In this document: positions 1 through 64,000 of the stretch, in pieces
Numbering within the stretch: position 1 is the first letter of the stretch
How the letters are laid out: the number at the start of each line of letters is the position of its first letter
Origin: Jannaschia sp. CCS1
Lineage (GTDB): Bacteria; Pseudomonadota; Alphaproteobacteria; Rhodobacterales; Rhodobacteraceae
Length of the DNA stretch: 64,000 bases
Reading direction: 5' to 3'
NCBI RefSeq assembly: GCF_000013565.1
Contig: NC_007802.1
Span: forward strand, 1,674,001-1,738,000
Position numbers and translations under genes: made by a program
The notes under the pieces: model-generated
What the model was told of the DNA's origin: nothing
What the model saw: the letters and a program-made list of their open reading frames with translations, nothing else
Databases searched by the model: none

Positions 1-824
1 ACTTCCTCGCGGGTCCGGTATTTCGCCGGATCGGACATGGAATGGCCCCGGTAGCGGTAGGTCTTGATCTCAAGGATATACGGCCCCTTGCCCGCGCGGC
101 AGTGGGCAACGGCCTTCTCACCGGCGGCCTTCACGGCCAGCACATCCATGCCGTCGACCTCTTCGCCCGGGATGCCGTAAGCGGCCCCACGCTCCCAGTA
201 GGACGGCGAATGGGTGGAGCGTTTGGTGGAGGTGCCCATGGCGTATTGGTTGTTTTCAATGACGAAAATGCAGGGCAGGCCCCAGATTTCGGCCATGTTG
301 TAGGCCTCATAGACCTGGCCCTGGTTGGCCGCGCCGTCGCCGAAATAGGTGAAGGTCACGCGGTCATTGCCCAGGTATTTGTCCGCAAAGGCCAGACCCG
401 CCCCGATGGGGACCTGCGCGGCGACGATGCCGTGCCCGCCGTAGAAGTGCTTTTCCTTGGAGAACATATGCATGCTCCCGCCCTTGCCCTTGGAATAGCC
501 CCCCTCACGGCCCGTCAACTCGGCCATGACGCCCTTGGGGTCCATGCCGCAGGCGAGCATATGACCGTGGTCGCGGTAGGAGGTGACGCGCTTGTCGCCC
601 TCTTCTGCCGCAGCCTCAAGGCCCACAACGACCGCTTCCTGTCCGATGTAGAGGTGGCAAAACCCGCCGATCAGGCCCATGCCATAAAGCTGGCCCGCCT
701 TCTCTTCGAACCGGCGGATCAAGAGCATCTCCCGGTAGTAGGTTTTCAGCTCATCTGCTGAGACATTCGATGGCCCTGTCTGGTCATCGGCAGCCTCTTT
801 GGCGGTCGTCTTGCGTGCAGCCAT
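1..824 (-). CDS. pdhA: Pyruvate dehydrogenase E1 component, alpha subunit (3' end cut by the window)
   Basis: This encodes the thiamine-diphosphate-dependent E1 alpha subunit that decarboxylates pyruvate in the cytoplasmic pyruvate dehydrogenase complex. Reading the minus strand from ATG at 824-822 gives MAARKTTAKEAADDQ, then the E1-alpha hallmarks YREMLLIRRFEEK, GHMLACGMDP and GGSMHMFS, the ThDP/Mg motif GDGAANQG, and YRYRGHSMSDPAKYR near the cut end. A purine-rich AGGGGAG lies about 7 bases before the ATG. About 274 codons are present, so the C-terminus (and probably pdhB) lies beyond position 1. It is collinear with ftsB upstream. A 16-bp near-palindrome identical to one before lpd lies 32 bp upstream, suggesting shared regulation with E3. 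Confidence 0.95.
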   Translation of the reverse strand, partial: MAARKTTAKEAADDQTGPSNVSADELKTYYREMLLIRRFEEKAGQLYGMGLIGGFCHLYIGQEAVVVGLEAAAEEGDKRVTSYRDHGHMLACGMDPKGVMAELTGREGGYSKGKGGSMHMFSKEKHFYGGHGIVAAQVPIGAGLAFADKYLGNDRVTFTYFGDGAANQGQVYEAYNMAEIWGLPCIFVIENNQYAMGTSTKRSTHSPSYWERGAAYGIPGEEVDGMDVLAVKAAGEKAVAHCRAGKGPYILEIKTYRYRGHSMSDPAKYRTREE

Positions 825-855
825 TCTGCGCCACTCCCCTTCCGGTATTGGAATA

Positions 856-871
856 GTTTAACGTTGAACAA
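856..871. promoter_or_regulatory. Candidate operator shared by pdhA and lpd (copy 1)
   Basis: The sequence GTTTAACGTTGAACAA is a near-palindrome (GTT-N2-ACGT-N2-AAC core). It is identical over 16 bases to 30173-30188 upstream of lpd. Its near edge is 32 bp from the pdhA start, where a promoter/+1 region is expected. The binding protein is unknown. Confidence 0.55.
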
Positions 872-989
872 TCATTTAGCAGAGCTAGCGCAAAGAGTCT
901 TCCGGTAAAGCTGACGCAGGGGCACAGACCCGCCATGCGCGGGGTGACGGCCTTGTTTCCATGGGGTAATTGTAGGGGGCGAGGGACCG

Positions 990-1283
990 CTAGGGCAGGA
1001 TCACTTCATCGGGGCGCGCGTAACCCAAGACGTTGCGGACCCGCTCATCCAGCAGATCCAGATCCAGGTAATCATCGGACAGACGGCGCGTCAGGATCTC
1101 CATCCGGGCGGTCTGCATCTCAAGGCGGGCGAGTTCTTCGACCAGGCGGTCGCGCTCGGCCTCCACCTGAATGCGCTGGAACAACCCGTTATTGCCCTGC
1201 ACGGCGGCAAAGGTGAAGTAGACGCCCACAAGGAACAGGATGCCCGGCATGATGGCCCGGGTCAGGGATAGGGTGCGCAACAT
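990..1283 (-). CDS. ftsB: Septum formation initiator / FtsB-DivIC family protein
   Basis: A small bitopic division protein of the FtsB/DivIC family, expected to join FtsL and FtsQ at the septum. From ATG at 1283 the 97-residue product starts MLRTLSLTRAIMPG. It has one membrane helix (about residues 12-27), then a coiled coil rich in E/R/L (about 30-70) and the family-like tail LDERVRNVLGYARPDE. The reading frame is open further upstream, but this start fits family length and has AGAGGCAGAG before it. It lies between the aldolase gene and pdhA on the same strand, as is common in alphaproteobacteria where ftsB precedes the pdh genes. Confidence 0.85.
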   Translation of the reverse strand: MLRTLSLTRAIMPGILFLVGVYFTFAAVQGNNGLFQRIQVEAERDRLVEELARLEMQTARMEILTRRLSDDYLDLDLLDERVRNVLGYARPDEVILP

Positions 1284-1432
1284 GTCTCTGCCTCTTGGCC
1301 GCATGGCCTTGCTGTCACGCCTCTGGCGGGCGCGTGAGAGAGAGATTCGCACATCTGCGAGGGTTTGGGAATCCCCCACATCTAGTGGGGGATGGGCATC
1401 CGTTGCCCCAAAGACTCAGGTCGGGGGCCGGT

Positions 1433-2323
1433 TCAGGTGATCGACGCGCGGTGGATTGCATCGATGGCGTCTTCCAGCTTGGCGTTGAAAGCGGCCTCGT
1501 CCTGTTGTGCGGCCAGACCTTCTGTCAGGGCGCGGCTGAAGCTGGCGATCATCCCGTGGTTGGCGACCAGTTTGCCATTGGCCTCGTCCCGCGAATAGCC
1601 CCCCGACAGGGCCACGACGCGCATGACGCGCGGGTGGTTGATGAGGGGGGCGTAGAAGTCAGCCTCTTCGGGCAGGGTCAGTTTCAGCATCACCTGCCGG
1701 TCGCCGGGCAACCGGTCCAGCTCGGCCAGAATGGCGTCGCGCAAAAGCGCCTCCGCCCCGCGCTTTTCGGGTGCGGTGATAGACACTTCGGGCTCGATGA
1801 TCGGGACCATGCCGTGATCCATGACCTCCGCCCCGACCTCGAATTGTTGTGCGACATTGGCCGTGATGCCCTTCGCGTTGGGCTCTTCAATCACCGACCG
1901 CGCCTTGGAGCCGAAAATGCCCTTGTCCGCCGCGCGCTTCAGGGTCGCGCTCAGATCGGGCATGGGCTTGAGCATCTGGACACCGTCCGCCGCGCCTTCC
2001 AGACCCTTGTCGATCTTGAGGAAGGGAACAACCTTCCGCTCGGCCCACAGGTAGTCTGCGGTGGGGCGGCCGTTGATGTCCCGGTCCATGGTCATCTCGA
2101 ACAGGATCGCGCCGATGACCTTCTTGCCGGTGAAGGCAGGGGCCGTGGCGATGCGCGCGCGCATGGCGTGGATCAGGTCGAACATTTCCGCGTCCGAGGT
2201 GTAGGACGTCTCGTCCACCCCGTAGAGCTTCAGGGCCTTGGGCGTGGAGCCGCCCGACTGGTCCAGCGCGGCGATGAAGCCTGCGCCTTGTTGCATCTGT
2301 GCGATCTGCTCTGCGTTGGCCAT
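1433..2323 (-). CDS. fda: Fructose-bisphosphate aldolase, class I
   Basis: A Schiff-base (metal-independent) aldolase that splits fructose 1,6-bisphosphate into dihydroxyacetone phosphate and glyceraldehyde 3-phosphate. The 296-residue length matches bacterial class I (FdaB-type) enzymes. Visible motifs include AALDQSGGSTPKAL near the N-terminus, IIEPEVSI, and the lysine-bearing strand VMLKLTLPEE expected to form the Schiff base, followed by ALSGGYSRDEA. GAGGAGG lies about 6 bases before the ATG. It follows pgk by 74 bp on the same strand, so the two are likely co-transcribed. The class II zinc enzyme more usual beside pgk is absent here. Confidence 0.93.
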   Translation of the reverse strand: MANAEQIAQMQQGAGFIAALDQSGGSTPKALKLYGVDETSYTSDAEMFDLIHAMRARIATAPAFTGKKVIGAILFEMTMDRDINGRPTADYLWAERKVVPFLKIDKGLEGAADGVQMLKPMPDLSATLKRAADKGIFGSKARSVIEEPNAKGITANVAQQFEVGAEVMDHGMVPIIEPEVSITAPEKRGAEALLRDAILAELDRLPGDRQVMLKLTLPEEADFYAPLINHPRVMRVVALSGGYSRDEANGKLVANHGMIASFSRALTEGLAAQQDEAAFNAKLEDAIDAIHRASIT

Positions 2324-2397
2324 CGGTGCCTCCTCATGTTTCGGGGTTGCGGAGGGTTTAGGCCGCGGGCCTTTGGGCGTCCATCATGGTTGCGCTA

Positions 2398-3588
2398 TCA
2401 GGCGGGTTTTGCCGCCTCCAGTGCCGCGACCCCGGGCAGGGTCTTGCCCTCCATCCATTCCAGAAACGCGCCGCCTGCGGTGGAGATATAGGTGAACTGA
2501 TCAGCCACGCCCGCGTGGTTGAGGGCCGCGACCGTGTCGCCACCGCCCGCCACGGAAATCAGCTTGCCCGCCTGCGTTTCCTCTGCGGCGGCGCGGGCCG
2601 CAGTGACCGTGGCCGCGTCAAAGGGTGCGATTTCAAACGCGCCCAGGGGGCCGTTCCAGATCACTGTCTTGGCGGTGTTGAACGTCGCGGCGATGGTCTC
2701 CACGGTCTTTGGCCCGGCATCGAGGATCATCTGGTCGGCGGGGCAGGCGTCCACGTCATAGACCGCGTTGGCGGCCCCGGCCTTGAACTCGGCCGCAACA
2801 ACAATGTCACCGGGCAGGATCAGGGTGCAATTGGCGGCGGCCGCCTTCTGCATGATGGCGCGTGCGGTGTCGCCCAGATCGTGTTCGCATAGCGACGTGC
2901 CAACCTGGACGCCTTGCGCGGCCAGAAACGTGTTGGCCATGCCGCCGCCGATGATGATCGTGTCGACCTTTTCAATCAGGTTGCCAAGCAGATCCAGCTT
3001 CGTGGACACTTTGGCCCCGCCCACCACGGCCACCACGGGCCGCTGCGGCGCACCAAGGGCCGCCTCCAGCGCGCTTAACTCCGCCTCCATCAAACGCCCG
3101 GCGCAGGAGGGCAGCAGCCGCGCGACCCCTTCCGTGGAGGCATGGGCCCGGTGCGCGGCGGAGAAGGCGTCGTTGCAATAGACATCGCCCAAGGAGGCGA
3201 GAAAGCCCGCCATCTTCGGGTCATTCGCCTCTTCCATGGCGGAAAAGCGGGTGTTTTCGATCAAGGTGATCGTGCCCTCGGGCAGGGCGTCGAGGGTGGC
3301 ACGGTCCGGCCGTTCGATGAAATTGACGGGTTGGCCGAGGGCCTGTTCCAGGGCCGGAACGGTGACGCGCAGGCTCATCTCCGGGACATATGCGCCTTTG
3401 GGGCGCCCGAAATGGGCGAGCATGACGGGGCGACCGCCTTTGGCGAGAATATCCTTGATCGTCGGCACGATGCGCGTGATCCGGGTGGCGTCGGTGACCG
3501 TGTCACCATCCACCGGCACGTTGATATCCACGCGGGTCAGCACGAGTTTGCCCGCAAGATCCATGTCGTCGAGGGTGTTAAAGCGCAT
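2398..3588 (-). CDS. pgk: Phosphoglycerate kinase
   Basis: Cytoplasmic glycolytic kinase interconverting 1,3-bisphosphoglycerate plus ADP and 3-phosphoglycerate plus ATP. The 396-residue product from ATG 3588 has the N-terminal signature [13 protein letters not shown], the substrate-binding stretches LAHFGRPKG and [11 protein letters not shown], the nucleotide-domain segment [23 protein letters not shown], and the C-terminal [19 protein letters not shown] sits 7 bases before the ATG; a TTG 18 bases further upstream also opens the frame but lacks such a site. Flanked by gap (upstream) and fda (downstream), it belongs to a glycolytic gene run. Confidence 0.96.
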
Positions 3589-3670
3589 GGGGGTGTCTCC
3601 TGACAATGTGGGGTCCTGATCGTGGTGCCACGGATTTCGGGTGCGCCAAAAGAGATTTATGCCTCCGGCG

Positions 3671-3690
3671 GGGATATTTCAGGAACGGGG
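3671..3690. repeat. Dispersed intercistronic 20-mer, variant copy
   Basis: GGGATATTTCAGGAACGGGG differs at two positions from the identical copies at 56211 and 60695. Like them it lies between two minus-strand genes (gap and pgk) and has the same orientation relative to transcription. Confidence 0.6.
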
Positions 3691-3780
3691 ACGCAGGGGA
3701 CGGAGCGCGCATTGGCAGGCCGTGGGGCGAGACCGACGCGTCTGCTGTGGAGGGCGGCGGATTGGTGGCCGGGCGGGGGC

Positions 3781-3806
3781 GGGCGCAATTTTAGACATAT
3801 GCGCCC
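3781..3806. terminator. Hairpin just after gap
   Basis: Arms GGGCGCA (3781-3787) and TGCGCCC (3800-3806) are perfectly complementary around a 12-base AT-rich loop, 10 bases past the gap stop. There is no clear U-run on the minus strand, so it may be a processing or attenuation hairpin. Confidence 0.35.
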
Positions 3807-3816
3807 GTTTGCCGGT

Positions 3817-4818
3817 TCAGATCAGTTTGCCCATGGCCACGGCCGTGTCGCTCATCCGGTTGGAGAAGCCCCATTCGTTGTCATACCATGTCAGGATGCG
3901 GACCATCGTGCCCTCCATCACCTTGGTCTGGTCGGTGGCGAAGATCGAGGAATGGGGGTCGTGGTTGAAGTCCTGGCTGACGAGTTTCTCGTCGGTGACG
4001 CCGAGGATGCCTTTCAGAGGACCGTTTGCAGCTTTGCGGATGGCGTCGTTGATCTCGTCCACCGAGGTCGCGCGGGCGGCCTCAAACGTCAGGTCGACGA
4101 CAGAGACATTGGGGGTGGGCACGCGGATCGCGACGCCATCCAGTTTCCCCGCCAGGTCCGGCAGCACCAGACCCACGGCTTTCGCGGCCCCCGTGGAGGT
4201 GGGGATCATCGACAGCGCGGCGGCGCGGGCACGGTAGAGATCCTTATGCATCGTATCGAGCGTCGGCTGATCGCCGGTGTAGGAGTGGATCGTCGTCATG
4301 AAGCCTTTGACGATGCCGATCTCCGAGTGCAGGACATGGGCCACGGGCGACAGGCAGTTTGTCGTGCACGACGCGTTGGAGACGATGATGTCGTCCGAGG
4401 TCAGCGCGCTGTCATTCACGCCGTAAACGATTGTCTTGTCGGCGTCCTTGCCGGGGGCGGAGATCAGGACGCGGCTTGATCCGTTTTCCAGATGGGCTTG
4501 GCAGGCCTCTTTCGAGGTGAAGATGCCGGTGCATTCCAGCACGATGTCCACATGGCCCCAGGGCAGATCGGCGGGGTTGCGGATCGCCGTCACATCGATG
4601 GGCCCGCGACCGACGTCGATGGTTGTGTCCGTCGTCGTCACCGTGGCGGGGAAGCGGCCATGGACCGAGTCGTAGCGCAGGAGGTGGGCGTTGGTTTCCA
4701 CCGGGCCCAGATCGTTGATGGCGACGACTTCGATGTCGGTGCGACCGGATTCGATGATGGCGCGCAGCACGTTGCGTCCGATGCGACCAAATCCGTTGAT
4801 GGCGACTTTGACGGCCAT
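3817..4818 (-). CDS. gap: Glyceraldehyde-3-phosphate dehydrogenase, type I (NAD-type paralogue)
   Basis: Oxidative phosphorylation of glyceraldehyde 3-phosphate in the cytoplasm. The 333-residue protein has the Rossmann start [14 protein letters not shown], the catalytic SNASCTTN with Cys151, the general-base His in [10 protein letters not shown], and the C-terminal [12 protein letters not shown]. Residue 36 is Asp (AINDLG), the acidic residue that binds the adenine ribose hydroxyls and normally selects NAD over NADP. That contrasts with Ala36 in the second paralogue at 6112-7116. It is followed by pgk and fda on the same strand and preceded by a 47-residue membrane microprotein gene. Confidence 0.95.
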
Positions 4819-4924
4819 GGGAGAGCCTCCTGCTGAGTGCGCCGCGCGACGGCGGCGAAATGTGTGTTAGCGGTAACAGGGCCGTCTTAGCCCGTGCAGC
4901 CGCGCTTGGGAAGGGGCTGGACGA

Positions 4925-5068
4925 TCAGCGCCAGAAGGCCATCCACCACAGAAGATCCGCGAACTTGCGCCCCAGAAACAGCGACAGATCCCAGTCAAAG
5001 GCCACCGCATCGACCGCAAGAAAGGCCGCGATGAGGATCAGGATCCATATGGCGATGGTATTCGTCAT
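4925..5068 (-). CDS. 47-residue single-pass membrane microprotein next to gap
   Basis: Reading down from ATG 5068 gives a 47-residue protein starting MTNTIAIWILILIAAFLAVD and ending RKFADLLWWMAFWR before TGA. An N-terminal hydrophobic helix (about residues 5-20) precedes an acidic turn (AVAFDWD) and a short amphipathic tail ending in aromatic and basic residues. From memory, short proteins of this pattern (helix, then FLxRKFAxLxxWxAFWR) occur next to gap in many Rhodobacteraceae and are often mislabelled as GAPDH because of the neighbour. It has no catalytic domain and the function is unknown. It sits between the cupin gene and gap on the same strand. Confidence 0.7.
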   Translation of the reverse strand: MTNTIAIWILILIAAFLAVDAVAFDWDLSLFLGRKFADLLWWMAFWR

Positions 5069-5107
5069 GGCCTCTGTACCTGCCACGGCACGCGCCCGGG
5101 CGGAAGG

Positions 5108-5593
5108 CTATTTCTTGGCGCCCATGACCGGATGCTCAATGGCGTCATGGGGCACCAGACCATAAGGGAGGCCCTCGTTGCGGAAGATGCGCTGCGCCTT
5201 GCGGGGGTAGTCCGCGACGTCATGGGCCAGGCGCTGTCCGACCACGAGGATGCGCAGAAGCTCGGACCCGGTATTGACGATGGTATGGGCCAGCCCGCCC
5301 GCACGGTAGCCGATGAAATCGCCGGGGCCGATGGCGTGATCGTGCGCGCCAATCGTGGCCGTGCCGGTGCCGGACAGAATGTAGACCGCCTCATCTTCCA
5401 CATAATGGACGTGGTATTCGGTGGTCTCGTCGCCGGGCGCGACCTCGATGATGTGAATGCCCAGACCGGTCAGCCCGGTGACGTCGCCGAGCGACTTGTT
5501 GATCCGTTTGGCGGCGGGGTTGACGAAGTGGACCTTGGCCAGCCCCTCCATCGCGTCGATGTCGGCGGCGGTCATCAGATAGGTGTCGGTCAT
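5108..5593 (-). CDS. Cupin-domain protein
   Basis: A 161-residue single-domain cupin. The central barrel carries motif 1, YHVHYVEDEAVYILSG, with candidate metal ligands His61, His63 and a nearby Glu (66 or 68), then the GDFIGYRAGGLAH segment whose His103 would complete the site. The substrate cannot be told from sequence; such proteins range from sugar isomerases to dioxygenases and small-molecule sensors. GGAG lies 6 bases before the ATG. A near-palindrome centred on GTTAAC lies about 30 bp upstream, between this gene and the divergent NTF2-like gene. It is upstream of the microprotein and gap on the same strand. Confidence 0.8.
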   Translation of the reverse strand: MTDTYLMTAADIDAMEGLAKVHFVNPAAKRINKSLGDVTGLTGLGIHIIEVAPGDETTEYHVHYVEDEAVYILSGTGTATIGAHDHAIGPGDFIGYRAGGLAHTIVNTGSELLRILVVGQRLAHDVADYPRKAQRIFRNEGLPYGLVPHDAIEHPVMGAKK

Positions 5594-5624
5594 AGGGAAC
5601 TCCGGTCGTATGCTGCTTTTGGCA

Positions 5625-5638
5625 ATGTGTTAACATAT
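5625..5638. promoter_or_regulatory. Near-palindrome upstream of the cupin gene
   Basis: ATGTGTTAACATAT matches its reverse complement at 12 of 14 positions and lies 31 bp before the cupin start, in the divergent gap to the NTF2-like gene. A candidate operator only. Confidence 0.3.
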
Positions 5639-5682
5639 GTCGACAGTCGCGCTACCATGATCGGGACGGAGGCCCCCCGTCA

Positions 5683-6108
5683 TTGGTAGATGTGTACATG
5701 ACACCGCAGGACTTGTTCGATGAAACGGCCGACGCGTTCAATCGCCGCGATTTTCTGACGGCGGCGCGGTTTGTGGCGACGCCGATTACGATCGTGATCG
5801 GAGAGCGCAGCCTGTCAATCCAGGACCAGGCCACCATGTCCGACGTGTTTCGCACCTACCGCGAGAACCTTGATGTGGAGGCGTTCGACCATACGGCCTG
5901 TTCGGTGAGCTATGTGTCAGCGGAGGATAACGGGCAGTGGCAGGTGTTTGCACGTTGGGTCAATTACAATGATCGGGGTGCTGAGATCAGTGTTTATGAC
6001 ACCAACTACATTGTCGAAGACGCGGGCAGTGGGCGGCTCCATTGTACGACGGTGGAAATCCTGGACCCGGTCAAACAGCGGCTGACCCACGGCCTTCCGC
6101 TGGCATAG
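5683..6108 (+). CDS. NTF2/SnoaL-like hypothetical protein
   Basis: An acidic 141-residue protein with no signal peptide. The pattern (TPQDLFDETADAFNRRDF helix, then ITIVIGERSLSIQDQATMSDVFRTYRENL, then strands such as WQVFARWVNYNDRG and CTTVEI) resembles the small alpha+beta NTF2/SnoaL cone fold used for binding or simple catalysis, but no catalytic set can be named. The start is uncertain: TTG 5683 has GGAGG 10 bases before it, while ATG 5698 (MTPQDLF) has no good ribosome site. It is divergent from the cupin gene and convergent with the second GAPDH gene, with only 3 bp between stops. Confidence 0.65.
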   Translation: MVDVYMTPQDLFDETADAFNRRDFLTAARFVATPITIVIGERSLSIQDQATMSDVFRTYRENLDVEAFDHTACSVSYVSAEDNGQWQVFARWVNYNDRGAEISVYDTNYIVEDAGSGRLHCTTVEILDPVKQRLTHGLPLA

Positions 6109-6111
6109 GCG

Positions 6112-7116
6112 TCAGTGCAGCAACCGGCCCATCGCGCCGGCCACGTCGGCCATGCGCGCCGAAAAACCCCATTCGTTGTCGTACCATGCCAGCACCCGCA
6201 CGGTGCGCCCGCCGACGACCTTGGTCTGGTCCGGCGCAAAGATGGATGACGGCGTGGTGTGGTTGAAGTCGACGGAAACCTTGGGTTCGGGATCATAGGA
6301 CAGGACTGCCCCCATATGGCCGTTCGCCGCCTCCGCCACGATATCGTTAACGTCGTTAACCGTGACATCGCGGGCCGCCTCGAACGTTAGATCGACGGCG
6401 GAGACATTGGGCGTGGGCACGCGCAGGGCGGTGCCATCCAGGCGCCCCGCCATCTCGGGCAGGACCTCGGCCAAGGCTTTCGCGGCCCCGGTGGAGGTGG
6501 GGATCATGGCCATCGCTGCGGCGCGCGCGCGGTAGAGGTCATCGTGGCGGCGGTCCAGCGTCGGCTGATCGCCGGTGTAGCTGTGGATCGTGGTCATGAT
6601 GCCCCGCTCAACGCCAATCGCGTCATTCAGCACCTTCACCAGGGGGGCCAGGCAATTGGTGGTGCAGGACCCGTTGGAGATCATCCGCTCCTCCGCCCGC
6701 ATCTCGCGATGGTTCACGCCGTACACAACGGTGCGGTCGACATTCGTGGCCGGTGCAGAGATCAGCACCTTCTTCGCGCCGCGCTCAAGATGCACTGCCG
6801 ATTTATGGCCGTCGTTGAACTTGCCGGTGCATTCCAGCACCACATCGCAGCCATCCCAATCCAGCTGTGCCGGATCGTAGGTGGAGAACATTTTCATCGG
6901 CCCGCGCCCAAGGTCCATCGTGTCGCCGTCCACCCGGACCTCTCCGGGGAAGCGGCCATGGACCGAATCGTAACGCAGCAGATGGGCGGAGGTCTCCACC
7001 GGGCCCGTCGCGTTGATCTTGACCACCTGCACATCATTGCGCGCGCTCTCGGCGATATAGGCCAGCGTGGCCCGTCCGATGCGGCCGAAACCGTTGATGC
7101 CGAGTGTGACCGTCAT
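6112..7116 (-). CDS. Glyceraldehyde-3-phosphate dehydrogenase paralogue, probably NADP-capable
   Basis: A second type I GAPDH, 334 residues from ATG 7116 with AAGGAG before it. It keeps [13 protein letters not shown], catalytic NGSCTTN (Cys151), [10 protein letters not shown] and [12 protein letters not shown]. At position 36, where NAD-specific enzymes have Asp, it has Ala (KINATGPV). The anabolic GapB enzymes that use NADP carry the same kind of change, so a gluconeogenic or NADPH-linked role is inferred. Erythrose-4-phosphate dehydrogenase activity is an alternative that sequence alone cannot exclude. It lies about 1.3 kb from the NAD-type paralogue on the same strand, not in one operon because the NTF2-like gene is convergent. 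Confidence 0.92.
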   Translation of the reverse strand: MTVTLGINGFGRIGRATLAYIAESARNDVQVVKINATGPVETSAHLLRYDSVHGRFPGEVRVDGDTMDLGRGPMKMFSTYDPAQLDWDGCDVVLECTGKFNDGHKSAVHLERGAKKVLISAPATNVDRTVVYGVNHREMRAEERMISNGSCTTNCLAPLVKVLNDAIGVERGIMTTIHSYTGDQPTLDRRHDDLYRARAAAMAMIPTSTGAAKALAEVLPEMAGRLDGTALRVPTPNVSAVDLTFEAARDVTVNDVNDIVAEAANGHMGAVLSYDPEPKVSVDFNHTTPSSIFAPDQTKVVGGRTVRVLAWYDNEWGFSARMADVAGAMGRLLH

Positions 7117-7372
7117 GGGGCGCTCCTTGCTATTTCGGCGCAATTGGTAGGGCGGCGGGCCCTGCGATGGAACCCGAAAAGAGCGTGATTTCGGCATGTT
7201 AGCGGAAACGGTGGCGCAAACATCGGGTGGTGGCGCTAACACGGTCCAGCCCATGGGGGGCGGGCTGCGGGAACCGGCAGTGGGTGGACGTCGTTGGTCT
7301 TTGACATATTGTGCGCCCAACGCGCATCTTTGACGAGAAATGTGCGACACGCGCGGATGGTGAGGTGATGAG

Positions 7373-8341
7373 ATGAGCGGACTTCTGGCCCTGTTGGACG
7401 ATGTGGCGGCGATTGCAAAGGTGGCGGCCGCCTCCGTCGATGACGTGATCGGACAGGCGGCGAAGGCCGGTGCAAAGGCGGCAGGTGCTGTGATCGACGA
7501 CGCCGCCGTGACGCCCAAATATGTCCACGGGTTTGAGGCCAAGCGCGAACTTCCCATCGTCTGGAAGATCGCCCGCGCCTCCATCTTCAACAAGCTGGTG
7601 ATCCTGCTGCCCATTGCCCTTTTGCTGAGCACATTCGCCCCCTGGATGATTCCGCCGCTCCTGATGTTGGGCGGGGCGTATTTGTGTTTTGAGGGCGCGG
7701 AGAAGATCCACCATTGGCTGAAGCCGCACCACGATGAAGTGGAGGAACTGGCCAAGAAGAAGATGTCCGCCGAGGACACCGCGCATCTGGAAGAGCAGAA
7801 GGTCAAAGGCGCGATCAAGACCGACTTCATCCTGTCGGCTGAGATCATGACCATCGCGCTGGCGGCCCTGGAAACCGACAATATCTGGTTCCGGGGCGCG
7901 GCGCTGGCCGTTGTGGCCGTGGGCATCACGGTGCTTGTCTACGGCGCGGTCGCGCTGATCGTGAAGGCCGATGATGTGGGGCTGCATATGGCCTCCAACG
8001 GGCGTCTCGACACCACCCAGAAAGTCGGCGAGCTGATCGTGCGCGGGATGCCGACGTTCCTGAAATGGCTGACGATTGTGGGCACGGCGGCGATGCTCTG
8101 GGTCGGCGGCTCGATCATCGTCCACGGGTTGGCCGAGATGGGCTGGCACGGGCCCGAGGATTGGATTGACGGCGTCGCCCACGCCGTTGGCGGCGAGAGC
8201 GGCCTGATCGTCTGGCTGGTGAAAGCGGCCATTGACGGTGTGCTCGGAATTGTCGTGGGCATGCTGATCATCCCGGTCGTGACCTATATCCTCGTGCCCG
8301 CCATGCGCGCGATGGGGCTTGGCGGTAACGCGGCGCATTAA
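7373..8341 (+). CDS. DUF808 family inner-membrane protein
   Basis: A 322-residue polytopic membrane protein of the DUF808 (YedI-like) family. The start MSGLLALLDDVAAIAKVAAAS and the following VDDVIGQAAKAGAKAAGAVIDDAAVTPKY (residues 21-49) are characteristic. Hydrophobic segments follow around residues 75-105, 160-200, 235-260 and 280-310, with a charged loop KPHHDEVEELAKKKMSAED. The function is unknown. A GAGGTGATG stretch precedes the ATG. It is the only plus-strand gene between the second GAPDH gene and tkt, and transcribes divergently from the former. Confidence 0.88.
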   Translation: MSGLLALLDDVAAIAKVAAASVDDVIGQAAKAGAKAAGAVIDDAAVTPKYVHGFEAKRELPIVWKIARASIFNKLVILLPIALLLSTFAPWMIPPLLMLGGAYLCFEGAEKIHHWLKPHHDEVEELAKKKMSAEDTAHLEEQKVKGAIKTDFILSAEIMTIALAALETDNIWFRGAALAVVAVGITVLVYGAVALIVKADDVGLHMASNGRLDTTQKVGELIVRGMPTFLKWLTIVGTAAMLWVGGSIIVHGLAEMGWHGPEDWIDGVAHAVGGESGLIVWLVKAAIDGVLGIVVGMLIIPVVTYILVPAMRAMGLGGNAAH

Positions 8342-8636
8342 GATCGGGCGGGCCAGCGCCGGAGGTCCCCGGGGGGCTGCGGATCGCTTGCCATACCCCT
8401 GCACAGGTATACATGCCCTTGAAAACATGGGCATTAACCATTTGTTTACCATCCGGTGCTACCCATCGGACGTGGTCATAGCGCTTTGTCGCAGTGACCC
8501 ATTTTAGCGAAGCCCCCGGCGGACTGGACCCTGCCGGGGGTGGACGCACCTCCGACCTCCCGGCTGTGACATACGAAAAAGCCCGCCAGCGCGGATATGC
8601 GCCAGCGGGCCAGAATGTGTGATCTGGCGGTCGTTT
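8342..8636. other. Convergent intergenic region between the DUF808 gene and tkt
   Basis: About 295 bp without a supported gene. It holds a perfect 8-bp stem (CCCCCGGC 8513-8520 with GCCGGGGG 8533-8540, no following T-run) and the tkt terminator. I saw no tRNA or other structured RNA. Confidence 0.5.
8575..8610 (-). terminator. Rho-independent terminator of tkt
   Basis: On the minus strand the stem GCCCGCTGGCGC pairs with GCGCTGGCGGGC (one 2-base internal mismatch, 6-base loop) and is followed by six U. It ends 26-62 bases after the tkt stop. Confidence 0.8.
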
Positions 8637-10652
8637 CTACAGCAGGGATTTCACCTTGGCAGCCACATCTTCGGCTGTGATGCCGAAATGCGTGTACAGA
8701 TCCTCCGCCGGGGCGGATGCGCCGAAATCATGCATGCCCACGAAGCCGCCCTTGTCGCGCTTGCCACGCTCTCCGTACAGCCACCGGTCCCAGCCGAAGC
8801 GGATCGCGGCCTCCACGGCGACGCGGACCGGGCCACCGGGCAAGACCCGCTTGCGGTAGGCCTCGTCCTGCGCCTCGAACAATTCCCAGCAGGGCAGGGA
8901 CACGACGCGCGTGCCGATCCCCTCCGCCTGCAACAGATCGCGGGCGGCCATGGCGATGGCAACCTCGGAGCCCGTGGCCATCAGGATCGCCTGGCGCTTG
9001 CCCTCCGCATCGGCCAGCACGTAGCCGCCCTGGGCCGTGAGGTTCTTGGTCTTGTGCTCTGTGCGCAGAAGCGGCAGCCCCTGACGCGACAGGGCGAGGG
9101 TCGATGGCGTGTCCGTCGATGTCAGGGCCAGCTCCCACGCCTCCGCCGTTTCGACCGCATCTGCGGGGCGGAAGACGTTCATGTTGGGCGTGGCGCGCAA
9201 CATGGCGAGGTGTTCGACCGGCTGGTGCGTCGGGCCATCCTCGCCCACGCCGATGCTGTCGTGGGTCATCACATAGACCGGCGCGATTTTCATCAGCGCG
9301 GCCAGCCGCATGGACGGCCGCGCATAGTCGGTGAAGGTGAAGAAGGTGCCGCCATAGGGCTTCACGCCGCCATGCAGGATCATCCCATTCATCGCCGCCG
9401 CCATGGCGTGTTCGCGAATGCCGTAATGGATGTGGCGGCCCTTGCGGTCGTCGGGCGCGAAGGTCCCCAGACCGCCGGTATTGGTCAGGTTGGACCCGGT
9501 CAGGTCCGCTGATCCGCCAAGGGTTTCCGGCACCACCGTGTTGATCACCTCCAGCGCCATCTGGCTGGCCTTGCGGGTCGCGACCTTGGGCTTCTCGTCC
9601 GAGAGTTGTTTCTTGAACGCCTTGATCGTGGCCGACAGCTTCTTGGGCATTTCGCCCGCAAAGGTGCGGTTGAACTCGGCGCGCTTGCCTGCGGACATGG
9701 CATCGAATTGCTCTTCCCAGGCCTGGCGCGCCTCGGCCCCTTTGGACCCCACACCTTCCCACCAGGATTTCAGATCCTTGGGGATATCAAACGGCGCATG
9801 GGGCCAGCCATAGGCCTCTTTGGTGTCGGCAATCAGCTTGTCATCGGTCAGCGCGCCGTGGCCCTTGCCGGTATCCTGGGCGCTGGAGCCGATGGCAATG
9901 TGGGTCTTGCAGGCGATCATCGCGGGGCCGGGGGACGCCTTGGCCTCGGTCAGGGCGCGGTCAATGTCGGCGGGGTCATGGCCGTCGCAGCTGAACACGT
10001 CCCAGCCGCTGGCCGCAAAGCGCGCCATCTGATCCGTGCGGTCGGATAGGGAGACCTCGCCGTCGATGGTGATGTTGTTGTTGTCCCACATGACGATCAG
10101 CCGCGACAATTCCTGGTGCCCGGCCAGCGCCAGCGCCTCCTGGCTGATCCCTTCCATCAGGCAGCCGTCGCCGGCGATGCAGTAGGTATAATGGTCGATG
10201 ATCTTCTTGCCCCATTTGGCGCGCAGATGCTCTTCTGCCATGGCGAAACCCACAGCGTTGGCAATGCCTTGGCCCAGGGGACCGGTCGTCGTCTCAACGC
10301 CCTTCACATGGCCATATTCCGGGTGACCCGCCGTGATCGCGCCCAATTGGCGGAAATTCTTGATCTGCTCCAGCGTCATGTCCTTGTAACCGGTCAGGTG
10401 CAGAAGGCTGTAGATCAGCATCGACCCGTGACCCGCCGACAGGATGAAGCGGTCGCGGTTGGGCCAGTCGGGGTTGGAGGCGTCAAAGCTCAGGTGTTTG
10501 TCAAACAGTACAGTCGCCACATCGGCCATGCCCATCGGCATGCCGGAATGGCCGGAATTGGCGGCGGCCACGGCGTCCAGCGTCAGGGTGCGGATGCAGG
10601 CGGCACGGGCCCAGTGATCGGGGTTGGCGCTTGCAAGGGCTTTGATGTCCAT
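8637..10652 (-). CDS. tkt: Transketolase
   Basis: Thiamine-diphosphate enzyme of the pentose phosphate (and, if present, Calvin) pathway, moving two-carbon units between sugar phosphates. The 671-residue length is standard. Visible signatures are [21 protein letters not shown] near the N-terminus, [20 protein letters not shown], the ThDP motif [10 protein letters not shown], and the pyrimidine-domain stretch [14 protein letters not shown] with [20 protein letters not shown]. The start at ATG 10652 has AAGGA seven bases upstream; the frame is open further but without a site. It stands near, but not in one operon with, the GAPDH/pgk/fda genes, and is divergent from the coiled-coil/zapA pair. 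Confidence 0.96.
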
Positions 10653-10870
10653 GGCGGGATCCTTTGTGGCAGCGGGAGGCATTGGTTGGAGGCGTGATAC
10701 CAAAGGCCAGTTGAAGTGCAAGGCGCGAGACGCCCGTCAGCGGCGATTGAAGGCCCCTCAGAGGCCAAATCTGGCCAAAAACGCAATGTATTTCGCGGAA
10801 TACCTTGCAAAACACTGCCATTTGACCCCCAAATAGGGCTACGATAGAGGCAGGAGACACGACATCTGCC

Positions 10871-11812
10871 ATGGAACGTGCACCAAGTGCGTCAGCGCAG
10901 GATGTCGGGAAATCTATAACACCGCGCGGTGGCGTGGATGACGAGGGGGCACCGGCTGTCATGGGCGACTTGGCCGATTTTGAAAAACTGAGCGCGTTGG
11001 AAAAGCGCCTGTCGCAGGCGCTGGACCGGATATCAACCGGGATCAAGGCGCGCGACGAGGCAAAAGGCGCTGAGGCGGAGGCCGAGGCCCGCGCCACGGA
11101 AGCCACGGAACGTGTCACGGCGCTGGAGGCGCGGCTGAGCGAGACGCAGGACGCGTTGAGTGAGGCGCAAAGCGATGTGGCGTCCGCGCGCGAAGAAGCG
11201 GATGCCGCCCGGGCGGAGGCCGATACGGCGCGGGCGCAGGCTGCGGCGACCCCGGCCGAGGATACGCAAGAGCTGGCCGATCTGAAGACGCGCCTGGAGG
11301 CGGCCGAGGCACAGGTGACCGAGACGACCGCGTCCCTGGATGCGGCGCGGGCCGAGTTGGACAAGGCCAAAGCCGCGCCGGTTTCGGATGCAGAGCCCGA
11401 GGATATGGAGAAGGCCCTGGCCGTGATGGGCCGCCGGGTCGAGCGGGCGCGGGCGGAACGGAACCAGGCGCGCACCGCCTGTGACGCGGCCACCGATGCG
11501 CTGGATGAGTTGAAAGAGGCCACCGGCGCCAGCGTCGACGACCGCATCCTGGCCCTGCGCCGCCAGTTGCGCCTGATGCGCACCCGGGCCGAGGATCTGG
11601 CGGCCCAGGTCTCCCTGCTGCAAAGCGGGGCCAGCGTGGACGCGTCGCTTCTGGATCAGGGCCTGCTGGCCGAGGTGGAGACGCTGCGCCAATTGCGGGA
11701 CACGGATGCGGCGGAACTGGACCGGATCGTGCAGGACATGCAGGCCGGGCTGGAGATGACCGGGCCGGGGGCTGCTGGCCCGGACCTAACGGAGGGTGGC
11801 CAAAATGCCTGA
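10871..11812 (+). CDS. Coiled-coil protein paired with ZapA (ZauP-like candidate)
   Basis: A 313-residue acidic, Ala/Glu/Arg-rich protein. Residues about 35-295 are almost continuous heptad-like coiled coil, for example LEARLSETQDALSEAQSDVA. There is no membrane segment or enzyme motif. Its stop overlaps the zapA start by 8 bases, so the genes are translationally coupled. In Caulobacter a coiled-coil protein, ZauP, is encoded with zapA and works with it to focus the Z-ring; position and architecture suggest the same role here. This is inference, since coiled coils do not give reliable homology. The start codon is uncertain because the best purine run lies 14 bases before ATG 10871; ATG 10961 is an alternative. 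Confidence 0.7.
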   Translation: MERAPSASAQDVGKSITPRGGVDDEGAPAVMGDLADFEKLSALEKRLSQALDRISTGIKARDEAKGAEAEAEARATEATERVTALEARLSETQDALSEAQSDVASAREEADAARAEADTARAQAAATPAEDTQELADLKTRLEAAEAQVTETTASLDAARAELDKAKAAPVSDAEPEDMEKALAVMGRRVERARAERNQARTACDAATDALDELKEATGASVDDRILALRRQLRLMRTRAEDLAAQVSLLQSGASVDASLLDQGLLAEVETLRQLRDTDAAELDRIVQDMQAGLEMTGPGAAGPDLTEGGQNA

Positions 11813-12239
11813 GGTGGAAATCGAGATCGGCACCCGCATATTCAGCGTGGCCTGCCAGGAGGGCGAGGAGCCGTTCCTGCGCTCTGCCGCGAAGATGCTG
11901 GACACAGAAGCGGCCGTCGTGCTGGGACAGATCGGGCGGATGCCGCCCGAGCGGATGCTGTTGATGGCGGGCCTGATGCTGGCCGACAAGACGGCGGCGC
12001 TGGAGGATGACCTGCGGGAATTGCAGGACAAGATCGCGACCCAGGACCGCGCGCTGCACACCGCCGAGGAGCGGTTGGCCGACCGGGGCCGCAAGATTGC
12101 AGAATTGCAGGATGCAGGCCCGGCGGGCGGCGTGCCTGTGCCGGAGGACCTGAGCGAAGGCCTTGCCGCGCTGGCCGCCAAGGCCGAGGCGATGGCCGAG
12201 ATGCTGGACCCACCCTCCGGGAGCGCCTCTGGCGGGTAG
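11805..12239 (+). CDS. zapA: Cell division protein ZapA
   Basis: A cytoplasmic FtsZ-ring-associated protein that bundles FtsZ filaments. The 144-residue product has the ZapA domain at residues 1-80: a start PEVEIEIGTRIFSVACQEGEE in which the first beta strands bind FtsZ, then FLRSAAKMLDTEAAVV and the MLLMAGLMLADKTAAL helix, followed by a coiled coil and a Pro/Gly-rich tail. GGAGG lies 9 bases before ATG 11805; a GTG three codons earlier is too close to that site. It overlaps the upstream coiled-coil gene. No 6S RNA gene, a frequent neighbour of zapA, is visible in the 77 bp that follow. Confidence 0.9.
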   Translation: MPEVEIEIGTRIFSVACQEGEEPFLRSAAKMLDTEAAVVLGQIGRMPPERMLLMAGLMLADKTAALEDDLRELQDKIATQDRALHTAEERLADRGRKIAELQDAGPAGGVPVPEDLSEGLAALAAKAEAMAEMLDPPSGSASGG

Positions 12240-12316
12240 AGCCTGACGGCCTGAGGGATTGCGCCGCCTGACGGCGTCGCCGGGGGCCTCGCGCTGCGCG
12301 CTCGGCCCTTCAGCGC

Positions 12317-12988
12317 CTAGCCATTGAAGACAGACGACAGAAGGCGATCGGCCTCGGACGCGGGATCGGCCAGGGGCGTGCGGTCTTCGCCGGGGTAGAA
12401 CCGCGCACGGACCGCCGTGGGCATCGGCTTCGGGCGCAAAAGATGCACCGCCATCGGGGCCTTGGCCGTCTCGGCCTGCCAGCTTTGCACCAGCGCCCGC
12501 TGCGCGGCCTTGGACATCGCGTAGGGGCCTGCGAATTTCGCATCCCAATCGTCGTCGAAGAACACGGCGGTAGGGGCCTCGGACGGCGCGATCAGCGGCT
12601 CGGTGTTGGCGATCAGGCGCGAGACGCCGCGTATGTTCGTCGCAATGACCTTGTCGAGGTCCTTGGCCTGCACATGGGGGGCCGGGGTCAGGGCGCTGAC
12701 ATGGATCGCCGTGTGGACCCAGATATCGGCGCGACCCCAGCGATCATGCAGGGACCGGCACAGATGCGCGACCGCGCCATCATCCGTCAGATCCATCGGC
12801 GCGAGCGTGGCTTGCCCGCCTGCCGCCTTGATCCGGTCGTCCAGATCCTCCAGCCCGCCGATGGTGCGCGCCACGGCCACCACATGGGCCCCGCGTTCGG
12901 CCAGCCACAGGGCGGACGCGGCCCCAAGGCCACGGGACGCGCCGGTGACCAGCGCGATCTTACTGGAAAGGTCGATGTCGGAATGCAT
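12317..12988 (-). CDS. Short-chain dehydrogenase/reductase, atypical
   Basis: A 223-residue classical-length SDR. The cofactor glycine motif TGASRGLG (residues 15-22) and the active-site YAMSK (Tyr156, Lys160) are present. The usual catalytic Ser 13 residues before the Tyr is Phe143 (AVFFDDDWDAKF), and the stabilising NNAG-type motif is replaced by WVHTAIHVS. It may be a reductase with altered chemistry or a regulatory/structural SDR; the substrate is unknown. ATG 12988 was chosen because the Rossmann fold begins directly after it. Divergent from bioY across 124 bp; convergent with zapA. Confidence 0.82.
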   Translation of the reverse strand: MHSDIDLSSKIALVTGASRGLGAASALWLAERGAHVVAVARTIGGLEDLDDRIKAAGGQATLAPMDLTDDGAVAHLCRSLHDRWGRADIWVHTAIHVSALTPAPHVQAKDLDKVIATNIRGVSRLIANTEPLIAPSEAPTAVFFDDDWDAKFAGPYAMSKAAQRALVQSWQAETAKAPMAVHLLRPKPMPTAVRARFYPGEDRTPLADPASEADRLLSSVFNG

Positions 12989-13028
12989 GTCAGTCGCCGC
13001 CTCAATTCGATGTCGCCGCCTGATGCCG

Positions 13029-13058
13029 CCTTGCACGTGCAAGTGCAAGGGGTATACC
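13029..13058 (+). promoter_or_regulatory. bioY promoter with palindromic operator candidate
   Basis: CCTTGCAC (13029-13036) and GTGCAAGG (13043-13050) form a perfect inverted repeat around 6 bases, and TTGCACGTGCAA inside it is itself a perfect palindrome. TTGCAC at 13031 and TATACC at 13053 are spaced 16 bases, as -35/-10 elements would be, so a protein bound here would block the promoter. GGTATACC at 13051 is also palindromic. This is not the known BioR box. Confidence 0.45.
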
Positions 13059-13112
13059 TTTGCGCCAACGGGCCTTTGCGCCCTGTCTGGACAAGAATGG
13101 GGAGCCTCCACC

Positions 13113-13715
13113 ATGGGCCACAACGCAACACTTCTTTCCGCAACGCTGGGGCAGGAGGGCCTGATCCGCAAGGCTCTGCTGGTTCTGGGCGGCACGATCT
13201 TCATCGCTTTGGCCGCGCGCACATCCGTGCCGATGGTCCCGGTCCCGATGACGCTGGGGACGCTGGCAATCTTGATGGTGGGCCTGTCCTACGGCTCGCG
13301 TCTGGGCGCCATCACCGTCCTCGCCTATCTGGCGCAGGGGGCCGCTGGCCTTCCGGTCTTTGCACCCACGACGATCATGGGACCGCTGGCCTTTGTCGGG
13401 CCCACCGCCGGGTTCCTCGTGGGCTATGTCGCGATGGCCTGGGCGGCCGGGTTCGCGGTTGAGCGGGGTCTGGCGAAGGGCTTCATCGGCATGGCGCTGA
13501 CGGCCATTGCGATCTCGGCCCTGCTCTACGTGCCCGGCATTGCCTGGCCCATGGGTGTCGCGAGCCCGTCCGGGGTCGAGGCCGGCTGGGTCGGCCAGGG
13601 CTTCGGGTATTACTGGACCTACTTCATCTCCAACTTCGTCATCGGCGATTCGGTGAAGGCGGTCATTGCCGCCCTGATCGTGACAGGCGGCTGGGCCGTG
13701 CTGGCGCGCCGCTAA
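13113..13715 (+). CDS. bioY: Biotin transporter BioY
   Basis: The substrate-binding S component of an ECF-type vitamin transporter, in the inner membrane. The 200-residue protein has about six hydrophobic helices and the family pattern ALAARTSVPMVPVPMTLGTLAILMVGLSYGSR (residues 33-64), then AAGLPVFAP, GPTAGFLVGYVAMA and ISNFVIGDSVKAVIAALIV near the C-terminus. GGAG precedes ATG 13113. No bioM/bioN energising genes are in the window; BioY proteins can act alone or with shared ECF modules. A promoter with an inverted repeat lies about 55-85 bp upstream and an intrinsic terminator follows. Confidence 0.92.
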   Translation: MGHNATLLSATLGQEGLIRKALLVLGGTIFIALAARTSVPMVPVPMTLGTLAILMVGLSYGSRLGAITVLAYLAQGAAGLPVFAPTTIMGPLAFVGPTAGFLVGYVAMAWAAGFAVERGLAKGFIGMALTAIAISALLYVPGIAWPMGVASPSGVEAGWVGQGFGYYWTYFISNFVIGDSVKAVIAALIVTGGWAVLARR

Positions 13716-13754
13716 GCCAGAGGCAAGGGCGGGGATCCCGCCATGGATATGTCG

Positions 13755-13787
13755 CGACCGGTCCTGGAAAAGGGGCCGGTCGTTTTC
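13755..13787 (+). terminator. Rho-independent terminator of bioY
   Basis: Stem CGACCGG (13755-13761) with CCGGTCG (13776-13782), followed by TTTTCGTT, 40 bases after the bioY stop. Confidence 0.7.
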
Positions 13788-13820
13788 GTTCTGGCCCTCT
13801 GATCGCGGGAGCAACAATCC

Positions 13821-14405
13821 ATGCGTATCCTGTCCCTTGTCCTCTGCCTCACCCTGACCCTCACCGCGGCGGCCCCCGCCATGGCGGAGCCCCGTCCCGA
13901 CGGCACCACAGCGCGCCTTGGCCTTGGCGTGACCCAGAACGGCGTGACAATCCCGCTGGAGGGGCAGGGCGACGCCTACATCGCGCATCTGGTGCCGGGG
14001 CCGTTCCTGCTGACCTTTGCGGAGCCGCCACTTGATATCGTCGCCGTCACCTTCGGGCGGGAGGGGCTTCACCGGATGCTTGACCTGCCGCCAGAGACGG
14101 GCCTGTTTGGCCCCGGCACTGCCTACGCGCGGGAGGAGGGGCCGGAGGCCGCGCATTTCATGACCGATCCCCTCTGTGCCAGCCAGTATTACGGACCGGG
14201 CTTCAATCTTCTGGACCAGAGCCGACGCACGCCCGATGGCTACCCGGTTGCCGCGGTGCAGGTCGACAGCGCCTCACGTCACTGCGCGGCGGCGGGGCGA
14301 TTGCCGGTTGATGTGGATCTGCTTGGGCGGATTGATCCGCTCTATGCCGTGATCCGCACGGAGGCCGGCGATGACCGCCTGATCCTGCGCTTTGTCGGCA
14401 GTTGA
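13821..14405 (+). CDS. Secreted hypothetical protein
   Basis: A 194-residue protein with a clear signal peptide (MRILSLVLCLTLTLTAAAPAMA, cleavage after about residue 22). The mature part has no family I recognise. It contains two cysteines (in DPLCASQYYG and SRHCAAAGR) that could form a periplasmic disulfide, and predicted strands rather than helices (VTIPLEGQGDAYIAHLVPG, LYAVIRTEAGDDRLILRFVG). A GGGAG stretch precedes the ATG. It follows the bioY terminator, so it probably has its own promoter, and converges on the DUF2199 gene with 6 bp between stops. Confidence 0.65.
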   Translation: MRILSLVLCLTLTLTAAAPAMAEPRPDGTTARLGLGVTQNGVTIPLEGQGDAYIAHLVPGPFLLTFAEPPLDIVAVTFGREGLHRMLDLPPETGLFGPGTAYAREEGPEAAHFMTDPLCASQYYGPGFNLLDQSRRTPDGYPVAAVQVDSASRHCAAAGRLPVDVDLLGRIDPLYAVIRTEAGDDRLILRFVGS

Positions 14406-14411
14406 GATGCC

Positions 14412-15023
14412 TTAAGCCTTGAGATGCGCGATCACATCGCTGTGGCCGAAACTGTCATAGATCTCAAGGATCTCCGAAGCCCGAAGCCCCTCCTGCTGTG
14501 CGGCGTGGAAGGGGTGCTTCGGCGTTGTGATCCAGTAAAGCGGCGTATGCCCGCCGGGATAGGGAACCACGACGCCCTCGGTCAGCAACGGCCCCGTGAA
14601 GCGAGGCAATTGGGTGTAGAGCCAGGAATTCAACTCCCCCAGCTTCTCGGCATCGCCCCGCCCCTGGGCATTGCGAAAGCGGGCATGCATGCCGGTCTTC
14701 AGGCTGCACCAGACGCCCAGAAACACTGACCCTTCGGTACCCTTGACGGGAATCGGCAGATACGCCCGCAGCAGGCTTTCGCCGTCGCGCCGCGCGTAAT
14801 TGTGGGTGAAGATCACCGTACCGCCCAGATCATAGACGCTGTCGTCATCGGGCTCGGGCGGGTTTTTCCAACTGAACGGGGCCTCGGGCCAGACGGCTTT
14901 CGCGGCGCTGACCTCCCGGCCGCCGGATGCGACGATGAAATCAGGGTCGATCAGGCGGCGGGCCAACTCGTCTTCGGGGATCTCCGGGGCGACTTTGGCG
15001 CGGCGGAACAATTTGCCGATCAT
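14412..15023 (-). CDS. DUF2199-like protein
   Basis: A 203-residue cytoplasmic protein. The central part LPIPVKGTEGSVFLGVWCSL, then LNSWLYTQLPRF, PGGHTPLYWITTPKHPFHAAQQEG and a final EILEIYDSFGH resemble DUF2199-family proteins as I remember them; the Cys-pair zinc ribbon found at the N-terminus of many members is absent here, replaced by MIGKLFRRAKVAPEIPED. The function is unknown. Its ATG overlaps the purF stop (ATGA at 15020-15023), so it is translationally coupled to purine synthesis and probably reads from the purF promoter. Confidence 0.6.
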   Translation of the reverse strand: MIGKLFRRAKVAPEIPEDELARRLIDPDFIVASGGREVSAAKAVWPEAPFSWKNPPEPDDDSVYDLGGTVIFTHNYARRDGESLLRAYLPIPVKGTEGSVFLGVWCSLKTGMHARFRNAQGRGDAEKLGELNSWLYTQLPRFTGPLLTEGVVVPYPGGHTPLYWITTPKHPFHAAQQEGLRASEILEIYDSFGHSDVIAHLKA

Positions 15024-16513
15024 TCAGCCGCCTCCACCAGTTGGAACCCTTTCGCGATCTGGTCGGTTGGGCTGACGGGATACTCGCCCGAAAAACACGC
15101 ATCGCAATAGGCAGGCTGCGCCGGATCCCGGCCATTGGCCTCGCCCACCGCGCGGTAGAGCCCATCGAGCGAAATGAATTTCAGGCTATCGACGGCAAGG
15201 TAGTCGCGCATCTCTTCCGCCGTCATCGTCGCGGCCAGCAGCTTGCTCCGCTCCGGCGTGTCGACCCCGTAAAAGCACGGCCAGGCGGTGGGGGGGGAGG
15301 CGATGCGGAAATGCACCTCTGCCGCGCCCGCATCCAGGATCATCTCTTTGATCTTCCGGCTGGTCGTGCCGCGGACCACGCTGTCATCCACCAGGATCAC
15401 CCGCTTGCCGCGGATCAGCGCGCGGTTCACGTTCAGCTTCAGGCGCACGCCCATGTTGCGGATCTGCTCGGATGGCTCGATGAACGTGCGGCCCATATAT
15501 TGGTTGCGGATGATGCCCATGGCGTAGGGGATGCCGCTTTCCTGACTGTAGCCAATGGCGGCAGGCGTCCCTGAATCCGGCACGGGACACACCAAGTCTG
15601 CGTCCACCGGGGCCTCTTTCGCCAGTTCCACGCCGATCTGCCGGCGCGTCTCATAGACGGATTGCCCGCCGATGATGCTGTCGGGGCGGGAGAAATAGAC
15701 ATGCTCGAAGATACAGAACCGGGGCCGTGCCGCGTTGAACGGCTTGGAGGATTCGATGCCCTGGGCGGTGATCACCACCATCTCTCCGGGCTCCACCTCC
15801 CGGATCAGTTCCGCGCCGATGATGTCCAGCGCGCAGGTCTCCGACGACAACACATAGCCGTCCCCCAACTTGCCGATCACCAGCGGGCGCACACCCAGCG
15901 CATCGCGGCAGCCGATCAGCTTGGTGCGCGTCATGGCGACGATGGAAAACGCCCCCTCCACCCTTCGCAACCCGTCTTTCATCCGCTCCGGGATGTTGCG
16001 TTGCAGGGACCGGGCCATCAGATGGATGATGCATTCACTGTCGGAGGACGACTGGAAGATCGACCCGCGCTCGATCAGCTCTTTGCGCAGCTCATCGGCG
16101 TTGACGATGTTGCCGTTATGGGCAATCGCCGCGCCGCCCATGGCAAATTCGCCGAAGAACGGCTGCACGTCGCGGATCTGCGTGGCCCCCTTCGATCCGG
16201 CGGTGGAATAGCGCACATGGCCGATCCCGATGGACCCCGGCAGCGTCTCCATCACCTTTTGCGATGTGAAGGTGTCGCGCACGTAGCCGAACCGACGGGC
16301 CGAGCTGAAGCCCGCATCGGGGTCATGGGTGACGATCCCGCCCGCTTCCTGCCCGCGATGTTGCAGGGCGTGCAGGCCAAGGGCCACGAAATTCGCCGCA
16401 TCCGTCACGCCGATCACACCGAAAACGCCGCATTCCTCGCGCAATTTATCCTCATCGCAGGCGTCGAAGGGATGCCTTGGAAAGTGCGAGGCGGGGACGG
16501 CTGTCTCGTCCAT
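15020..16513 (-). CDS. purF: Amidophosphoribosyltransferase
   Basis: First committed step of purine synthesis: PRPP plus glutamine gives phosphoribosylamine. The 497-residue protein has the N-terminal nucleophile glutaminase domain, whose catalytic Cys (about residue 28, in REECGVFGVIG) would be exposed by propeptide removal, then LHALQHRGQEAGG and AIAHNGNIVNADELR. The C-terminal phosphoribosyltransferase domain has the PRPP loop VILVDDSVVRGTTSRK. AAGGATT precedes the ATG. In many bacteria cvpA lies directly before purF; here three other genes separate them. Confidence 0.96.
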   Translation of the reverse strand: MDETAVPASHFPRHPFDACDEDKLREECGVFGVIGVTDAANFVALGLHALQHRGQEAGGIVTHDPDAGFSSARRFGYVRDTFTSQKVMETLPGSIGIGHVRYSTAGSKGATQIRDVQPFFGEFAMGGAAIAHNGNIVNADELRKELIERGSIFQSSSDSECIIHLMARSLQRNIPERMKDGLRRVEGAFSIVAMTRTKLIGCRDALGVRPLVIGKLGDGYVLSSETCALDIIGAELIREVEPGEMVVITAQGIESSKPFNAARPRFCIFEHVYFSRPDSIIGGQSVYETRRQIGVELAKEAPVDADLVCPVPDSGTPAAIGYSQESGIPYAMGIIRNQYMGRTFIEPSEQIRNMGVRLKLNVNRALIRGKRVILVDDSVVRGTTSRKIKEMILDAGAAEVHFRIASPPTAWPCFYGVDTPERSKLLAATMTAEEMRDYLAVDSLKFISLDGLYRAVGEANGRDPAQPAYCDACFSGEYPVSPTDQIAKGFQLVEAAE

Positions 16514-16669
16514 CGGGCGAATCCTTAATCCTTAGCGTGAGTGACACATAGGACGCCCGCGCGGCGGTGTCACGAAACGATCATACGTTTGTCACGGGGG
16601 ATTGGACCGGCGGGCGGTTTTGCGTTAATTTGACGCCCAACGATAAGCAAAAACGAGCGGAGCAGTCCT

Positions 16670-17125
16670 ATGCGTTTCATGATTTTTCTGGCCGGGGCCG
16701 CAATGGCCGCGAGCTACTTCGTCACCTGGGTGGAACCGCCCTTCGCGGGGCAGGAGATCTCGCCCTCGGTCCTGATCGGCACCGATTTGCAGGCGATTAT
16801 CACCGACGGGACCTGGCAGGCGCGGGTCTTTGTGGGGGGCTTTGTCCTGGCGGCGCTCTGCGCGTTGCTGGGGGCGCTGGGGCGCACGGCGGGGCTGGTC
16901 GCGCTTCTGGCCGGGGCATCGCCGGTGGTTCTTCTGGTCCATTACTACCTGCGGGCCGAGGATGTTCAGGCCGATCTGGGCCTGCCATTTTCGGTGAATT
17001 TTCAGGATCTTGGGCAGGTCTATGAGCTGCTTGGCGACTTCCTGCGCGCAGGTCTGTGGATGTATGCAGGCGGCGCGGCGGTTCTGCTGTTGGCGGGGAT
17101 GAGTGTCACCTTCGGCAGGCGGTAG
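16670..17125 (+). CDS. Four-helix membrane protein, unknown
   Basis: A 151-residue protein with about four hydrophobic segments (residues 2-18, 52-70, 72-95, 125-146) and short polar loops, including an acidic loop EDVQADLGLPFSVNFQDLGQ. The first segment could act as a signal anchor. I recognise no family. GGAG precedes the ATG. It is divergent from purF across 156 bp and convergent with the 71-residue gene downstream; together with the hydrolase-fused regulator it lies in the 2.2 kb that separates purF from cvpA. Confidence 0.6.
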   Translation: MRFMIFLAGAAMAASYFVTWVEPPFAGQEISPSVLIGTDLQAIITDGTWQARVFVGGFVLAALCALLGALGRTAGLVALLAGASPVVLLVHYYLRAEDVQADLGLPFSVNFQDLGQVYELLGDFLRAGLWMYAGGAAVLLLAGMSVTFGRR

Positions 17126-17138
17126 GTGGGCCCGGCGC

Positions 17139-17354
17139 TCAGATCCACGATGGGGCCAGCGCCACAATGGCAACAACCACGGCGCAGACCGGCACCAGGG
17201 CGCGTCTGGACCGAGCCGCCGCGCGCCGTTCGGCGGACGGGGCGACATATCGCACCATATCGCGGGCCGCGTCGCTGCGGGCCTGTCGTCCGCGCGCCAT
17301 GTAGAATTGCGTGTCGATGGAGCCATCGGGGCGGGTTTTGATCGGGTCGGTCAC
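17139..17354 (-). CDS. Small single-pass membrane protein (71 residues)
   Basis: A GTG start at 17354 has AAGGA seven bases upstream and gives a 71-residue protein: a polar N-terminal half (DPIKTRPDGSIDTQFYMARG, then a strongly basic RQARSDAARDMVRY and RRAAARSRRA) followed by one C-terminal membrane helix (about residues 50-68). The layout suggests a tail-anchored inner-membrane protein with the basic part in the cytoplasm. A DTQFYMARGRxxRS pattern is, from memory, common in short Rhodobacteraceae proteins of unknown function. Convergent with the 151-residue membrane protein gene. Confidence 0.6.
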   Translation of the reverse strand: MTDPIKTRPDGSIDTQFYMARGRQARSDAARDMVRYVAPSAERRAAARSRRALVPVCAVVVAIVALAPSWI

Positions 17355-17479
17355 GGGATTGTCCTTTCGCTGGATGCAGCCCCAGGGTGGCACGGGCCGT
17401 CACGCCACGCTTGAAGACGCCCTTGTGATCTCCTCAAGAGAGCCTTGGGATTTGCCCAAGATCCCCCAATCCCCTTGAG

Positions 17480-18721
17480 ATGCCTGCCGATTTCACGCCA
17501 AACTCACCCATGATCTATCGCTTTGCAGATGTGGAACTGGACGTGGCGCGCCATCGCCTGACGCGCGGCGATGCGGATGTGCATGTGGAGCCGCAGGTGT
17601 TCGATCTGATCACAGCGCTTGCGCGCGTGGCCCCGAACCTGCTGAGCTATGATGCCATGATCGCCGAAATCTGGGGCGGTCGGATCGTGTCAGACGCTAC
17701 GCTCAGCGCACGGGTCAGTGCGGCGCGGACGGCGTTGGGCGACAACGGGCGGGCGCAGGCGATCATACGGACCGTGCCACGCCGGGGCGTGCAGATGGCG
17801 GTTCCGGTGACGGGCATGGACACGGGCATGGGCACCGACACGGGCGGGCAAACCGCGCCGCAGACAGGTGTGCAGGTCCCAAGGCAGGTCATCCGGTTCG
17901 CCAGATCTCAGGACGGCACCTCCATCGCCTACGCAACCTCGGGCGACGAGGGGCCGACGCTTGTGCGCGGTGGCCATTGGATTTCGCATCTGGAGCATGA
18001 TTGGGATAATCCGGTCTGGCGGCCTCTGCTGACCCGTCTGAACGCCGGACGTCGCCTGATCCGCTTCGATCCGCGCGGCTCGGGCCTGTCGGATCGCACG
18101 CCGCCCTCCATGGGGTTGGACGCATCGGTGGCGGATCTGCACGCGGTTCTGGACGTCACGGCGCAGGGCGGATCCCAGACCCCGGTCGATGTGATCGCCG
18201 TCTCGCAAAGCGCGCCGGTCGCACTGGCCCATGCCGCGCGATATCCTGAGCGGATCGGCCGGCTGATCCTGGTCAACGGGTTTGCCCAGGGCAGCCTTGC
18301 GCGCGGCGATATCGCGGGCACCGACACGCTGCTGTCGATGATCCGGGCGGGGTGGGGCGTGCCCGGCAGCCCGTTCGTGAAGGCCTTCGCCACGCTGTTC
18401 CTACCCCAGGGCACCGCCGAGGAAGTGGCTGGTCTGGTGGAGATGCAGGGCCTCTCGGCCAGTGCGGAGGGGGCGGCGATCCTGCGCGAGGCGATTGGCC
18501 GCTTCGACGTCTCGGACCTGTTGGACCGCGTCCAGGCCCCGGTTCTGGTGCTGTCGTCAGAGGGCGATGCGATCCATCCCAGCGACCAAAGCCGCCTTCT
18601 GGCGCGCCGCCTTCCCAATGCGGAGTTCCAATCCCTGCCGACCGCCAACCACGTCGTCGCGCCCTCGGACCCCGCATTTGACATCATGTTGGACGCGACC
18701 GACGCGTTTCTGGCGCGGTAA
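17480..18721 (+). CDS. Winged-helix transcription factor domain fused to an alpha/beta-hydrolase
   Basis: A 413-residue two-domain protein. Residues about 12-110 are an OmpR/CadC-type winged helix (YRFADVELDVARHRLTRG, then VEPQVFDLITALAR, IWGGRIVSDATLSARVSAAR and IIRTVPRRGVQM). After a Thr/Gly/Met-rich linker (111-134), residues 135-413 form an alpha/beta-hydrolase with oxyanion-side GGHWISHLEHDW, RFDPRGSGLSDR, nucleophile elbow VIAVSQSAP (Ser242), acid in LSSEGDAIHP and His in TANHVV. The elbow lacks both usual glycines of GxSxG. A ligand-responsive regulator that binds or hydrolyses an ester or lactone is a reasonable guess. ATG 17510 (MIYRFADV) is an alternative start. Convergent with cvpA, 7 bp between stops. 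Confidence 0.85.
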   Translation: MPADFTPNSPMIYRFADVELDVARHRLTRGDADVHVEPQVFDLITALARVAPNLLSYDAMIAEIWGGRIVSDATLSARVSAARTALGDNGRAQAIIRTVPRRGVQMAVPVTGMDTGMGTDTGGQTAPQTGVQVPRQVIRFARSQDGTSIAYATSGDEGPTLVRGGHWISHLEHDWDNPVWRPLLTRLNAGRRLIRFDPRGSGLSDRTPPSMGLDASVADLHAVLDVTAQGGSQTPVDVIAVSQSAPVALAHAARYPERIGRLILVNGFAQGSLARGDIAGTDTLLSMIRAGWGVPGSPFVKAFATLFLPQGTAEEVAGLVEMQGLSASAEGAAILREAIGRFDVSDLLDRVQAPVLVLSSEGDAIHPSDQSRLLARRLPNAEFQSLPTANHVVAPSDPAFDIMLDATDAFLAR

Positions 18722-18728
18722 TGCGGGC

Positions 18729-19298
18729 CTATTCCGCGACCACAGCGGGCTCGGACCCATCGACCAGCGTCTCATACCGCTCCAGAATCCAGCCCGGCAC
18801 GTCCGACGGGATCTGCGCCTCGATCGTGTCCTGCATATTGGCGAAAACGGCGGCGGACCGGCTGTCGGATATGGCGGCGATCGGCTCATCGCCCACGATC
18901 CGCTCATAGGCGATCAGCGCTACGACCACCAGCAAGACCCCCCGCGCGACCCCGAACAGGAACCCCAGACCCGCGTCGATCCCACCCAGGGCAGAGCGTT
19001 GCACGACCGTCGAAAACAGCGGCGTGAAGATCGACACGATCACCAGCGCCACAATGAAGACGATCCCGAAGGCCGCCAGAATGCCCAATTCCTGACTGTC
19101 ACCGATGAAATCGCCCAGATAGGGAATTTCCGAGATCAGGGGGACCGCGTTGGGGGCGAAGATGAACGCGATGAACGCGGCCGCGACCCAGCCCAGGATC
19201 GACATGATCTCGCGCACGAAGCCGCGGGCATAGGCCAGAATGGCGGAGATCACGATGACACCGCCGACCACCCCGTCAAATATCGTAAAACCGTCCAT
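18729..19298 (-). CDS. cvpA: CvpA family membrane protein
   Basis: A 189-residue inner-membrane protein of the CvpA (colicin V production) family, role not settled. Four hydrophobic helices are evident (about 4-24, 28-46, 66-88, 103-124), with the conserved early segment GFTIFDGVVGGVIVISAILAYARGFVREIMSILGWVAA (residues 3-40) and a polar C-terminal tail. ATG 19298 is preceded by GAGGGAAGAGG; the frame also opens at a TTG six codons earlier. It follows radA by 60 bp on the same strand. The expected downstream neighbour purF is displaced by about 2.2 kb. Confidence 0.88.
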   Translation of the reverse strand: MDGFTIFDGVVGGVIVISAILAYARGFVREIMSILGWVAAAFIAFIFAPNAVPLISEIPYLGDFIGDSQELGILAAFGIVFIVALVIVSIFTPLFSTVVQRSALGGIDAGLGFLFGVARGVLLVVVALIAYERIVGDEPIAAISDSRSAAVFANMQDTIEAQIPSDVPGWILERYETLVDGSEPAVVAE

Positions 19299-19358
19299 CT
19301 GTGCCTCTTCCCTCAACCCCCCGCCGGGCGGGGACGTTTCTTCTGCGCCGTTTGGCGG

Positions 19359-20726
19359 TCAACCTGCCCCAAAGATGTCGCCCACGAAAGTAGGGAGATC
19401 CTTAAAGCTTTTCACTGTGACGCCCGCATCATCGGCGATCCGACAGCCCGAAGGCGCGATTGCAGTGGAAAAACCAAGTTTCACCGCCTCTTTCAACCGG
19501 TTTTCTGCCTGAGAGACGGGACGTAACGCGCCCGACAGCGACAATTCCCCAAAAACCACCGTTTCGCGCGGGATTGCGGCGTCTTCCCGCGCGCTCAGGA
19601 GTGCTGTGGCCACGGCCAGATCGGCGGCGGGTTCACTAATCCGCATGCCGCCCGCGATGTTCAGATAGACGTCGAGGCCCTGAAACGTGATGCCCGCGCG
19701 CGCCTCCAGCACCGCCAATATCATCGACAGACGCGATCCGTCCCAGCCCACCACGGCGCGGCGCGGCTGGCTCAGGTTCGACGGGGCGACCAGCGCCTGA
19801 AACTCCACCAGCACGGGCCGCGTGCCCTCGATGCCCGCAAACACCACCGATCCCGGCGCGGGCTGCTCGCGGTCGGATAAAAACAGCGCCGACGGGTTTG
19901 ACACCTCCGCCAACCCCCGCCCCGTCATCTCGAACACGCCAATCTCGTCCGCCGGACCAAAGCGGTTTTTCACGCTGCGCAGGATGCGGAACTGATGCCC
20001 GCGCTCGCCCTCGAAATAGAGCACCGTATCGACCATATGCTCCACCACGCGTGGCCCCGCGATCTGCCCCTCCTTCGTCACGTGCCCCACCAGCATCACG
20101 CTCGTGCCGCGCCGTTTGGCGAAGGTCGTCAACTCGTGGGACGACGCGCGGACCTGGCTGACGCTCCCCGGCGCAGAATCCACCGTATCCAGCCACATCG
20201 TCTGGATCGAATCGATGATCGCCAGATCCGGCGCTTCCGCCTCCAGCGTCGTCAGGATGTCGCGCAGGTTGGTCTCTGCGGCCAGCATGACCGCAGACTC
20301 GGACAAGCCCAACCGCTCCGCCCGCATCCGCACCTGTGCCGTGGCCTCCTCGCCGGAGACATAAATCACCTTCAACCCCTGCCGCGCGAACGCCGCCGCC
20401 GCCTGCAACAGCAGCGTCGATTTGCCGATGCCGGGATCGCCGCCCACCAGCGTGGCGGAGGCCGGCACCAACCCGCCCCCCAACACGCGGTCCAGCTCCG
20501 CCACGCCCGCCGATTGCCGCGGCGGGGGCGTCTCCTTGGTGCGCAGATCCTTCAGGATCATCCGCTTGCCCTTGGCTGAGCCCAACGCCGCCTTGCCGGG
20601 CCCGGACCCCAAAGGCGCTTCCTCGCGGATCGTGTTCCACTCGCCGCAGTCATCACAGCGCCCGGACCACTTCTTGTGGACCGCGCCGCAGTTGGAACAG
20701 GTGAATTGGGTGACGGGTTTTGCCAT
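19359..20726 (-). CDS. radA: DNA repair protein RadA
   Basis: RecA-like branch-migration ATPase acting in homologous recombination. The 455-residue protein begins MAKPVTQFTCSNCG and has a four-Cys zinc finger (CSNCG...CDDCG), a Walker A GGDPGIGKST, the RadA-specific KNRFG motif, and a C-terminal Lon-protease-like domain (GGMRISEPAADLAVATALLS) that lacks protease function in this family. ATG 20726 was chosen because the zinc finger follows at once; the frame is open 37 codons further upstream without family sequence. Divergent from the autotransporter gene, and followed by cvpA. Confidence 0.95.
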   Translation of the reverse strand: MAKPVTQFTCSNCGAVHKKWSGRCDDCGEWNTIREEAPLGSGPGKAALGSAKGKRMILKDLRTKETPPPRQSAGVAELDRVLGGGLVPASATLVGGDPGIGKSTLLLQAAAAFARQGLKVIYVSGEEATAQVRMRAERLGLSESAVMLAAETNLRDILTTLEAEAPDLAIIDSIQTMWLDTVDSAPGSVSQVRASSHELTTFAKRRGTSVMLVGHVTKEGQIAGPRVVEHMVDTVLYFEGERGHQFRILRSVKNRFGPADEIGVFEMTGRGLAEVSNPSALFLSDREQPAPGSVVFAGIEGTRPVLVEFQALVAPSNLSQPRRAVVGWDGSRLSMILAVLEARAGITFQGLDVYLNIAGGMRISEPAADLAVATALLSAREDAAIPRETVVFGELSLSGALRPVSQAENRLKEAVKLGFSTAIAPSGCRIADDAGVTVKSFKDLPTFVGDIFGAG

Positions 20727-20955
20727 GGCGGCCCGTGTAGCGGAGGCGGGCGGGAAGGGGAATAGGGGGCGGGTTGGTCCCCGTGTTGACATGCCGCCGC
20801 CATGGTTGCGCCCCATCGTGTGTCCTGGGGGGCACACTCGGGATGATTGCCCCCCAGCGCCCGTTAAGTGCTGGTCATCGCCTGATAATTTCTGGCTTAC
20901 CTGACGTCATGAGTAGTATGCGGTTCGCCCGGCGACCGGCAAAAGGATGTGACGG

Positions 20956-22488
20956 ATGAAGACGATGAAACTGGCCGCGGCGCTTGCGGTGGGAACGATT
21001 TTGACAAGCGGCACGGCATGGGCGCAGGACATCATCGAATTTAACGGGACCAATCTGGGGAGCGAACAAGCGAACGTTCACCGAAATGTCGGCCAATCCT
21101 TTGTCATCTCCGAAGCTCGTAGACTGGACACATTCGTTCTAAGGAATCAAACCGGCAACCAGAGTACTGGAAGCTTTGATGTCGAAGTTCGCCAACTCAA
21201 CGGGTTGGTCGCATCAAGCCAGGCGTTGTTCACGCGTTCGCTGCCGGCCGAAATCCGCAACGGTGACGTCACAATCAGTGGTATCAACACAATTCTGCCG
21301 AGCGCAGGCACATATATAATTATTTTGGCAAATGCGTCGGGCTCTGTGATTTGGGCTGGTGAAGGTGGGCCTCGTTTCCCCGACGGAGATGCTTTGGCGG
21401 CAAATCCGTCCACTCCTTTGATGTTTGATACGTCGCCAGGCGGGGACTTCTATTTTACGCTGAACTTCTCGAATGTTGGACCCACACCAGAGGAACTCGC
21501 CGCCCTCGTCGCCGCCGAGCAGGCGCGCCTTGCGGCTGCGGCCGCTGCGCAGGAGGCCGCAGAGGTCAACGCGTTCGCCCAAAGTTCAGCGGCCACCGGC
21601 ACCTCTGCTCGCCTGCTGGTGATCGGCGCGGACGGCGTGGTGCGCGATGCGGGGCAGGTCTCGCTGGCCACCCGCGACAACCAGCTGGTGCTGACCCGTG
21701 TGGCGGGCAGCAGCGATGTGACCGCCTCGACCTCCGGCGCGCCCGGCATGATGGGCGGCGTCTATACCTGGGTCGAGATCACGGGCTTTACCTCCGACAC
21801 GTTCGGCTCCGGCGACGGCTCGGTCACTGGGCGCGGCTTGCAGATCGGGGCCGATATGGCCATCGGGCCGGACATGGTCGCGGGCCTGTCACTGGGCTAT
21901 TCGACGGTCGAGACCGGCGATACGGGCATCAGCACCGAGGGCACCTACACCTACCTCCAGCCCTATTTCGCCTACCGCTCCGGCGCATGGGCGGGCAATG
22001 CCAGCCTGATCTACGGCGTGGGCGATATCGAGCAGACGTCCACCGCAGGCACCGGTGAGGCGGATGTCACCTTCACCGCGCTCACCTTCGAGGGCGGCTA
22101 TGATTACGCCCTGAGCGACGCGCTGACCGTGACGCCGACCGTGGGCCTCGTCTATGGCCGGGAGCAGACGGAGGGGACGTCGGGCATCCTTGCGGGGCGC
22201 GACAGCGACGTGACCTTCGGCCAGGTCTCCCTGGGCGCGCGGATGACCTATGCGACGGATGCGGGGACGCTCTTTGCGGGGCTCCACGCCGAGTATCTGT
22301 CCAACGAGACCGAATTTGATCTGGCGCAGGATTTTCTGGCCGATGACGGCTGGACAGGTCGCCTGGAACTGGGCGCGGACATGGCGCTGTCGGGTGGTCT
22401 GGACCTGAGCACGTCGGTCGAATTGTCCGGCCTCGGCGGCGACATGCAGACCGTGTCGGGCGCGCTGCGGGTGGCGTTCCGGTTCTGA
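20956..22488 (+). CDS. Autotransporter-type outer-membrane protein with compositionally foreign passenger
   Basis: A 510-residue exported protein with signal peptide MKTMKLAAALAVGTILTSGTAWA. Residues about 24-175 form a beta-rich passenger. An Ala/Glu helix (ELAALVAAEQARLAAAAA) links it to a beta-barrel of about 270 residues with alternating strands (LQIGADMAIGPDMVAGLSLGYS) that ends in the outer-membrane motif RVAFRF. Hand counts of 60-base rows give 43-52% GC at 21061-21480 (rows starting 21061, 21121, 21301, 21421) against 72% for the row at 21721. The passenger also uses AGA, AGG, CTA and ATA codons that neighbours avoid. The passenger therefore looks acquired separately from the barrel. 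Confidence 0.82.
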   Translation: MKTMKLAAALAVGTILTSGTAWAQDIIEFNGTNLGSEQANVHRNVGQSFVISEARRLDTFVLRNQTGNQSTGSFDVEVRQLNGLVASSQALFTRSLPAEIRNGDVTISGINTILPSAGTYIIILANASGSVIWAGEGGPRFPDGDALAANPSTPLMFDTSPGGDFYFTLNFSNVGPTPEELAALVAAEQARLAAAAAAQEAAEVNAFAQSSAATGTSARLLVIGADGVVRDAGQVSLATRDNQLVLTRVAGSSDVTASTSGAPGMMGGVYTWVEITGFTSDTFGSGDGSVTGRGLQIGADMAIGPDMVAGLSLGYSTVETGDTGISTEGTYTYLQPYFAYRSGAWAGNASLIYGVGDIEQTSTAGTGEADVTFTALTFEGGYDYALSDALTVTPTVGLVYGREQTEGTSGILAGRDSDVTFGQVSLGARMTYATDAGTLFAGLHAEYLSNETEFDLAQDFLADDGWTGRLELGADMALSGGLDLSTSVELSGLGGDMQTVSGALRVAFRF

Positions 22489-22490
22489 TC

Positions 22491-22524
22491 AAAAAGGTTA
22501 ACGGTGGGGGTCGTTAACCTTTTT
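22491..22524. terminator. Bidirectional intrinsic terminator
   Basis: Perfect 13-bp arms AAAAAGGTTAACG and CGTTAACCTTTTT around an 8-base loop, 2 bases past the autotransporter stop; the A- and T-runs serve both this gene and the convergent pqiA-like gene. Confidence 0.9.
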
Positions 22525-22555
22525 GTCGTTTTGCTGTAAGTGGTTAAGTCCTTGC

Positions 22556-23014
22556 TCAACCTTGAGCACGGGGCGTGAGCGCGCGTTTGGTCAGGATCGA
22601 GATCACCAGAGAGACCAGCACACAGCCGGTGAACAGCCACAGCCCCCAGGCCGTCTCGACCCGGCCCACGGATAGCCCCTTGGCCAGCGTGATATAGACC
22701 GCGATCAGGAACACATCCGCCATCGCCAGCTTGCCCGCGATCTCCAGCGCAGGCAGCAGGCGGACAGGGGCTTTCGACAGGTGGATCAGGGTCAGAACGA
22801 TGGTTTTGACCATCGGAGAGACCAGCGCAAAGAGGGCGACGAGCGCCGCCAGCGCATATTCCGCATCGCCCCAAAGCGCGCTCAGGCCCGAGAGGACCGA
22901 GATCTCCGACAGACCAAACAGCGGCAACAGACCCGCCCGCATCAGCGGCGCGGCCCAGGAGACGGGGAAGGCGATCAACAGGCAGATATTGGCGGCGATG
23001 AGGATCTTAGTCAT
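22556..23014 (-). CDS. PqiA-domain (paraquat-inducible protein A family) membrane protein
   Basis: A 152-residue protein with four membrane helices and a single PqiA unit. Helix 1 is at residues 3-20; the conserved segment SEISVLSGLSALWGDAEYALAALVALFALVSPMVKTIVL spans residues 36-74, and KLAMADVFLIAVYITLAKG the third helix. Single-domain PqiA proteins are inner-membrane proteins linked to envelope maintenance and lipid traffic; the partner MCE protein PqiB is not adjacent. It reads toward the autotransporter gene, with the bidirectional terminator between them, and lies downstream of bcp on the same strand. Confidence 0.82.
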   Translation of the reverse strand: MTKILIAANICLLIAFPVSWAAPLMRAGLLPLFGLSEISVLSGLSALWGDAEYALAALVALFALVSPMVKTIVLTLIHLSKAPVRLLPALEIAGKLAMADVFLIAVYITLAKGLSVGRVETAWGLWLFTGCVLVSLVISILTKRALTPRAQG

Positions 23015-23167
23015 GGGCGATGTCTTGGGCCAGTATTGCGCCGCATACAAGCGGAGCGGCAGAGCCGCACGTCTTTTGCCAGGAAGGTGGGGGCCAGCCC
23101 GCCTTGCAACTTTTTTGCAGGCAGAAAGCCCCCCGCCGTTTTTTCAGCAAGATGAAACAGGGCGCGC

Positions 23168-23629
23168 CTAGAGGGCCTGTACGGCGTCCAGCACAGCCTC
23201 CACATGGCCCGGGACTTTCACCTTGCGCCAGACCTGCACGATGGACCCCTCCGCGTCGATCAGGAACGTGGCCCGCTCGATGCCCATGTGCTTTTTGCCG
23301 TACATATTTTTCTCCACCCAGGTGCCATATTGCTCGCAGGTGTCGCCGTCTTCGTCAGAAACCAGCGTAATGTTGAGCGCGTGCTTGTTGATGAACTTGT
23401 CATGCTTGGCGACGGAATCCTTCGAGATGCCGATGATTTCCGCGCCCGCGGCCTCAAACTGGGGGGCCATCTCCGTGAAAGTGATCGCCTGTTTCGTACA
23501 GCCGGGCGTGTCGTCCTTGGGGTAGAAGTAAAGGACCACGGGCTTGGGGCGTTGGGCCGACAGCGTCAGGGTGCCGCCGCCGTTGCGTGGCAGGGTAAAG
23601 TCGGGGGCGGGCTGGCCTACCTCGGGCAT
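23168..23629 (-). CDS. bcp: Thioredoxin-dependent thiol peroxidase (BCP/PrxQ)
   Basis: Cytoplasmic peroxiredoxin reducing H2O2 and organic peroxides. The 153-residue protein has the peroxidatic motif YFYPKDDTPGCTKQA with Cys44. The resolving Cys usually five residues later in the BCP subgroup is Ile here; a second Cys (98, in DTCEQYG) is present, so it may be an atypical 2-Cys or a 1-Cys type. The C-terminal RATFLIDAEGSIVQVWRKVKV is typical. AAGGATGA precedes the ATG. Divergent from the AsmA-like gene across 87 bp. The 153 bp downstream hold T- and A-rich hairpin-like sequence but no gene. Confidence 0.93.
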   Translation of the reverse strand: MPEVGQPAPDFTLPRNGGGTLTLSAQRPKPVVLYFYPKDDTPGCTKQAITFTEMAPQFEAAGAEIIGISKDSVAKHDKFINKHALNITLVSDEDGDTCEQYGTWVEKNMYGKKHMGIERATFLIDAEGSIVQVWRKVKVPGHVEAVLDAVQAL

Positions 23630-23716
23630 GGGGTCATCCTTTGAGTGCGTTTGGTCGCTTTGCAAGTTAGGCGTTCTGGGGGAAGAATAAAGAGCAGGCA
23701 GGCAACAGGGCGCGCG

Positions 23717-26700
23717 ATGGGTGAGGAGACGACAAGCGGCGGAGGGGGACGCGGACGGCGTGTGGGCGTCGTCTTGGCGATTGTGGCCCTCGTGATCCTG
23801 CTGTCTCTGGGCGGGCTGTGGGCACGCCTTGCGCTGGCGCCGATGCATTTGCCCGCAGGCCTTCAGGACCGGATCGAGGCGCGGATCAACGCCGCCGCAC
23901 CCATGGGCGATATCGCCGTGGCGGACATGGTTCTGGCGCTGCCCGGGGGCGGGGGCGCGCCTGCGCTGGAGTTTCGCGATGTCGTCCTCCGCGCGCCGGG
24001 CGGCGATGTCCGTGCGGCCTTTCCGGTGTTGCGGCTCAGCGTGGCACCGGGGCCCTTGGGTCTTGGGCAGATGCGGGTCCGGCGCATTGTCGTGGAGGGC
24101 GCAGGCGTGGCCCTGACGCGGGATGCCGATGGGCGGGTGGGCCTTGATTTCGCTGGCGCCATGGCGGGCGATGGCGTGGACCGCACCGTTGCACAGACGC
24201 TCACACGGCTCGATGCGATGTTCGCGCACGATGCCTTCTCGCATCTGGAGGAGGTGCGCGGGGTCAACATGCAGGCGACGCTGACCAATGCCGGGACCGG
24301 GCGCGATATCCGCCTGCACAGCGCCGAGGTGCTCTTGACCCGCGCGTCCGGGCGCATCGACCTGACCATCGCCGGCGAGTTGGAGGGCAGTCGCAACGCA
24401 GGCCTCACCCTTGCCATCGGGCGCGATGCGGCGCGCGGCGTCACGGATGTGGATGTGCGGTTCGACACGCTGGCCGCCCGGGACCTGGCGGCGGCGTCAC
24501 CGGCGCTCGCGTGGCTCGACCTGATGCGCGCGCCCATCGACGGGCAGATGACGGCGGTGCTGACCAATGACGGTGCCCTTGGGGCCTTCAGCGGTTGGTT
24601 GGAGATCGGAGGAGGGGAGGTGCATGTGCCGGGGCAGGACACGCCCTTGCCCCTCACGGCGATGGAGGCGCGCCTGAGCTACGCCCCCGAGACCCGCCGC
24701 GCCCATATCGAAACCCTGCGCGTGGATGCGGAGCACCTGGTGTTCTCCGCCGACGGCCACGCGGATGTCAGTGACGATGGCGCTGTTTTGACTGGGCAAT
24801 TCGCCTTGCGCGACATCATCGCCCACCCCGACGGCCTGTTTGACGGCCCGCTTCTGATCGACGGTGCGGCGCTGGATCTGCGCGTCAGCCTTGGTGAAGC
24901 TGTCACGGTGGAGGTCGGCCAGGCGGTGATCTATGACGACGATGTGCGGATCCGCGCCTCGGCCCGGGCGGTGGCGGCCGCCGATGGTCTCACCCTCGCC
25001 GTCGATACGGAGGTGGCAGAGGTCGACGTGGCGACCGTCCTGTCATACTGGCCCCTTGATGCGATCCCAAACACCCGCTGGTGGGTGGCGGAGCGGTTGC
25101 TTGCGGGCACCGCACACGGCGCGAACTTCGCCCTGCGCATGGCCCCCGAGGCGGACCCGATCTATGATCTCTCGTTCGATTTCACCGGGGCGGACATCAT
25201 CGCCGTGCCCGCAGGCCCTCCGATCCTGGGCGCATCGGGGTATCTGAGCCTGCAAAATGACAGACTGTCAGTGGCGCTTGATGGTGGCGGCGTGGCGGCG
25301 GACGGGCAGGGGGCGGTGGCGCTGGCAGGATCTGCCATGGCCATTGCCGATGTGTCCCGGCCCGGCCCGTTGGCGGAGTTTGACCTGAACCTTGCGGGCG
25401 CTGTCCCGGACCTGATGCATGTGTTGGCGGGCCCGCCGTTCCGAGTGCTGGACGCCAGCGGCTACGCCCCGGACGACATCGGGACGGGTCAGATCGTGGC
25501 GGAGGCGGCTTTGTCCACCCATTTGATCGAGCGCGCAGAGCCTGTGGCGCTGACGGACCTCAACATCGAAGCCTCTGGCATCATTACAGGTTACAGCGCC
25601 GATGCGTTGATCGTGGACCGGCAGCTGACGTCGGACCGGATCACGGTGACTATGACGCCAGAGCAGTTGGCGATTGGCGGGCGCGGTGCGCTGGACAGGG
25701 TGCCGGTGACGGGACAGTGGAGCGTTCTGCTGGACCCGGACGCCCCCGCAGGCAGCCGCGTGGACGCGCGCGCCACCGTTGATCGGGCGGCCCTTGGCAC
25801 CTTTGGAGTGGCCTTGCCCGAGTGGTTGATCGCGGGCCGGGGGGCGGCGGATCTGACCGTGTTCCTGCAAGCGGGCAACCCGGCGCGGGTGCAAGTCCGC
25901 TCGGACCTTGATGGGATTGCGCTGGCGATCCCGCCGCTGGCCTGGCAGATGCCCGCCGCACGCACCGGAGCGTTCGCCGCGGAGATCACCCTTGGTCCCC
26001 GGCCCGAAGTGCGCAGCCTCACCCTGGACGGGGCGGATCTGTCGCTGGAGGGGGCAGTGACGTTCACCGCCGATGGCGCGCTCAACCGGTTTTCCGCCGG
26101 GCGTTTCCGGGTCGGTCAATGGCTGGACGTGCAGGGGGGTCTTGTGGGGCGGGGGGCCGCCGCCCCGGCGATTGAGGTGACGGGGGGTATCCTGGATTTC
26201 CGCACCATGCCCTCGCTGTCGGAAACCGGGGGCAGCGGCTCGGGCGATGTCGGGCCGTTGAATATCCGCCTCAACACGATGCAGATCGCGGAAGGGATCT
26301 CTCTGACGGACCTGCGAGCCGATGTGGATGGCGCGTCGATCAGCGGGGATTTCCGCGGTCTGGTGAACGGTGCGGCCCAGATCAGCGGCCAGTTGGTGCC
26401 AAGCGCCAACGGCCCCTCGGTGCGCATGCAATCCAGCGATGGGGGCGCGATTCTGCGGGCTGCGGGTATCTTTGACGATCTGTATGGTGGCGCGTTCGAT
26501 CTGATCCTGGCCGCCCGTGCGGAGGCGGGCCAATATGATGGCCGCCTGACCATCGACAACCCGCGCCTGCGCGACGCGCCGGTCATGGCGGAGATGTTGA
26601 ACCTGATCTCCGTCGTGGGTCTGTTGGAGCAGCTCTCGGGCGATGGCATCAATCTGGGCGATATCGATGCCGCCTTTCGCCTGACCCCGCAATCCATCAC

Positions 26701-26998
26701 CTTGCAGGAGGGGACCGCCGTGGGCCCCGCGATGGGCTTTTCCATGGACGGTGTCTACGACGTCGCGTCCGAGCGCTATGAAATGCAGGGCGTCGTCTCG
26801 CCTCTTTACCTGGTGAACGGCTTGATTGGATCCCTTTTCGCACCGCGTCGCGAGGGGCTTTTCGGCTTCAATTACCGCCTCATCGGCGATAGCGAAGATA
26901 CGCGGGTGACGGTGAACCCCCTGTCGATCCTGACGCCGGGCATTTTCCGGGACATCTTCCGCGCCCCACCGCCGGATTTCTCGACACAGGGTAACTGA
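23717..26998 (+). CDS. Large AsmA/YhdP-like (DUF3971) membrane-anchored protein
   Basis: A 1093-residue protein with a short basic cytoplasmic start, one N-terminal membrane helix (about residues 16-38: [20 protein letters not shown]) and a very long periplasmic part made almost wholly of beta strands. It has the DUF3971-like central portion and an AsmA-like C-terminal end ([54 protein letters not shown] at about 1015-1047). Proteins of this group are thought to bridge the periplasm and move phospholipids to the outer membrane. The start ATG 23717 precedes the helix closely. Its stop overlaps the queA start by one base (TGATG), suggesting translational coupling. Confidence 0.85.
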
Positions 26999-28065
26999 TG
27001 AAACTGGATGATTTCGACTTCGATCTGCCCGACGGGTTGATTGCCACGCGCCCCGCGCGGCCCCGATCCTCGGCCAGATTGCTGGTGGCCGACGGGCCGG
27101 AGACCCATGATCTGACCGTGGCGGATCTGCCCTCCATGCTGCGGCGCGGGGACCGGTTGGTCCTGAATGACACCCGCGTGATCCCCGCGCGGCTGACCGG
27201 CACGCGCACCCGAATGTCCGCGCAGGGAGAGGTGACGGCCCGGATCGAAGTCACCCTGATGGAGCCGCAGGCCGATGGCACCTGGTCCGCGCTTGCCAAG
27301 CCGATGCGGAAGCTGAAAGCGGGAGAGAAAATAATATTCTCCAATGCTTTGCAAGCTGATGTTCATGCGATGGATGAAGGATTGCGCCTGGCCTTCAATG
27401 TCGAAGGCGACGATTTTGACGCGGCGCTGAACGCCGCAGGTGCCATGCCGCTTCCGCCCTATATTGCGGGCAAGCGGGCCCCCGATGCGCGCGACTATCA
27501 CGACTATCAGACCATCTGGGCCAAACGCGCCGGCGCCGTAGCCGCGCCCACCGCCAGCCTGCATTTCGACGAACACCTGATGGACGCCCTGACATCTCGT
27601 GGTGTTGATGTCACCTTTGTCACGCTGCATGTCGGTGCGGGCACCTTCCTGCCTGTCACGGTCGACGACGTCACCACCCACAAGATGCATGCCGAATGGG
27701 GTGAGGTCCGCGCGACAGCCGCCGCCGAGATCAACGCCACCAAGGCCGCCGGGGGGCGCATCATTCCCGTTGGCACCACGGCCCTGCGGCTGATCGAATC
27801 CGCCGCCCAAGACGGCACAATCCACCCCTTTGAGGGCACGACCGATATTTTCATCTATCCCGGCTATCGCTGGCAGATCACCGACGCGCTGATGACCAAC
27901 TTTCACCTGCCCAAATCGACGCTGCTGATGCTGGTCTCCGCGCTGATGGGCAAGGACCGGATGGACGCCGTCTACGCCCATGCCATCGCCAACCAGTATC
28001 GGTTTTTTTCCTATGGTGACGCGTCTTTGCTCTTTCCGTCGCAAAAGGGCCAGACGTCGCGGTGA
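26998..28065 (+). CDS. queA: S-adenosylmethionine:tRNA ribosyltransferase-isomerase
   Basis: Transfers the ribosyl part of SAM to preQ1 in tRNA to make epoxyqueuosine, a wobble-base modification. The 355-residue protein has the family start [21 protein letters not shown], then [30 protein letters not shown], the stretch [24 protein letters not shown] with the following HKMHAEW, and [18 protein letters not shown]. The start overlaps the stop of the AsmA-like gene. No tgt gene is in the window. Confidence 0.96.
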
Positions 28066-28125
28066 TTTCCGGGCAGGTCTCGGATCAGCACCTGATACGC
28101 CAACCCGCACGCATGTGAGGTCCCC

Positions 28126-29415
28126 ATGATTACCGTTATCCGCAGCGCCTGGGCGCTTCTTCTGGGCATGTTCCTTTTGCAGATCGGCAACGGTTTGCAG
28201 GGCTCTCTCATGGGCGTGCGGGGTGCCATTGAAGGCTTCACCACGTTTGAGTTGTCGCTGATCGGATCGGCCTATTTTATTGGGTTTCTGGGGGGGTCGT
28301 CCCTTGCGCCGAAGTTCATCGCGCGGGTGGGGCACGTTCGCGTTTTCGCCGCTCTGGGCTCGTTCATCTCGGCCATCGTGATCTCTTACCCCATCGTCAC
28401 CGACCCCTATGCCTGGATGCTGTTGCGGGTGGGCATCGGTTTTTCCCTCTCCGGCGTCTATGTGACCGCTGAGTCGTGGCTCAACAATTCGGCCACGAAC
28501 GAGACGCGGGGCCAGTCGCTTTCGGCCTATATGCTGATGCAGATGTTCGGCCTTGTGGCGGCGCAGGGCATTCTGGCGGTGGGCGACCCGTCGGGCTGGA
28601 TCCTGTTTGTCATCCCGTCCATCCTGGTGTCGCTGTCCTTTGCGCCGATCCTTTTGTCGGCCACGCCGACGCCTGCGATTGAGGAAACGCGGTCAATGTC
28701 GCTGCGCCAACTCTATGACGCGTCGCCCTTCGCCTCGATCTCCATGTTGTTGATGGGGAGCGTTTTTGCGGGCCAGTTCGCCATGTCCGCGGTCTACGCA
28801 ACTGAGGCCGGGCTGACCGTCCCGCAACTCTCGGCGTTTGTGTCCGCGATCTTCGTGGGGGCCATCGTGCTGCAATACCCCATTGGCTGGTTTTCCGACC
28901 GGATGGACCGCCGCATTCTGATCGTAGGGGCCTCGGCGCTCGGGTCCGTGGTGGCCATCGTGGGCATGATTTTTGGGCACAGTTTCAGCGTGCTTCTGGT
29001 GGTCGCGGCGCTGTCGGGCGGGTTGGCGCAACCGCTTTATGCGTTGATCATTGCCTATATCAACGACTATCTGGACCCCGCCGATATGGCCGCCGCGTCG
29101 GGGGGGATGATCTTCGTGAACGGCATCGGCGCGATCTCTGGCCCGCCGCTGATGGGCCTTCTGATGGGCTATTTCGGGGCGGCTGGCTTCTGGCTGTTTC
29201 TGGCGGTTATTCTGGCGATCATGGCCGCCTATGGGTTGTTCCGCATGACCCAGAGCATATCTCCCTACAAGGAAGAGGACGACTACATGGCCGTCCCCTA
29301 CGCCAACCTCATGCCCGGCACCGCATCGCCTGTGGCGGTTGAGGCTGCGCAGGAGTATTATGCAGAAACCGCCGAAGAAATGGCGAGCGAGACAGAGGAT
29401 GAGCCCCGCCCATGA
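28126..29415 (+). CDS. MFS transporter
   Basis: A 429-residue major facilitator with about twelve hydrophobic helices. The first half has SLMGVRGAIEGFTTFELSLIGSAYFIGFLGGSSLAPKFIARVGHVRVF (residues 27-74), and the loop GWFSDRMDRRILI carries the MFS motif-A-like signature of the second half. The overall pattern resembles the YcaD-like subgroup of small MFS permeases. The C-terminal tail of about 45 residues is acidic and cytoplasmic. The substrate cannot be told. GAGG precedes the ATG. It overlaps the DUF924 gene by 4 bases (ATGA), so the pair is coupled. Confidence 0.85.
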   Translation: MITVIRSAWALLLGMFLLQIGNGLQGSLMGVRGAIEGFTTFELSLIGSAYFIGFLGGSSLAPKFIARVGHVRVFAALGSFISAIVISYPIVTDPYAWMLLRVGIGFSLSGVYVTAESWLNNSATNETRGQSLSAYMLMQMFGLVAAQGILAVGDPSGWILFVIPSILVSLSFAPILLSATPTPAIEETRSMSLRQLYDASPFASISMLLMGSVFAGQFAMSAVYATEAGLTVPQLSAFVSAIFVGAIVLQYPIGWFSDRMDRRILIVGASALGSVVAIVGMIFGHSFSVLLVVAALSGGLAQPLYALIIAYINDYLDPADMAAASGGMIFVNGIGAISGPPLMGLLMGYFGAAGFWLFLAVILAIMAAYGLFRMTQSISPYKEEDDYMAVPYANLMPGTASPVAVEAAQEYYAETAEEMASETEDEPRP

Positions 29416-29999
29416 CCACTTCTCCCACAAATGAGATTGCCAGCGACGTTGTCGCGTTCTGGGTCGGGGCCGGGCCGCAGAAGTGGTACGTGCAGGATGA
29501 CGCGTTCGACCAGGAGATCCGCGACCAGTTCGGCCAGGTCTGGCGGGCGGCGCAGGACGGTCATCTGCCCGATTGGGCCAGCGATGCCGACGGCGCCCTG
29601 GCGCTGGTGATCCTGTTGGACCAGTTCCCGCGCAACATGTTTCGCAACGATCCCCGCGCCTTCGCGACCGATGACAAGGCCTTGGTCGTCACCGGCGATT
29701 GCCTGGCCCATGGCTGGGACAGAGAGGTGGCTGAGCCTGAGCGCCAGTTCATCTATATGCCGCTGATGCATTCGGAAAATATGGATCACCAGGATCGCTG
29801 TGTTGAGCTGATGAAGGCGCGCATGTCTGAGGGCAACAATGAGCTTCACGCCCGCGCCCACCGGGAGATTATCGCGCGGTTCGGGCGGTTCCCGTTCCGC
29901 AATGCGGCTCTCAGCCGTGAGACGACGGCGGAGGAGCAGGATTTTCTGGACAATGGCGGCTATCGGGCGATCGTGCGCGAGTTGAGCGGAGAGGCGTGA
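29412..29999 (+). CDS. DUF924 family protein
   Basis: A 195-residue cytoplasmic, mostly helical protein of the DUF924 family. Characteristic segments are VVAFWVGAGPQKWYVQDDAFDQEIRDQF, ALALVILLDQFPRNMFRNDPRAFATDDKAL, PERQFIYMPLMHSENMDHQDRCVEL (each longer segment read here in pieces along residues 13-130) and a FGRFPFRNAALSRETTAEE end. The biochemical role is unknown. Translationally coupled to the MFS gene. A run of three perfect palindromes begins 8 bases after its stop codon. Confidence 0.88.
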   Translation: MTTSPTNEIASDVVAFWVGAGPQKWYVQDDAFDQEIRDQFGQVWRAAQDGHLPDWASDADGALALVILLDQFPRNMFRNDPRAFATDDKALVVTGDCLAHGWDREVAEPERQFIYMPLMHSENMDHQDRCVELMKARMSEGNNELHARAHREIIARFGRFPFRNAALSRETTAEEQDFLDNGGYRAIVRELSGEA

Positions 30000-30007
30000 G
30001 GCGGGCA

Positions 30008-30076
30008 AAATCCCTTGCAAGGGATTTGCCAGATCCTTGCAAGGATCTCGCCCAGGCTTTTGCAAAAGCCTGGGCG
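30008..30076. repeat. Tandem palindrome array A (TTGCAA core)
   Basis: Three perfect palindromes in a row. A1 is 30008-30027 (half AAATCCCTTG), A2 is 30031-30048 (half AGATCCTTG), A3 is 30049-30076 (half CGCCCAGGCTTTTG, a 28-bp perfect dyad). All share the centre TTGCAA but have unrelated arms. The array starts 8 bases past the DUF924 stop and precedes lpd on the same strand. No U-run follows, so it is not a canonical terminator. Confidence 0.85.
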
Positions 30077-30172
30077 CGTGCGGGTGCGTCGCCATGCAAT
30101 TTCTGCCGTAAGCCATGCGTTTCGCGCAACCCGGCCTGCGACCTAGCGTCAATTGTCGCCCTTGGGGAATTG

Positions 30173-30188
30173 GTTTAACGTTGAACAA
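30173..30188. promoter_or_regulatory. Candidate operator shared by lpd and pdhA (copy 2)
   Basis: GTTTAACGTTGAACAA, identical to the copy at 856-871, ending 38 bp before the lpd start. The preceding bases (TTGGGGAATTG here, TTGGAATA there) are also similar. Confidence 0.55.
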
Positions 30189-30226
30189 ACGCAGAAACTG
30201 ATATTCCAGACCCGGAGACTTCGCCA

Positions 30227-31624
30227 ATGGCCGCACAAAACTTCGACCTCATAGTCATCGGAGCGGGCCCGGGCGGCTACGTCGCGGCGATCCGGGCCAG
30301 CCAGCTTGGCCTGAAGACGGCAATTGTCGAGCGCGAACATATGGGTGGGATCTGCCTGAACTGGGGCTGTATCCCCACCAAAGCCATGCTGCGCAGCTCC
30401 GAGGTCTTCCACCTGATGCACCGCGCGAAAGAGTTCGGACTGTCCGCCGATGGCATCGGGTATGACCTTGATAAGGTCGTGGACCGCTCCCGCAAGGTGG
30501 CCAAGCAGCTGTCGGGCGGCGTGGCGCATCTGATGAAGAAGAACAAGATCACCACGATCATGGGGGAGGCGACGATCCCCGCCAAGGGCAAGGTTTCCGT
30601 CAAAACCGACAAGGGCACCGAAGAGCTGACCGCCAAGAACATCATCCTCGCCACCGGCGCACGCGCCCGCGAACTTCCGGGGCTGGAGGCGGACGGCAAG
30701 CGGGTCTGGACCTACAAGGCTGCCCTGACACCGCCGCACATGCCGAAGAAACTGCTGGTGATTGGCTCCGGCGCCATCGGCATCGAGTTCGCCAGCTTCT
30801 ACAACACGCTTGGCGCCGACACGACCGTGGTTGAGGTCATGGACCGCGTTCTGCCCGTGGAAGATGCGGAGATCAGCGCGTTTGCCAAGAAGAGCTTTGA
30901 GAAGCAGGGGATGAAGATCCTGCAAAAGGCGATGGTCAAACAGCTGGACCGCGCCGATGACAAGGTGACGGCGCATATCGAGATCGGCGGCAATGTCGAA
31001 AAGCAGGACTTTGATACCGTTATCTCTGCCGTTGGTATCGTCGGCAATGTCGAAAATCTCGGGCTGGAAGACCTCGGCGTGAAGATCGACCGCACCCATG
31101 TGGTGACCGATGAATATTGCCGGACCGGCGTCGACGGGCTTTATGCCATAGGGGATATCGCGGGCGCGCCGTGGCTGGCGCATAAGGCGTCCCACGAAGG
31201 GGTCATGGTGGCGGAGCTGATCTCCGGCAAGAACAATGTCCATCCGATCAAGCCCGAAAGCATCGCGGGCTGCACCTATTGCCATCCCCAGGTCGCCTCT
31301 GTCGGGCTGACCGAGGCGAAGGCGAAGGAGCAGGGTTACAAGATCAAGGTTGGTCGCTTCCCCTTCATCGGCAACGGCAAGGCGATTGCCCTGGGTGAGC
31401 CGGAGGGCATGATCAAGACGATTTTCGACGAGAAAACCGGAGAACTTCTGGGCGCCCATATGGTCGGCGCGGAGGTGACGGAGCTGATCCAGGGCTATGT
31501 CGTGGGTCGGCAGCTGGAGACCACGGAGCAGGACCTGATGGAGACGGTCTTCCCGCATCCGACCCTGTCAGAGATGATGCATGAATCGGTGCTGGATGCC
31601 TATGATCGCGTGGTTCATATTTGA
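30227..31624 (+). CDS. lpd: Dihydrolipoyl dehydrogenase (E3)
   Basis: FAD enzyme that reoxidises the dihydrolipoyl groups of 2-oxoacid dehydrogenase complexes and reduces NAD. The 465-residue protein has the FAD dinucleotide fold VIGAGPGGYVAAIRASQLG, the redox-active disulfide GICLNWGCIPTKA, the NAD fold VIGSGAIGIEFASFYNTLG, and the C-terminal catalytic FPHPTLSEMMHESVL with His and Glu of the active-site dyad. GGAG precedes the ATG by 9 bases. The shared operator candidate upstream suggests that this E3 serves the pyruvate dehydrogenase complex encoded from pdhA. Confidence 0.95.
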   Translation: MAAQNFDLIVIGAGPGGYVAAIRASQLGLKTAIVEREHMGGICLNWGCIPTKAMLRSSEVFHLMHRAKEFGLSADGIGYDLDKVVDRSRKVAKQLSGGVAHLMKKNKITTIMGEATIPAKGKVSVKTDKGTEELTAKNIILATGARARELPGLEADGKRVWTYKAALTPPHMPKKLLVIGSGAIGIEFASFYNTLGADTTVVEVMDRVLPVEDAEISAFAKKSFEKQGMKILQKAMVKQLDRADDKVTAHIEIGGNVEKQDFDTVISAVGIVGNVENLGLEDLGVKIDRTHVVTDEYCRTGVDGLYAIGDIAGAPWLAHKASHEGVMVAELISGKNNVHPIKPESIAGCTYCHPQVASVGLTEAKAKEQGYKIKVGRFPFIGNGKAIALGEPEGMIKTIFDEKTGELLGAHMVGAEVTELIQGYVVGRQLETTEQDLMETVFPHPTLSEMMHESVLDAYDRVVHI

Positions 31625-31711
31625 CCGGCCAAGCGGGGTCTCAAGGTTACAACAGGGGGTCAAGCCCCTGATACTAAAATATAATCGTATTATAGTATAA
31701 GAATAAAAGAA

Positions 31712-31747
31712 GGGCGCCAGGATCGCAGGATCATCTGGCGCCCTTTT
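31712..31747. terminator. Bidirectional intrinsic terminator between lpd and the vWA gene
   Basis: Stem GGGCGCCAG (31712-31720) with CTGGCGCCC (31735-31743), preceded by an A-rich stretch and followed by TTTT, so it can serve both convergent genes. The 31660-31710 interval before it is strikingly AT-rich. Confidence 0.85.
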
Positions 31748-31770
31748 ACTGTGTGGGCCCTCAATCGCCG

Positions 31771-34700
31771 TTACTGAACCGTCAGCGGCTGCTCATGGGC
31801 GGGCGTGTTGCCCATGTCGAGGAAGTAGCGCAGCATGTACTCGCCCGGTTCCTCGGGGAGGGTCACGGTCAGGGACGGCCCCTCGGACGTGTAGGTGAAA
31901 TTGCGCCACCGATCCGATCCGGTGCCACCCACGCGGCCCACGGCAATGAAATCTCCGTCGAAATTCGGCCCGCTCCAAGTGACCGGCAATTCAGACCCCG
32001 CGGGCGCTGCGCGCGGCGCGTCCAGACGGATCGGGTGGGGCAGGACGGTGAAGGGCTGTTCATGCAGGGCGGTCGTGTCGCTGTCGATGAAGTAGCGCAG
32101 CACATAATCGCCCGCGATGGGCGGCACCTGAAGTTGCAGCGGGGATCCTTCCGACGTGCGGGTGTAGCTGCGCCACCGGTCGGACCCGGTGCCGCCCGCA
32201 ACGCCCAAGGCAATGAAATCATCGGGATAATCCGGCCCGGTCCAGGCCACCTCTATCCTCTCGGCGGCCAATGCGCTGGCCGGAGCGGTGATGCTGGCAG
32301 GGGGCGCGGTCAGGGTGATCTGCGCCTCGGCCAGTTCCGCCCGATCCTGGCGCAGGAAGTAGCGCACCACATAGGTGCCCGCCCGGCCCGGCATCTGCAA
32401 CCGCACCGGATTGCCGTCGCGGGTGTAGGCGTATTGACGCCAGCGATCGCTGCCGGTGCCGTTCGCGGGACCGATGCCGATGTAATCATCCTCGGCATTC
32501 GGCCCGATCCAGACCACGTCGATGATGCTGCCCGCCACGGCGGTCGCGGGCAGGGTGAGGGAGGCCTCCAGTTCCGTGATCTCAATCGGCACCGAGGTCA
32601 GGCGCGTGCGATCCTGACCCAGCGCATATTCGATCACATAGGCCCCAGGCTCCACCGGCATCTGCAATTGCACCGGAGAGCCGCTATCCACGCGCGCCGT
32701 CTCTGCGAAGCGGTGATAGCCGTCTGCCCCGACACGGGTAATGGCAATGAAATCATTGGCATATGCGGGCCCGGTGAAGCCAATCTCGATCACACTCGCC
32801 GCAGTGGCAGAGGCGGGTGCGGTGAGGGTCGCGGACAATTCGGTGATCGTGATCGGCACCGTGGTCAGCGCCGTGCGGTCCTGACCCAATGCGTATTCCA
32901 GCATGTAGGCGCCGGGTTGTGTCGGCATTTGCAGGCGCACGGGGTTGCCTTCGCTGGTCCGCGTCGTCTCGCTGAAGCGGTGGTAGCCTTCTGCGTTGAG
33001 CGGCGTAATCGCGATGAAATCGCCGTCATACCCCGGCCCGGTCCAGCCGATTTCGGCGACAGATCCTGCGATGGCGGAGGCGGGGCCTGTCAGGGTCGCG
33101 CCAAGATCCGTGATGGTGATGGGTTGGGACACGAGCCCCACGCGGTCCTGACCCAGCACGTATTCCAGAACGTATTCGCCGGGTTCGGTCGGCATTTGTA
33201 GCGTCAGCGGGTTGCCATCGCTGAGCCGCGTGGTCTGATCGAAGCGGTGATAGCCCTCCCCGCCGACACGGGTGATGCCAATGAAATCATTGCCGTAATT
33301 CGGGCCGGTCCAGCCGATTTCGACCGACGAGCCCGCCACGGCGCTGGCAGGTGCGGTCAGGCTGGCCTCGGGCTGGGTGACGGTGATGGGGGCGGTGGTG
33401 ATGGCGGTGCGGTCCTGTCCTTCCACATATTCCACGATGTAACTGCCCGGGACGACCGGCATCAGCAGCGACAGGGGGGAGCCTTCACTGGTGCGGGTTG
33501 TGTTGGCAAAGCGGTGATATCCCTCGCGGCCCACCTGCGTGATCGCGACGAAATCATTGCCATAATCCGGCCCGGTCCAGGCAACCTCGATGGTGGAGCC
33601 AGCCACGGCGGTGGCGGGGACCGTCAGGGTGGCTGCGGCAGGTGTGACGGTGATCGGGACGGAGCTGACGCGGATGCGCCCTTCGCCCAGAACATATTCC
33701 AGCACATACTCACCGGCGGCGGATGGCATCAGCAGGTTGAGGGGGGAGCCTTCGCTGATGCGCGTGGTGTTGGCGAAGCGGTGATAGCCCTCTGCGTCGG
33801 CATCGGTGATGCCAATGAAGTCGGCATCGTTGCCCGGGCCGGTCCAGGCCAGTTCAATCGTGGAGCCCGCGACGGCGGTGGCCGGTGCCGTAATGGCGGC
33901 CACCTCTTCGACCACATTGACCAGCGCGCGGGCGAGGATGACGCCGTCCTGATGCATGCGGTAGCGGACTTCGTAGGTTCCGGCCTCTGCCGGAGCGGTC
34001 AGCGACACAGTGGGGCCGTCCGAGGTGGGGCGGCGGCTGGCCGCATAGCCGTTGGTGGTGGCGTCCGGCGCGATGATCACGATCATGTCGTTGGGATAAT
34101 CCGGGCCGGTCCAGCTTACGTCGAACTGGCTGCCGATGGTCACCTCCTGCGGGACCTCCAGCGTCGCCGTCACGGGCGTGGACAGGATCGGAGTGCGCGC
34201 GATCACCTGGCGGGTGGTGGCGTCCGTGTAGCGGATCTCGAACGGGCCCTCGGCGGCGGGCATCCGGACGGTCGCGGGGTTGGTGCCCGCCTCGACTTGG
34301 GTGGGGTTCACATAATCTGTCACCGGCGCGCCCACCGGCCCGAGGGAGATGGTATCGCCCGCATTGGCCGGACCGTCCCAACCCACTTGGATCAGGGACC
34401 CCATGGGCGCTTGCGCCGGGGCGGTCAGGGTTGCGGTGGCGACGGGTTCGGGGAAGACGACGATAATCTCACGGGGCTGGTCGACGATGACGAAATCCGC
34501 GCTTTGCTCGATTTCCTGCGCGGTCCAATAGGCGGTCACGCGGTAGGCCCCGCGCGTCAGCAGGAAGGTTGCGGGGTTGGTCGTGACGGGGTTGGACATC
34601 AGCGGCTCGATATCCCAGACCACCGGATCGGTGATCGTGACGCCGCCGACGCTGCCGATGCGGGCGATGAAGTCGACCTCCACGGCCAGGGCGGGCAGAG

Positions 34701-35841
34701 GGATGATGACCTCCTGCGCGGTGTTGGGCGCGACGCTGAAGCGCGCCTCGTGCCGGGTGCCCGCGTTTTCGCGCAGGACCTCAAGGCGGTAATCGCCCGG
34801 CAGAAGCGCGACATTGCCGCCGGGGGCGGTGACCGGCCCGAGGATAGCCGTGTCGGCCGCGTCAAAGAGGGTCCAGGCGAGGGGTGAGGCGGGCACGGAC
34901 ATGTCCGGCTCCACCCGTGCGGTGAAGGTGATCGGGCTGGTCTCGATGATCGGAGGCATGGCGACAACGATCAGGTCGGTCTGGCCGTCGATCACGGTGA
35001 AGGAGGTCTGGTAGGTCTGCGGGCCGTCGGGCTCCGTCCGCGTGGCTTGCGCGATGTAGGTGCCGGGGAACAGCGACGCATCAATGGCCGGGCCGGGAGT
35101 GCCGGTGCTGACGACATCGCCGTCGGCGCCCAGAAGCGTCCAGGTCACGGGCCGCGTCGGCAGGGTGCCCTGGGGCAGCACCTGCGCCTCGATCCGCATG
35201 GGCGTGGGCAGGATCGCGACGACCTGTTCAAGCGCCTGGCTCAGCTCGGTGGCGTTGTCGGCGGTCAGGAACTGACCCCCGGTATTGTCGGCGATGCACT
35301 GCATCTGCGCGCGGGCCTCCGGCTCGGACGCGACGTCAAACCCGATGACATGGGCGGTAAAATCAACGCCGGTGGCCTCCAGCTCTGCGGCAATGGCACA
35401 GGGGTCCGGGTTACAATTCTCGATCCCGTCGGACACGAGGATCACGGTCGCGGCCTCCTCGGTGGAGCGCAGGCTTTGCGCGGCGGCAATAACCGCATCC
35501 GTCATCGGCGTGCGACCGCGCGGGTTAATCGCGTTAACCGCGTCCAGAATACGGCCCTGCGTGCCCGGCGCGGGGGCGACAATCGTCTCGATATCCGTGC
35601 AGCTGCCCCGCTGGCGATGGCCATAGACCGTTAGCCCAAGCGACACATCATCGGCCATATCCGCCAGCATCTCTGCGATCACCTCGCGGGCGATGACGAT
35701 CTTGTTCACCCCGTCGATCTGCCCCCACATCGAGCCCGACCCGTCCAGCACAAGGATCGTATTGGGCCGGTCCGTGGACTGCGCAAGGGCAGCAAGCGGC
35801 AACAAAAGAAGGGTGACGAGGGCAATCAGAAAAGCGCGCAT
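31771..35841 (-). CDS. Secreted von Willebrand factor A protein with ten tandem beta-sandwich repeats
   Basis: A 1356-residue exported protein. The signal peptide is MRAFLIALVTLLLLPLAALA. A vWA domain (about 22-215) has the MIDAS motif DGSGSMW (Asp33, Ser35, Ser37), a distal ILVSDGIENC and a probable Cys pair. A 250-residue beta-rich linker follows. From about residue 470 there are ten repeats of about 89 residues with the pattern LTAPASAVAGSxIEVxWTGP, then NDFIAIT, EGYHRFxxTTR, SEGSP and PGxYxLEYxLGQDR. There is no C-terminal anchor or sorting signal. Metal-dependent adhesion or matrix binding in the envelope is inferred. ATG 35841 is chosen because the signal peptide starts there. Convergent with lpd. 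Confidence 0.85.
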   Translation of the reverse strand: MRAFLIALVTLLLLPLAALAQSTDRPNTILVLDGSGSMWGQIDGVNKIVIAREVIAEMLADMADDVSLGLTVYGHRQRGSCTDIETIVAPAPGTQGRILDAVNAINPRGRTPMTDAVIAAAQSLRSTEEAATVILVSDGIENCNPDPCAIAAELEATGVDFTAHVIGFDVASEPEARAQMQCIADNTGGQFLTADNATELSQALEQVVAILPTPMRIEAQVLPQGTLPTRPVTWTLLGADGDVVSTGTPGPAIDASLFPGTYIAQATRTEPDGPQTYQTSFTVIDGQTDLIVVAMPPIIETSPITFTARVEPDMSVPASPLAWTLFDAADTAILGPVTAPGGNVALLPGDYRLEVLRENAGTRHEARFSVAPNTAQEVIIPLPALAVEVDFIARIGSVGGVTITDPVVWDIEPLMSNPVTTNPATFLLTRGAYRVTAYWTAQEIEQSADFVIVDQPREIIVVFPEPVATATLTAPAQAPMGSLIQVGWDGPANAGDTISLGPVGAPVTDYVNPTQVEAGTNPATVRMPAAEGPFEIRYTDATTRQVIARTPILSTPVTATLEVPQEVTIGSQFDVSWTGPDYPNDMIVIIAPDATTNGYAASRRPTSDGPTVSLTAPAEAGTYEVRYRMHQDGVILARALVNVVEEVAAITAPATAVAGSTIELAWTGPGNDADFIGITDADAEGYHRFANTTRISEGSPLNLLMPSAAGEYVLEYVLGEGRIRVSSVPITVTPAAATLTVPATAVAGSTIEVAWTGPDYGNDFVAITQVGREGYHRFANTTRTSEGSPLSLLMPVVPGSYIVEYVEGQDRTAITTAPITVTQPEASLTAPASAVAGSSVEIGWTGPNYGNDFIGITRVGGEGYHRFDQTTRLSDGNPLTLQMPTEPGEYVLEYVLGQDRVGLVSQPITITDLGATLTGPASAIAGSVAEIGWTGPGYDGDFIAITPLNAEGYHRFSETTRTSEGNPVRLQMPTQPGAYMLEYALGQDRTALTTVPITITELSATLTAPASATAASVIEIGFTGPAYANDFIAITRVGADGYHRFAETARVDSGSPVQLQMPVEPGAYVIEYALGQDRTRLTSVPIEITELEASLTLPATAVAGSIIDVVWIGPNAEDDYIGIGPANGTGSDRWRQYAYTRDGNPVRLQMPGRAGTYVVRYFLRQDRAELAEAQITLTAPPASITAPASALAAERIEVAWTGPDYPDDFIALGVAGGTGSDRWRSYTRTSEGSPLQLQVPPIAGDYVLRYFIDSDTTALHEQPFTVLPHPIRLDAPRAAPAGSELPVTWSGPNFDGDFIAVGRVGGTGSDRWRNFTYTSEGPSLTVTLPEEPGEYMLRYFLDMGNTPAHEQPLTVQ
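31774..34440 (-). repeat. Ten in-frame ~267-bp repeats in the vWA gene
   Basis: Each unit encodes about 89 residues. Units 3-7 share EGYHRF in the middle loop, units 8-10 share GTGSDRW at the same place, and units 1-2 are the most divergent. The subgroup pattern suggests growth by internal duplication. Confidence 0.85.
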
Positions 35842-36017
35842 GAAAACATCCGGTTGAGGCAATGGGGCAATGGGCCGGGCAGAAATCGACCACGTGCCGC
35901 AAGGGTAACGTGTTCCGCGGCCAGCGCAAAGGGCTGGATTTCCCGCATTTTAGCGCGCGGCGGCCCCGGATGGGCTTGGCGATTGACGGGCGCGTGCAAA
36001 CAGGGGATGCAGGCCCC

Positions 36018-37136
36018 ATGTCCACCCTCTCTCCCCCCCGGCGTACCCCGTGGCTGCTGATCGCGGCGCTTTACCTGACCGGGTTGATCGCGGGTATGCA
36101 GTTCACCAAGATTTCCCTGACCCTGACGGGTCTTGCGGGCGTCTATCCGGGCTGGCCCGTGGCCTTTGCCGTCTCGGGCGTGGCGGTCATTGGGATCATC
36201 TTCGGCGTTATGGCGGGCGGCATCACGGCCAGTGTCGGCCCCCGCCGCGCGATCCTCTGGGCCCTTGGCGCTTCGGCGATCGTGGGCGGGCTGGAGGCGC
36301 TGTTGCCCCCGTTTCCCGTCTTCATGGCGCTGCGTGTGGTCGAAGGGGCCGGGCATCTGGTCCTTGTCGTGGCCGTGCCGACGCTGATGGCGCGGCTGGC
36401 GGCGCCCAAAGACAGCGCCATGGTTATGGGCCTTTGGGCGACGTTCTTTGGGGTGGGCTTCGCGACGGCGGCGCTTTTGATGGGCGACAACCTGCGCGCG
36501 GCCTATGGTGGCCACGCGGCATTCGCGGCTGTGATGCTGGCCGTCCTCTGGGCGATGCTGCCACGCGGCGTCGCCGTGGCGCGTCGCCCTTTACCGCGCC
36601 TGTCAGATCACCTGATGATCTATTCCACCCCGCGCCTGTTCGCGCCGGGGCTGGGCCATGGCATCTATGCGATGCTGTTTCTGGCCCTGATCACCTTCCT
36701 ACCCGTGGCGCTGGACGCGCTGTGGCTTGCGCCGATCCTGCCGTTGGCCGGGATTGCCGGGTCGTTTCTGGCCGGGGTCCTTGCGCGGTGGATCGCGCCT
36801 GGCACGCTGGTCTGGACAACATTCGTGGCCATGGCGGTGCTGTTTGCGGTCACGATGGTCGCCGGGACCGCCGCGCCCTATATCCTGATCTTCACCATGG
36901 GCTTCAGCGGCATCGTTGCGGGGGCAGGCTTCGCGGCTGTCCCATGGCTTAATCCGGCCGACGAGGACCGCGCGCTCAGCAACGGGGCTTTGGCGCAATT
37001 GGGCAATATCGGCACGTTCACCGGCACGCCGGTTCTGGCCGCCCTTGGGCCCGGCGCCTACTTCCCCACGGCGATCCTTGTCTGCATCGTGGCAGCAGCC
37101 GTCACCGGATTGGCCTATCGCGCCGCACGTTCCTGA
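36018..37136 (+). CDS. MFS transporter
   Basis: A 372-residue polytopic membrane protein of the major facilitator superfamily, probably 11-12 helices. The N-terminus STLSPPRRTPW is cytoplasmic, then the first helix LLIAALYLTGLIAGMQFTKI. The loop GITASVGPRRAILWALGAS is motif-A-like, followed by ALRVVEGAGHLVLVVAVPTLMARL. No substrate signature is visible. ATG 36018 is preceded by AGGGGATG; an earlier in-frame ATG at 35862 would add a 52-residue basic extension overlapping the vWA promoter and is less likely. Its stop codon lies inside the SOS box of uvrA. Confidence 0.82.
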   Translation: MSTLSPPRRTPWLLIAALYLTGLIAGMQFTKISLTLTGLAGVYPGWPVAFAVSGVAVIGIIFGVMAGGITASVGPRRAILWALGASAIVGGLEALLPPFPVFMALRVVEGAGHLVLVVAVPTLMARLAAPKDSAMVMGLWATFFGVGFATAALLMGDNLRAAYGGHAAFAAVMLAVLWAMLPRGVAVARRPLPRLSDHLMIYSTPRLFAPGLGHGIYAMLFLALITFLPVALDALWLAPILPLAGIAGSFLAGVLARWIAPGTLVWTTFVAMAVLFAVTMVAGTAAPYILIFTMGFSGIVAGAGFAAVPWLNPADEDRALSNGALAQLGNIGTFTGTPVLAALGPGAYFPTAILVCIVAAAVTGLAYRAARS

Positions 37137-37143
37137 AACGTTC
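37129..37143 (+). promoter_or_regulatory. LexA (SOS) box of uvrA, alphaproteobacterial type
   Basis: GTTCCTGAAACGTTC is an exact GTTC-N7-GTTC direct repeat, the known LexA target of alphaproteobacteria, 68 bp before the uvrA start and overlapping the last codons of the MFS gene. Confidence 0.8.
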
Positions 37144-37210
37144 CTCTTTTTCAGTTGGAGACTCAGACGCTAGCGCCTATGTGTTGCGGAGCAGTTAACC
37201 GGGGGCGGGC

Positions 37211-40084
37211 ATGGCCGAGCTGAAGAACATCGAGGTGCGCGGTGCGCGCGAGCATAACCTCAAGGATATCGACGTCGATATCCCGCGCGATCAGCTGGTG
37301 GTGATCACCGGTCTGTCGGGCTCCGGCAAGTCGTCGCTGGCCTTTGACACGATCTATGCGGAGGGGCAGCGGCGTTATGTTGAGTCGCTGTCGGCCTATG
37401 CGCGGCAATTCCTTGATATGATGGAGAAACCGGACGTCGACCATATTTCCGGCCTGTCGCCCGCGATCTCGATTGAACAGAAGACGACGTCGAAAAACCC
37501 CCGCTCCACCGTCGGCACCGTGACCGAGATTTACGACTACCTCCGCCTGCTGTTCGCGCGCGCGGGCACGCCCTACAGCCCCGCCACCGGCCTGCCAATT
37601 GAGGCGCAACAGGTCCAGGACATGGTCGACCGCGTCATGGCGATGGAGGAGGGGACGCGCGCCTATCTGTTGGCCCCGATCATCCGCGACCGCAAAGGTG
37701 AATACCGCAAGGAATTCACGGAGTTGCGCAAGCAGGGCTTCCAGCGCGTGAAGGTGGACGGGCAGTTTTATGAGCTGGACGAGCCGCCCACGCTGGACAA
37801 GAAATTCCGCCACGACATTGACGTGGTGGTGGACCGGATCGTGGTCCGCGACGGGGCGGAGACGCGGCTGGCGGACAGTTTCCGCACGGCGCTGGACCTG
37901 GCCGACGGGATCGCGGTGCTGGAAACGGCTGTGAAAGAGGGCGAGGACGCTGAGCGCTTCACCTTCAGCGAAAAATTTGCCTGTCCGCAGAGCGGCTTCA
38001 CCATCCCCGAGATTGAGCCGCGATTGTTCTCCTTCAACGCCCCGTTCGGCGCGTGTCCGTCCTGCGACGGGCTGGGTGTGGAGCTGTTTTTCGACGAAGG
38101 TCTGATGGTGCCCGACAAGGCGCTGAGCCTCGAAGACGGCGCGATTGCCCCGTGGCGCAAGGGGAAATCTCCGTATTTCGTTCAGACGATCGAGGCGATT
38201 GCCAAGCACTACGGCTTTGCGGCCAAGACCAAGTGGAAGGACCTGTCGCCCGATATTCAGCAGGTGTTTCTGCGCGGGTCGGGTGAGGAGGAGATCAAGT
38301 TCCGCTACGACGAAGGCGGGCGCGTTTACCAAGTGGAACGCACGTTCGAGGGTGTGATCCCCAATATGGAGCGTCGGTATCGCGAGACCGATAGCGCCTG
38401 GATTCGCGAGGAATTTGAGCGGTTCCAGAACAACCGCCCCTGCGGCGATTGCGGCGGGTTTCGCCTGCGGCCCGAGGCGTTGGCCGTGAAGATTGGTCCA
38501 TCGGACAGGCTCCTCCATGTGGGGCAGGTCGTGCAGATGTCGATTGCGGAGGCGTTGGCCTGGGTCGACACGGTCCCCGACGCGCTGAGCAAACAGAAGA
38601 ATGAGGTCGCCCGCGCGATCCTGAAGGAAATTCGCGAGCGGCTGGGGTTCCTGAACAATGTGGGCCTGCAATACCTGACCCTGTCGCGCAACGCGGGCAC
38701 GCTGTCCGGTGGCGAGGCGCAGCGGATCCGGCTGGCATCCCAGATCGGGTCCGGCCTCACGGGCGTGCTCTATGTGCTCGATGAGCCGTCCATCGGCCTG
38801 CACCAGCGCGACAATGACCGGCTGTTGACGACGCTGAAAAACCTGCGCGATCAGGGCAATACGGTGATCGTGGTGGAACATGATGAGGAAGCGATCCGGG
38901 AGGCGGACTACGTCTTCGATATCGGTCCAGGGGCGGGCGTCCATGGCGGGCAGGTGGTGGGGCACGGCACGCCCGCCGATCTGATCGCGAATTCCAAATC
39001 CATCACCGGCGATTATCTGGCAGGCCGTAAGGAAATCGCCGTGCCGGTCAAGCGGCGCAAGGGCAACAAGAAGAAGCTGCAGGTGGTGAAGGCCACGGGC
39101 AACAACCTGCAAAACGTGACCGCAGATTTCCCGCTGGGGCAGTTTGTCTGCGTCACCGGCGTGTCCGGCGGCGGTAAATCGACCCTGACGATTGAGACCT
39201 TGTTCAAAACGGCGTCGATGAAGCTGAACGGCGCGCGGCAGACGCCTGCGCCGTGTGAGACGATCAAGGGGCTGGAGCATCTGGACAAGGTGATCGACAT
39301 CGACCAGCGCGCCATCGGGCGGACGCCGCGGTCGAACCCCGCCACCTATACCGGGGCCTTCACACCGATCCGCGACTGGTTTGCGGGCCTGCCGGAATCG
39401 AAAGCGCGCGGGTACAAGCCGGGGCGGTTTTCGTTCAACGTCAAAGGTGGCCGGTGCGAGGCCTGTCAGGGCGACGGCCTGATCAAGATCGAGATGCACT
39501 TCCTGCCCGACGTCTACGTCCAATGCGAGACCTGCAAAGGCGCGCGCTACAACCGCGAAACGCTGGAGATCAAATTCAAGGGCAAATCCATTGCCGACGT
39601 GTTGGATATGACGGTGGAGGACGCGCAGGATTTTTTCAAGGCGGTGCCGAGCATCCGCGAAAAGATGGATGCTCTGGTGCGGGTGGGTCTGGGCTACATC
39701 AAGGTCGGTCAGCAGGCCACGACGCTGTCGGGCGGAGAGGCGCAGCGGGTGAAACTATCGAAGGAGCTGGCTAAACGCTCAACCGGGCGCACGCTCTATA
39801 TTCTGGATGAACCGACCACGGGTCTGCATTTTGAGGACGTGCGCAAGCTGTTGGAAGTGCTGCATGAATTGGTGGATCAGGGGAATTCTGTTCTGGTGAT
39901 TGAACACAACCTCGATGTGGTGAAGACCGCCGACCATATCATCGATATCGGGCCGGAGGGCGGCGATGGCGGCGGGCAGATCGTGGCCAAGGGCACGCCC
40001 GAACAGGTGGCAAAGGTGCCCGAGAGCCATACCGGGCGCTACCTCGCCCCGATGCTGGATGCGCGAAAGCACGCGGCGGAATAG
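37211..40084 (+). CDS. uvrA: Excinuclease ABC subunit A
   Basis: Damage-recognition ATPase of nucleotide excision repair. The 957-residue protein has the family start [20 protein letters not shown], Walker [15 protein letters not shown], the [19 protein letters not shown] stretch, ABC signature [16 protein letters not shown], then in the second half [14 protein letters not shown], the zinc module CEACQGDG...CETCKG, and [18 protein letters not shown] with [14 protein letters not shown]. The second Walker A reads GGGKS rather than GSGKS. The SOS box upstream predicts DNA-damage induction. No terminator is visible in the 33 bp before the convergent gene. Confidence 0.97.
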
Positions 40085-40117
40085 CGCGCCGCGTGCCTGG
40101 ATCTCTATGCCCCGATG

Positions 40118-40864
40118 TCAGCCGCGCGACGTGACGCGACGCAGGGCACCCAATGCGCCGAGACCTGCGACCAGAAGCACGGCACCGGCGGGCAGCGGCA
40201 CCGGTGACATGACCTCGGACGGGTCGGACGACACGCCTACATAGCCGCTGACGAACACGTTGAAGGTTGTCGATGTTCTGCCCGTGGAGGGGAGGTCGAA
40301 ATTGTAGACGAACAGCTCACTATTGGCCGTGCCGAGGGCGAGCTCTTCAATGACCGCGTCCAAGCCTTCGTTGTAGATCACCACGCCATCGCGCTCGATC
40401 CGCACCTCGGTGCCGGATGCAGCCGCCCCGCCCACCAGCGGGTCAATCGCCTGGGAGATCGCCGTTTCGATGTCGAAGGTCAGGATGAGGGACTGGGTGA
40501 CGGGACCCACGTTGCTGAAACTCCAGAGCGCGCGACGCTCCCCTTCTGCAAAGACCGAGCCCACGGAATTGACCGACCCGGTGGCCGACAGGGCGGCTTC
40601 TCCCAGATCGACGGGGTTGGTGGTGTTGATCAGGCTGCCGGTGCAGCAAGTGTCGGTGCCGTTGTCATCGCCGGTCACCAACCCGAAATCTCCGCTGGTC
40701 ACGATGGAGGAGGGGCCGGGCTGATAGCCGTGGCTCTCGGTGATCGTATTGGCGGCGGAGGTCTGGACCGTGACACCGACGGAGCTGTTGAATTGAGCGA
40801 CCGTGGCGGCGGATGCGGGCAGCGCCACGCAGATGGACAGGGCAAGGATTGCGGATCTCAACAT
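40118..40864 (-). CDS. VPLPA-CTERM sorting-domain protein
   Basis: A 248-residue exported protein with signal peptide MLRSAILALSICVALPASA, a beta-rich extracellular-type domain (including a CC pair in DTCCTGSL), and a C-terminal tripartite tail: VPLPAG, a hydrophobic helix (LLVAGLGALGAL) and a basic end RRVTSRG. That is the VPLPA variant of PEP-CTERM signals, processed by an exosortase and common in Rhodobacteraceae. No exosortase gene is in the window. AGGAGAT lies before ATG 40864. Convergent with uvrA; a role in biofilm or surface matrix is a family-level inference. Confidence 0.85.
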   Translation of the reverse strand: MLRSAILALSICVALPASAATVAQFNSSVGVTVQTSAANTITESHGYQPGPSSIVTSGDFGLVTGDDNGTDTCCTGSLINTTNPVDLGEAALSATGSVNSVGSVFAEGERRALWSFSNVGPVTQSLILTFDIETAISQAIDPLVGGAAASGTEVRIERDGVVIYNEGLDAVIEELALGTANSELFVYNFDLPSTGRTSTTFNVFVSGYVGVSSDPSEVMSPVPLPAGAVLLVAGLGALGALRRVTSRG

Positions 40865-41068
40865 GGGGGATCTCCTGAAATGGGGGGCGGATACGGGGGA
40901 AACGCGCATCTGCCGGGTTGAAAATGTTTAAATGAAAGCCTGCGAAGAATGCGCTGGCCGCGGCTATCCGCCAAGGCAGGCATCCCGTACCCCGCGCCTG
41001 CCGATCTCGGCGGAAACCTGCGCGTCGTGACCCAAATTTTTCAGGACATTCCGGCCCGGCGCGGATCG

Positions 41069-41779
41069 TCACCCCTGGCCGTGTCGCAACATTCGCCAGT
41101 GCAGGACCAGGTTGGGGAAGAAGATCAGGATGAAGCCGAAGGTGAAAAAGGCGGCAAACATCAACGGGATCCAGAGGATCGACAGCACGACCCCCACGCC
41201 GCCGGTGATCCGATTGGCAGTCGCGCCGTTGACGAAGCGGTGCAGCCAGGAATGCAGGAGCCGCCCCCCATCCAGCGGCAGGACCGGGATCAGGTTGAAC
41301 AGGGCGAGAAACAGGTTGAGCCGGGCGAAGATCTCCAGCGTGCGGTAGAGGTCGGACTGCCCGAGCGGTGGGCCGGTGATCCATGTGCCGTTGACGTTGA
41401 TCGGCTCGGGCGGGCCAGCGGCCAGCGCAGGCAGGACAAGCGTGGCAACGGCCCAGAGCGCGAGGTTCACCAGGGGGCCCGCGATGGCGATCAGTTCCGC
41501 CTGGCGCGGGGTGACGCGGGCGTCGTGTTCGCAAAACCCGCCGCCGCCAAACAGCACGACGCGGGTCACGGGCACGCGCTGGACGACGCAGGCGGCGGCG
41601 TGGCCCAATTCGTGCAGGAGGATGGCGATGACGATCATCGCAAAGGCCGTGGCCGCCGCAAGGATGCCTCGGTCGATGAAGATCATGCCAAACAGCACGG
41701 CGAGGATCAGCAGGCTGATGTCGAACTGGATCGGGATGCGCCACGGGCCGCGCAGGGTGAAGGCGATGGAATTGCCCAT
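41069..41779 (-). CDS. Site-2 protease family (M50) membrane metalloprotease
   Basis: A 236-residue polytopic intramembrane zinc protease. The active-site helix carries ILLHELGHAAA (HExxH) and the second motif is NLIPVLPLDGGRLLHSWLH, whose Asp is the third zinc ligand. The remaining helices flank these, without PDZ or CBS domains, so it belongs to the minimal subgroup. The substrate is unknown; such enzymes often cut membrane-bound anti-sigma factors, but none is adjacent. ATG 41779 is chosen; a GTG six bases upstream shares the same purine run. It follows the P450 gene by 13 bp on the same strand. Confidence 0.88.
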   Translation of the reverse strand: MGNSIAFTLRGPWRIPIQFDISLLILAVLFGMIFIDRGILAAATAFAMIVIAILLHELGHAAACVVQRVPVTRVVLFGGGGFCEHDARVTPRQAELIAIAGPLVNLALWAVATLVLPALAAGPPEPINVNGTWITGPPLGQSDLYRTLEIFARLNLFLALFNLIPVLPLDGGRLLHSWLHRFVNGATANRITGGVGVVLSILWIPLMFAAFFTFGFILIFFPNLVLHWRMLRHGQG

Positions 41780-41792
41780 CAGCACCGCCCTT

Positions 41793-42956
41793 TCACGCCT
41801 GCACCATGAGGGCGTCGAGCCCGTGAAAATGATAGATGTCGGCGTAGCGTGGTGGCGCGGTGAGGGTCAGGTTTGGGCAGCGATCAAAGAGGATCGGCAG
41901 GGCGATTTGCAGCTCTAGCCGGGCCAGGGGCGCGCCGACGCAGAAATGCAGACCCGCGCCGAAGGCCAGTTGCGCGGGGCCTTTGCGGGCGGGGTCGAAG
42001 GTATCGGGATCGGGGTAGGCAGCGGGATCACGGTTGGCGGCGGCAAGGAGAAGCGCCACCTGATCGCCGCGCTGGAACGTGTGGCCGTGGAGCGTGACAT
42101 CTTCATAGGCGGTGCGCGTGAACATGTGCAGCGGCGGGTCGATGCGCAGGAGTTCTTCGGTGAACTTGGCCGGGTCCCGTGGCGGGCGGTGCTGCTGTTG
42201 GAGGCAGAGTTTCACGCCGTTGCCGATGGAATGGACCGTCGCCTCATGGCCCGCGTTCAGCAGCAGGATGCAGGTGGTGATCAGCTCATCGGTGGAGAGC
42301 TTTTCGCCGTCTTCTTCTGCGGCGATCAGGGCGGTGATCAGGTCGTCGCGGGGGTCTTTGCGACGCTGCCGGGCATAGTCTCGCATGAAGGCCACGAACT
42401 CCTCCGTCGCCTTGACGGCGACGTCCTCGTCGCTGCGGGTTCGGCCCGCCTGATACATCATCACCATGGCGTTGGACCAGCGCAGGAGGTCCGGCGCCAT
42501 CTCCTCGGGCACGCCCAGAAGGCGGGCGATGAGGGTGACGGGCAGGGGGCGGGCGAATGTGTCTAGCAGATCATGCGCGCCGTCCGGAAAGGCGTCGATC
42601 AGATCATGGGTCAGCTGGGTGATGTCAGGGGCCAGCGCCTTGATCCGCCGGTTGGTGAAGGCACGCAGGACAAGGCCGCGCAGGCGGGTGTGGCGCGGTG
42701 GCTCCAGCTCCAGCATGGAATGGGCTTCGACATCGTAGAACGGCTGGAGATGGTCGGGAACAGGCAGCGCATCGACGGGCTCGCGCCCAAACCGGCGGTC
42801 GCGCAGAATCGCGTTGGTGGCAGCAAAGGTGGTCGTGCAGGGCATCGCGTAATCGGCCCAGTGGACCAGCGGGCCGTGAGCGCGCGCCGCCGCGTAGAAC
42901 GGGTAGGGGTTCTGGACGAAATCGTCGTCCGTGGGCGATTGGTGCAGCGTGATCAT
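41793..42956 (-). CDS. Cytochrome P450
   Basis: A soluble 387-residue bacterial P450 monooxygenase. Visible are the I-helix oxygen-binding motif LLNAGHEATVHS, with Glu before the Thr, a K-helix region EELLRIDPPLHMFTRTAYEDV and the heme loop FGAGLHFCVGAPLARLE with the axial Cys. The N-terminus has no membrane anchor. No ferredoxin or reductase gene is adjacent, so partners are elsewhere. The substrate is unknown. It ends 13 bp before the M50 protease start and is preceded by a hairpin and the TRAP permease gene on the same strand. Confidence 0.92.
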   Translation of the reverse strand: MITLHQSPTDDDFVQNPYPFYAAARAHGPLVHWADYAMPCTTTFAATNAILRDRRFGREPVDALPVPDHLQPFYDVEAHSMLELEPPRHTRLRGLVLRAFTNRRIKALAPDITQLTHDLIDAFPDGAHDLLDTFARPLPVTLIARLLGVPEEMAPDLLRWSNAMVMMYQAGRTRSDEDVAVKATEEFVAFMRDYARQRRKDPRDDLITALIAAEEDGEKLSTDELITTCILLLNAGHEATVHSIGNGVKLCLQQQHRPPRDPAKFTEELLRIDPPLHMFTRTAYEDVTLHGHTFQRGDQVALLLAAANRDPAAYPDPDTFDPARKGPAQLAFGAGLHFCVGAPLARLELQIALPILFDRCPNLTLTAPPRYADIYHFHGLDALMVQA

Positions 42957-42975
42957 GGGGGCCGTTAAAGTAGAT

Positions 42976-43012
42976 CGACGCCCCGCTGGGTAGGGGGCGT
43001 CGGAGGTTTTTT
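42976..43012. terminator. Hairpin after the TRAP permease gene
   Basis: Perfect 9-bp stem CGACGCCCC (42976-42984) with GGGGCGTCG (42994-43002). The T6 run (43007-43012) is on the plus strand although both flanking genes are on the minus strand, where only ATCTACTTT follows the stem. Confidence 0.6.
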
Positions 43013-43027
43013 CACATGTGGGCGGGG

Positions 43028-45574
43028 TTAATCTGCCCCGCGCACCGGAATGGACGTGCCCTGGGCCGGTCGGACGAGCCGCTGGATCAGGAAGATCGCC
43101 ACGGCCAGGCCAACACCGGCGAGGTCCGTCGCGATGCCGCCTGCGATCAGTAGAAGCGCCGCGATGATCAGGCCCGCGCGCAGGAACCAGACGGCCCGTC
43201 CGCCCAGGAACCAGCCCTGGATGCCCGACGTCAGCAGGAAGATGCCAAGGATGGCGGTGATGCCTGCGCGGGCGATGTCGTACCAGGCAGGCGCCTCATG
43301 CACCATCTCGCCTGCAACCTCCACGATGGGGCCCTGCATCAGCAGGCTGCCGTTGTAGAAGAACATGAAGGGCACGATGAACGCGGCGATGCCGATCTTG
43401 AAGGAGGCGACAGAGGTCTCCATCGGGTTCGCGCCCGAGATGCCCGCCGCCGCATAAGAGGCCAGCGCCACGGGCGGCGTGATGGCCGAGACGACGGCGA
43501 AGTAGAAGACGAAGAAATGCGCCGTCAGCTGCGGGATGCCGAGGGACACGAGGCCCGGGGCGACGACGGAGGCCGCGACCGCATAGGCGGCCGTGGTCGG
43601 CATGCCCATCCCCAGAAGGATCGCGATGCACATGGCGAAGAAGAGCGCCAGAAGCTGGGAGACACCGGCGAGGTCCAGCAGCACGGCGGAGAAGCGCGCG
43701 CCAACGCCCGTCAGGCTGATCACGCCCACGATGATGCCCGCACAGGCACAGACCGCGATGATCTGGATCGACATGACCCCCGCGATCTCCAGCCCGTGCA
43801 GCAGGCCCCTGAGGCCAAGGCCCACGGCGCTGTCGGGCTTCATGAACTCGACGATGGAGATATAGACGAAGGCGGCCACGATGATCAGCCCGGTGATCGT
43901 GCCGAGGCTGGTGATCAGGGCGGGCTGGGGTTGGCCCGGCGCGGGCGCGGGTGTGACGATCCAGACCAGCGTGAGCGCGATGGTCATCGCCGTGATCGCC
44001 AGCACGAACAGACGCTGGATTGACCAGCCACCGCGCGGGGTGAAATGTTCGGGCACCGCCCAGGAGACGACAACGGCGGCGATGGTGGCGAGGGTTCCGG
44101 CCCGGATCACCGAATAGCCCATGAACAAAGCGAAGATCAGGATGATGATCGGCAGGAACAGGAAGACTTTCCTCGCCATTTCCTTGAACTTCGGCAGCTC
44201 ATCCTCTCGCATCCCGCGCATGCCCAGTTTCGCGGCCTCGAAATCCACCATGAAGTAGATCGAGGTGAAATAGAGGACGGCGGGGATCAGCGCCGCGATG
44301 GCGATGTCCTGATAGGGGATGCCGGTGATCTCGGCCATGATGAACGCGCCTGCGCCCATGATCGGCGGCATGATCTGCCCGCCTGTGGAAGCTGCGGCCT
44401 CAACCGCTCCGGCAGTTTTCTTGTGGTAGCCGACCTTCTTCATCAGCGGGATCGTGAGGGAGCCTGTGGCGACCACGTTACCGGCGCTGGTGCCGTTGAT
44501 CATGCCCATCAGGCCCGATGCGAAGATCGCCACCTTGGCGGGGCCGCCACGCGCGCGCCCGGCGGCGGCGAAGGCAAAGTTCACGAAGTAGTCGCCCACC
44601 TTGGAGGCCTGAAGGAAGGCTGCGAAGATGATGAACAGGATGATGTAGGTGGAGGACACGGCAGTGGTTGGCCCAAGGATGCCCGCATCGGTGTAGACGA
44701 AGCCGAAGAAGCGCTGCCAGTCATAGGGGTTCTGCACCGCCAGGATGCCGGGCAGGAGGTGAGCCGTGAAGGTGTAAATGAGAAAGATACCGGTGATGAT
44801 CACCAGCGCCAGGCCCGCAACGCGGCGGGTCAGCTCCAGGATCATGGCCGCGCCCGCCGTGGCGGCAAAGGCCACGCCGATGGGCACGAAGGACGTGCCG
44901 ACGGAGTTGCGTGCGGCGGTGGAATAGATCGGGATCAGGTAAAGCGCCACGACCAGCGCGCAGAGGGCCAGCACGATGTCGGACGCAGCGAAGGACCCGC
45001 GGCCCTGACGCTCGAACCAGCCAAGCACAATCGCGCCGCCGGTGGCGACCAGCAGCGGGATGCCGAAGCTGTAGACCTCCGCATTGTAGATATCCGTGCC
45101 GGGGAAGGCGGCCCAGGTGGTCAGGCCGCCCATTTGGGGCAGCTGGCCACCGTTGATCTGGCCGATGAAGCCCAGAACCGTGACGCCTGCGAACAGGGCG
45201 GGCAATGCGAAGAGGGCCGCGATGAGGGAGATCACCTTGGTGGAGCGATCGGACCCGGCGTCCGTGCCAAAGGTATGGGCGGAGAACAACATGAACCCCA
45301 GCGCCAGCGCGCCCGCGATGTGGACGATGCGGAAATTCCACGTCTCCATCGGGAATTGCGGCAGGAAAGGCAGGTCGATCCCGGTCATGGAGGACAGCGA
45401 CAATCCGTTCAGCGCGGCCATGTGGAAGCCAGCATAGAGGACCGACAGGATACCGACGATCAGGAACGACCGGCCCTCAAACAGGCGGCGGTTGCTTTCC
45501 ACCGGCTCCTCATCCACGCCATCCGCGATGACGGGGCCTTCTACCTGGTCTTTTGCGGCGCTCTGGTCGGTCAT
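43028..45574 (-). CDS. TRAP transporter permease, fused DctQM type (TAXI family)
   Basis: An 848-residue inner-membrane permease with about 18-20 hydrophobic helices, the fused small and large subunit form that works with TAXI solute-binding proteins. The large-subunit hallmark AAASTGGQIMPPIMGAGAFIMAE lies near residue 400, with GLMGMINGTSAGNVVATGSLTIPLMKK before it and GMGMPTTAAYAVAASVVAPGL in the C-terminal half. The acidic N-terminal 35 residues are cytoplasmic. AAGGGA precedes the ATG. It is separated from its presumed binding protein by the flavoprotein gene at 45626. Ions drive transport in this family; the substrate is unknown. Confidence 0.93.
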   Translation of the reverse strand: MTDQSAAKDQVEGPVIADGVDEEPVESNRRLFEGRSFLIVGILSVLYAGFHMAALNGLSLSSMTGIDLPFLPQFPMETWNFRIVHIAGALALGFMLFSAHTFGTDAGSDRSTKVISLIAALFALPALFAGVTVLGFIGQINGGQLPQMGGLTTWAAFPGTDIYNAEVYSFGIPLLVATGGAIVLGWFERQGRGSFAASDIVLALCALVVALYLIPIYSTAARNSVGTSFVPIGVAFAATAGAAMILELTRRVAGLALVIITGIFLIYTFTAHLLPGILAVQNPYDWQRFFGFVYTDAGILGPTTAVSSTYIILFIIFAAFLQASKVGDYFVNFAFAAAGRARGGPAKVAIFASGLMGMINGTSAGNVVATGSLTIPLMKKVGYHKKTAGAVEAAASTGGQIMPPIMGAGAFIMAEITGIPYQDIAIAALIPAVLYFTSIYFMVDFEAAKLGMRGMREDELPKFKEMARKVFLFLPIIILIFALFMGYSVIRAGTLATIAAVVVSWAVPEHFTPRGGWSIQRLFVLAITAMTIALTLVWIVTPAPAPGQPQPALITSLGTITGLIIVAAFVYISIVEFMKPDSAVGLGLRGLLHGLEIAGVMSIQIIAVCACAGIIVGVISLTGVGARFSAVLLDLAGVSQLLALFFAMCIAILLGMGMPTTAAYAVAASVVAPGLVSLGIPQLTAHFFVFYFAVVSAITPPVALASYAAAGISGANPMETSVASFKIGIAAFIVPFMFFYNGSLLMQGPIVEVAGEMVHEAPAWYDIARAGITAILGIFLLTSGIQGWFLGGRAVWFLRAGLIIAALLLIAGGIATDLAGVGLAVAIFLIQRLVRPAQGTSIPVRGAD

Positions 45575-45625
45575 GGTCGTGTCCCTTGGGGTCTGGTGGG
45601 CTGGTGTGAGAGGAGAGGCGGGGGG

Positions 45626-46318
45626 TCAGTCCCGCACGCTCAAAATCTCGTCCAGCGGCTTTTTCAGTTTGGCAACGGCGGGCACTTTCGCGTCAAGCGC
45701 GGGGTGGCCCACGGCGAGGATCATCGTGGCCTTCTCGGAAGCGGGCCGGTCCAGCGCATTATTCAGGAATTTCATTGGGTTGGGCGTATGTGTTAACACG
45801 CTTAACCCGGCGCGGTGCAGGGACCAGATCAGGAATCCCGTGGCGATGCCCACGCTTTCGGGCACATAATAATTCTTGAACCTTGTCCCGTCATCGAACG
45901 CCCCCCAACGCTGCGCGAAGACGACGATCAGCCAGGGCGCGGTGGTCAGATGCGGCTTATTCTCGTCTGTGCCGATGGGCTCCAGCGCCTTGATCCACTC
46001 ATCGCCCGCGCCGCCCGCGTAAAAGGCGCGCTCCTCGGTCTCGGCCTCCTCGCGGATGCGCTGTTTCAAGGCCGGGTTGGCGATGGCCACAAAGTGCCAG
46101 GGTTGGTGGTTTGCGCCAGACGGTGCGGTGCCTGCGGCCTTCACGCAGGCCTCAATCACCTCCCGCGGCACGGGCCGGTCGGTGAAGTCGCGGATGGTAT
46201 GGCGGGTCCGGATCTCTGCGTAGGCCGCATTTGCAGCCTCCAACGCCTGCGCGTCGGTCAGGTCGGCACGATCTGGCAGGGCCAGCGCCTCGTATGACAT
46301 ATGCGAGCGGCTAAACAT
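45626..46318 (-). CDS. Nitroreductase-family flavoprotein, iodotyrosine-deiodinase-like
   Basis: A 230-residue FMN enzyme of the nitroreductase superfamily. The phosphate-binding part RTRHTIRDFTDRPVP and AAGTAPSGANHQPWHFVAIA, the middle lid PIGTDENKPHLTTAPWLIVVF, FKNYYVPESVGIATGFLIWSLHRAGLSVLTHTPNPMKFL (about residues 140-180) and the end VPAVAKLKKPLDEILSV align well by eye with iodotyrosine deiodinase rather than with NfsA/NfsB. Those enzymes reductively remove iodine, bromine or chlorine from tyrosines. ATG 46300 (MSYEALALP) is an alternative start; neither has a good ribosome site. It sits between the two TRAP transporter genes. Confidence 0.8.
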   Translation of the reverse strand: MFSRSHMSYEALALPDRADLTDAQALEAANAAYAEIRTRHTIRDFTDRPVPREVIEACVKAAGTAPSGANHQPWHFVAIANPALKQRIREEAETEERAFYAGGAGDEWIKALEPIGTDENKPHLTTAPWLIVVFAQRWGAFDDGTRFKNYYVPESVGIATGFLIWSLHRAGLSVLTHTPNPMKFLNNALDRPASEKATMILAVGHPALDAKVPAVAKLKKPLDEILSVRD

Positions 46319-46331
46319 TTGATGTCCGGGG

Positions 46332-46370
46332 AAAAAAAGAGGGTGGGCGGGCCCGCGGACAGGCCCGCCC
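46332..46370 (-). terminator. Rho-independent terminator of the TAXI binding-protein gene
   Basis: On the minus strand, GGGCGGGCC (complement of 46362-46370) pairs with GGCCCGCCC (complement of 46345-46353), followed by a short ACCCTC and seven U. It lies 13 bases past the stop, so the abundant binding protein can be expressed above the permease. Confidence 0.8.
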
Positions 46371-46382
46371 GATGGGATCGGC

Positions 46383-47372
46383 TCAGCCGCCGTGGATCAT
46401 GTCGTCGGCGATGGTCGCACCGGCATTCTCAATGAACCACTGGGCCGCGCCGGGGTGCCACATCAGGACTTCGTTCTTGTCCCAGTTCTCTGGCAGCGTG
46501 GAGCGTGCCGCGCCGTGGATCGCCATCATCCGCTCGTTGTCGGACATGATGATGTCCACGACGGAATAGACGAAGCTGTCGGGCAGCTCGCAATTGGCGA
46601 TGGCGAAGTTCCACATCGATACGGAGTTCGCGTCTTCGGTCAGCGTCTCATAGGTGCCCGCCGGGATCACGAAGGGCGATACGGGGAACGTTTCCATGAT
46701 CGTCGCCTGCTCTTCTTCGGTGAAGGCGATGAAGTTGATGTCGGTCTGCACTTCCAGCTGGCTCACGGCAGGTGTCGGCACACCGGCTGCAAAGGCGATG
46801 ACGTCCAGAAGGCCGTCCTGCACCTGACCACCCAGGTCGGTCCAGTTGCCGTTGCGACGGTCAAACTCGATGCCGAGGGTTTCCATCATGCGCGGGAAAT
46901 AGGTGTCCGAGGTGGAGCCTGCGGGGCCAAAGCCGATCCGTGCACCGTCCGGGATATCGGAAATTGCCTCGATGCCCGAGGACGCCAGCACGGTGATCGC
47001 GAAGGGCGTCTGGTACATCGGGAACATCGCGCAGGCACCGGTCATTTGCAGGCCGGGGGCGATGGGGTTGGTGCCTTGCAGGCTTTCCGCCGCCGGGCCC
47101 ATCGTGGTCATGCCGAACTGCGCCTCGCCGGTGTGGACCAGCGCCATGTTCTGCATGGGTCCGCCGGTGATTTCACCCGCGCCGGAAATGCCCAATTCGT
47201 CCGCCACCAGGTTGGCCCAACCGGAGCCGTAGGCAAAGTAGGTGCCGCCCTGGCCTGCGGTGCCGAGGGTGAAGTTTTCGGGCCAGCCGGTGCGGTCGAC
47301 GTCCTGCGCGAAGGCGGAGGTTGCAACGATGGCAGTGGACAGCGTGAGTGCGCCCAGTTTGGTGAATGTCAT
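46383..47372 (-). CDS. TAXI family TRAP transporter solute-binding protein
   Basis: A periplasmic binding protein of 329 residues with signal peptide MTFTKLGALTLSTAIVATSAFA. The mature protein has the TAXI features FTLGTAGQGGTYFAYGSGWANLVADE and GAGEITGGPMQNMALVHTGEAQFGM (in pieces over residues 32-80), RIGFGPAGSTSDTYFPRMMETLG, and a tryptophan-rich C-terminal part WHPGAAQWFIENA. AGGGAGA precedes ATG 47372. It delivers an unknown substrate to the fused permease at 43028. A long inverted repeat 140 bp upstream may be the site through which the adjacent two-component system acts. Confidence 0.93.
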   Translation of the reverse strand: MTFTKLGALTLSTAIVATSAFAQDVDRTGWPENFTLGTAGQGGTYFAYGSGWANLVADELGISGAGEITGGPMQNMALVHTGEAQFGMTTMGPAAESLQGTNPIAPGLQMTGACAMFPMYQTPFAITVLASSGIEAISDIPDGARIGFGPAGSTSDTYFPRMMETLGIEFDRRNGNWTDLGGQVQDGLLDVIAFAAGVPTPAVSQLEVQTDINFIAFTEEEQATIMETFPVSPFVIPAGTYETLTEDANSVSMWNFAIANCELPDSFVYSVVDIIMSDNERMMAIHGAARSTLPENWDKNEVLMWHPGAAQWFIENAGATIADDMIHGG

Positions 47373-47514
47373 AATAGTCTCCCTAAGGTCTATGCGACCG
47401 GGCACCCGTGCGGGCTCCCATCCCGATCGCTTGGCGTGTTGGTGAGGACATTAACTAAGTCTGACAACCGAACAATCGCGATGTTTGCGCTAACGCGCCG
47501 GGGCGCTGCCGAAA

Positions 47515-47567
47515 ATGGGTCGTTTTCCACCCATCGCGCAGGCCGTCGTGGGTGGAAATTGACCCAT
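47515..47567. promoter_or_regulatory. Long imperfect inverted repeat upstream of the TAXI gene
   Basis: 19-base arms at 47515-47533 (ATGGGTCGTTTTCCACCCA) and 47549-47567 (reverse complement differs at two positions) surround 15 bases. It lies about 140-195 bp upstream of the binding-protein start, a distance typical of enhancer sites for NtrC-family regulators, and 10 bp from palindrome array B. Confidence 0.5.
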
Positions 47568-47576
47568 CGGTCGGGA

Positions 47577-47645
47577 ACCATTGTCTTGCAAGACAATGGT
47601 CCAGAGCCTTGCAAGGCTCTGGTAAAACCCTTGCAAGGGTTTTAC
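47577..47645. repeat. Tandem palindrome array B (TTGCAA core)
   Basis: Three perfect palindromes directly abutting. B1 is 47577-47600 (half ACCATTGTCTTG), B2 is 47601-47622 (half CCAGAGCCTTG), B3 is 47622-47645 (half GTAAAACCCTTG). B3 includes the TAA stop codon of the DctD-like gene. The next gene on the same strand is the TAXI binding protein. Confidence 0.88.
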
Positions 47646-48985
47646 GCGCGGTCGGCGGGACGAAAGTCGTCGCGCGCAAGCCCGTGTTTCTGCATCTTCT
47701 CGTAGAGGGCTTTGCGGCTGATCCCCAGCGCCTCATATGTCGCCTTGATCGAGCCGTTCTGGGCGCTGAGTGTAGCGGCAATCAGGCTGCGTTCATGGGC
47801 GGCCATCTGATCGGCAAGCCGTCCCGTCTCCGACGCCGCGCCGCCATGTCCCAGCCCCAGGATCGCGCGCTCGGCCTCATTGCGCAGCTCGCGGATATTG
47901 CCGGGCCAGTCGCGTGAGGCGAGATCTGCCAGCATATCGGGCGAGACCGCAGGCACCGGACGGTTGTGCCGGGCGGACGCATTGGCCAGCAGGATCTGGA
48001 AGAGGCCGGGAATGTCTTCGCGCCGCTCCGCCAGCGGCGGCATCCGCAGGGTCACAACGTTGAGGCGGTAGAGCAGATCATCCCGAAACGCGCCCTCTGC
48101 CGCCGCTTGCGCCAGATCGCGTCTGGAGGCCGCGATGACGCGCAGATCAAGGGCAACGGCTTCATTCGTGCCCAGGGGGGTGATCGCGCGGTCCTGCAGG
48201 GCGGTCAGCAATTTGCCTTGCAGGGGCAGGGGGATGCTGTCGATCTGATCCAGAAACAGGGTGCCACCGCGGGCGTGCTGGAACTTGCCGTAACGCTCCC
48301 GTGTGGCGCCTTCAAAGGCACCTGGAGCGTGGCCAAACAGCTCACTTTCCATCAGCGTCTCGGGCAGGGCGGCGCAATTGATCGCGACAAAGGGCCTGGC
48401 CGCCCGGGCCGAGGCCGCGTGGAGCGCGCGCGCCGCCACCTCCTTGCCCGTGCCGGTGGCCCCTTCGATCAACACATCGGTTTCCGTCTCGGCCACCGCC
48501 TTCAATTGCGCGCGCAGCTGCGCCATGGCGGTGGAGCGCCCGATAAGTTGTGCGGAGATCGGATCCGCGCTGCCATCTGCGGCCTGCGCCTTCAGGGCGC
48601 GCACCTCCATCGTCAGGCGGCGCTTGTCCAGCGCGCGGCGGATCACTTGCACCAATCGGTCCGGCGCGTAGGGTTTTTCGATGAAGTCATAAGCCCCCAG
48701 CCGCATGCTGTGCACCGCCAGGTCCACATCACCGTGCCCCGTCACCAATATCACTGGCAGATCCGGGTCGCGCCTGAGCGCTTCGGCCATCAGGGCGGTT
48801 CCGTCCATGCCGGGCATCCGGATATCTGTGACCAGCACCCCGGGAAAGGCGGGCGAAATGTGATCCAGGGCGGCCTCAGCCCGGGCGCAGGCAATGACCG
48901 GCAGATCGGCCAGTGACAGGGTCTGCTCGCCCGCGATCCGCAGATCAGGCTCATCATCGACGAAAAGGACGGGCGTTTGGGTCAT
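47642..48985 (-). CDS. NtrC/DctD-family response regulator with degenerate sigma-54 motifs
   Basis: A 447-residue regulator: receiver domain (1-120, phosphoacceptor Asp54 in VTDIRMPGMDG, Lys104 in EKPY), AAA+ domain (about 145-375) and a C-terminal Fis-type helix-turn-helix (AALSAQNGSIKATYEALGISRKALYEKM, pieces over 405-435). Walker A is EGATGTGKE. The sigma-54-contact loop GAFTGA reads GAFEGA (222-227), and Walker B reads LFLDQI, with Gln247 in place of the catalytic Glu. Both changes argue against normal sigma-54 activation. Coupled to the sensor kinase by an ATGA overlap; probably controls the adjacent TRAP genes. Confidence 0.9.
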   Translation of the reverse strand: MTQTPVLFVDDEPDLRIAGEQTLSLADLPVIACARAEAALDHISPAFPGVLVTDIRMPGMDGTALMAEALRRDPDLPVILVTGHGDVDLAVHSMRLGAYDFIEKPYAPDRLVQVIRRALDKRRLTMEVRALKAQAADGSADPISAQLIGRSTAMAQLRAQLKAVAETETDVLIEGATGTGKEVAARALHAASARAARPFVAINCAALPETLMESELFGHAPGAFEGATRERYGKFQHARGGTLFLDQIDSIPLPLQGKLLTALQDRAITPLGTNEAVALDLRVIAASRRDLAQAAAEGAFRDDLLYRLNVVTLRMPPLAERREDIPGLFQILLANASARHNRPVPAVSPDMLADLASRDWPGNIRELRNEAERAILGLGHGGAASETGRLADQMAAHERSLIAATLSAQNGSIKATYEALGISRKALYEKMQKHGLARDDFRPADRA

Positions 48986-50847
48986 TCGGCGGCCAGCTCC
49001 CGTGCTTCAAGACCCGGGGCCTGAGGCGTGGCGGCCTCCAGCGTGACGCGGAAGATCGCGCCGCCCCCGGCGTGGTTCTCGGCCGACAAACGCCCCCCAA
49101 AGTCGCCGATGATATTGTAGGAGATCGACAGGCCGAGCCCAAGGCCCTGTCCCGGCTCCTTGGTGGTGAAAAAGGGATCGAAGGCATGGGCCAGCGCCTC
49201 GTCCGAGAGGCCGGGGCCGATGTCGCGCACGGCGATCTGCGGGGCGTCGCCGCCCGTCAGCGTGATCTCGATTGTCGGAGGATCCACCTGGGCCATCGCG
49301 TCCAGCGCATTGCCCAGAAGGTTCACCACCACCTGTTGCAGGCGCACCCGACCGCCGCGCGCCCAAACCTCGACCCGGGGCGGATCATAGCGCACATCCG
49401 CGTCGCGCAGGCGCGGGGCCATCAACTCCAATGCATCTGCGATCACGGGCCGGAGCGGCACCGGGCCGGTCTTGTCACCGGGGCGCCGCGCGAAGTTGCG
49501 CAGGTGTTTGGATATTGCGGCCATCCGGTCGGCCAAACCGCTGATCCGCTGAATATTGCCGCGCGCCTCATCCATGCGGCCCCGATCCAGGAAGGTGCCC
49601 GCATTCTCAGCGTAGGATTTGACCGCCGCCAGCGGCTGATTGAACTCATGGCTAAGTGCGGCGGACATTTGCCCAAGGGCCGCCAGCTTGCCCGCCTGCA
49701 CCAGCTCCGCCTGGGTCTTGCGCAAACGCGCCTCGGTCGCGCGACGCTCCTCCACCTCGGCCTTCAACTCTCCGGTCCGCTCGGTCACGCGGGCCTCCAG
49801 CAGGCTGGCCAGCGATTGCTCTGCCGCCAACCGCTCGATCAACCGCGCGCGCCGTCCAAGCATGGTGGCCGCCACAAAGCCGAGCATAACGACAACCAGC
49901 GCCAGCAACAGCGCGGCGGTCCAGGCCTGTTGCAGGGCAGGCCCTGTGGGCGTCAGGATGCTGACCCGCCATCCGGGGGCGGCGATCAGGGTGGTCTGGC
50001 GCACGAAACTTTCATCCCCCACAGCCACCAGCTCCAGGTCAGGGCCCAGATCAGGGTCAAGGGGGGCGACGTCGAGGCCAAGGGGCGACAGCATCGACAC
50101 GGGGTATTGCCGGGTGCGCGCGATCAGGTTCCGCACCGGCTCGCGCAGGGGGGATGTGGTGCGAAAGTGCCAATCCTGGCGGTCGGACAGGAAAATCACG
50201 TTGTTGATATCGGTCACCATCACCGTCGCGTCAGATGCGGCCCAGGCCTCTTCAAACACATCAAGGCGCAGCTTGACGACGACAACGCCGATGATCCGCG
50301 TGTTCTCGATCACTGGGGAGGCGAAGAAATACCCACGCTGGCCGGATGTCGTGCCAAGGGCGTGGAACCGACCCAACCCCGCATCCATGGCGTCGAGGAA
50401 ATAGGGGCGGTAGGCGAAGCTCTGGCCGATGAAGGAATGATCGGTGCGATAATTGGACGACGCAATGGTGCGCCCCTCGGTATCGAGCACGTAGATATCG
50501 GAGACATCAAGCGACAGGGCGGATTGGCGCAACAACTCATTGGTGAAGGGCACGATGCCGTCATTGTCGGGCTCGGCCAGCAGCTGTTGCAAAATCGTGC
50601 GGTCCGCGATCAGGGCGGGCAGCGCTTGCGTGCGCTCCAGCGCGCCGCGCAGGACCTGGGTGGCAAGGGCCAGAGTGGCCGCATGTTCGGTCCCGGCCTG
50701 GCGGAGGTAAAAGCGCTCGATCCGGGGCAGAGCGGCCAATATCGCGCCAAGCGCCAGAAGGGCCGCCAGCACCACGGCCCAGATCGCCCGGCGCGATCGG
50801 GTCGCGCGGGGACGGGTCAAAGGAACGGGTGCGGGCCGGTCACGCAT
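48982..50847 (-). CDS. DctB-like sensor histidine kinase
   Basis: A 621-residue membrane kinase. A basic N-terminus precedes helix 1 (about 21-41). A periplasmic double-Cache-type sensor (about 42-295) has LDVSDIYVLDTEGRTIASSNYRTDHSFIGQSFAYRPYF (residues 112-149) and GYFFASPVI. Helix 2 is at about 304-324. A coiled coil leads to the H-box ALSHEFNQPLAAVKSYAENA, then N-box LLGNALDAM, G1 RDIGPGLS, F-box FDPFFTTK and G2 GLGLGLSI. The layout is that of C4-dicarboxylate sensors, but a carboxylate ligand is only inferred. It precedes the response-regulator gene with a 4-base overlap. Confidence 0.92.
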   Translation of the reverse strand: MRDRPAPVPLTRPRATRSRRAIWAVVLAALLALGAILAALPRIERFYLRQAGTEHAATLALATQVLRGALERTQALPALIADRTILQQLLAEPDNDGIVPFTNELLRQSALSLDVSDIYVLDTEGRTIASSNYRTDHSFIGQSFAYRPYFLDAMDAGLGRFHALGTTSGQRGYFFASPVIENTRIIGVVVVKLRLDVFEEAWAASDATVMVTDINNVIFLSDRQDWHFRTTSPLREPVRNLIARTRQYPVSMLSPLGLDVAPLDPDLGPDLELVAVGDESFVRQTTLIAAPGWRVSILTPTGPALQQAWTAALLLALVVVMLGFVAATMLGRRARLIERLAAEQSLASLLEARVTERTGELKAEVEERRATEARLRKTQAELVQAGKLAALGQMSAALSHEFNQPLAAVKSYAENAGTFLDRGRMDEARGNIQRISGLADRMAAISKHLRNFARRPGDKTGPVPLRPVIADALELMAPRLRDADVRYDPPRVEVWARGGRVRLQQVVVNLLGNALDAMAQVDPPTIEITLTGGDAPQIAVRDIGPGLSDEALAHAFDPFFTTKEPGQGLGLGLSISYNIIGDFGGRLSAENHAGGGAIFRVTLEAATPQAPGLEARELAAE

Positions 50848-51041
50848 GGCCCCATCTATGGCAGGCCGCTGGCAGGCTGACTAGGGGAACGCGGCACCCG
50901 GGGCGGGCTTGGCGCTTGCGTCCACGATCGCAGAAATTTCCCCGCGCGGAAATTCGCCCGGTGCATTGGAAATCAAACCAGAGGTGTGCATAGTCCGGCA
51001 TGAGATGCGGGCCTTTGCCCGATCCAATGGAGGATATCTTA

Positions 51042-52331
51042 ATGAAGTTCACGGTTTCTGCTTTGGCGACGACCGCAATTATTGGCCTGATGGCTGGCGC
51101 GGCCTCGGCCCAGACCACAGAAATTATTCTGCCCGCTGCGGGTCTGTCCTGCGGAGGGGTGGGGGAGACCGGTCAATGGATGGGCGGCACCTCGGAGGCG
51201 TCCGACATCGCGACCGCCCCAGAGGCCCTGACGCTGTCGGGCCTGCCGATTGCACTGGATGGCAACACGGTGGGCTATTTCAGCGTGTCAGAGACAATGG
51301 ATGTGCGGATCGAGGCGCAGCCCATGGGCGGCGGCGACAGTGTGATCGAGCTTTATGACGAGGCGGGCGTCCTGATCGTGACCGACGACGACAGCGGGGG
51401 CGGTTGGGCCTCGCGCGCGGAGACGTCGCTGGCCCCGGGCAATTACTGCCTTGCAACCCGCGGCTATGCGGGCGGCGATCTGGTGACCGATATGCGCGTG
51501 GGCCGGTTGGAGCATGAGACGATTACCGAAGGTCTGGGTGGCGGCTTCTTTGGCGGTGGTGACAGCTATTTCGTGGGCGTTGATGCCTGCACGGCGGAGA
51601 CGGACGCGACCGCCCTGTTTGAGGGTCCCTTGGACGCGCAACTGGGCGAAGGCGGCGGCATCAGCGTTGCCAATTCCATCGACGGCGTGCCCTATTACCG
51701 CTTCACCCTGGCCAGCCCCCAGGCGATTTCCATCACGGCAGAGAACCCGTCGGCGGACCCCTACATCTACATTTTCGATGGCAATGGCGGACTTCTGGCG
51801 GAGAACGACGATTACCAATCGCTCAACAGCCGGGTGGATTTCACTGCGCCACTGCCGCCGGGCGATTATTGCATCGGCATGCGGGCCCTGGGCGACCCGA
51901 CCCTGCCGGTGACGGTATCGGTGACGGGCTATGATGCGGCGGCGGCGCTGGCTGAGTTGTATGACCGGGGCGACGCGGCCCCGCCGATGGACGGCTCCTA
52001 CCCGATCCTTGATCTGGGTGTTTTGCCGGGCCGGTCGGTGCGCGATGCCCAGATCTCAGGCACGACGGCCACGTGGTATGCCTTTGAGGTTGATCAGCAC
52101 GGGGCCGTGGTGATTGACGCGGTGGAGGTCACGGACAGCGATCCGATGCTGATCCTGTTCAATGATCTGGGCCAGGAGATTGCCTTCAACGACGACCATG
52201 GCGGCTCTCTCAACAGTCAGATCACCGCGCGCGTCCAGGCGGGCCGGTATTTGCTGGCCGTGCGTCAGTATTCAGAGGGCTATAACGGCATCATCCGCAT
52301 CGCGACGGAGCGGTTTGTTCCCGCGCCGTGA
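51042..52331 (+). CDS. Secreted protein with PPC-like domains
   Basis: A 429-residue exported protein, signal peptide MKFTVSALATTAIIGLMAGAASA. The mature part holds three pre-peptidase C-terminal (PPC)-like beta-sandwich domains, each with the pattern of an aspartate-rich strand turn and a closing GxYxLxxR segment: DSVIELYDEAGVLIVTDDDSGGG and LAPGNYCLATRGY; DPYIYIFDGNGGLLAENDDY and LPPGDYCIGMRAL; DPMLILFNDLGQEIAFNDDHGGS (read in pieces) and QAGRYLLAVRQY. No catalytic domain is attached, so it may be a calcium-stabilised envelope or adhesion protein. GGAGG lies 8 bases before ATG 51042. Confidence 0.82.
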   Translation: MKFTVSALATTAIIGLMAGAASAQTTEIILPAAGLSCGGVGETGQWMGGTSEASDIATAPEALTLSGLPIALDGNTVGYFSVSETMDVRIEAQPMGGGDSVIELYDEAGVLIVTDDDSGGGWASRAETSLAPGNYCLATRGYAGGDLVTDMRVGRLEHETITEGLGGGFFGGGDSYFVGVDACTAETDATALFEGPLDAQLGEGGGISVANSIDGVPYYRFTLASPQAISITAENPSADPYIYIFDGNGGLLAENDDYQSLNSRVDFTAPLPPGDYCIGMRALGDPTLPVTVSVTGYDAAAALAELYDRGDAAPPMDGSYPILDLGVLPGRSVRDAQISGTTATWYAFEVDQHGAVVIDAVEVTDSDPMLILFNDLGQEIAFNDDHGGSLNSQITARVQAGRYLLAVRQYSEGYNGIIRIATERFVPAP

Positions 52332-52345
52332 CATGACCTGAAACC

Positions 52346-52385
52346 AAAAAGGCCGCCCCTCGCACACGCGGTGGGCGGCCTTTTC
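52346..52385. terminator. Bidirectional intrinsic terminator
   Basis: Stem GGCCGCCC (52351-52358) with GGGCGGCC (52373-52380), preceded by AAAAA and followed by TTTTCC, between the convergent PPC-domain gene and tpiA. Confidence 0.85.
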
Positions 52386-52401
52386 CTTGACGTGCGGGCG
52401 G

Positions 52402-53148
52402 TCAGGCGGCGGACAGGGCGGCGATAATTCCGCCGAAATCCGACGCCTTCAACGATGCGCCACCGACCAGCGCGCCGTCCACATTGGACACCGCAAAGAT
52501 CTCTGCGGCATTGCCGGGCTTGACCGATCCGCCATAGAGCAGCGGGATATCATTGGCGGCGCTGCCCCGGCGCGCGGCCAGTTCAGACCGGATGTGATCA
52601 TGGACCTCGGCAATCTGTTCCAGCGTCGGCGTGCGGCCCGTGCCGATGGCCCAGACGGGCTCATAGGCCACGACGATCTGCGCGGGCGTGGCGCCGGTGG
52701 GGATGGAGCCTGCCAACTGGCTGGAGACGACGTTCAGGGTCACATTCGCATCACGCTCGGCTTCGGTTTCGCCGACGCAGATGATCGCGATCAGGTTGGC
52801 GTCAATGGCGGCCGTGACCTGGGCCGCCACATCTTCGCTGCGCTCGCCATGGTCTGCGCGTCGTTCCGAATGGCCAAGGATCACGTGGCTCGCGCCCGCG
52901 TCGGCCAGCATCGCCGCCGACACGTCGCCAGTGTGCGCGCCCGACGCGGCCGTATGGCATGTCTGGCCGCCGACATAGAGGTCCATCAACCCCGCGCGCT
53001 TGGCCATCGGCGCAATCAGCGTCGCGGGCGGGCACAGCAAGACGTCGCAATTGGCCGCCGCAACAGCCTCGCCCAAAGCGTCCACCTCGGCCAAATCGGC
53101 CTCTACCCCGTTCATCTTCCAATTGCCTGCCGCCAGTTTCCGTGCCAT
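52402..53148 (-). CDS. tpiA: Triosephosphate isomerase
   Basis: Interconverts dihydroxyacetone phosphate and glyceraldehyde 3-phosphate. The 248-residue TIM barrel has the substrate-binding AAGNWKMNG (Asn and Lys), catalytic His in VILGHSERR, catalytic Glu in AYEPVWAIGTG with the phosphate loop, and the GGSVKPGNAAE phosphate-binding end. GGAGG lies 6 bases before the ATG. It completes the triose-phosphate part of glycolysis begun by the fda/gap/pgk genes 45 kb away. Divergent from the oxygenase gene across 74 bp. Confidence 0.96.
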   Translation of the reverse strand: MARKLAAGNWKMNGVEADLAEVDALGEAVAAANCDVLLCPPATLIAPMAKRAGLMDLYVGGQTCHTAASGAHTGDVSAAMLADAGASHVILGHSERRADHGERSEDVAAQVTAAIDANLIAIICVGETEAERDANVTLNVVSSQLAGSIPTGATPAQIVVAYEPVWAIGTGRTPTLEQIAEVHDHIRSELAARRGSAANDIPLLYGGSVKPGNAAEIFAVSNVDGALVGGASLKASDFGGIIAALSAA

Positions 53149-53222
53149 CGCCGCCTCCAGAGTTCATTTGTTCCCGTGGTCGCACCCACGGCACAGGCGG
53201 TCAACCCGACAGGAGGTCCCCG

Positions 53223-54143
53223 ATGATCCCGCATATCGACGCAAACGCCCTCGCCGCCCGTGACCCGGACGCCCTGGCCGCCACCAAGATCGGGGTGGAG
53301 GATGTGGGCTTCCTGACCCTTCACAACACGGCGCTGACGGCGGATCAGGTGCGTGCCACGCTTGCCGCATATCGCACCTTCTTCAAAGGCGATGTCGCCA
53401 ACAAGCAGGCGGTGAACATGAATGTCACAGGCTCCAATCGCGGCTGGGGCGGGGCGGGGTCCGAACAGGTCGATCCTGACGCCAACGCGGACTACAAGGA
53501 GGTCTTCGATTGCGGGGTGGAGCTGCCCAAGGACGATCCCTTCGCGCGGTTGCCCGTCTATGCGCCCAACCAATGGCCCGCGCGGCCCGACGGGTTTCAG
53601 CAGGCGGTGGAGGGGTATTTCACCGCCGCCCGCGTGGTGTGTCTGGACCTGTTGCAAGGCATTTCCGCGGCCATCGGCGCGGATCCCACCTATTTCGCGG
53701 ACAAGTTCGCCAAGCCGATGGCGCTTCTGCGCGGCAATTATTACCCGGAACGGCCCGATTGGGCGGGGGAGAAGGATTTCGGCATCGCGGCGCACACTGA
53801 TTACGGCTGCCTGACGCTTTTGGCGACCGATGGCCAGCCGGGTCTTGAGGTGCAGATGCGCGACGGGGCGTGGGTGCCGGTGCAGGCCGAGCCGGGCACC
53901 TTCATCATCAATTTCGGTGAAATGCTGGAGATGTGGACCGCCAATCCCGACGGCGGTGGCCAGATCCGCGCCACGCCGCACCGGGTGGTGGGCGGCGCCC
54001 ATGAGCGGATCTCCATCCCGCTATTCTTCAACCCGGTCTATGATACCAATGTCACGCCGCCGGGCACGCCACGCCTGAGTGCGGGCGAGCACCTCTCAAG
54101 ACGGTATCAGGAAACGTATACGCATTTGCAGGACACGGAGTGA
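53223..54143 (+). CDS. 2-oxoglutarate/Fe(II)-dependent oxygenase, isopenicillin N synthase family
   Basis: A 306-residue soluble non-heme iron oxygenase. The N-terminal DIOX_N-like part has VEDVGFLTLHNTALTADQVR; the jelly-roll has HTDYGCLTLLATDGQPGLEVQ (read from His-x-Asp), the distal His in ATPHRVVGGAHERISIPLFFNP and the Arg that would hold 2-oxoglutarate in HERIS. The substrate is unknown; relatives act on amino acids, ethylene formation or peptides. AGGAGG lies 7 bases before ATG 53223. It is divergent from tpiA and its stop abuts that of the convergent membrane protein gene with no gap. Confidence 0.88.
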   Translation: MIPHIDANALAARDPDALAATKIGVEDVGFLTLHNTALTADQVRATLAAYRTFFKGDVANKQAVNMNVTGSNRGWGGAGSEQVDPDANADYKEVFDCGVELPKDDPFARLPVYAPNQWPARPDGFQQAVEGYFTAARVVCLDLLQGISAAIGADPTYFADKFAKPMALLRGNYYPERPDWAGEKDFGIAAHTDYGCLTLLATDGQPGLEVQMRDGAWVPVQAEPGTFIINFGEMLEMWTANPDGGGQIRATPHRVVGGAHERISIPLFFNPVYDTNVTPPGTPRLSAGEHLSRRYQETYTHLQDTE

Positions 54144-54509
54144 TTACAGCAGCTGGCGGTAGAGGATGATGGCGCTGGCGAGCAGGATGGTCAGGCCAAT
54201 GCGAGGGCGATCCGGGCCTGCATTGTCGCGCGCCTCGGTCAGGGCCATGTGCGTGCCATAGGCCAGACCCGCCGGAAACATCAGCGCGATGAAGGCCACG
54301 ACCGACGGCATTCCGATAAACGCGCCCACGAGGACCAGCAGAACAAGCGCGATCATGGCGGGCACGAGGTGGAACAGAAGCTCCACCACCGCCGCAACAT
54401 GGCGGCCCTTGTCCTGCCTGAACATGAGCCTGGCCCAGGCGAGGAAGGTCAGGGCCGCGTAGGTCCACAGCAGCGTGGCTCCGGCCTCGATGATCGCGAT
54501 GGGGGTCAC
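54144..54509 (-). CDS. Small membrane protein, third of a three-gene set
   Basis: A 121-residue protein from GTG 54509, one base after the stop of the preceding gene. It has about four hydrophobic helices (residues 4-26, 38-58, 60-82, 100-120) and short charged loops (MFRQDKGRH, EARDNAGPDRPR). I recognise no family. The GTG start is chosen because the frame further upstream would run through the neighbour in another frame. Part of a compact operon with the two genes before it. Confidence 0.6.
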   Translation of the reverse strand: MTPIAIIEAGATLLWTYAALTFLAWARLMFRQDKGRHVAAVVELLFHLVPAMIALVLLVLVGAFIGMPSVVAFIALMFPAGLAYGTHMALTEARDNAGPDRPRIGLTILLASAIILYRQLL

Positions 54510-54510
54510 G

Positions 54511-54921
54511 TCAATACATCGCGTTGATGGCGGCGAACCCGGCATAGGTGATCGCCAAGGTGACAAGGCCGATAATGGAGATGGGGCGCAGATACGGCAG
54601 TTTCGGCCACAGGGTGAAGACGGCGAAGCAGACAAAGGCAGCGCTGGCGATCCACCAGGCGGGGCCATCGGAGCCGTTGCTGAGGGCGCGCGGAACGCCG
54701 CCGCCGGTGCCCACGATGATCCCGTTGGCATCCATGCGCATCGGGCCGTCCGACAGGTCTGCGAAATCCACGGTCCCGCCGATCCAGAGACCTGCCAGCA
54801 ACAGCGGCACGACCGTCAACGGATGGCGCCGGGTCGCCGTGATCAGCGCGGTCGCGAAGAGTGTCGCGACGGTCGCCACCTGGCCGACGACGTAGGCAAT
54901 GAGGGCGATGATAACGAGCAT
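54511..54921 (-). CDS. Small membrane protein, second of a three-gene set
   Basis: A 136-residue protein with an N-terminal helix (residues 2-26), a second (33-50), a polar middle with a glycine/aspartate-rich stretch (DGPMRMDANGIIVGTGGGVP), and two C-terminal helices (about 90-106, 112-132). No family is recognised. Its ATG (54921) directly abuts the stop codon of the upstream gene, so the genes are almost surely co-translated. Confidence 0.6.
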   Translation of the reverse strand: MLVIIALIAYVVGQVATVATLFATALITATRRHPLTVVPLLLAGLWIGGTVDFADLSDGPMRMDANGIIVGTGGGVPRALSNGSDGPAWWIASAAFVCFAVFTLWPKLPYLRPISIIGLVTLAITYAGFAAINAMY

Positions 54922-55350
54922 CTACCACACGACCGCAAGGGGGATGGCGAGGGCGATCATCAGCGCCGCGGCGGCCACGAGCGTTGCGATGTCCGGCACA
55001 CGGGGGCGCAGCCGGGTTTTGAGCGCGGAGCGGGTCCAGGTCACGCAGAGCCACGCAACCGCAAAGATCCACACAAACGACCAGACGCCGGACGTGCGCA
55101 GGGCTGTGGGGATTGCACCGGGGGCGAACGTCTCCGCCGCGCCAAGCACCGCGACAAGGAGGACGGAGGCCAGCAGTAGGATATGGAGCGCATGCAGGTC
55201 GGGGAACCGGCGTAGTTTGAGGATGGCGCTGATCAGGATGAGGAGCGGGATCAGGCGGATCAGGGTTGCGCCCGCAAGCACAAGCGCGAATTCAGGCCCG
55301 GAAAGGCCGAAGCCGAAATCATCGGGGGCGGAGTATGCGTCGTGATCCAT
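54922..55350 (-). CDS. Small membrane protein, first of a three-gene set
   Basis: A 142-residue protein with a polar start (MDHDAYSAPDDFGFG) and four hydrophobic helices (about 19-42, 54-72, 86-105, 120-141), no conserved motif that I recognise. It starts 45 bp after the mlaF stop on the same strand. The set of three may be the last part of the pyrC-pyrE-dnaB-alr-mlaE-mlaF run, or may use a promoter in that 45-bp gap. No usable ribosome site is visible before the ATG. Confidence 0.6.
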   Translation of the reverse strand: MDHDAYSAPDDFGFGLSGPEFALVLAGATLIRLIPLLILISAILKLRRFPDLHALHILLLASVLLVAVLGAAETFAPGAIPTALRTSGVWSFVWIFAVAWLCVTWTRSALKTRLRPRVPDIATLVAAAALMIALAIPLAVVW

Positions 55351-55395
55351 GGGGAGGGTGTGGCGCGAGTGCTGGCCGGGTGCAAGGATTAGGTG

Positions 55396-56133
55396 TCAGC
55401 GCAGCGTTTTGATCGGACCTGCGGAATGCCCGCCGATGAACTGGCGCAGATAGGGATCGTCGCTGGCATCCATGTCGGCGACGGGGCCATGCCAGCGGAT
55501 TTGCCCCTCATGGAGCATGGCGACCGTCGTAGCGATGGCGCGCGCGGAGGTCATGTCGTGGGTGATGGTGATGGTCGTGGCCCCGATCTCAGACACGATC
55601 TCCCCGATCAGGTCGTTGATCACGCCGGACATGATCGGGTCGAGGCCGGTGGTGGGCTCATCAAAAAAGACGATCTCCGGCTCGGACGCGATGGCCCGCG
55701 CGAGGCCTGCGCGTTTTTGCATGCCGCCCGAGAGCTCAGAGGGGTAGAGGTCCGCGGTCTCAGGCGGCAGGCCCACGCGGCGCAGTTTCTCGATGGCCTT
55801 GTCGCGGGCATCGCGGCGGGGCGTTTTGGTTTGCAGCAGGCGGAAGGCGACGTTTTGCCAGATCGGCATGGAATCAAAGAGCGCGGCCCCCTGGAAGAGC
55901 ATGCCGAAACGGTCAAGGAAGCGCGCATCCGGGGCTTGGCCGTCGATCCTGATGGTGCCTGCATCCGGCGTGATCAGGCCGAGGATGCATTTGAGAAGCA
56001 CGGACTTGCCCGTGCCCGAGCCGCCAATGACGACGAGGCTTTCGCCTTTGGCCACGGTCAGCGAGACATTCTGCAGGACGTGGTTCTGGCCGAAGGATTT
56101 GGTGAGGCCGTTGAGGGAGATCATCGGGGTCAT
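55396..56133 (-). CDS. mlaF: MlaF-type ABC transporter ATP-binding protein
   Basis: The ATPase of the MlaFEDB-type lipid transporter that moves phospholipids between the membranes. The 245-residue protein has Walker A GGSGTGKS, signature LSGGMQKRAGLARA, Walker B IVFFDEPTTGLDP and H-loop ITHDM. The SGGMQKR variant is typical of MCE-linked ATPases. ATG 56124 (MISLNGLTKSFG) is an equally possible start. It follows mlaE by 109 bp; the MCE protein gene (mlaD) is not next to it. Confidence 0.9.
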   Translation of the reverse strand: MTPMISLNGLTKSFGQNHVLQNVSLTVAKGESLVVIGGSGTGKSVLLKCILGLITPDAGTIRIDGQAPDARFLDRFGMLFQGAALFDSMPIWQNVAFRLLQTKTPRRDARDKAIEKLRRVGLPPETADLYPSELSGGMQKRAGLARAIASEPEIVFFDEPTTGLDPIMSGVINDLIGEIVSEIGATTITITHDMTSARAIATTVAMLHEGQIRWHGPVADMDASDDPYLRQFIGGHSAGPIKTLR

Positions 56134-56210
56134 TGCCTGGATCTTCCATCGCGCCCGTGGGGGCCGGCTCCCACATCCGCGACACCGTGGGGGCCAGCCC
56201 CCACACCCCC

Positions 56211-56230
56211 GGGATATTTGAAGAACGGGG
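56211..56230. repeat. Dispersed intercistronic 20-mer
   Basis: GGGATATTTGAAGAACGGGG, identical to 60695-60714, between mlaE and mlaF, 13 bases past the mlaE stop. Beside it are two hairpin-forming units (GTGGGGGCCGGCTCCCAC at 56157 region, GTGGGGGCCAGCCCCCAC at 56186 region). Confidence 0.7.
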
Positions 56231-56242
56231 AAAGGGGGCGGG

Positions 56243-57025
56243 TCATGCGGAAAAGAACGCCTCTGTCAGGAGATAATTGGCCGCGAGAATCAGGATCGAG
56301 GCGGAGACGACGGCCTGCGTGGTGGCGCGCCCGACGCCGCGCGCGCCACGGCCCGAGTTCATGCCGTGGTAGCAGCCCATGAGTGCCACGATGAAGCCGA
56401 AGACGGCCCCCTTGACCAAGCCCGACGTGACGTCCCGGATGGTCAGGAAGTCACGGGTGTTGGACAGGTACGCTGCCGGGTTGAAGTCCAGCCGGGAGGT
56501 GGAGACCAGGTAGCCGCCGAAGATGCCGATACTGTCGCCGACGGCCACCAGCACCGGCAGGGAGAGCGTCGCCGCGATCAGGCGCGGCGCGGTGAGGTAC
56601 TTCATCGGGTGAGTGGACAGCGTGCGCAGGGCGTCGATCTGCTCGGTCACTTTCATCGTGGCGATCTCGGCGGCAATGGCCGCGGCCACGCGACCGGCGA
56701 CCATGAGGCCGCCAAGGACCGGCCCAAGCTCCCGCGCGATGCTGATGGCGACGATCTGGGGGACCACGGCTTCCGCATTGAACCGCGCGCCGCCGGCGTA
56801 GATCTGAAGTGCCAGCGCGCCACCAGTGAAAAACGCCGTGAGGCCGACGACGGGGAGGCTGAGCCAGCCGATGGTGAGAAACTGCCGCGCGGTCTCGCGG
56901 ATGTAGAAGGGCGGTGTGGCGAGGTGGCGGAGGGCATCGAGCGCGAACAGGGCGATCTGGCCGATGGTGGCCAGGGCGATGAGGGTCGCGCGGCCAAGCG
57001 CGCCGAAGGGCGCGGTCAGGGTCAC
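56243..57025 (-). CDS. mlaE: MlaE-type ABC transporter permease
   Basis: Inner-membrane permease of an MCE/Mla lipid transport system. The 260-residue protein has about five to six helices with the family core [58 protein letters not shown] (about residues 94-133, with the conserved ExG/TEQIDAL coupling segment) and a C-terminal [24 protein letters not shown]. Its ATG overlaps the alr stop by 4 bases, so expression is tied to alanine racemase, and mlaF follows. Confidence 0.92.
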
Positions 57026-58050
57026 GGGGTTAACGCGCGCCGGTAGCGAGGGCCCAGGGAGGTGAGGATTTCATAGCCGATGGTGCCCGCCGCCTCGGCC
57101 AGTTGATCGATGGTCTGATGGGGCCCGAGAATGTCGAGCGCCTCCGGTGGCGTGTCGCAGTCCGTGACGTCGACGGTCAGCAGATCCATGGACACCCGGC
57201 CGACCAGAGGGCAGGGCGTATCACCGTCCCAAAGCGTGGCCTTGGACGACAGGGCGCGGATGAGGCCATCGGCATAACCGGCTGATAGTGTTGCAATTTG
57301 ACGGGGCGTGGTTGCGGTGTAGGTGGCGCCATAGCCGATTGTAGCGCCCGGGTTGACACAGCGGATCTGGATGACGGGAAGGGACAGGCGAACGACCGGA
57401 CGGGCACCCGCGAAGGGCAGGCCGCCGTAGAGGCCCACGCCCGGGCGGATGAGGTCAAAGTGGTAGTCTGGACCCATCAGCGTGCCACCGGTGGCAGCCA
57501 GAGACCGGGGCGTTTGGATGCCGTCGGTCAGCGCACGGAACTGCGCCAGCTGTGCGGCATTTTGTGGATGATCCGGCGCATCGGCGCAGGCAAGATGGGA
57601 CATCAGAAGCGTGGCATCGTGGAGCTGATCGCGCAGGGCGGGCCAATCGGCGGGCTGTACGCCGAGGCGGTGCATGCCGGTGTCGAGCTGGATGCCGTAG
57701 GGGTGGCCGGGCAGGACATGGCGATGGCGCTGAACCTGCTTGGGCGAATTCAGCATGGGGGTGAGGTGGGCGTCGCGGATCAGCGGGGTATCGCCCGCCA
57801 TGTGACCTGCGAAGACGTTGATTTCCGGCGCAGGTCCAAGGACCTGGCGCAGGCCCACGCCCTCTTCTGCCGTGGCAACGAAAAACTGGCAGGCACCAGC
57901 TTTGGCCAGTCCGGTGCTGACCAGCCCTGCCCCGAGCCCGTAGCCGTCGGCTTTGACAACAGCCGCCGTTGCGCCGGGACCAAGCCGGTCCAGGGTGCGG
58001 TAATTGGCGACAAGTGCGCCGAGATCGACGGTGAGAGTTCCGGTGGCCAT
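57022..58050 (-). CDS. alr: Alanine racemase
   Basis: PLP enzyme making D-alanine for peptidoglycan. The 342-residue protein has the PLP lysine motif [12 protein letters not shown], the middle segments [11 protein letters not shown] and [13 protein letters not shown], the catalytic Tyr in [10 protein letters not shown] and the C-terminal [14 protein letters not shown]. Start ATG 58050 matches the family N-terminus ([16 protein letters not shown]). The 128 bp before it, back to the dnaB stop, are mostly filled by palindrome array C. The stop overlaps the mlaE start. Confidence 0.93.
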
Positions 58051-58082
58051 AGCGGGTTCGTGCGATCTAACGGCGATCGCGT

Positions 58083-58173
58083 CAAGGCTCTTGCAAGAGC
58101 CTTGGCACGTCCTTGCAAGGACGTGAGACACCGCTTTGTAAAGCGGTGGGGAAAACTCTTGCAAGAGTTTTCC
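58083..58173. repeat. Tandem palindrome array C (TTGCAA core)
   Basis: Four dyads in a row. C1 is 58083-58104 (half CAAGGCTCTTG), C2 is 58106-58125 (half CACGTCCTTG), C3 is 58129-58148 (arms CACCGCTTT/AAAGCGGTG, centre GT in place of GC), C4 is 58150-58173 (half GGAAAACTCTTG). C4 begins 5 bases past the dnaB stop on the minus strand. Confidence 0.88.
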
Positions 58174-58178
58174 GCGCT

Positions 58179-59684
58179 TCAGTATCCCTCGGGCGCGCCG
58201 TGGCGGGGTTGGGCGAGATTGCCGAAGCGGGTGAACCGCCCCTCAAAGGCCAGCTCAACGGCTCCCACGGGGCCGTGGCGTTGCTTGCCGATGATGACCT
58301 CCGCCTTGCCGTGCAGATGTTCCATATCCTGCTGCCACTTGGTCATGGCCTCCAGATTCTCCTCACCTGGCTTCTCGCGTTCTTTGTAATATTCGCCACG
58401 GTAAACGAACATCACGACGTCCGCGTCCTGCTCGATGGAGCCCGACTCCCGCAGGTCCGAGAGCTGCGGGCGCTTGTCCTCGCGGCTTTCCACCTGGCGC
58501 GACAGCTGCGACAGCGCGATGACGGGAATGTCCAACTCCTTGGCGATGGCTTTGAGGCCTTGGGTGATCTCAGACACCTCATTGACGCGGTTGTCGGATT
58601 TGCCCGATCCTTTCAGCAGCTGGAGATAGTCGATGATTAGCAGATCGAGCCCCTTTGGCGACCGCTTGAGGCGTCGCGCCCGCGCGGCCACCTGGGCGAT
58701 GGGCAGCGCGGGCGTGTCATCGATGTAAAGCGGGCAACGTTCCAGATCGCCCGCTGCCTTCAGATAGCGTTGGAATTCCTGCTCGTTCAGGTCGCCCTTG
58801 CGGATCAACTCGGACGGGATCTCGGCGGCCTCCGACAGGATCCGTTGAGCAAGCTGTGCCGATGACATCTCCAGAGAGAAGAAGCCTACCACTCCGCCAT
58901 CGACGGTGCCCTCGGACCCATCCTCTTTGACGCCTTCGCGGTAGGCCTTGGCGACGTTGAAGGCCACGTTTGTGGCCAGGGACGTCTTCCCCATCGAGGG
59001 ACGGCCGGCTAGGATCAAAAGGTCTGATTTGTGCAAGCCGCCGAGCATTCGGTCGAGATCGGTGAGGCCGGTAGAGACGCCCGCCAACCCGCCTTGGCGG
59101 TTATAGGCCTCGTTCGCCATGTGCACCGCGTCGTGCAGGGCATGGAGGAAGGATTGAAAGCCCTTGTTGGTCGATCCGGTGGAGGCCAGCGCGAACAACT
59201 CGCTTTCCGCTTCCACGATTTGGTCGTCGGGGGCCACGTCGTCGCGCATGGCGCGGGCGCGGTCGGTGACGCGGTTGCCCAACTCAATCAGCTCACGCCG
59301 GACGGCGAGGTCATGGATCAGTTGCGCATAGTCCCGTGCGGCAGAGGTCGCGATGGCCGACAGTTGCAATTTCACCAGATATTCCGCCCCGCCCAGATCT
59401 TTCAGCCCGGGAATGTCGGAGGCGAAGGTCTTCAGCGTCGTCGCGTCGGTTTGCAGGCCCTTGGCGATGCGCGCGGCGGCCATGGTGAAGATCTCCGCAT
59501 GGACGGGGTCATGAAAATGGTCGGGTTTGACGAGGTCATCGACGCGGTCCAGGACGTCGTTGGATGTCAAGATCGCGCCCAAAAGCTGCTGTTCAGCCTC
59601 GATGTTGTGGGGCAGGACGGGGGCTTGCTCAACGGTTTCGGGGTCCGCAGGGAGTGATGGGTTAAAGGCGGCCAGATCGTTCAT
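58179..59684 (-). CDS. dnaB: Replicative DNA helicase
   Basis: Hexameric 5'-3' helicase of the replisome. The 501-residue protein has the N-terminal domain start [20 protein letters not shown], the linker, and the RecA-like C-terminal domain with Walker [25 protein letters not shown], Walker [11 protein letters not shown] and [33 protein letters not shown] (residues about 405-437). There is no intein. ATG 59684 has GGGGGAG before it; the frame is open upstream but without family sequence. Between pyrE and alr on the same strand. Confidence 0.96.
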
Positions 59685-59957
59685 GTGCTCCCCCCGGATA
59701 CGCTCGTTACACCCGCGCGGTCGTTTGGCTGGCAGGCCCGGGCGCGGTGAGGATGGGTATAGCGGGTGCGCCTGCGGGCCCGTCAATCTGGATAAGCTGT
59801 GGGTAACTCTCGTTTCGTGCTTTGACCGAGAGAGACACCATATCATGTGGCCGAGCATGGGCCTGCGTCAAGATCTACCTGTCATGCAATCGTTACGTGG
59901 CGAAATCGCCACGCCGACAGTTAATATTGGGGATGATGAACGTGACGTCAGAACCGG
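59685..59957. other. Intergenic region between pyrE and dnaB
   Basis: 273 bp with no gene that I can support. It holds a dyad with 8-base arms (CGTGGCGA and TCGCCACG, 59896-59913) about 45 bp past the pyrE stop and, on the minus strand, two TTGACG elements that could serve as dnaB -35 boxes with weak -10 partners. Confidence 0.4.
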
Positions 59958-60644
59958 TTAATCTGTGTTAAGGCCCCGGTCGCCGCGCCAGCCGCCCGGG
60001 TCGGACAAGAATCGCTCGACCTCTGTCAGGGTGGCTTCATTGAAGTCGCTCCCGCGGCGCGCCTCCGCGATGACATCGGCCCAGGTGGTCAGGGAATGCA
60101 GCGTCAGACCGTGGGCCGCCAGATTGGCCTCGGTCTCGGGCAGATTGCCGTAGGAAAAGACCACGGCCGTGTGCGCACAGGTGGCACCAGCGTTGCGAAT
60201 GGCATCGACGAATTTCAGTTTGGAGCCGCCATCGGTGGTGAGGTCCTCCACCAGCAGCACGCGGGCCCCTTCCGGCATTTCGCCCTCAATCTGGGCGGTT
60301 TTGCCGTAGCCTTTTGGCTTCTTGCGCACATAGGACATGGGCAGCGCCATCCGCTCGGCCACAAACGCCGCAAAGGGGATGCCCGCCGTCTCCCCGCCCG
60401 CGATATTGTCAAACGCCTCAAGACCTGCATCACGCATGACTTTGCAGGTCAGGAAATCCATCGCCGTGGACCGGATACGCGGGTGAGAGATCAGCTTGCG
60501 GCAGTCGATATAGGTGGGGGCTTGCAGGCCCGAGGCGTGGGTGAAGGGCTCATCGGTGTTGAAATGAACCGCGCGGATGTCGAGCAACATACGGGCGGTC
60601 ATCGCGGCCATGGTGGAGTTATTGGGGTAGGTGGAGGGGATCAT
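59958..60644 (-). CDS. pyrE: Orotate phosphoribosyltransferase
   Basis: Adds PRPP-derived ribose phosphate to orotate in pyrimidine synthesis. The 228-residue protein has [42 protein letters not shown], the catalytic-loop lysines in [18 protein letters not shown] (longer bacterial type), and the PRPP motif [19 protein letters not shown] lies 7 bases before the ATG. It follows pyrC by 79 bp; the dispersed 20-mer lies between them. Confidence 0.95.
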
Positions 60645-60694
60645 GGCGAAACCTTTGGCGGTGGTGCGAGGGGGAGGGGGCGGACCCTCCGGGG

Positions 60695-60714
60695 GGGATA
60701 TTTGAAGAACGGGG
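60695..60714. repeat. Dispersed intercistronic 20-mer
   Basis: GGGATATTTGAAGAACGGGG, identical to the copy at 56211, 10 bases past the pyrC stop and 51 bases before the pyrE start. Confidence 0.7.
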
Positions 60715-60723
60715 ATGGAGGGG

Positions 60724-61767
60724 TCAGTCCTTCACATGCCAATAGAGCGGCGTGGAGGGATCGAAGAGGGTCAGGGGGCCGTCATCTGTGTCAAATTTGG
60801 CAGGGTAATTGGTGGGATGGTCGCGCTTTTCCAGCGTCATCGTGGCCGCGTTCGGCGCCAGGCCATAGCGGGCGGGGCCGTTGAGGGAGGTGAAGGCCTC
60901 AAGGTTCACCAGCGCGCCGTCTTCGTCGAACACATGGGCGAGGCAGGACATCGTGTTGGTGGCTGAGAAGACGCCCGCGCACCCGCAGGCGGTTTCCTTC
61001 GCGCCGTCCAGGTGGGGGGCCGAGTCGGTGCCCAGAAAGAAGCGCGGGTGGCCCGATGTCGCGGCCCGGCGCAGGGCGTGTTGGTGGGAGGCGCGTTTGA
61101 CGATGGGCAGGCAATAATAGTGCGGTCGGATGCCGCCCACGAGCATATGGTTGCGGTTGATCATCAGGTGATGCGTTGTGATCGTGCCGGCAATGTCCCC
61201 GTCCGCGCCCACCACATAATCGATGCCGTGGGAGGTGGTGATATGCTCCAGCGTGACCTTCAGGTCCGGCAGGTCGGCGCGCAGCGGGATCAGGACGGTA
61301 TCGATGAAGGCCTGTTCCCGGTCGAAGATGTCGACCTGCGGATCGGTGACCTCGCCATGGATACACAGCGGCAGGCCGATCTGGGCCATACGCTCCAGCA
61401 CCGGATAGACGTTTTTCAGCGTCGCAACGCCGGATTGGGAATTTGTCGTGGCCCCCGCCGGATAGAGTTTGACCGCATGGATCAGCCCATCGGCAAACGC
61501 CGCCTCCACGTCGTCCGGGTCCGTCTGTTCGGTTAGATAAAGCGTCATCAGTGGCGTGAAATCCGCGCCGTCCGGCAGCGCCGCCTCAATCCGGTCGCGG
61601 TAGGCCAGCGCATCCTGGGCTGTGACCACGGGCGGCACGAGGTTGGGCATGATGATCGCGCGGGCAAAATGACGGGCGGTTTCAGGCAGAACGGCCCGCA
61701 TCATCGCGCCGTCGCGCAGGTGCAGGTGCCAGTCGTCGGGGCGGCGGATCGTGAGGGATTGGGTCAT
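60724..61767 (-). CDS. pyrC: Dihydroorotase, PyrC type
   Basis: Cyclises carbamoyl aspartate to dihydroorotate. The 347-residue protein is the homodimeric type with [13 protein letters not shown] (HxH zinc ligands), the [12 protein letters not shown] segment with the lysine that is carboxylated in this family, LCIHGEVTD and VTLEHITT (zinc His), and [10 protein letters not shown] with the catalytic Asp. ATG 61767 begins the conserved N-terminus. First gene of the minus-strand run; 252 bp separate it from the divergent membrane-protein gene, and I see no clear operator there. Confidence 0.96.
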
Positions 61768-62019
61768 GGGCCGTGTGTTATAGCAGGTCGCGACGTGCGG
61801 AAAGAGGGGCGCGCGATTTGAGGCGGGATCACGGGCAAAGGTGATCCGCGTCGGCCCTGCGCTGATCCGTGATTCGTCCGGGGGGCTGGTGCTGGAGCCG
61901 TAGGAGATCCGCAAGGCGTTGCCTGCATTCGCGCGGTCCTGACCGGCGGATTGTCTTACTTGTCGCGATGATGCCCGCGCGCCACGTTCCTTACGCAGGC
62001 GAGGACGAGGAGACGGCCC

Positions 62020-62580
62020 ATGATGCTCTATGAATGGCGCGTGTCGCTGCTGGATGGCGGGCAATCCGTGCGCCTGTCGGGCCAGGGCATCTGGATCGGT
62101 GACGATGTCTTTCCATGGTCGAGGCTGACCGATGTGAGTTTCGTGCGCTATCAGACACGCGGCGGATTAAGTGAGGATTTGTCACTGTCGTTCGGGCCTG
62201 ACGTGAAACGAAAGTTGCGCTGGACCGGCCCTGGACGCAAACGCGGGCCGTGGCGGGCCATGTTGATGGCCTTTGCCGATCAGGCGGCCCGCGCGCGCCC
62301 TGATCTGAGGCTGCGCGACGGCCCCGATGCGCAGGAGCAACGCACGGCTCGGTGGATCGGGCTGGGTGTCGCGGGCGTGGCGGTGGGCATCATGGGGGTG
62401 GTGTTCGCCTCGGGCCCGTCAATCTGGGGCGCGCTGGCGGGCGGGTGGATTGGCCTGACTGGTGGCTCCATCGGGGCGATCACGTACATGCATTACGCGC
62501 GGGTGGAGGAACCGCCCCGCCTCGACTGGATCAGCTTCGCCGCGCGGGAGGGTCAGCCGGGCGAACTGCCTGCGAATTAG
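62020..62580 (+). CDS. Membrane protein with an N-terminal PH-like domain, unknown
   Basis: A 186-residue protein. Residues 1-95 look like a small beta-rich cytoplasmic domain ([43 protein letters not shown] over 6-48, a pattern resembling bacterial PH-type domains) ending in a helix. Two membrane helices follow (about 112-132 and 136-156), with the C-terminus in the cytoplasm. No named family is recognised. GAGGAG precedes the ATG. It lies 77 bp before ureD on the same strand and could share its transcript, but nothing ties it to urease. Confidence 0.6.
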
Positions 62581-62657
62581 GCAAACGGCGTTTTGCGGGG
62601 CATCGGAGGGCGGACGAGCCTTGCCTGCCTCAATCCCCCGCGCCTAGGCTTGGGTCA

Positions 62658-63458
62658 ATGTTAGACGCGGCCACTCCGACACATCAGCGGGTCCGGGGCC
62701 GGGCGATGGCCCGGTTCACGGGCAGGCGCTTGCGCGATCTGCATCAAAGCGGGTCGGCCAAGGTGCTGATCCCGCGCGTGTTTGGCCGTGCGCCCGAGGT
62801 GGTGTTTCTGAATACCGCAGGCGGCATCACGGGGGGCGACCGGCTGGACTACGCCTTGCACGTGGACGATGGCACCTGCGTTGGCACCACCCAGACGGCG
62901 GAGCGTGCGTATCGCAGCCACGGCCCCATGGGGCGGGTCAGCACGCGCCTGACGATTGGCCAGGGGGCGACATTGCATTGGGTGCCGCAGGAAATGATCC
63001 TGTTTGACGGCGTGGCGCTGGAGCGGGACCTGTCCGTGGAGATGGCCGGGGATGCTGAGCTGGTGATGCTGGAAACGCTCGTTCTGGGGCGCGCGGCGAT
63101 GGGCGAGGTGCTGCGCGATCTTCACCTGCGGGACCGCCGCCGGGTGACGCGGGGTGGCAAACTGGCAATGGTGGAAGCGATTGGTCTCGGGCCGGACGAT
63201 TTTGCCAGCAGCAGCCCGGCGGGCCTGAACGGAGCCGTGGCGACCGCGTCGCTGACGCTGATGGCACAGGATGCGGAGGACCGGTTGAACGCCCTGCGGG
63301 CCGTCCTGCCGACAGATGTGCGGTCGGCGGCAAGCGCGTGGGACGGGCGGCTGACAGCGCGGTTTCTGGCACCGCAGGCCTACCCGCTGCGGCGTGCCGT
63401 GGCGCGTGCGGTCGAGCAGGTCACATGCGGGGCTCTGCCGCGCGTCTGGCAGATCTAG
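62658..63458 (+). CDS. ureD: Urease accessory protein UreD
   Basis: Chaperone that binds apo-urease and helps deliver nickel with UreF and UreG. The 266-residue protein has LIPRVFGRAPEVVFLNTAGGITGGD (pieces, residues 37-61), TTQTAERAYRS, LHWVPQEMILFDGVALER, and the C-terminal WDGRLTARFLAPQAYPLRRAV. ATG 62658 has only a weak ribosome site. It begins the urease operon that continues with ureA past a 28-bp gap. Confidence 0.93.
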   Translation: MLDAATPTHQRVRGRAMARFTGRRLRDLHQSGSAKVLIPRVFGRAPEVVFLNTAGGITGGDRLDYALHVDDGTCVGTTQTAERAYRSHGPMGRVSTRLTIGQGATLHWVPQEMILFDGVALERDLSVEMAGDAELVMLETLVLGRAAMGEVLRDLHLRDRRRVTRGGKLAMVEAIGLGPDDFASSSPAGLNGAVATASLTLMAQDAEDRLNALRAVLPTDVRSAASAWDGRLTARFLAPQAYPLRRAVARAVEQVTCGALPRVWQI

Positions 63459-63486
63459 GGGCCAGTAGGGCACAAAAGGATGACGA

Positions 63487-63789
63487 ATGAACTTAACACC
63501 GCGTGAGAAAGACAAACTGCTGATCAGCCTCGCCGCCATGGTGGCGCGCGGGCGGCTGGAACGGGGGTGCAAGTTGAACCACCCCGAGGCCATAGCCCTG
63601 ATCACCGACTACGTTGTGGAAGGCGCGCGGGACGGACGTGCAGTCGCCGATCTGATGGAGGCAGGCGCCCATGTCATCACCGCCGATCAATGCATGGACG
63701 GAATCGCCGCCATGATCCACGATGTGCAGGTGGAGGCGACATTTCCCGATGGCACGAAACTGGTGACCGTGCATCACCCTATAAGATGA
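63487..63789 (+). CDS. ureA: Urease gamma subunit
   Basis: Smallest structural subunit of urease, which hydrolyses urea to ammonia and carbamate. The 100-residue length and sequence are standard: [49 protein letters not shown] and the C-terminal [21 protein letters not shown]. Its stop overlaps by ATGA the start of a 19-codon mini-ORF leading to the next gene. The beta and alpha subunits are expected beyond the window. Confidence 0.97.
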
Positions 63790-63845
63790 GGGCTCATTTA
63801 ATGATGAACAATTCGGGGACGACGGATTCGGGGGCAGCGCCGTGA
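63786..63845 (+). CDS. Possible 19-residue coupling micro-ORF
   Basis: ATG 63786 overlaps the ureA stop (ATGA) and the frame [19 protein letters not shown] ends in TGA 63843-63845, which overlaps the GTG start of the next gene (GTGA). It may keep ribosomes translating across the gap rather than make a functional peptide. An inner ATG at 63801 also has GAGGG upstream. Confidence 0.35.
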
Positions 63846-64000
63846 TTATTACGTTTATTCTCGGGGCTTTGGCCGGATTGGCGACCCCTTATCTGGAGCC
63901 GCATATGCGCCGCGCGATGGAGCAGGTGGCCCTCGCCAAAATCCGGATCAGCGAGACGGAGTTTGATCTGCTGACGCTGGTCCTGTTGTTGCTGGTCGCG
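63842..64000 (+). CDS. Hypothetical membrane protein in the urease operon (3' end cut by the window)
   Basis: GTG 63842 opens a frame that stays open to the window end, 53 codons: [20 protein letters not shown], then a charged helix HMRRAMEQVALAKIRISETE and a second hydrophobic segment FDLLTLVLLLLVA. The first helix is membrane-like and the LEPHMRRAMEQV part amphipathic. Position after ureA suggests membership of the operon; from memory, uncharacterised membrane proteins sit between ureA and ureB in Rhodobacteraceae. The function is unknown. Confidence 0.6.
   Translation, partial: MIITFILGALAGLATPYLEPHMRRAMEQVALAKIRISETEFDLLTLVLLLLVA

Follow-up and report, generated by a model that had tools for sequence, protein, structure and literature searches.

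What are the rows of short palindromes that stand behind genes in Jannaschia sp. CCS1, and what keeps their arms paired? In the 64,000 nucleotides that we analysed (the window, from contig NC_007802.1), the first-pass annotation had described ten dyads in three arrays, nine of them perfect, 18-28 bp long and centred on TTGCAA. All ten are where it placed them (Table 1), the nine perfect ones as described, and the tenth, which it had given another centre, keeps an intact stem around TTTGTAAA. In 30 dinucleotide shuffles of the window, TTGCAA-centred palindromes of at least 14 bp averaged 0.03, with a maximum of 1. The spacing of 0-4 bases that had been proposed is right in that the dyads nearly abut, with 0-3 nt between full palindromes, and wrong for one pair, which shares base 47622; measured as 20-bp units, the window arrays have gaps of 2-3 nt. 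Similarly, a start 0-8 bases from a stop codon holds for array 1 (8 nt) and fails for array 2, whose last palindrome (47622-47645) overlaps the stop (47642-47644). From their sequences, we take the neighbouring genes to be lpdA-like (array 1), TAXI-type receptor-like (array 2) and alr-like (array 3); the name DUF924 is the annotation's.

Table 1. Palindrome arrays, their units and the genes upstream of them; positions count from the first nucleotide of the window.
Feature	Position	Strand	Remarks
Array 1, three dyads	30008-30076		8 nt past DUF924 stop, 150 nt before dihydrolipoamide dehydrogenase-like gene
Unit AAATCCC-TTGCAA-GGGATTT, 20 bp	30008-30027		
Unit AGATCC-TTGCAA-GGATCT, 20-bp unit, 18 bp paired	30030-30049		
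Unit CAGGCTT-TTGCAA-AAGCCTG, 20 bp	30053-30072		pairing extends to 28 bp (30049-30076)
Array 2, three dyads	47577-47645		3' end of DctD-like gene, overlaps stop; upstream of TAXI-type receptor-like gene
Unit CATTGTC-TTGCAA-GACAATG, 20 bp	47579-47598		
Unit CAGAGCC-TTGCAA-GGCTCTG, 20 bp	47602-47621		
Unit AAAACCC-TTGCAA-GGGTTTT, 20 bp	47624-47643		
Array 3, four dyads	58083-58173		dnaB (- strand) on one side, alanine racemase-like gene on the other
Unit AAGGCTC-TTGCAA-GAGCCTT, 20 bp	58084-58103		
Unit CACGTCC-TTGCAA-GGACGTG, 20 bp	58106-58125		
Hairpin CACCGC-TTTGTAAA-GCGGTG, 20 nt	58129-58148		stem intact, centre pair broken
Unit AAAACTC-TTGCAA-GAGTTTT, 20 bp	58152-58171		
DUF924 gene, upstream of array 1	29412-29999	+	
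DctD-like sigma-54 response regulator gene, upstream of array 2	47642-48985	-	
dnaB-like helicase gene, upstream of array 3	58179-59684	-	start from codon-usage gene caller

The whole-genome scan that the annotation had called for reveals a real dispersed family. The pattern MANNNYYTTGCAARRNNNTK occurs at 45 places, 41 of them perfect dyads, versus 0 for the control; TTGCAAN{14,26}TTGCAA occurs at 27 places, five of them plainly not dyads, versus 1 with the backwards control. Perfect 20-bp dyads centred on TTGCAA thus number 41 or more in the genome, none solitary in the pattern scan. More widely in Rhodobacterales, palindromes of about 20 bp with varying arms and nearly always a TTGCAA centre form tandem runs of two to five behind stop codons. 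Searching for two hairpins with perfect 6-bp stems and at least one TTGCAA unit, we found 14-24 arrays per genome. Arrays are absent from 5 of 13 congeners; array 3 has an orthologous array in three other genomes. The unit is sharply bounded: in five congeneric genomes, 264 instances of the core, selected without regard to the arms, show 97-100% pairing up to 10 bp from the centre and background levels beyond it, and 262 of them have A at position 9. Neighbouring units lie 22-23 bp apart in 156/163 pairs of this genus set. The boundary is softer in the named Rhodobacterales set (53 arrays, from 52 of at least 120 pattern-matched stretches, picked by Rhodobacterales-type titles), where position 9 is A in 169/200 among the matches listed. 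Bacteroidaceae matches, among those listed, are a different thing, their arms being at background past 6 bp.

Pairing within the arms is nearly flawless. Anchored on TTGCAA sites, and leaving out those with fewer than four of six arm pairs, we counted nine unpaired positions and three G-U pairs among 2826 stem pairs (for G-U, 2/1572 in arrays between tandem genes). Among 468 detected units, orthologues included, nine have an asymmetric centre (TTGAAA 5, TTGGAA 3, TTGTAA 1); in non-redundant arrays the variants are three asymmetric, three symmetric and one TTGCGA. That the centre is more often asymmetric than the arms is modest evidence for a hairpin-like apex, the two asymmetry counts using different filters. 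Within arrays the hairpins follow a mirror order, weak outside and strong inside (weak-strong-strong-weak), and we detected no polarity along transcription (first versus last hairpin, P 0.15 and 0.25). Equal arms never occur inside one array of this clade, against 5.0 expected (tested on the 184 of 197 units with pairing over the full 20 bp); genus g63 (G062) differs, with equal arms at 4/7 pair places.

The annotation had read the differing arms as selection on pairing and not on primary sequence. Arms do differ between positions and arrays, but their variation is restricted: they are conserved from one orthologue to the next, and the 258 units share 57 different 7-nt arms, a limited set whose commonest member is that of CAGAGCC-TTGCAA-GGCTCTG. 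Comparing orthologous arrays within the genus, we scored 2310 pair positions: 2132 are identical, and 140 differ on both sides yet still pair, the matched changes that the annotation had suggested looking for. Running contrary are 23 positions changed on one side and 15 changed on both without compensation. These counts are not independent, as they take all pairs within groups, and pairs with unequal hairpin numbers or spacing were dropped. Spacer bases, by comparison, differ at 159 of 250 places, and conservation between orthologous loci is far stronger in the arms than in spacers or flanks. Between the two most closely related genomes we count two matched double changes and one single change, at the outermost position. 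At arm positions 4-9 there are 31 paired switches versus one unpaired state; at position 10, seven switches and eight unpaired states. No G-U route is possible for 14 of the 31 switches (18/38 overall), versus 21% in Bacillus cereus terminators (P ~0.001-0.004). Hairpins more than two arm positions off their group's first member were left out, and the count understates unpaired states because hairpins were found by perfect stems.

The arrays keep to gene ends. The 61 non-redundant arrays divide into 33 between tandem genes, 27 between convergent and one between divergent genes, against 122, 33 and 58 of 213 ordinary gaps of at least 40 nt. Between tandem genes they start a median of 10 nt after the stop codon, which bears out the gene 3'-end location first proposed; gene calls came from our own codon-usage caller, which is probably at fault for some distances that come out negative or very long. 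Also upheld is the lack of a U-run: the 16 nt behind these arrays have a T fraction of 0.01-0.23 per position. By eye, promoter-like sequence lies downstream of the array in the PBP1a-prfB and dnaB-alr gaps. The former gap, inspected by eye in 13 genomes, holds an array in five, a pair of related hairpins (mismatched in the second) in G152, single unrelated hairpins with loops GGAA, GTTGTT and CGG in G160, G157 and G154, and no clear hairpin in four; nothing was seen in G150, G158 and G159, and G153 has a half-hairpin relic. There is no general need for arrays, given their 14-24 copies, the congeners without them and these four gaps. An outer stem closing the whole array was rejected, the flank-to-flank duplex (-10.91) being weaker than that of permuted partners (-11.57).

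Taken together, we give an even chance to the arrays, strand-symmetric rows of two to five short hairpins, being transcript 3' boundary elements that end or protect transcripts. Past the stop codon, RNA from either strand would form successive hairpins of 8-10 bp, each with UUGCAA at its apex; such a row could block 3'-to-5' exonucleases ahead of the next gene's promoter or of an opposing gene, and may help termination, probably Rho-dependent. The gene-end position, the conservation of arms with matched changes and predicted RNA folding support this reading: the window arrays are predicted to form hairpin rows at the dyads (z -4.2, -7.1, -8.0). In array 1 the outer stem of the first predicted hairpin is shifted. 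The hairpin-like apex adds modest evidence, and the hairpins of differing kinds in the PBP1a-prfB gap and the arrays' place ahead of promoter-like sequence point the same way. With Rfam 15 covariance models, neither the window nor three further array loci contain a match at gathering score; two hits beside array 3 are at chance level (E 0.3 and 0.43). Of the roles that the annotation had named, multi-hairpin transcript ends and an exonuclease barrier would suit the location best and a dyad-binding protein less so; sequence does not narrow them to one. Against a boundary function stand the absence of polarity and of a U-run, the lack of any general need for arrays, and the scarcity of G-U pairs: a function of RNA from one strand should tolerate them, yet they are nearly absent from arrays between tandem genes, for which selection on pairing in one RNA strand alone does not account.

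The symmetry could instead serve DNA. A protein that reads structure might bind the palindromes as extruded or single-stranded DNA hairpins, recognising the TTGCAA apex together with the A-T pair at position 9 from the centre; gene ends would then be merely the sites where the palindromes are tolerated. Almost exclusively Watson-Crick pairs, the sharp unit end at 10 bp with its A, the regular spacing and a mirror order without polarity agree with such a target, whereas the softer boundary in the named set and the unrelated single hairpins of three genomes at one orthologous gap do not, and a search for the Y1_Tnp family yielded no candidate protein. Cruciform extrusion needs negative supercoiling, which is expected behind a polymerase and not between convergent genes, contrary to the many convergent arrays and the single divergent one; we consider this explanation rather unlikely. 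If a dimeric DNA-binding protein reading TTGCAA used the arrays as tandem operators, the constant core, dyad symmetry and 22-23 bp spacing would follow, but such a site needs no symmetric arm variation and the arrays lie at gene 3' ends rather than promoters, which makes operators highly improbable.

Replication itself could keep the palindromes perfect through template switching (quasipalindrome correction), and they might then have hardly any selected function or none. The ratio of paired switches to unpaired states at positions 4-9, the share of switches barred from a G-U route and the changes in the closest genome pair speak for this mechanism, which PMC8794818 describes for RNA stems. Against it, position 10 has as many unpaired states as switches and one more, the perfect-stem search hides unpaired states (the anchored count has nine), and orthologous arms are far more conserved than adjacent bases; the 10-bp arm, constant core, position-9 A, tandem habit, absence of equal arms and gene-end position are left unexplained. 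We judge it distinctly unlikely. Quite improbable, too, are mobile palindromes of the REP/BIME kind, spread by a transposase and now relics. They would account for dispersed, extragenic tandem mosaics, similar arm series at separate loci and presence or absence at orthologous gaps, but relics would decay, and here the arms are conserved across genera; the 12 flanking positions of the 61 arrays hold no fixed tetranucleotide; and a search for RAYT-type Y1_Tnp (PF01797) at E 0.001 detected nothing in the five array-rich genomes G000, G149, G151, G155 and G156, with matches in 5 of 14 control genomes. Weak hits occur only in G152 (below the cut-off) and G153 (at the cut-off), both of which carry arrays.

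Since the arms change together over evolution, the arrays look like an undescribed hairpin element that either marks transcript ends or owes its perfection to the copying of DNA. Tentatively, they may form a new strand-symmetric class of mirror-ordered, fixed-length hairpins with arms changing almost only in concert, DNA palindromes maintained by template switching or hairpin-limited conversion that act as gene-end boundaries on both strands, in lineage dialects (TTGCAA units; TTCGAA-outer/TTGCAA-inner; GCA/TGC triloop pairs). New observations are the scarcity of G-U pairs, the lack of equal arms within arrays of this clade and the mirror order. For the question of how stems remain free of mismatches, the arrays are a clean natural system. 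They supply dozens of hairpins of one length whose arms, compared between orthologous loci, show matched changes and few intermediates, material that could tell RNA-pairing selection from template-switch maintenance. If they do end or protect transcripts, they would be a gene-end signal without a U-run, missed by terminator finders that rely on one.

How do the arrays compare with known systems? They share with REP/BIME elements short extragenic palindromes, tandem mosaics and gene 3' ends. REPs have, according to PMC2817692 and PMC3733652, a conserved sequence with a GTAG/CGTC end and more than 100 units, whereas the arrays combine a constant centre with variable arms and number tens of units. 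Without a conserved arm sequence, a fixed flanking tag or, in the five array-rich genomes, a RAYT-type transposase, they are not REPs as so far defined. With intrinsic terminators, bidirectional ones included, they share a stable hairpin just past the stop, usable by convergent genes, and compensatory arm changes; they differ in being tandem and of fixed length with almost no G-U, and, lacking a U-run, they are not classical terminators. A role as the genome's general terminator is ruled out by copy number and by the U-tailed single hairpins that coexist in this genome and congener G160. The 26 U-tailed terminator hairpins of G000 and G160 have 40 G-U among 273 pairs; the search admitted G-U, which inflates this share, and ordinary 3' hairpins reach 14.4% as well. 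U-tailed hairpins are not in excess over shuffles in 40 kb of the window (16 vs 12.4; 11 vs 11.4), and a 400-kb sample of the genome held no TTGCAA hairpin, which proves little as it includes none of the known array places. Terminators made of inverted uptake-sequence pairs resemble the arrays in carrying an invariant motif in hairpins at gene 3' ends; in them it is the arms that stay constant, whereas the arrays described here have a constant apex and varying arms.

The three loci that the first-pass annotation had singled out, each a row of dyads about a TTGCAA core, are present in the window exactly where it had placed them, and nine of their dyads are perfect with TTGCAA at the centre, against a chance rate of 0.03 TTGCAA-centred dyads of at least 14 bp per window in dinucleotide shuffles. 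Folding computations render all three arrays as rows of hairpins in RNA. The idea of a family also holds for the whole genome of Jannaschia sp. CCS1 (4.40 Mb, 2 contigs), where such dyads lie far above control. The pattern TTGCAAN{14,26}TTGCAA occurs at 27 places, five of them plainly non-dyad, versus one for the backwards control; the tighter 20-mer MANNNYYTTGCAARRNNNTK, which overlooks units having a different outer base, occurs at 45 places versus none, and 41 of these are perfect dyads, all starting within 50 bp of another match.

Arrays and neighbouring or related sequences (L handles denote compared loci; G000 is the genome of Jannaschia sp. CCS1)
Feature	Location	Observation
Array 1	window 30008-30076	end of the DUF924 gene
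Array 2	window 47577-47645	DctD-like gene
Array 3	window 58083-58173	dnaB
Inverted pair TGGGTCGTTTTCCACCCA / TGGGTGGAAATTGACCCA	window 47516-47566	behind array 2 in the DctD-like sense, upstream of the gene for a TAXI-type receptor; may be an activator site or an additional hairpin
GGGTGGATTTCCACCC	L202 and L216	similar to the TGGGTCGTTTTCCACCCA / TGGGTGGAAATTGACCCA pair; behind an array of the same ortholog group
Palindrome GGATATCGACGTCGATATCC	window 37264-37283	perfect, 20 bp, within a called gene; no relation to the TTGCAA family
CAGATCCTTGCAAGGGATTT	G000:C2:4014925-4014944	non-palindromic; resembles a left half-hairpin and the right half of another fused at the core, as if the sequence between two cores were deleted
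Array with outer TTCGAA, inner TTGCAA	L023:4866-4953	own genome; by eye
Terminator-like hairpin and 23-nt pair	L255, ~1438-1530	genus g3 (G002); U-tailed hairpin, then a pair with GCA and TGC loops

The palindromes of 18-28 bp described earlier are better seen as 20-bp units, some of them extended, because pairing stops at position 10 and units recur every 22-23 bp. Five genomes of the genus supplied 264 TTGCAA instances, chosen by core pattern without requiring arm pairing. As far out as position 10 from the centre, every position of the arms pairs in 97-100% of cases; at position 11 the figure is 36% (permuted-arm control: 39-57% at positions 4-8 and 10). An A stands at position 9 in 262 of the instances, and neighbouring units are 22-23 bp apart in 156/163 pairs. 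The 200 instances of the named Rhodobacterales set pair in 91-100% up to position 10 with a slower fall-off (66% at position 11, 51% at position 12), with A at position 9 in 169. TTGCAA is the centre of 452/468 detected units; the central two bases are asymmetric in nine (TTGAAA 5, TTGGAA 3, TTGTAA 1), and the other centres are the symmetric TTCGAA (3) and TTATAA (1), CTGAAG (2) and TTGCGA (1). Non-redundant arrays (196 units) hold three asymmetric variants, three symmetric ones and one TTGCGA. Compared with about 0.3% asymmetric arm pairs, this asymmetry of the centre, though small in numbers, leans towards an unpaired apex.

Orthologous arrays can be aligned across genomes and genera, the flanking proteins having a median identity of 75% between our genome and the named set and of 87-91% within the genus (matches of at least 50% identity). 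Matched arm changes are seen between orthologous loci. Setting aside the close pair G155/G156, 2132 of 2310 pair positions show no change in the genus; at 140 both sides differ and still pair, at 15 both differ and do not pair, and at 23 one side differs; 159/250 spacer bases and 647/1232 flank bases differ. In G155/G156, 567/570 pair positions are unchanged, with two matched double changes and one single, and 20/93 spacer and 51/288 flank bases differ. Counted once per column, there are 38 switches, 31 at positions 4-9 versus one non-pairing state, and seven at position 10 versus eight. Twenty are of the A-U/G-C type and 18 of types unable to pass via G-U. For Bacillus cereus terminators, A-U/G-C exchanges are given as 79% of switches, with G-U as the usual intermediate (PMC5381666); against that figure, P is about 0.001 for 20/38 and about 0.003 for 17/31. 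Without the perfect-stem filter, 9/2826 interior pairs are unpaired, three of these being G-U. U-tailed hairpins of our genome and the congener G160 have G-U at 40/273 pairs, a proportion inflated by a search that permits G-U.

The fetched loci contain 146 arrays of two to five hairpins, 93 in five genomes of the genus and 53 on named contigs drawn from the Rhodobacterales among the matches listed of a triple-core scan. The proposed position at gene 3' ends withstood tabulation: once orthologous loci are merged, 61 arrays remain, lying between 33 tandem, 27 convergent and 1 divergent gene pairs (ordinary gaps of at least 40 nt in a 400-kb sample of our genome: 122, 33 and 58). Arrays between tandem genes start a median of 10 nt past the stop codon. 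For convergent genes the distance from array to stop is mostly no more than about 15 nt, with a tail reaching several hundred.

Pair matches occur in 8/13 genomes of the genus (23, 28, 41, 16, 13, 35, 41 and 1) and in none of the other five; since the backwards control gives one match in each, the lone single match is background. Any match is found in 49/149 genera of the family, mostly single and close to control level. Across the genome collection, the triple-core scan returned at least 120 stretches; among the matches listed, 52 are Rhodobacterales-type, the order of all array-bearing named relatives, and many others are Bacteroidales. We rejected the latter as members, the 19 sampled loci being near-identical repeats with unpaired outer arms. 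In the Bacteroidaceae MAG Horse_feces99 (L028, L034, L041 and others), repeats resembling CCTTGCAAGGAGTT follow one another in tandem with a spacing of 22 bp and have a nearly constant inner sequence and unpaired outer arms; they are a different dispersed family sharing the TTGCAA core.

None of the 61 arrays contains two equal arms (184/197 units usable), versus 5.0 expected by shuffling (P 0.005). The rule is not universal: genus g63 (G062) has equal arms at 4/7 pair places. In four-hairpin arrays the inner two are richer in G+C (0.71, 0.71) than the outer two (0.47, 0.56), in 23/25 cases with one equal (P 2e-5). By eye, mirror order with outer TTCGAA and inner TTGCAA recurs in two other genera (L256, L260, L266), and two further genera have 23-nt hairpin pairs with GCA and TGC loops (L254, L255). 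No polarity along transcription was found between first and last hairpin (P 0.15, 39 arrays; P 0.25, 12 arrays).

Judged from sequence, arrays would most likely serve on both strands as 3' boundaries for transcripts. A plain RNA role sits badly, however, with stems that are nearly Watson-Crick-only, including those for which a single strand should count, and with the missing polarity. Both features would be explained by a DNA-level target or by maintenance through template switching (as treated in PMC8794818), which in turn leave location and arm conservation unexplained. Orthologous gaps bear on what the arrays do. Between PBP1a and prfB, as read by eye, 5/13 genomes have an array, G152 has two related hairpins, G160, G157 and G154 single hairpins with different loops, and G153 a half-hairpin relic, and no hairpin was clearly found in G150, G158 and G159. 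That unrelated hairpins stand in at the same place speaks for a function that hairpins can perform. Behind dnaB, 4/13 genomes carry an array and none was seen within 260 nt in the other nine; such empty gaps mean that the array is not indispensable. If arrays do bound transcripts, they could act as exonuclease stops, which the 3'-end data reported for the relative Rhodobacter sphaeroides (PMC7866481) neither prove nor exclude: upstream of wild-type-enriched ends, folding is not shifted to more stable values and unstructured sequence is rarer.

Among the best-ranked open-licence papers on Rhodobacterales palindromes, REP/BIME/RAYT elements and bidirectional terminators, titles and abstract openings contain no description of TTGCAA arrays. 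As reported from a survey of 118,019 genomes (PMC13155455), perfect inverted repeats are generally enriched behind bacterial stop codons and their arms conserved near terminators, so that these two properties were already known. What is new here is the fixed unit, the tandem grammar and the absent wobble.
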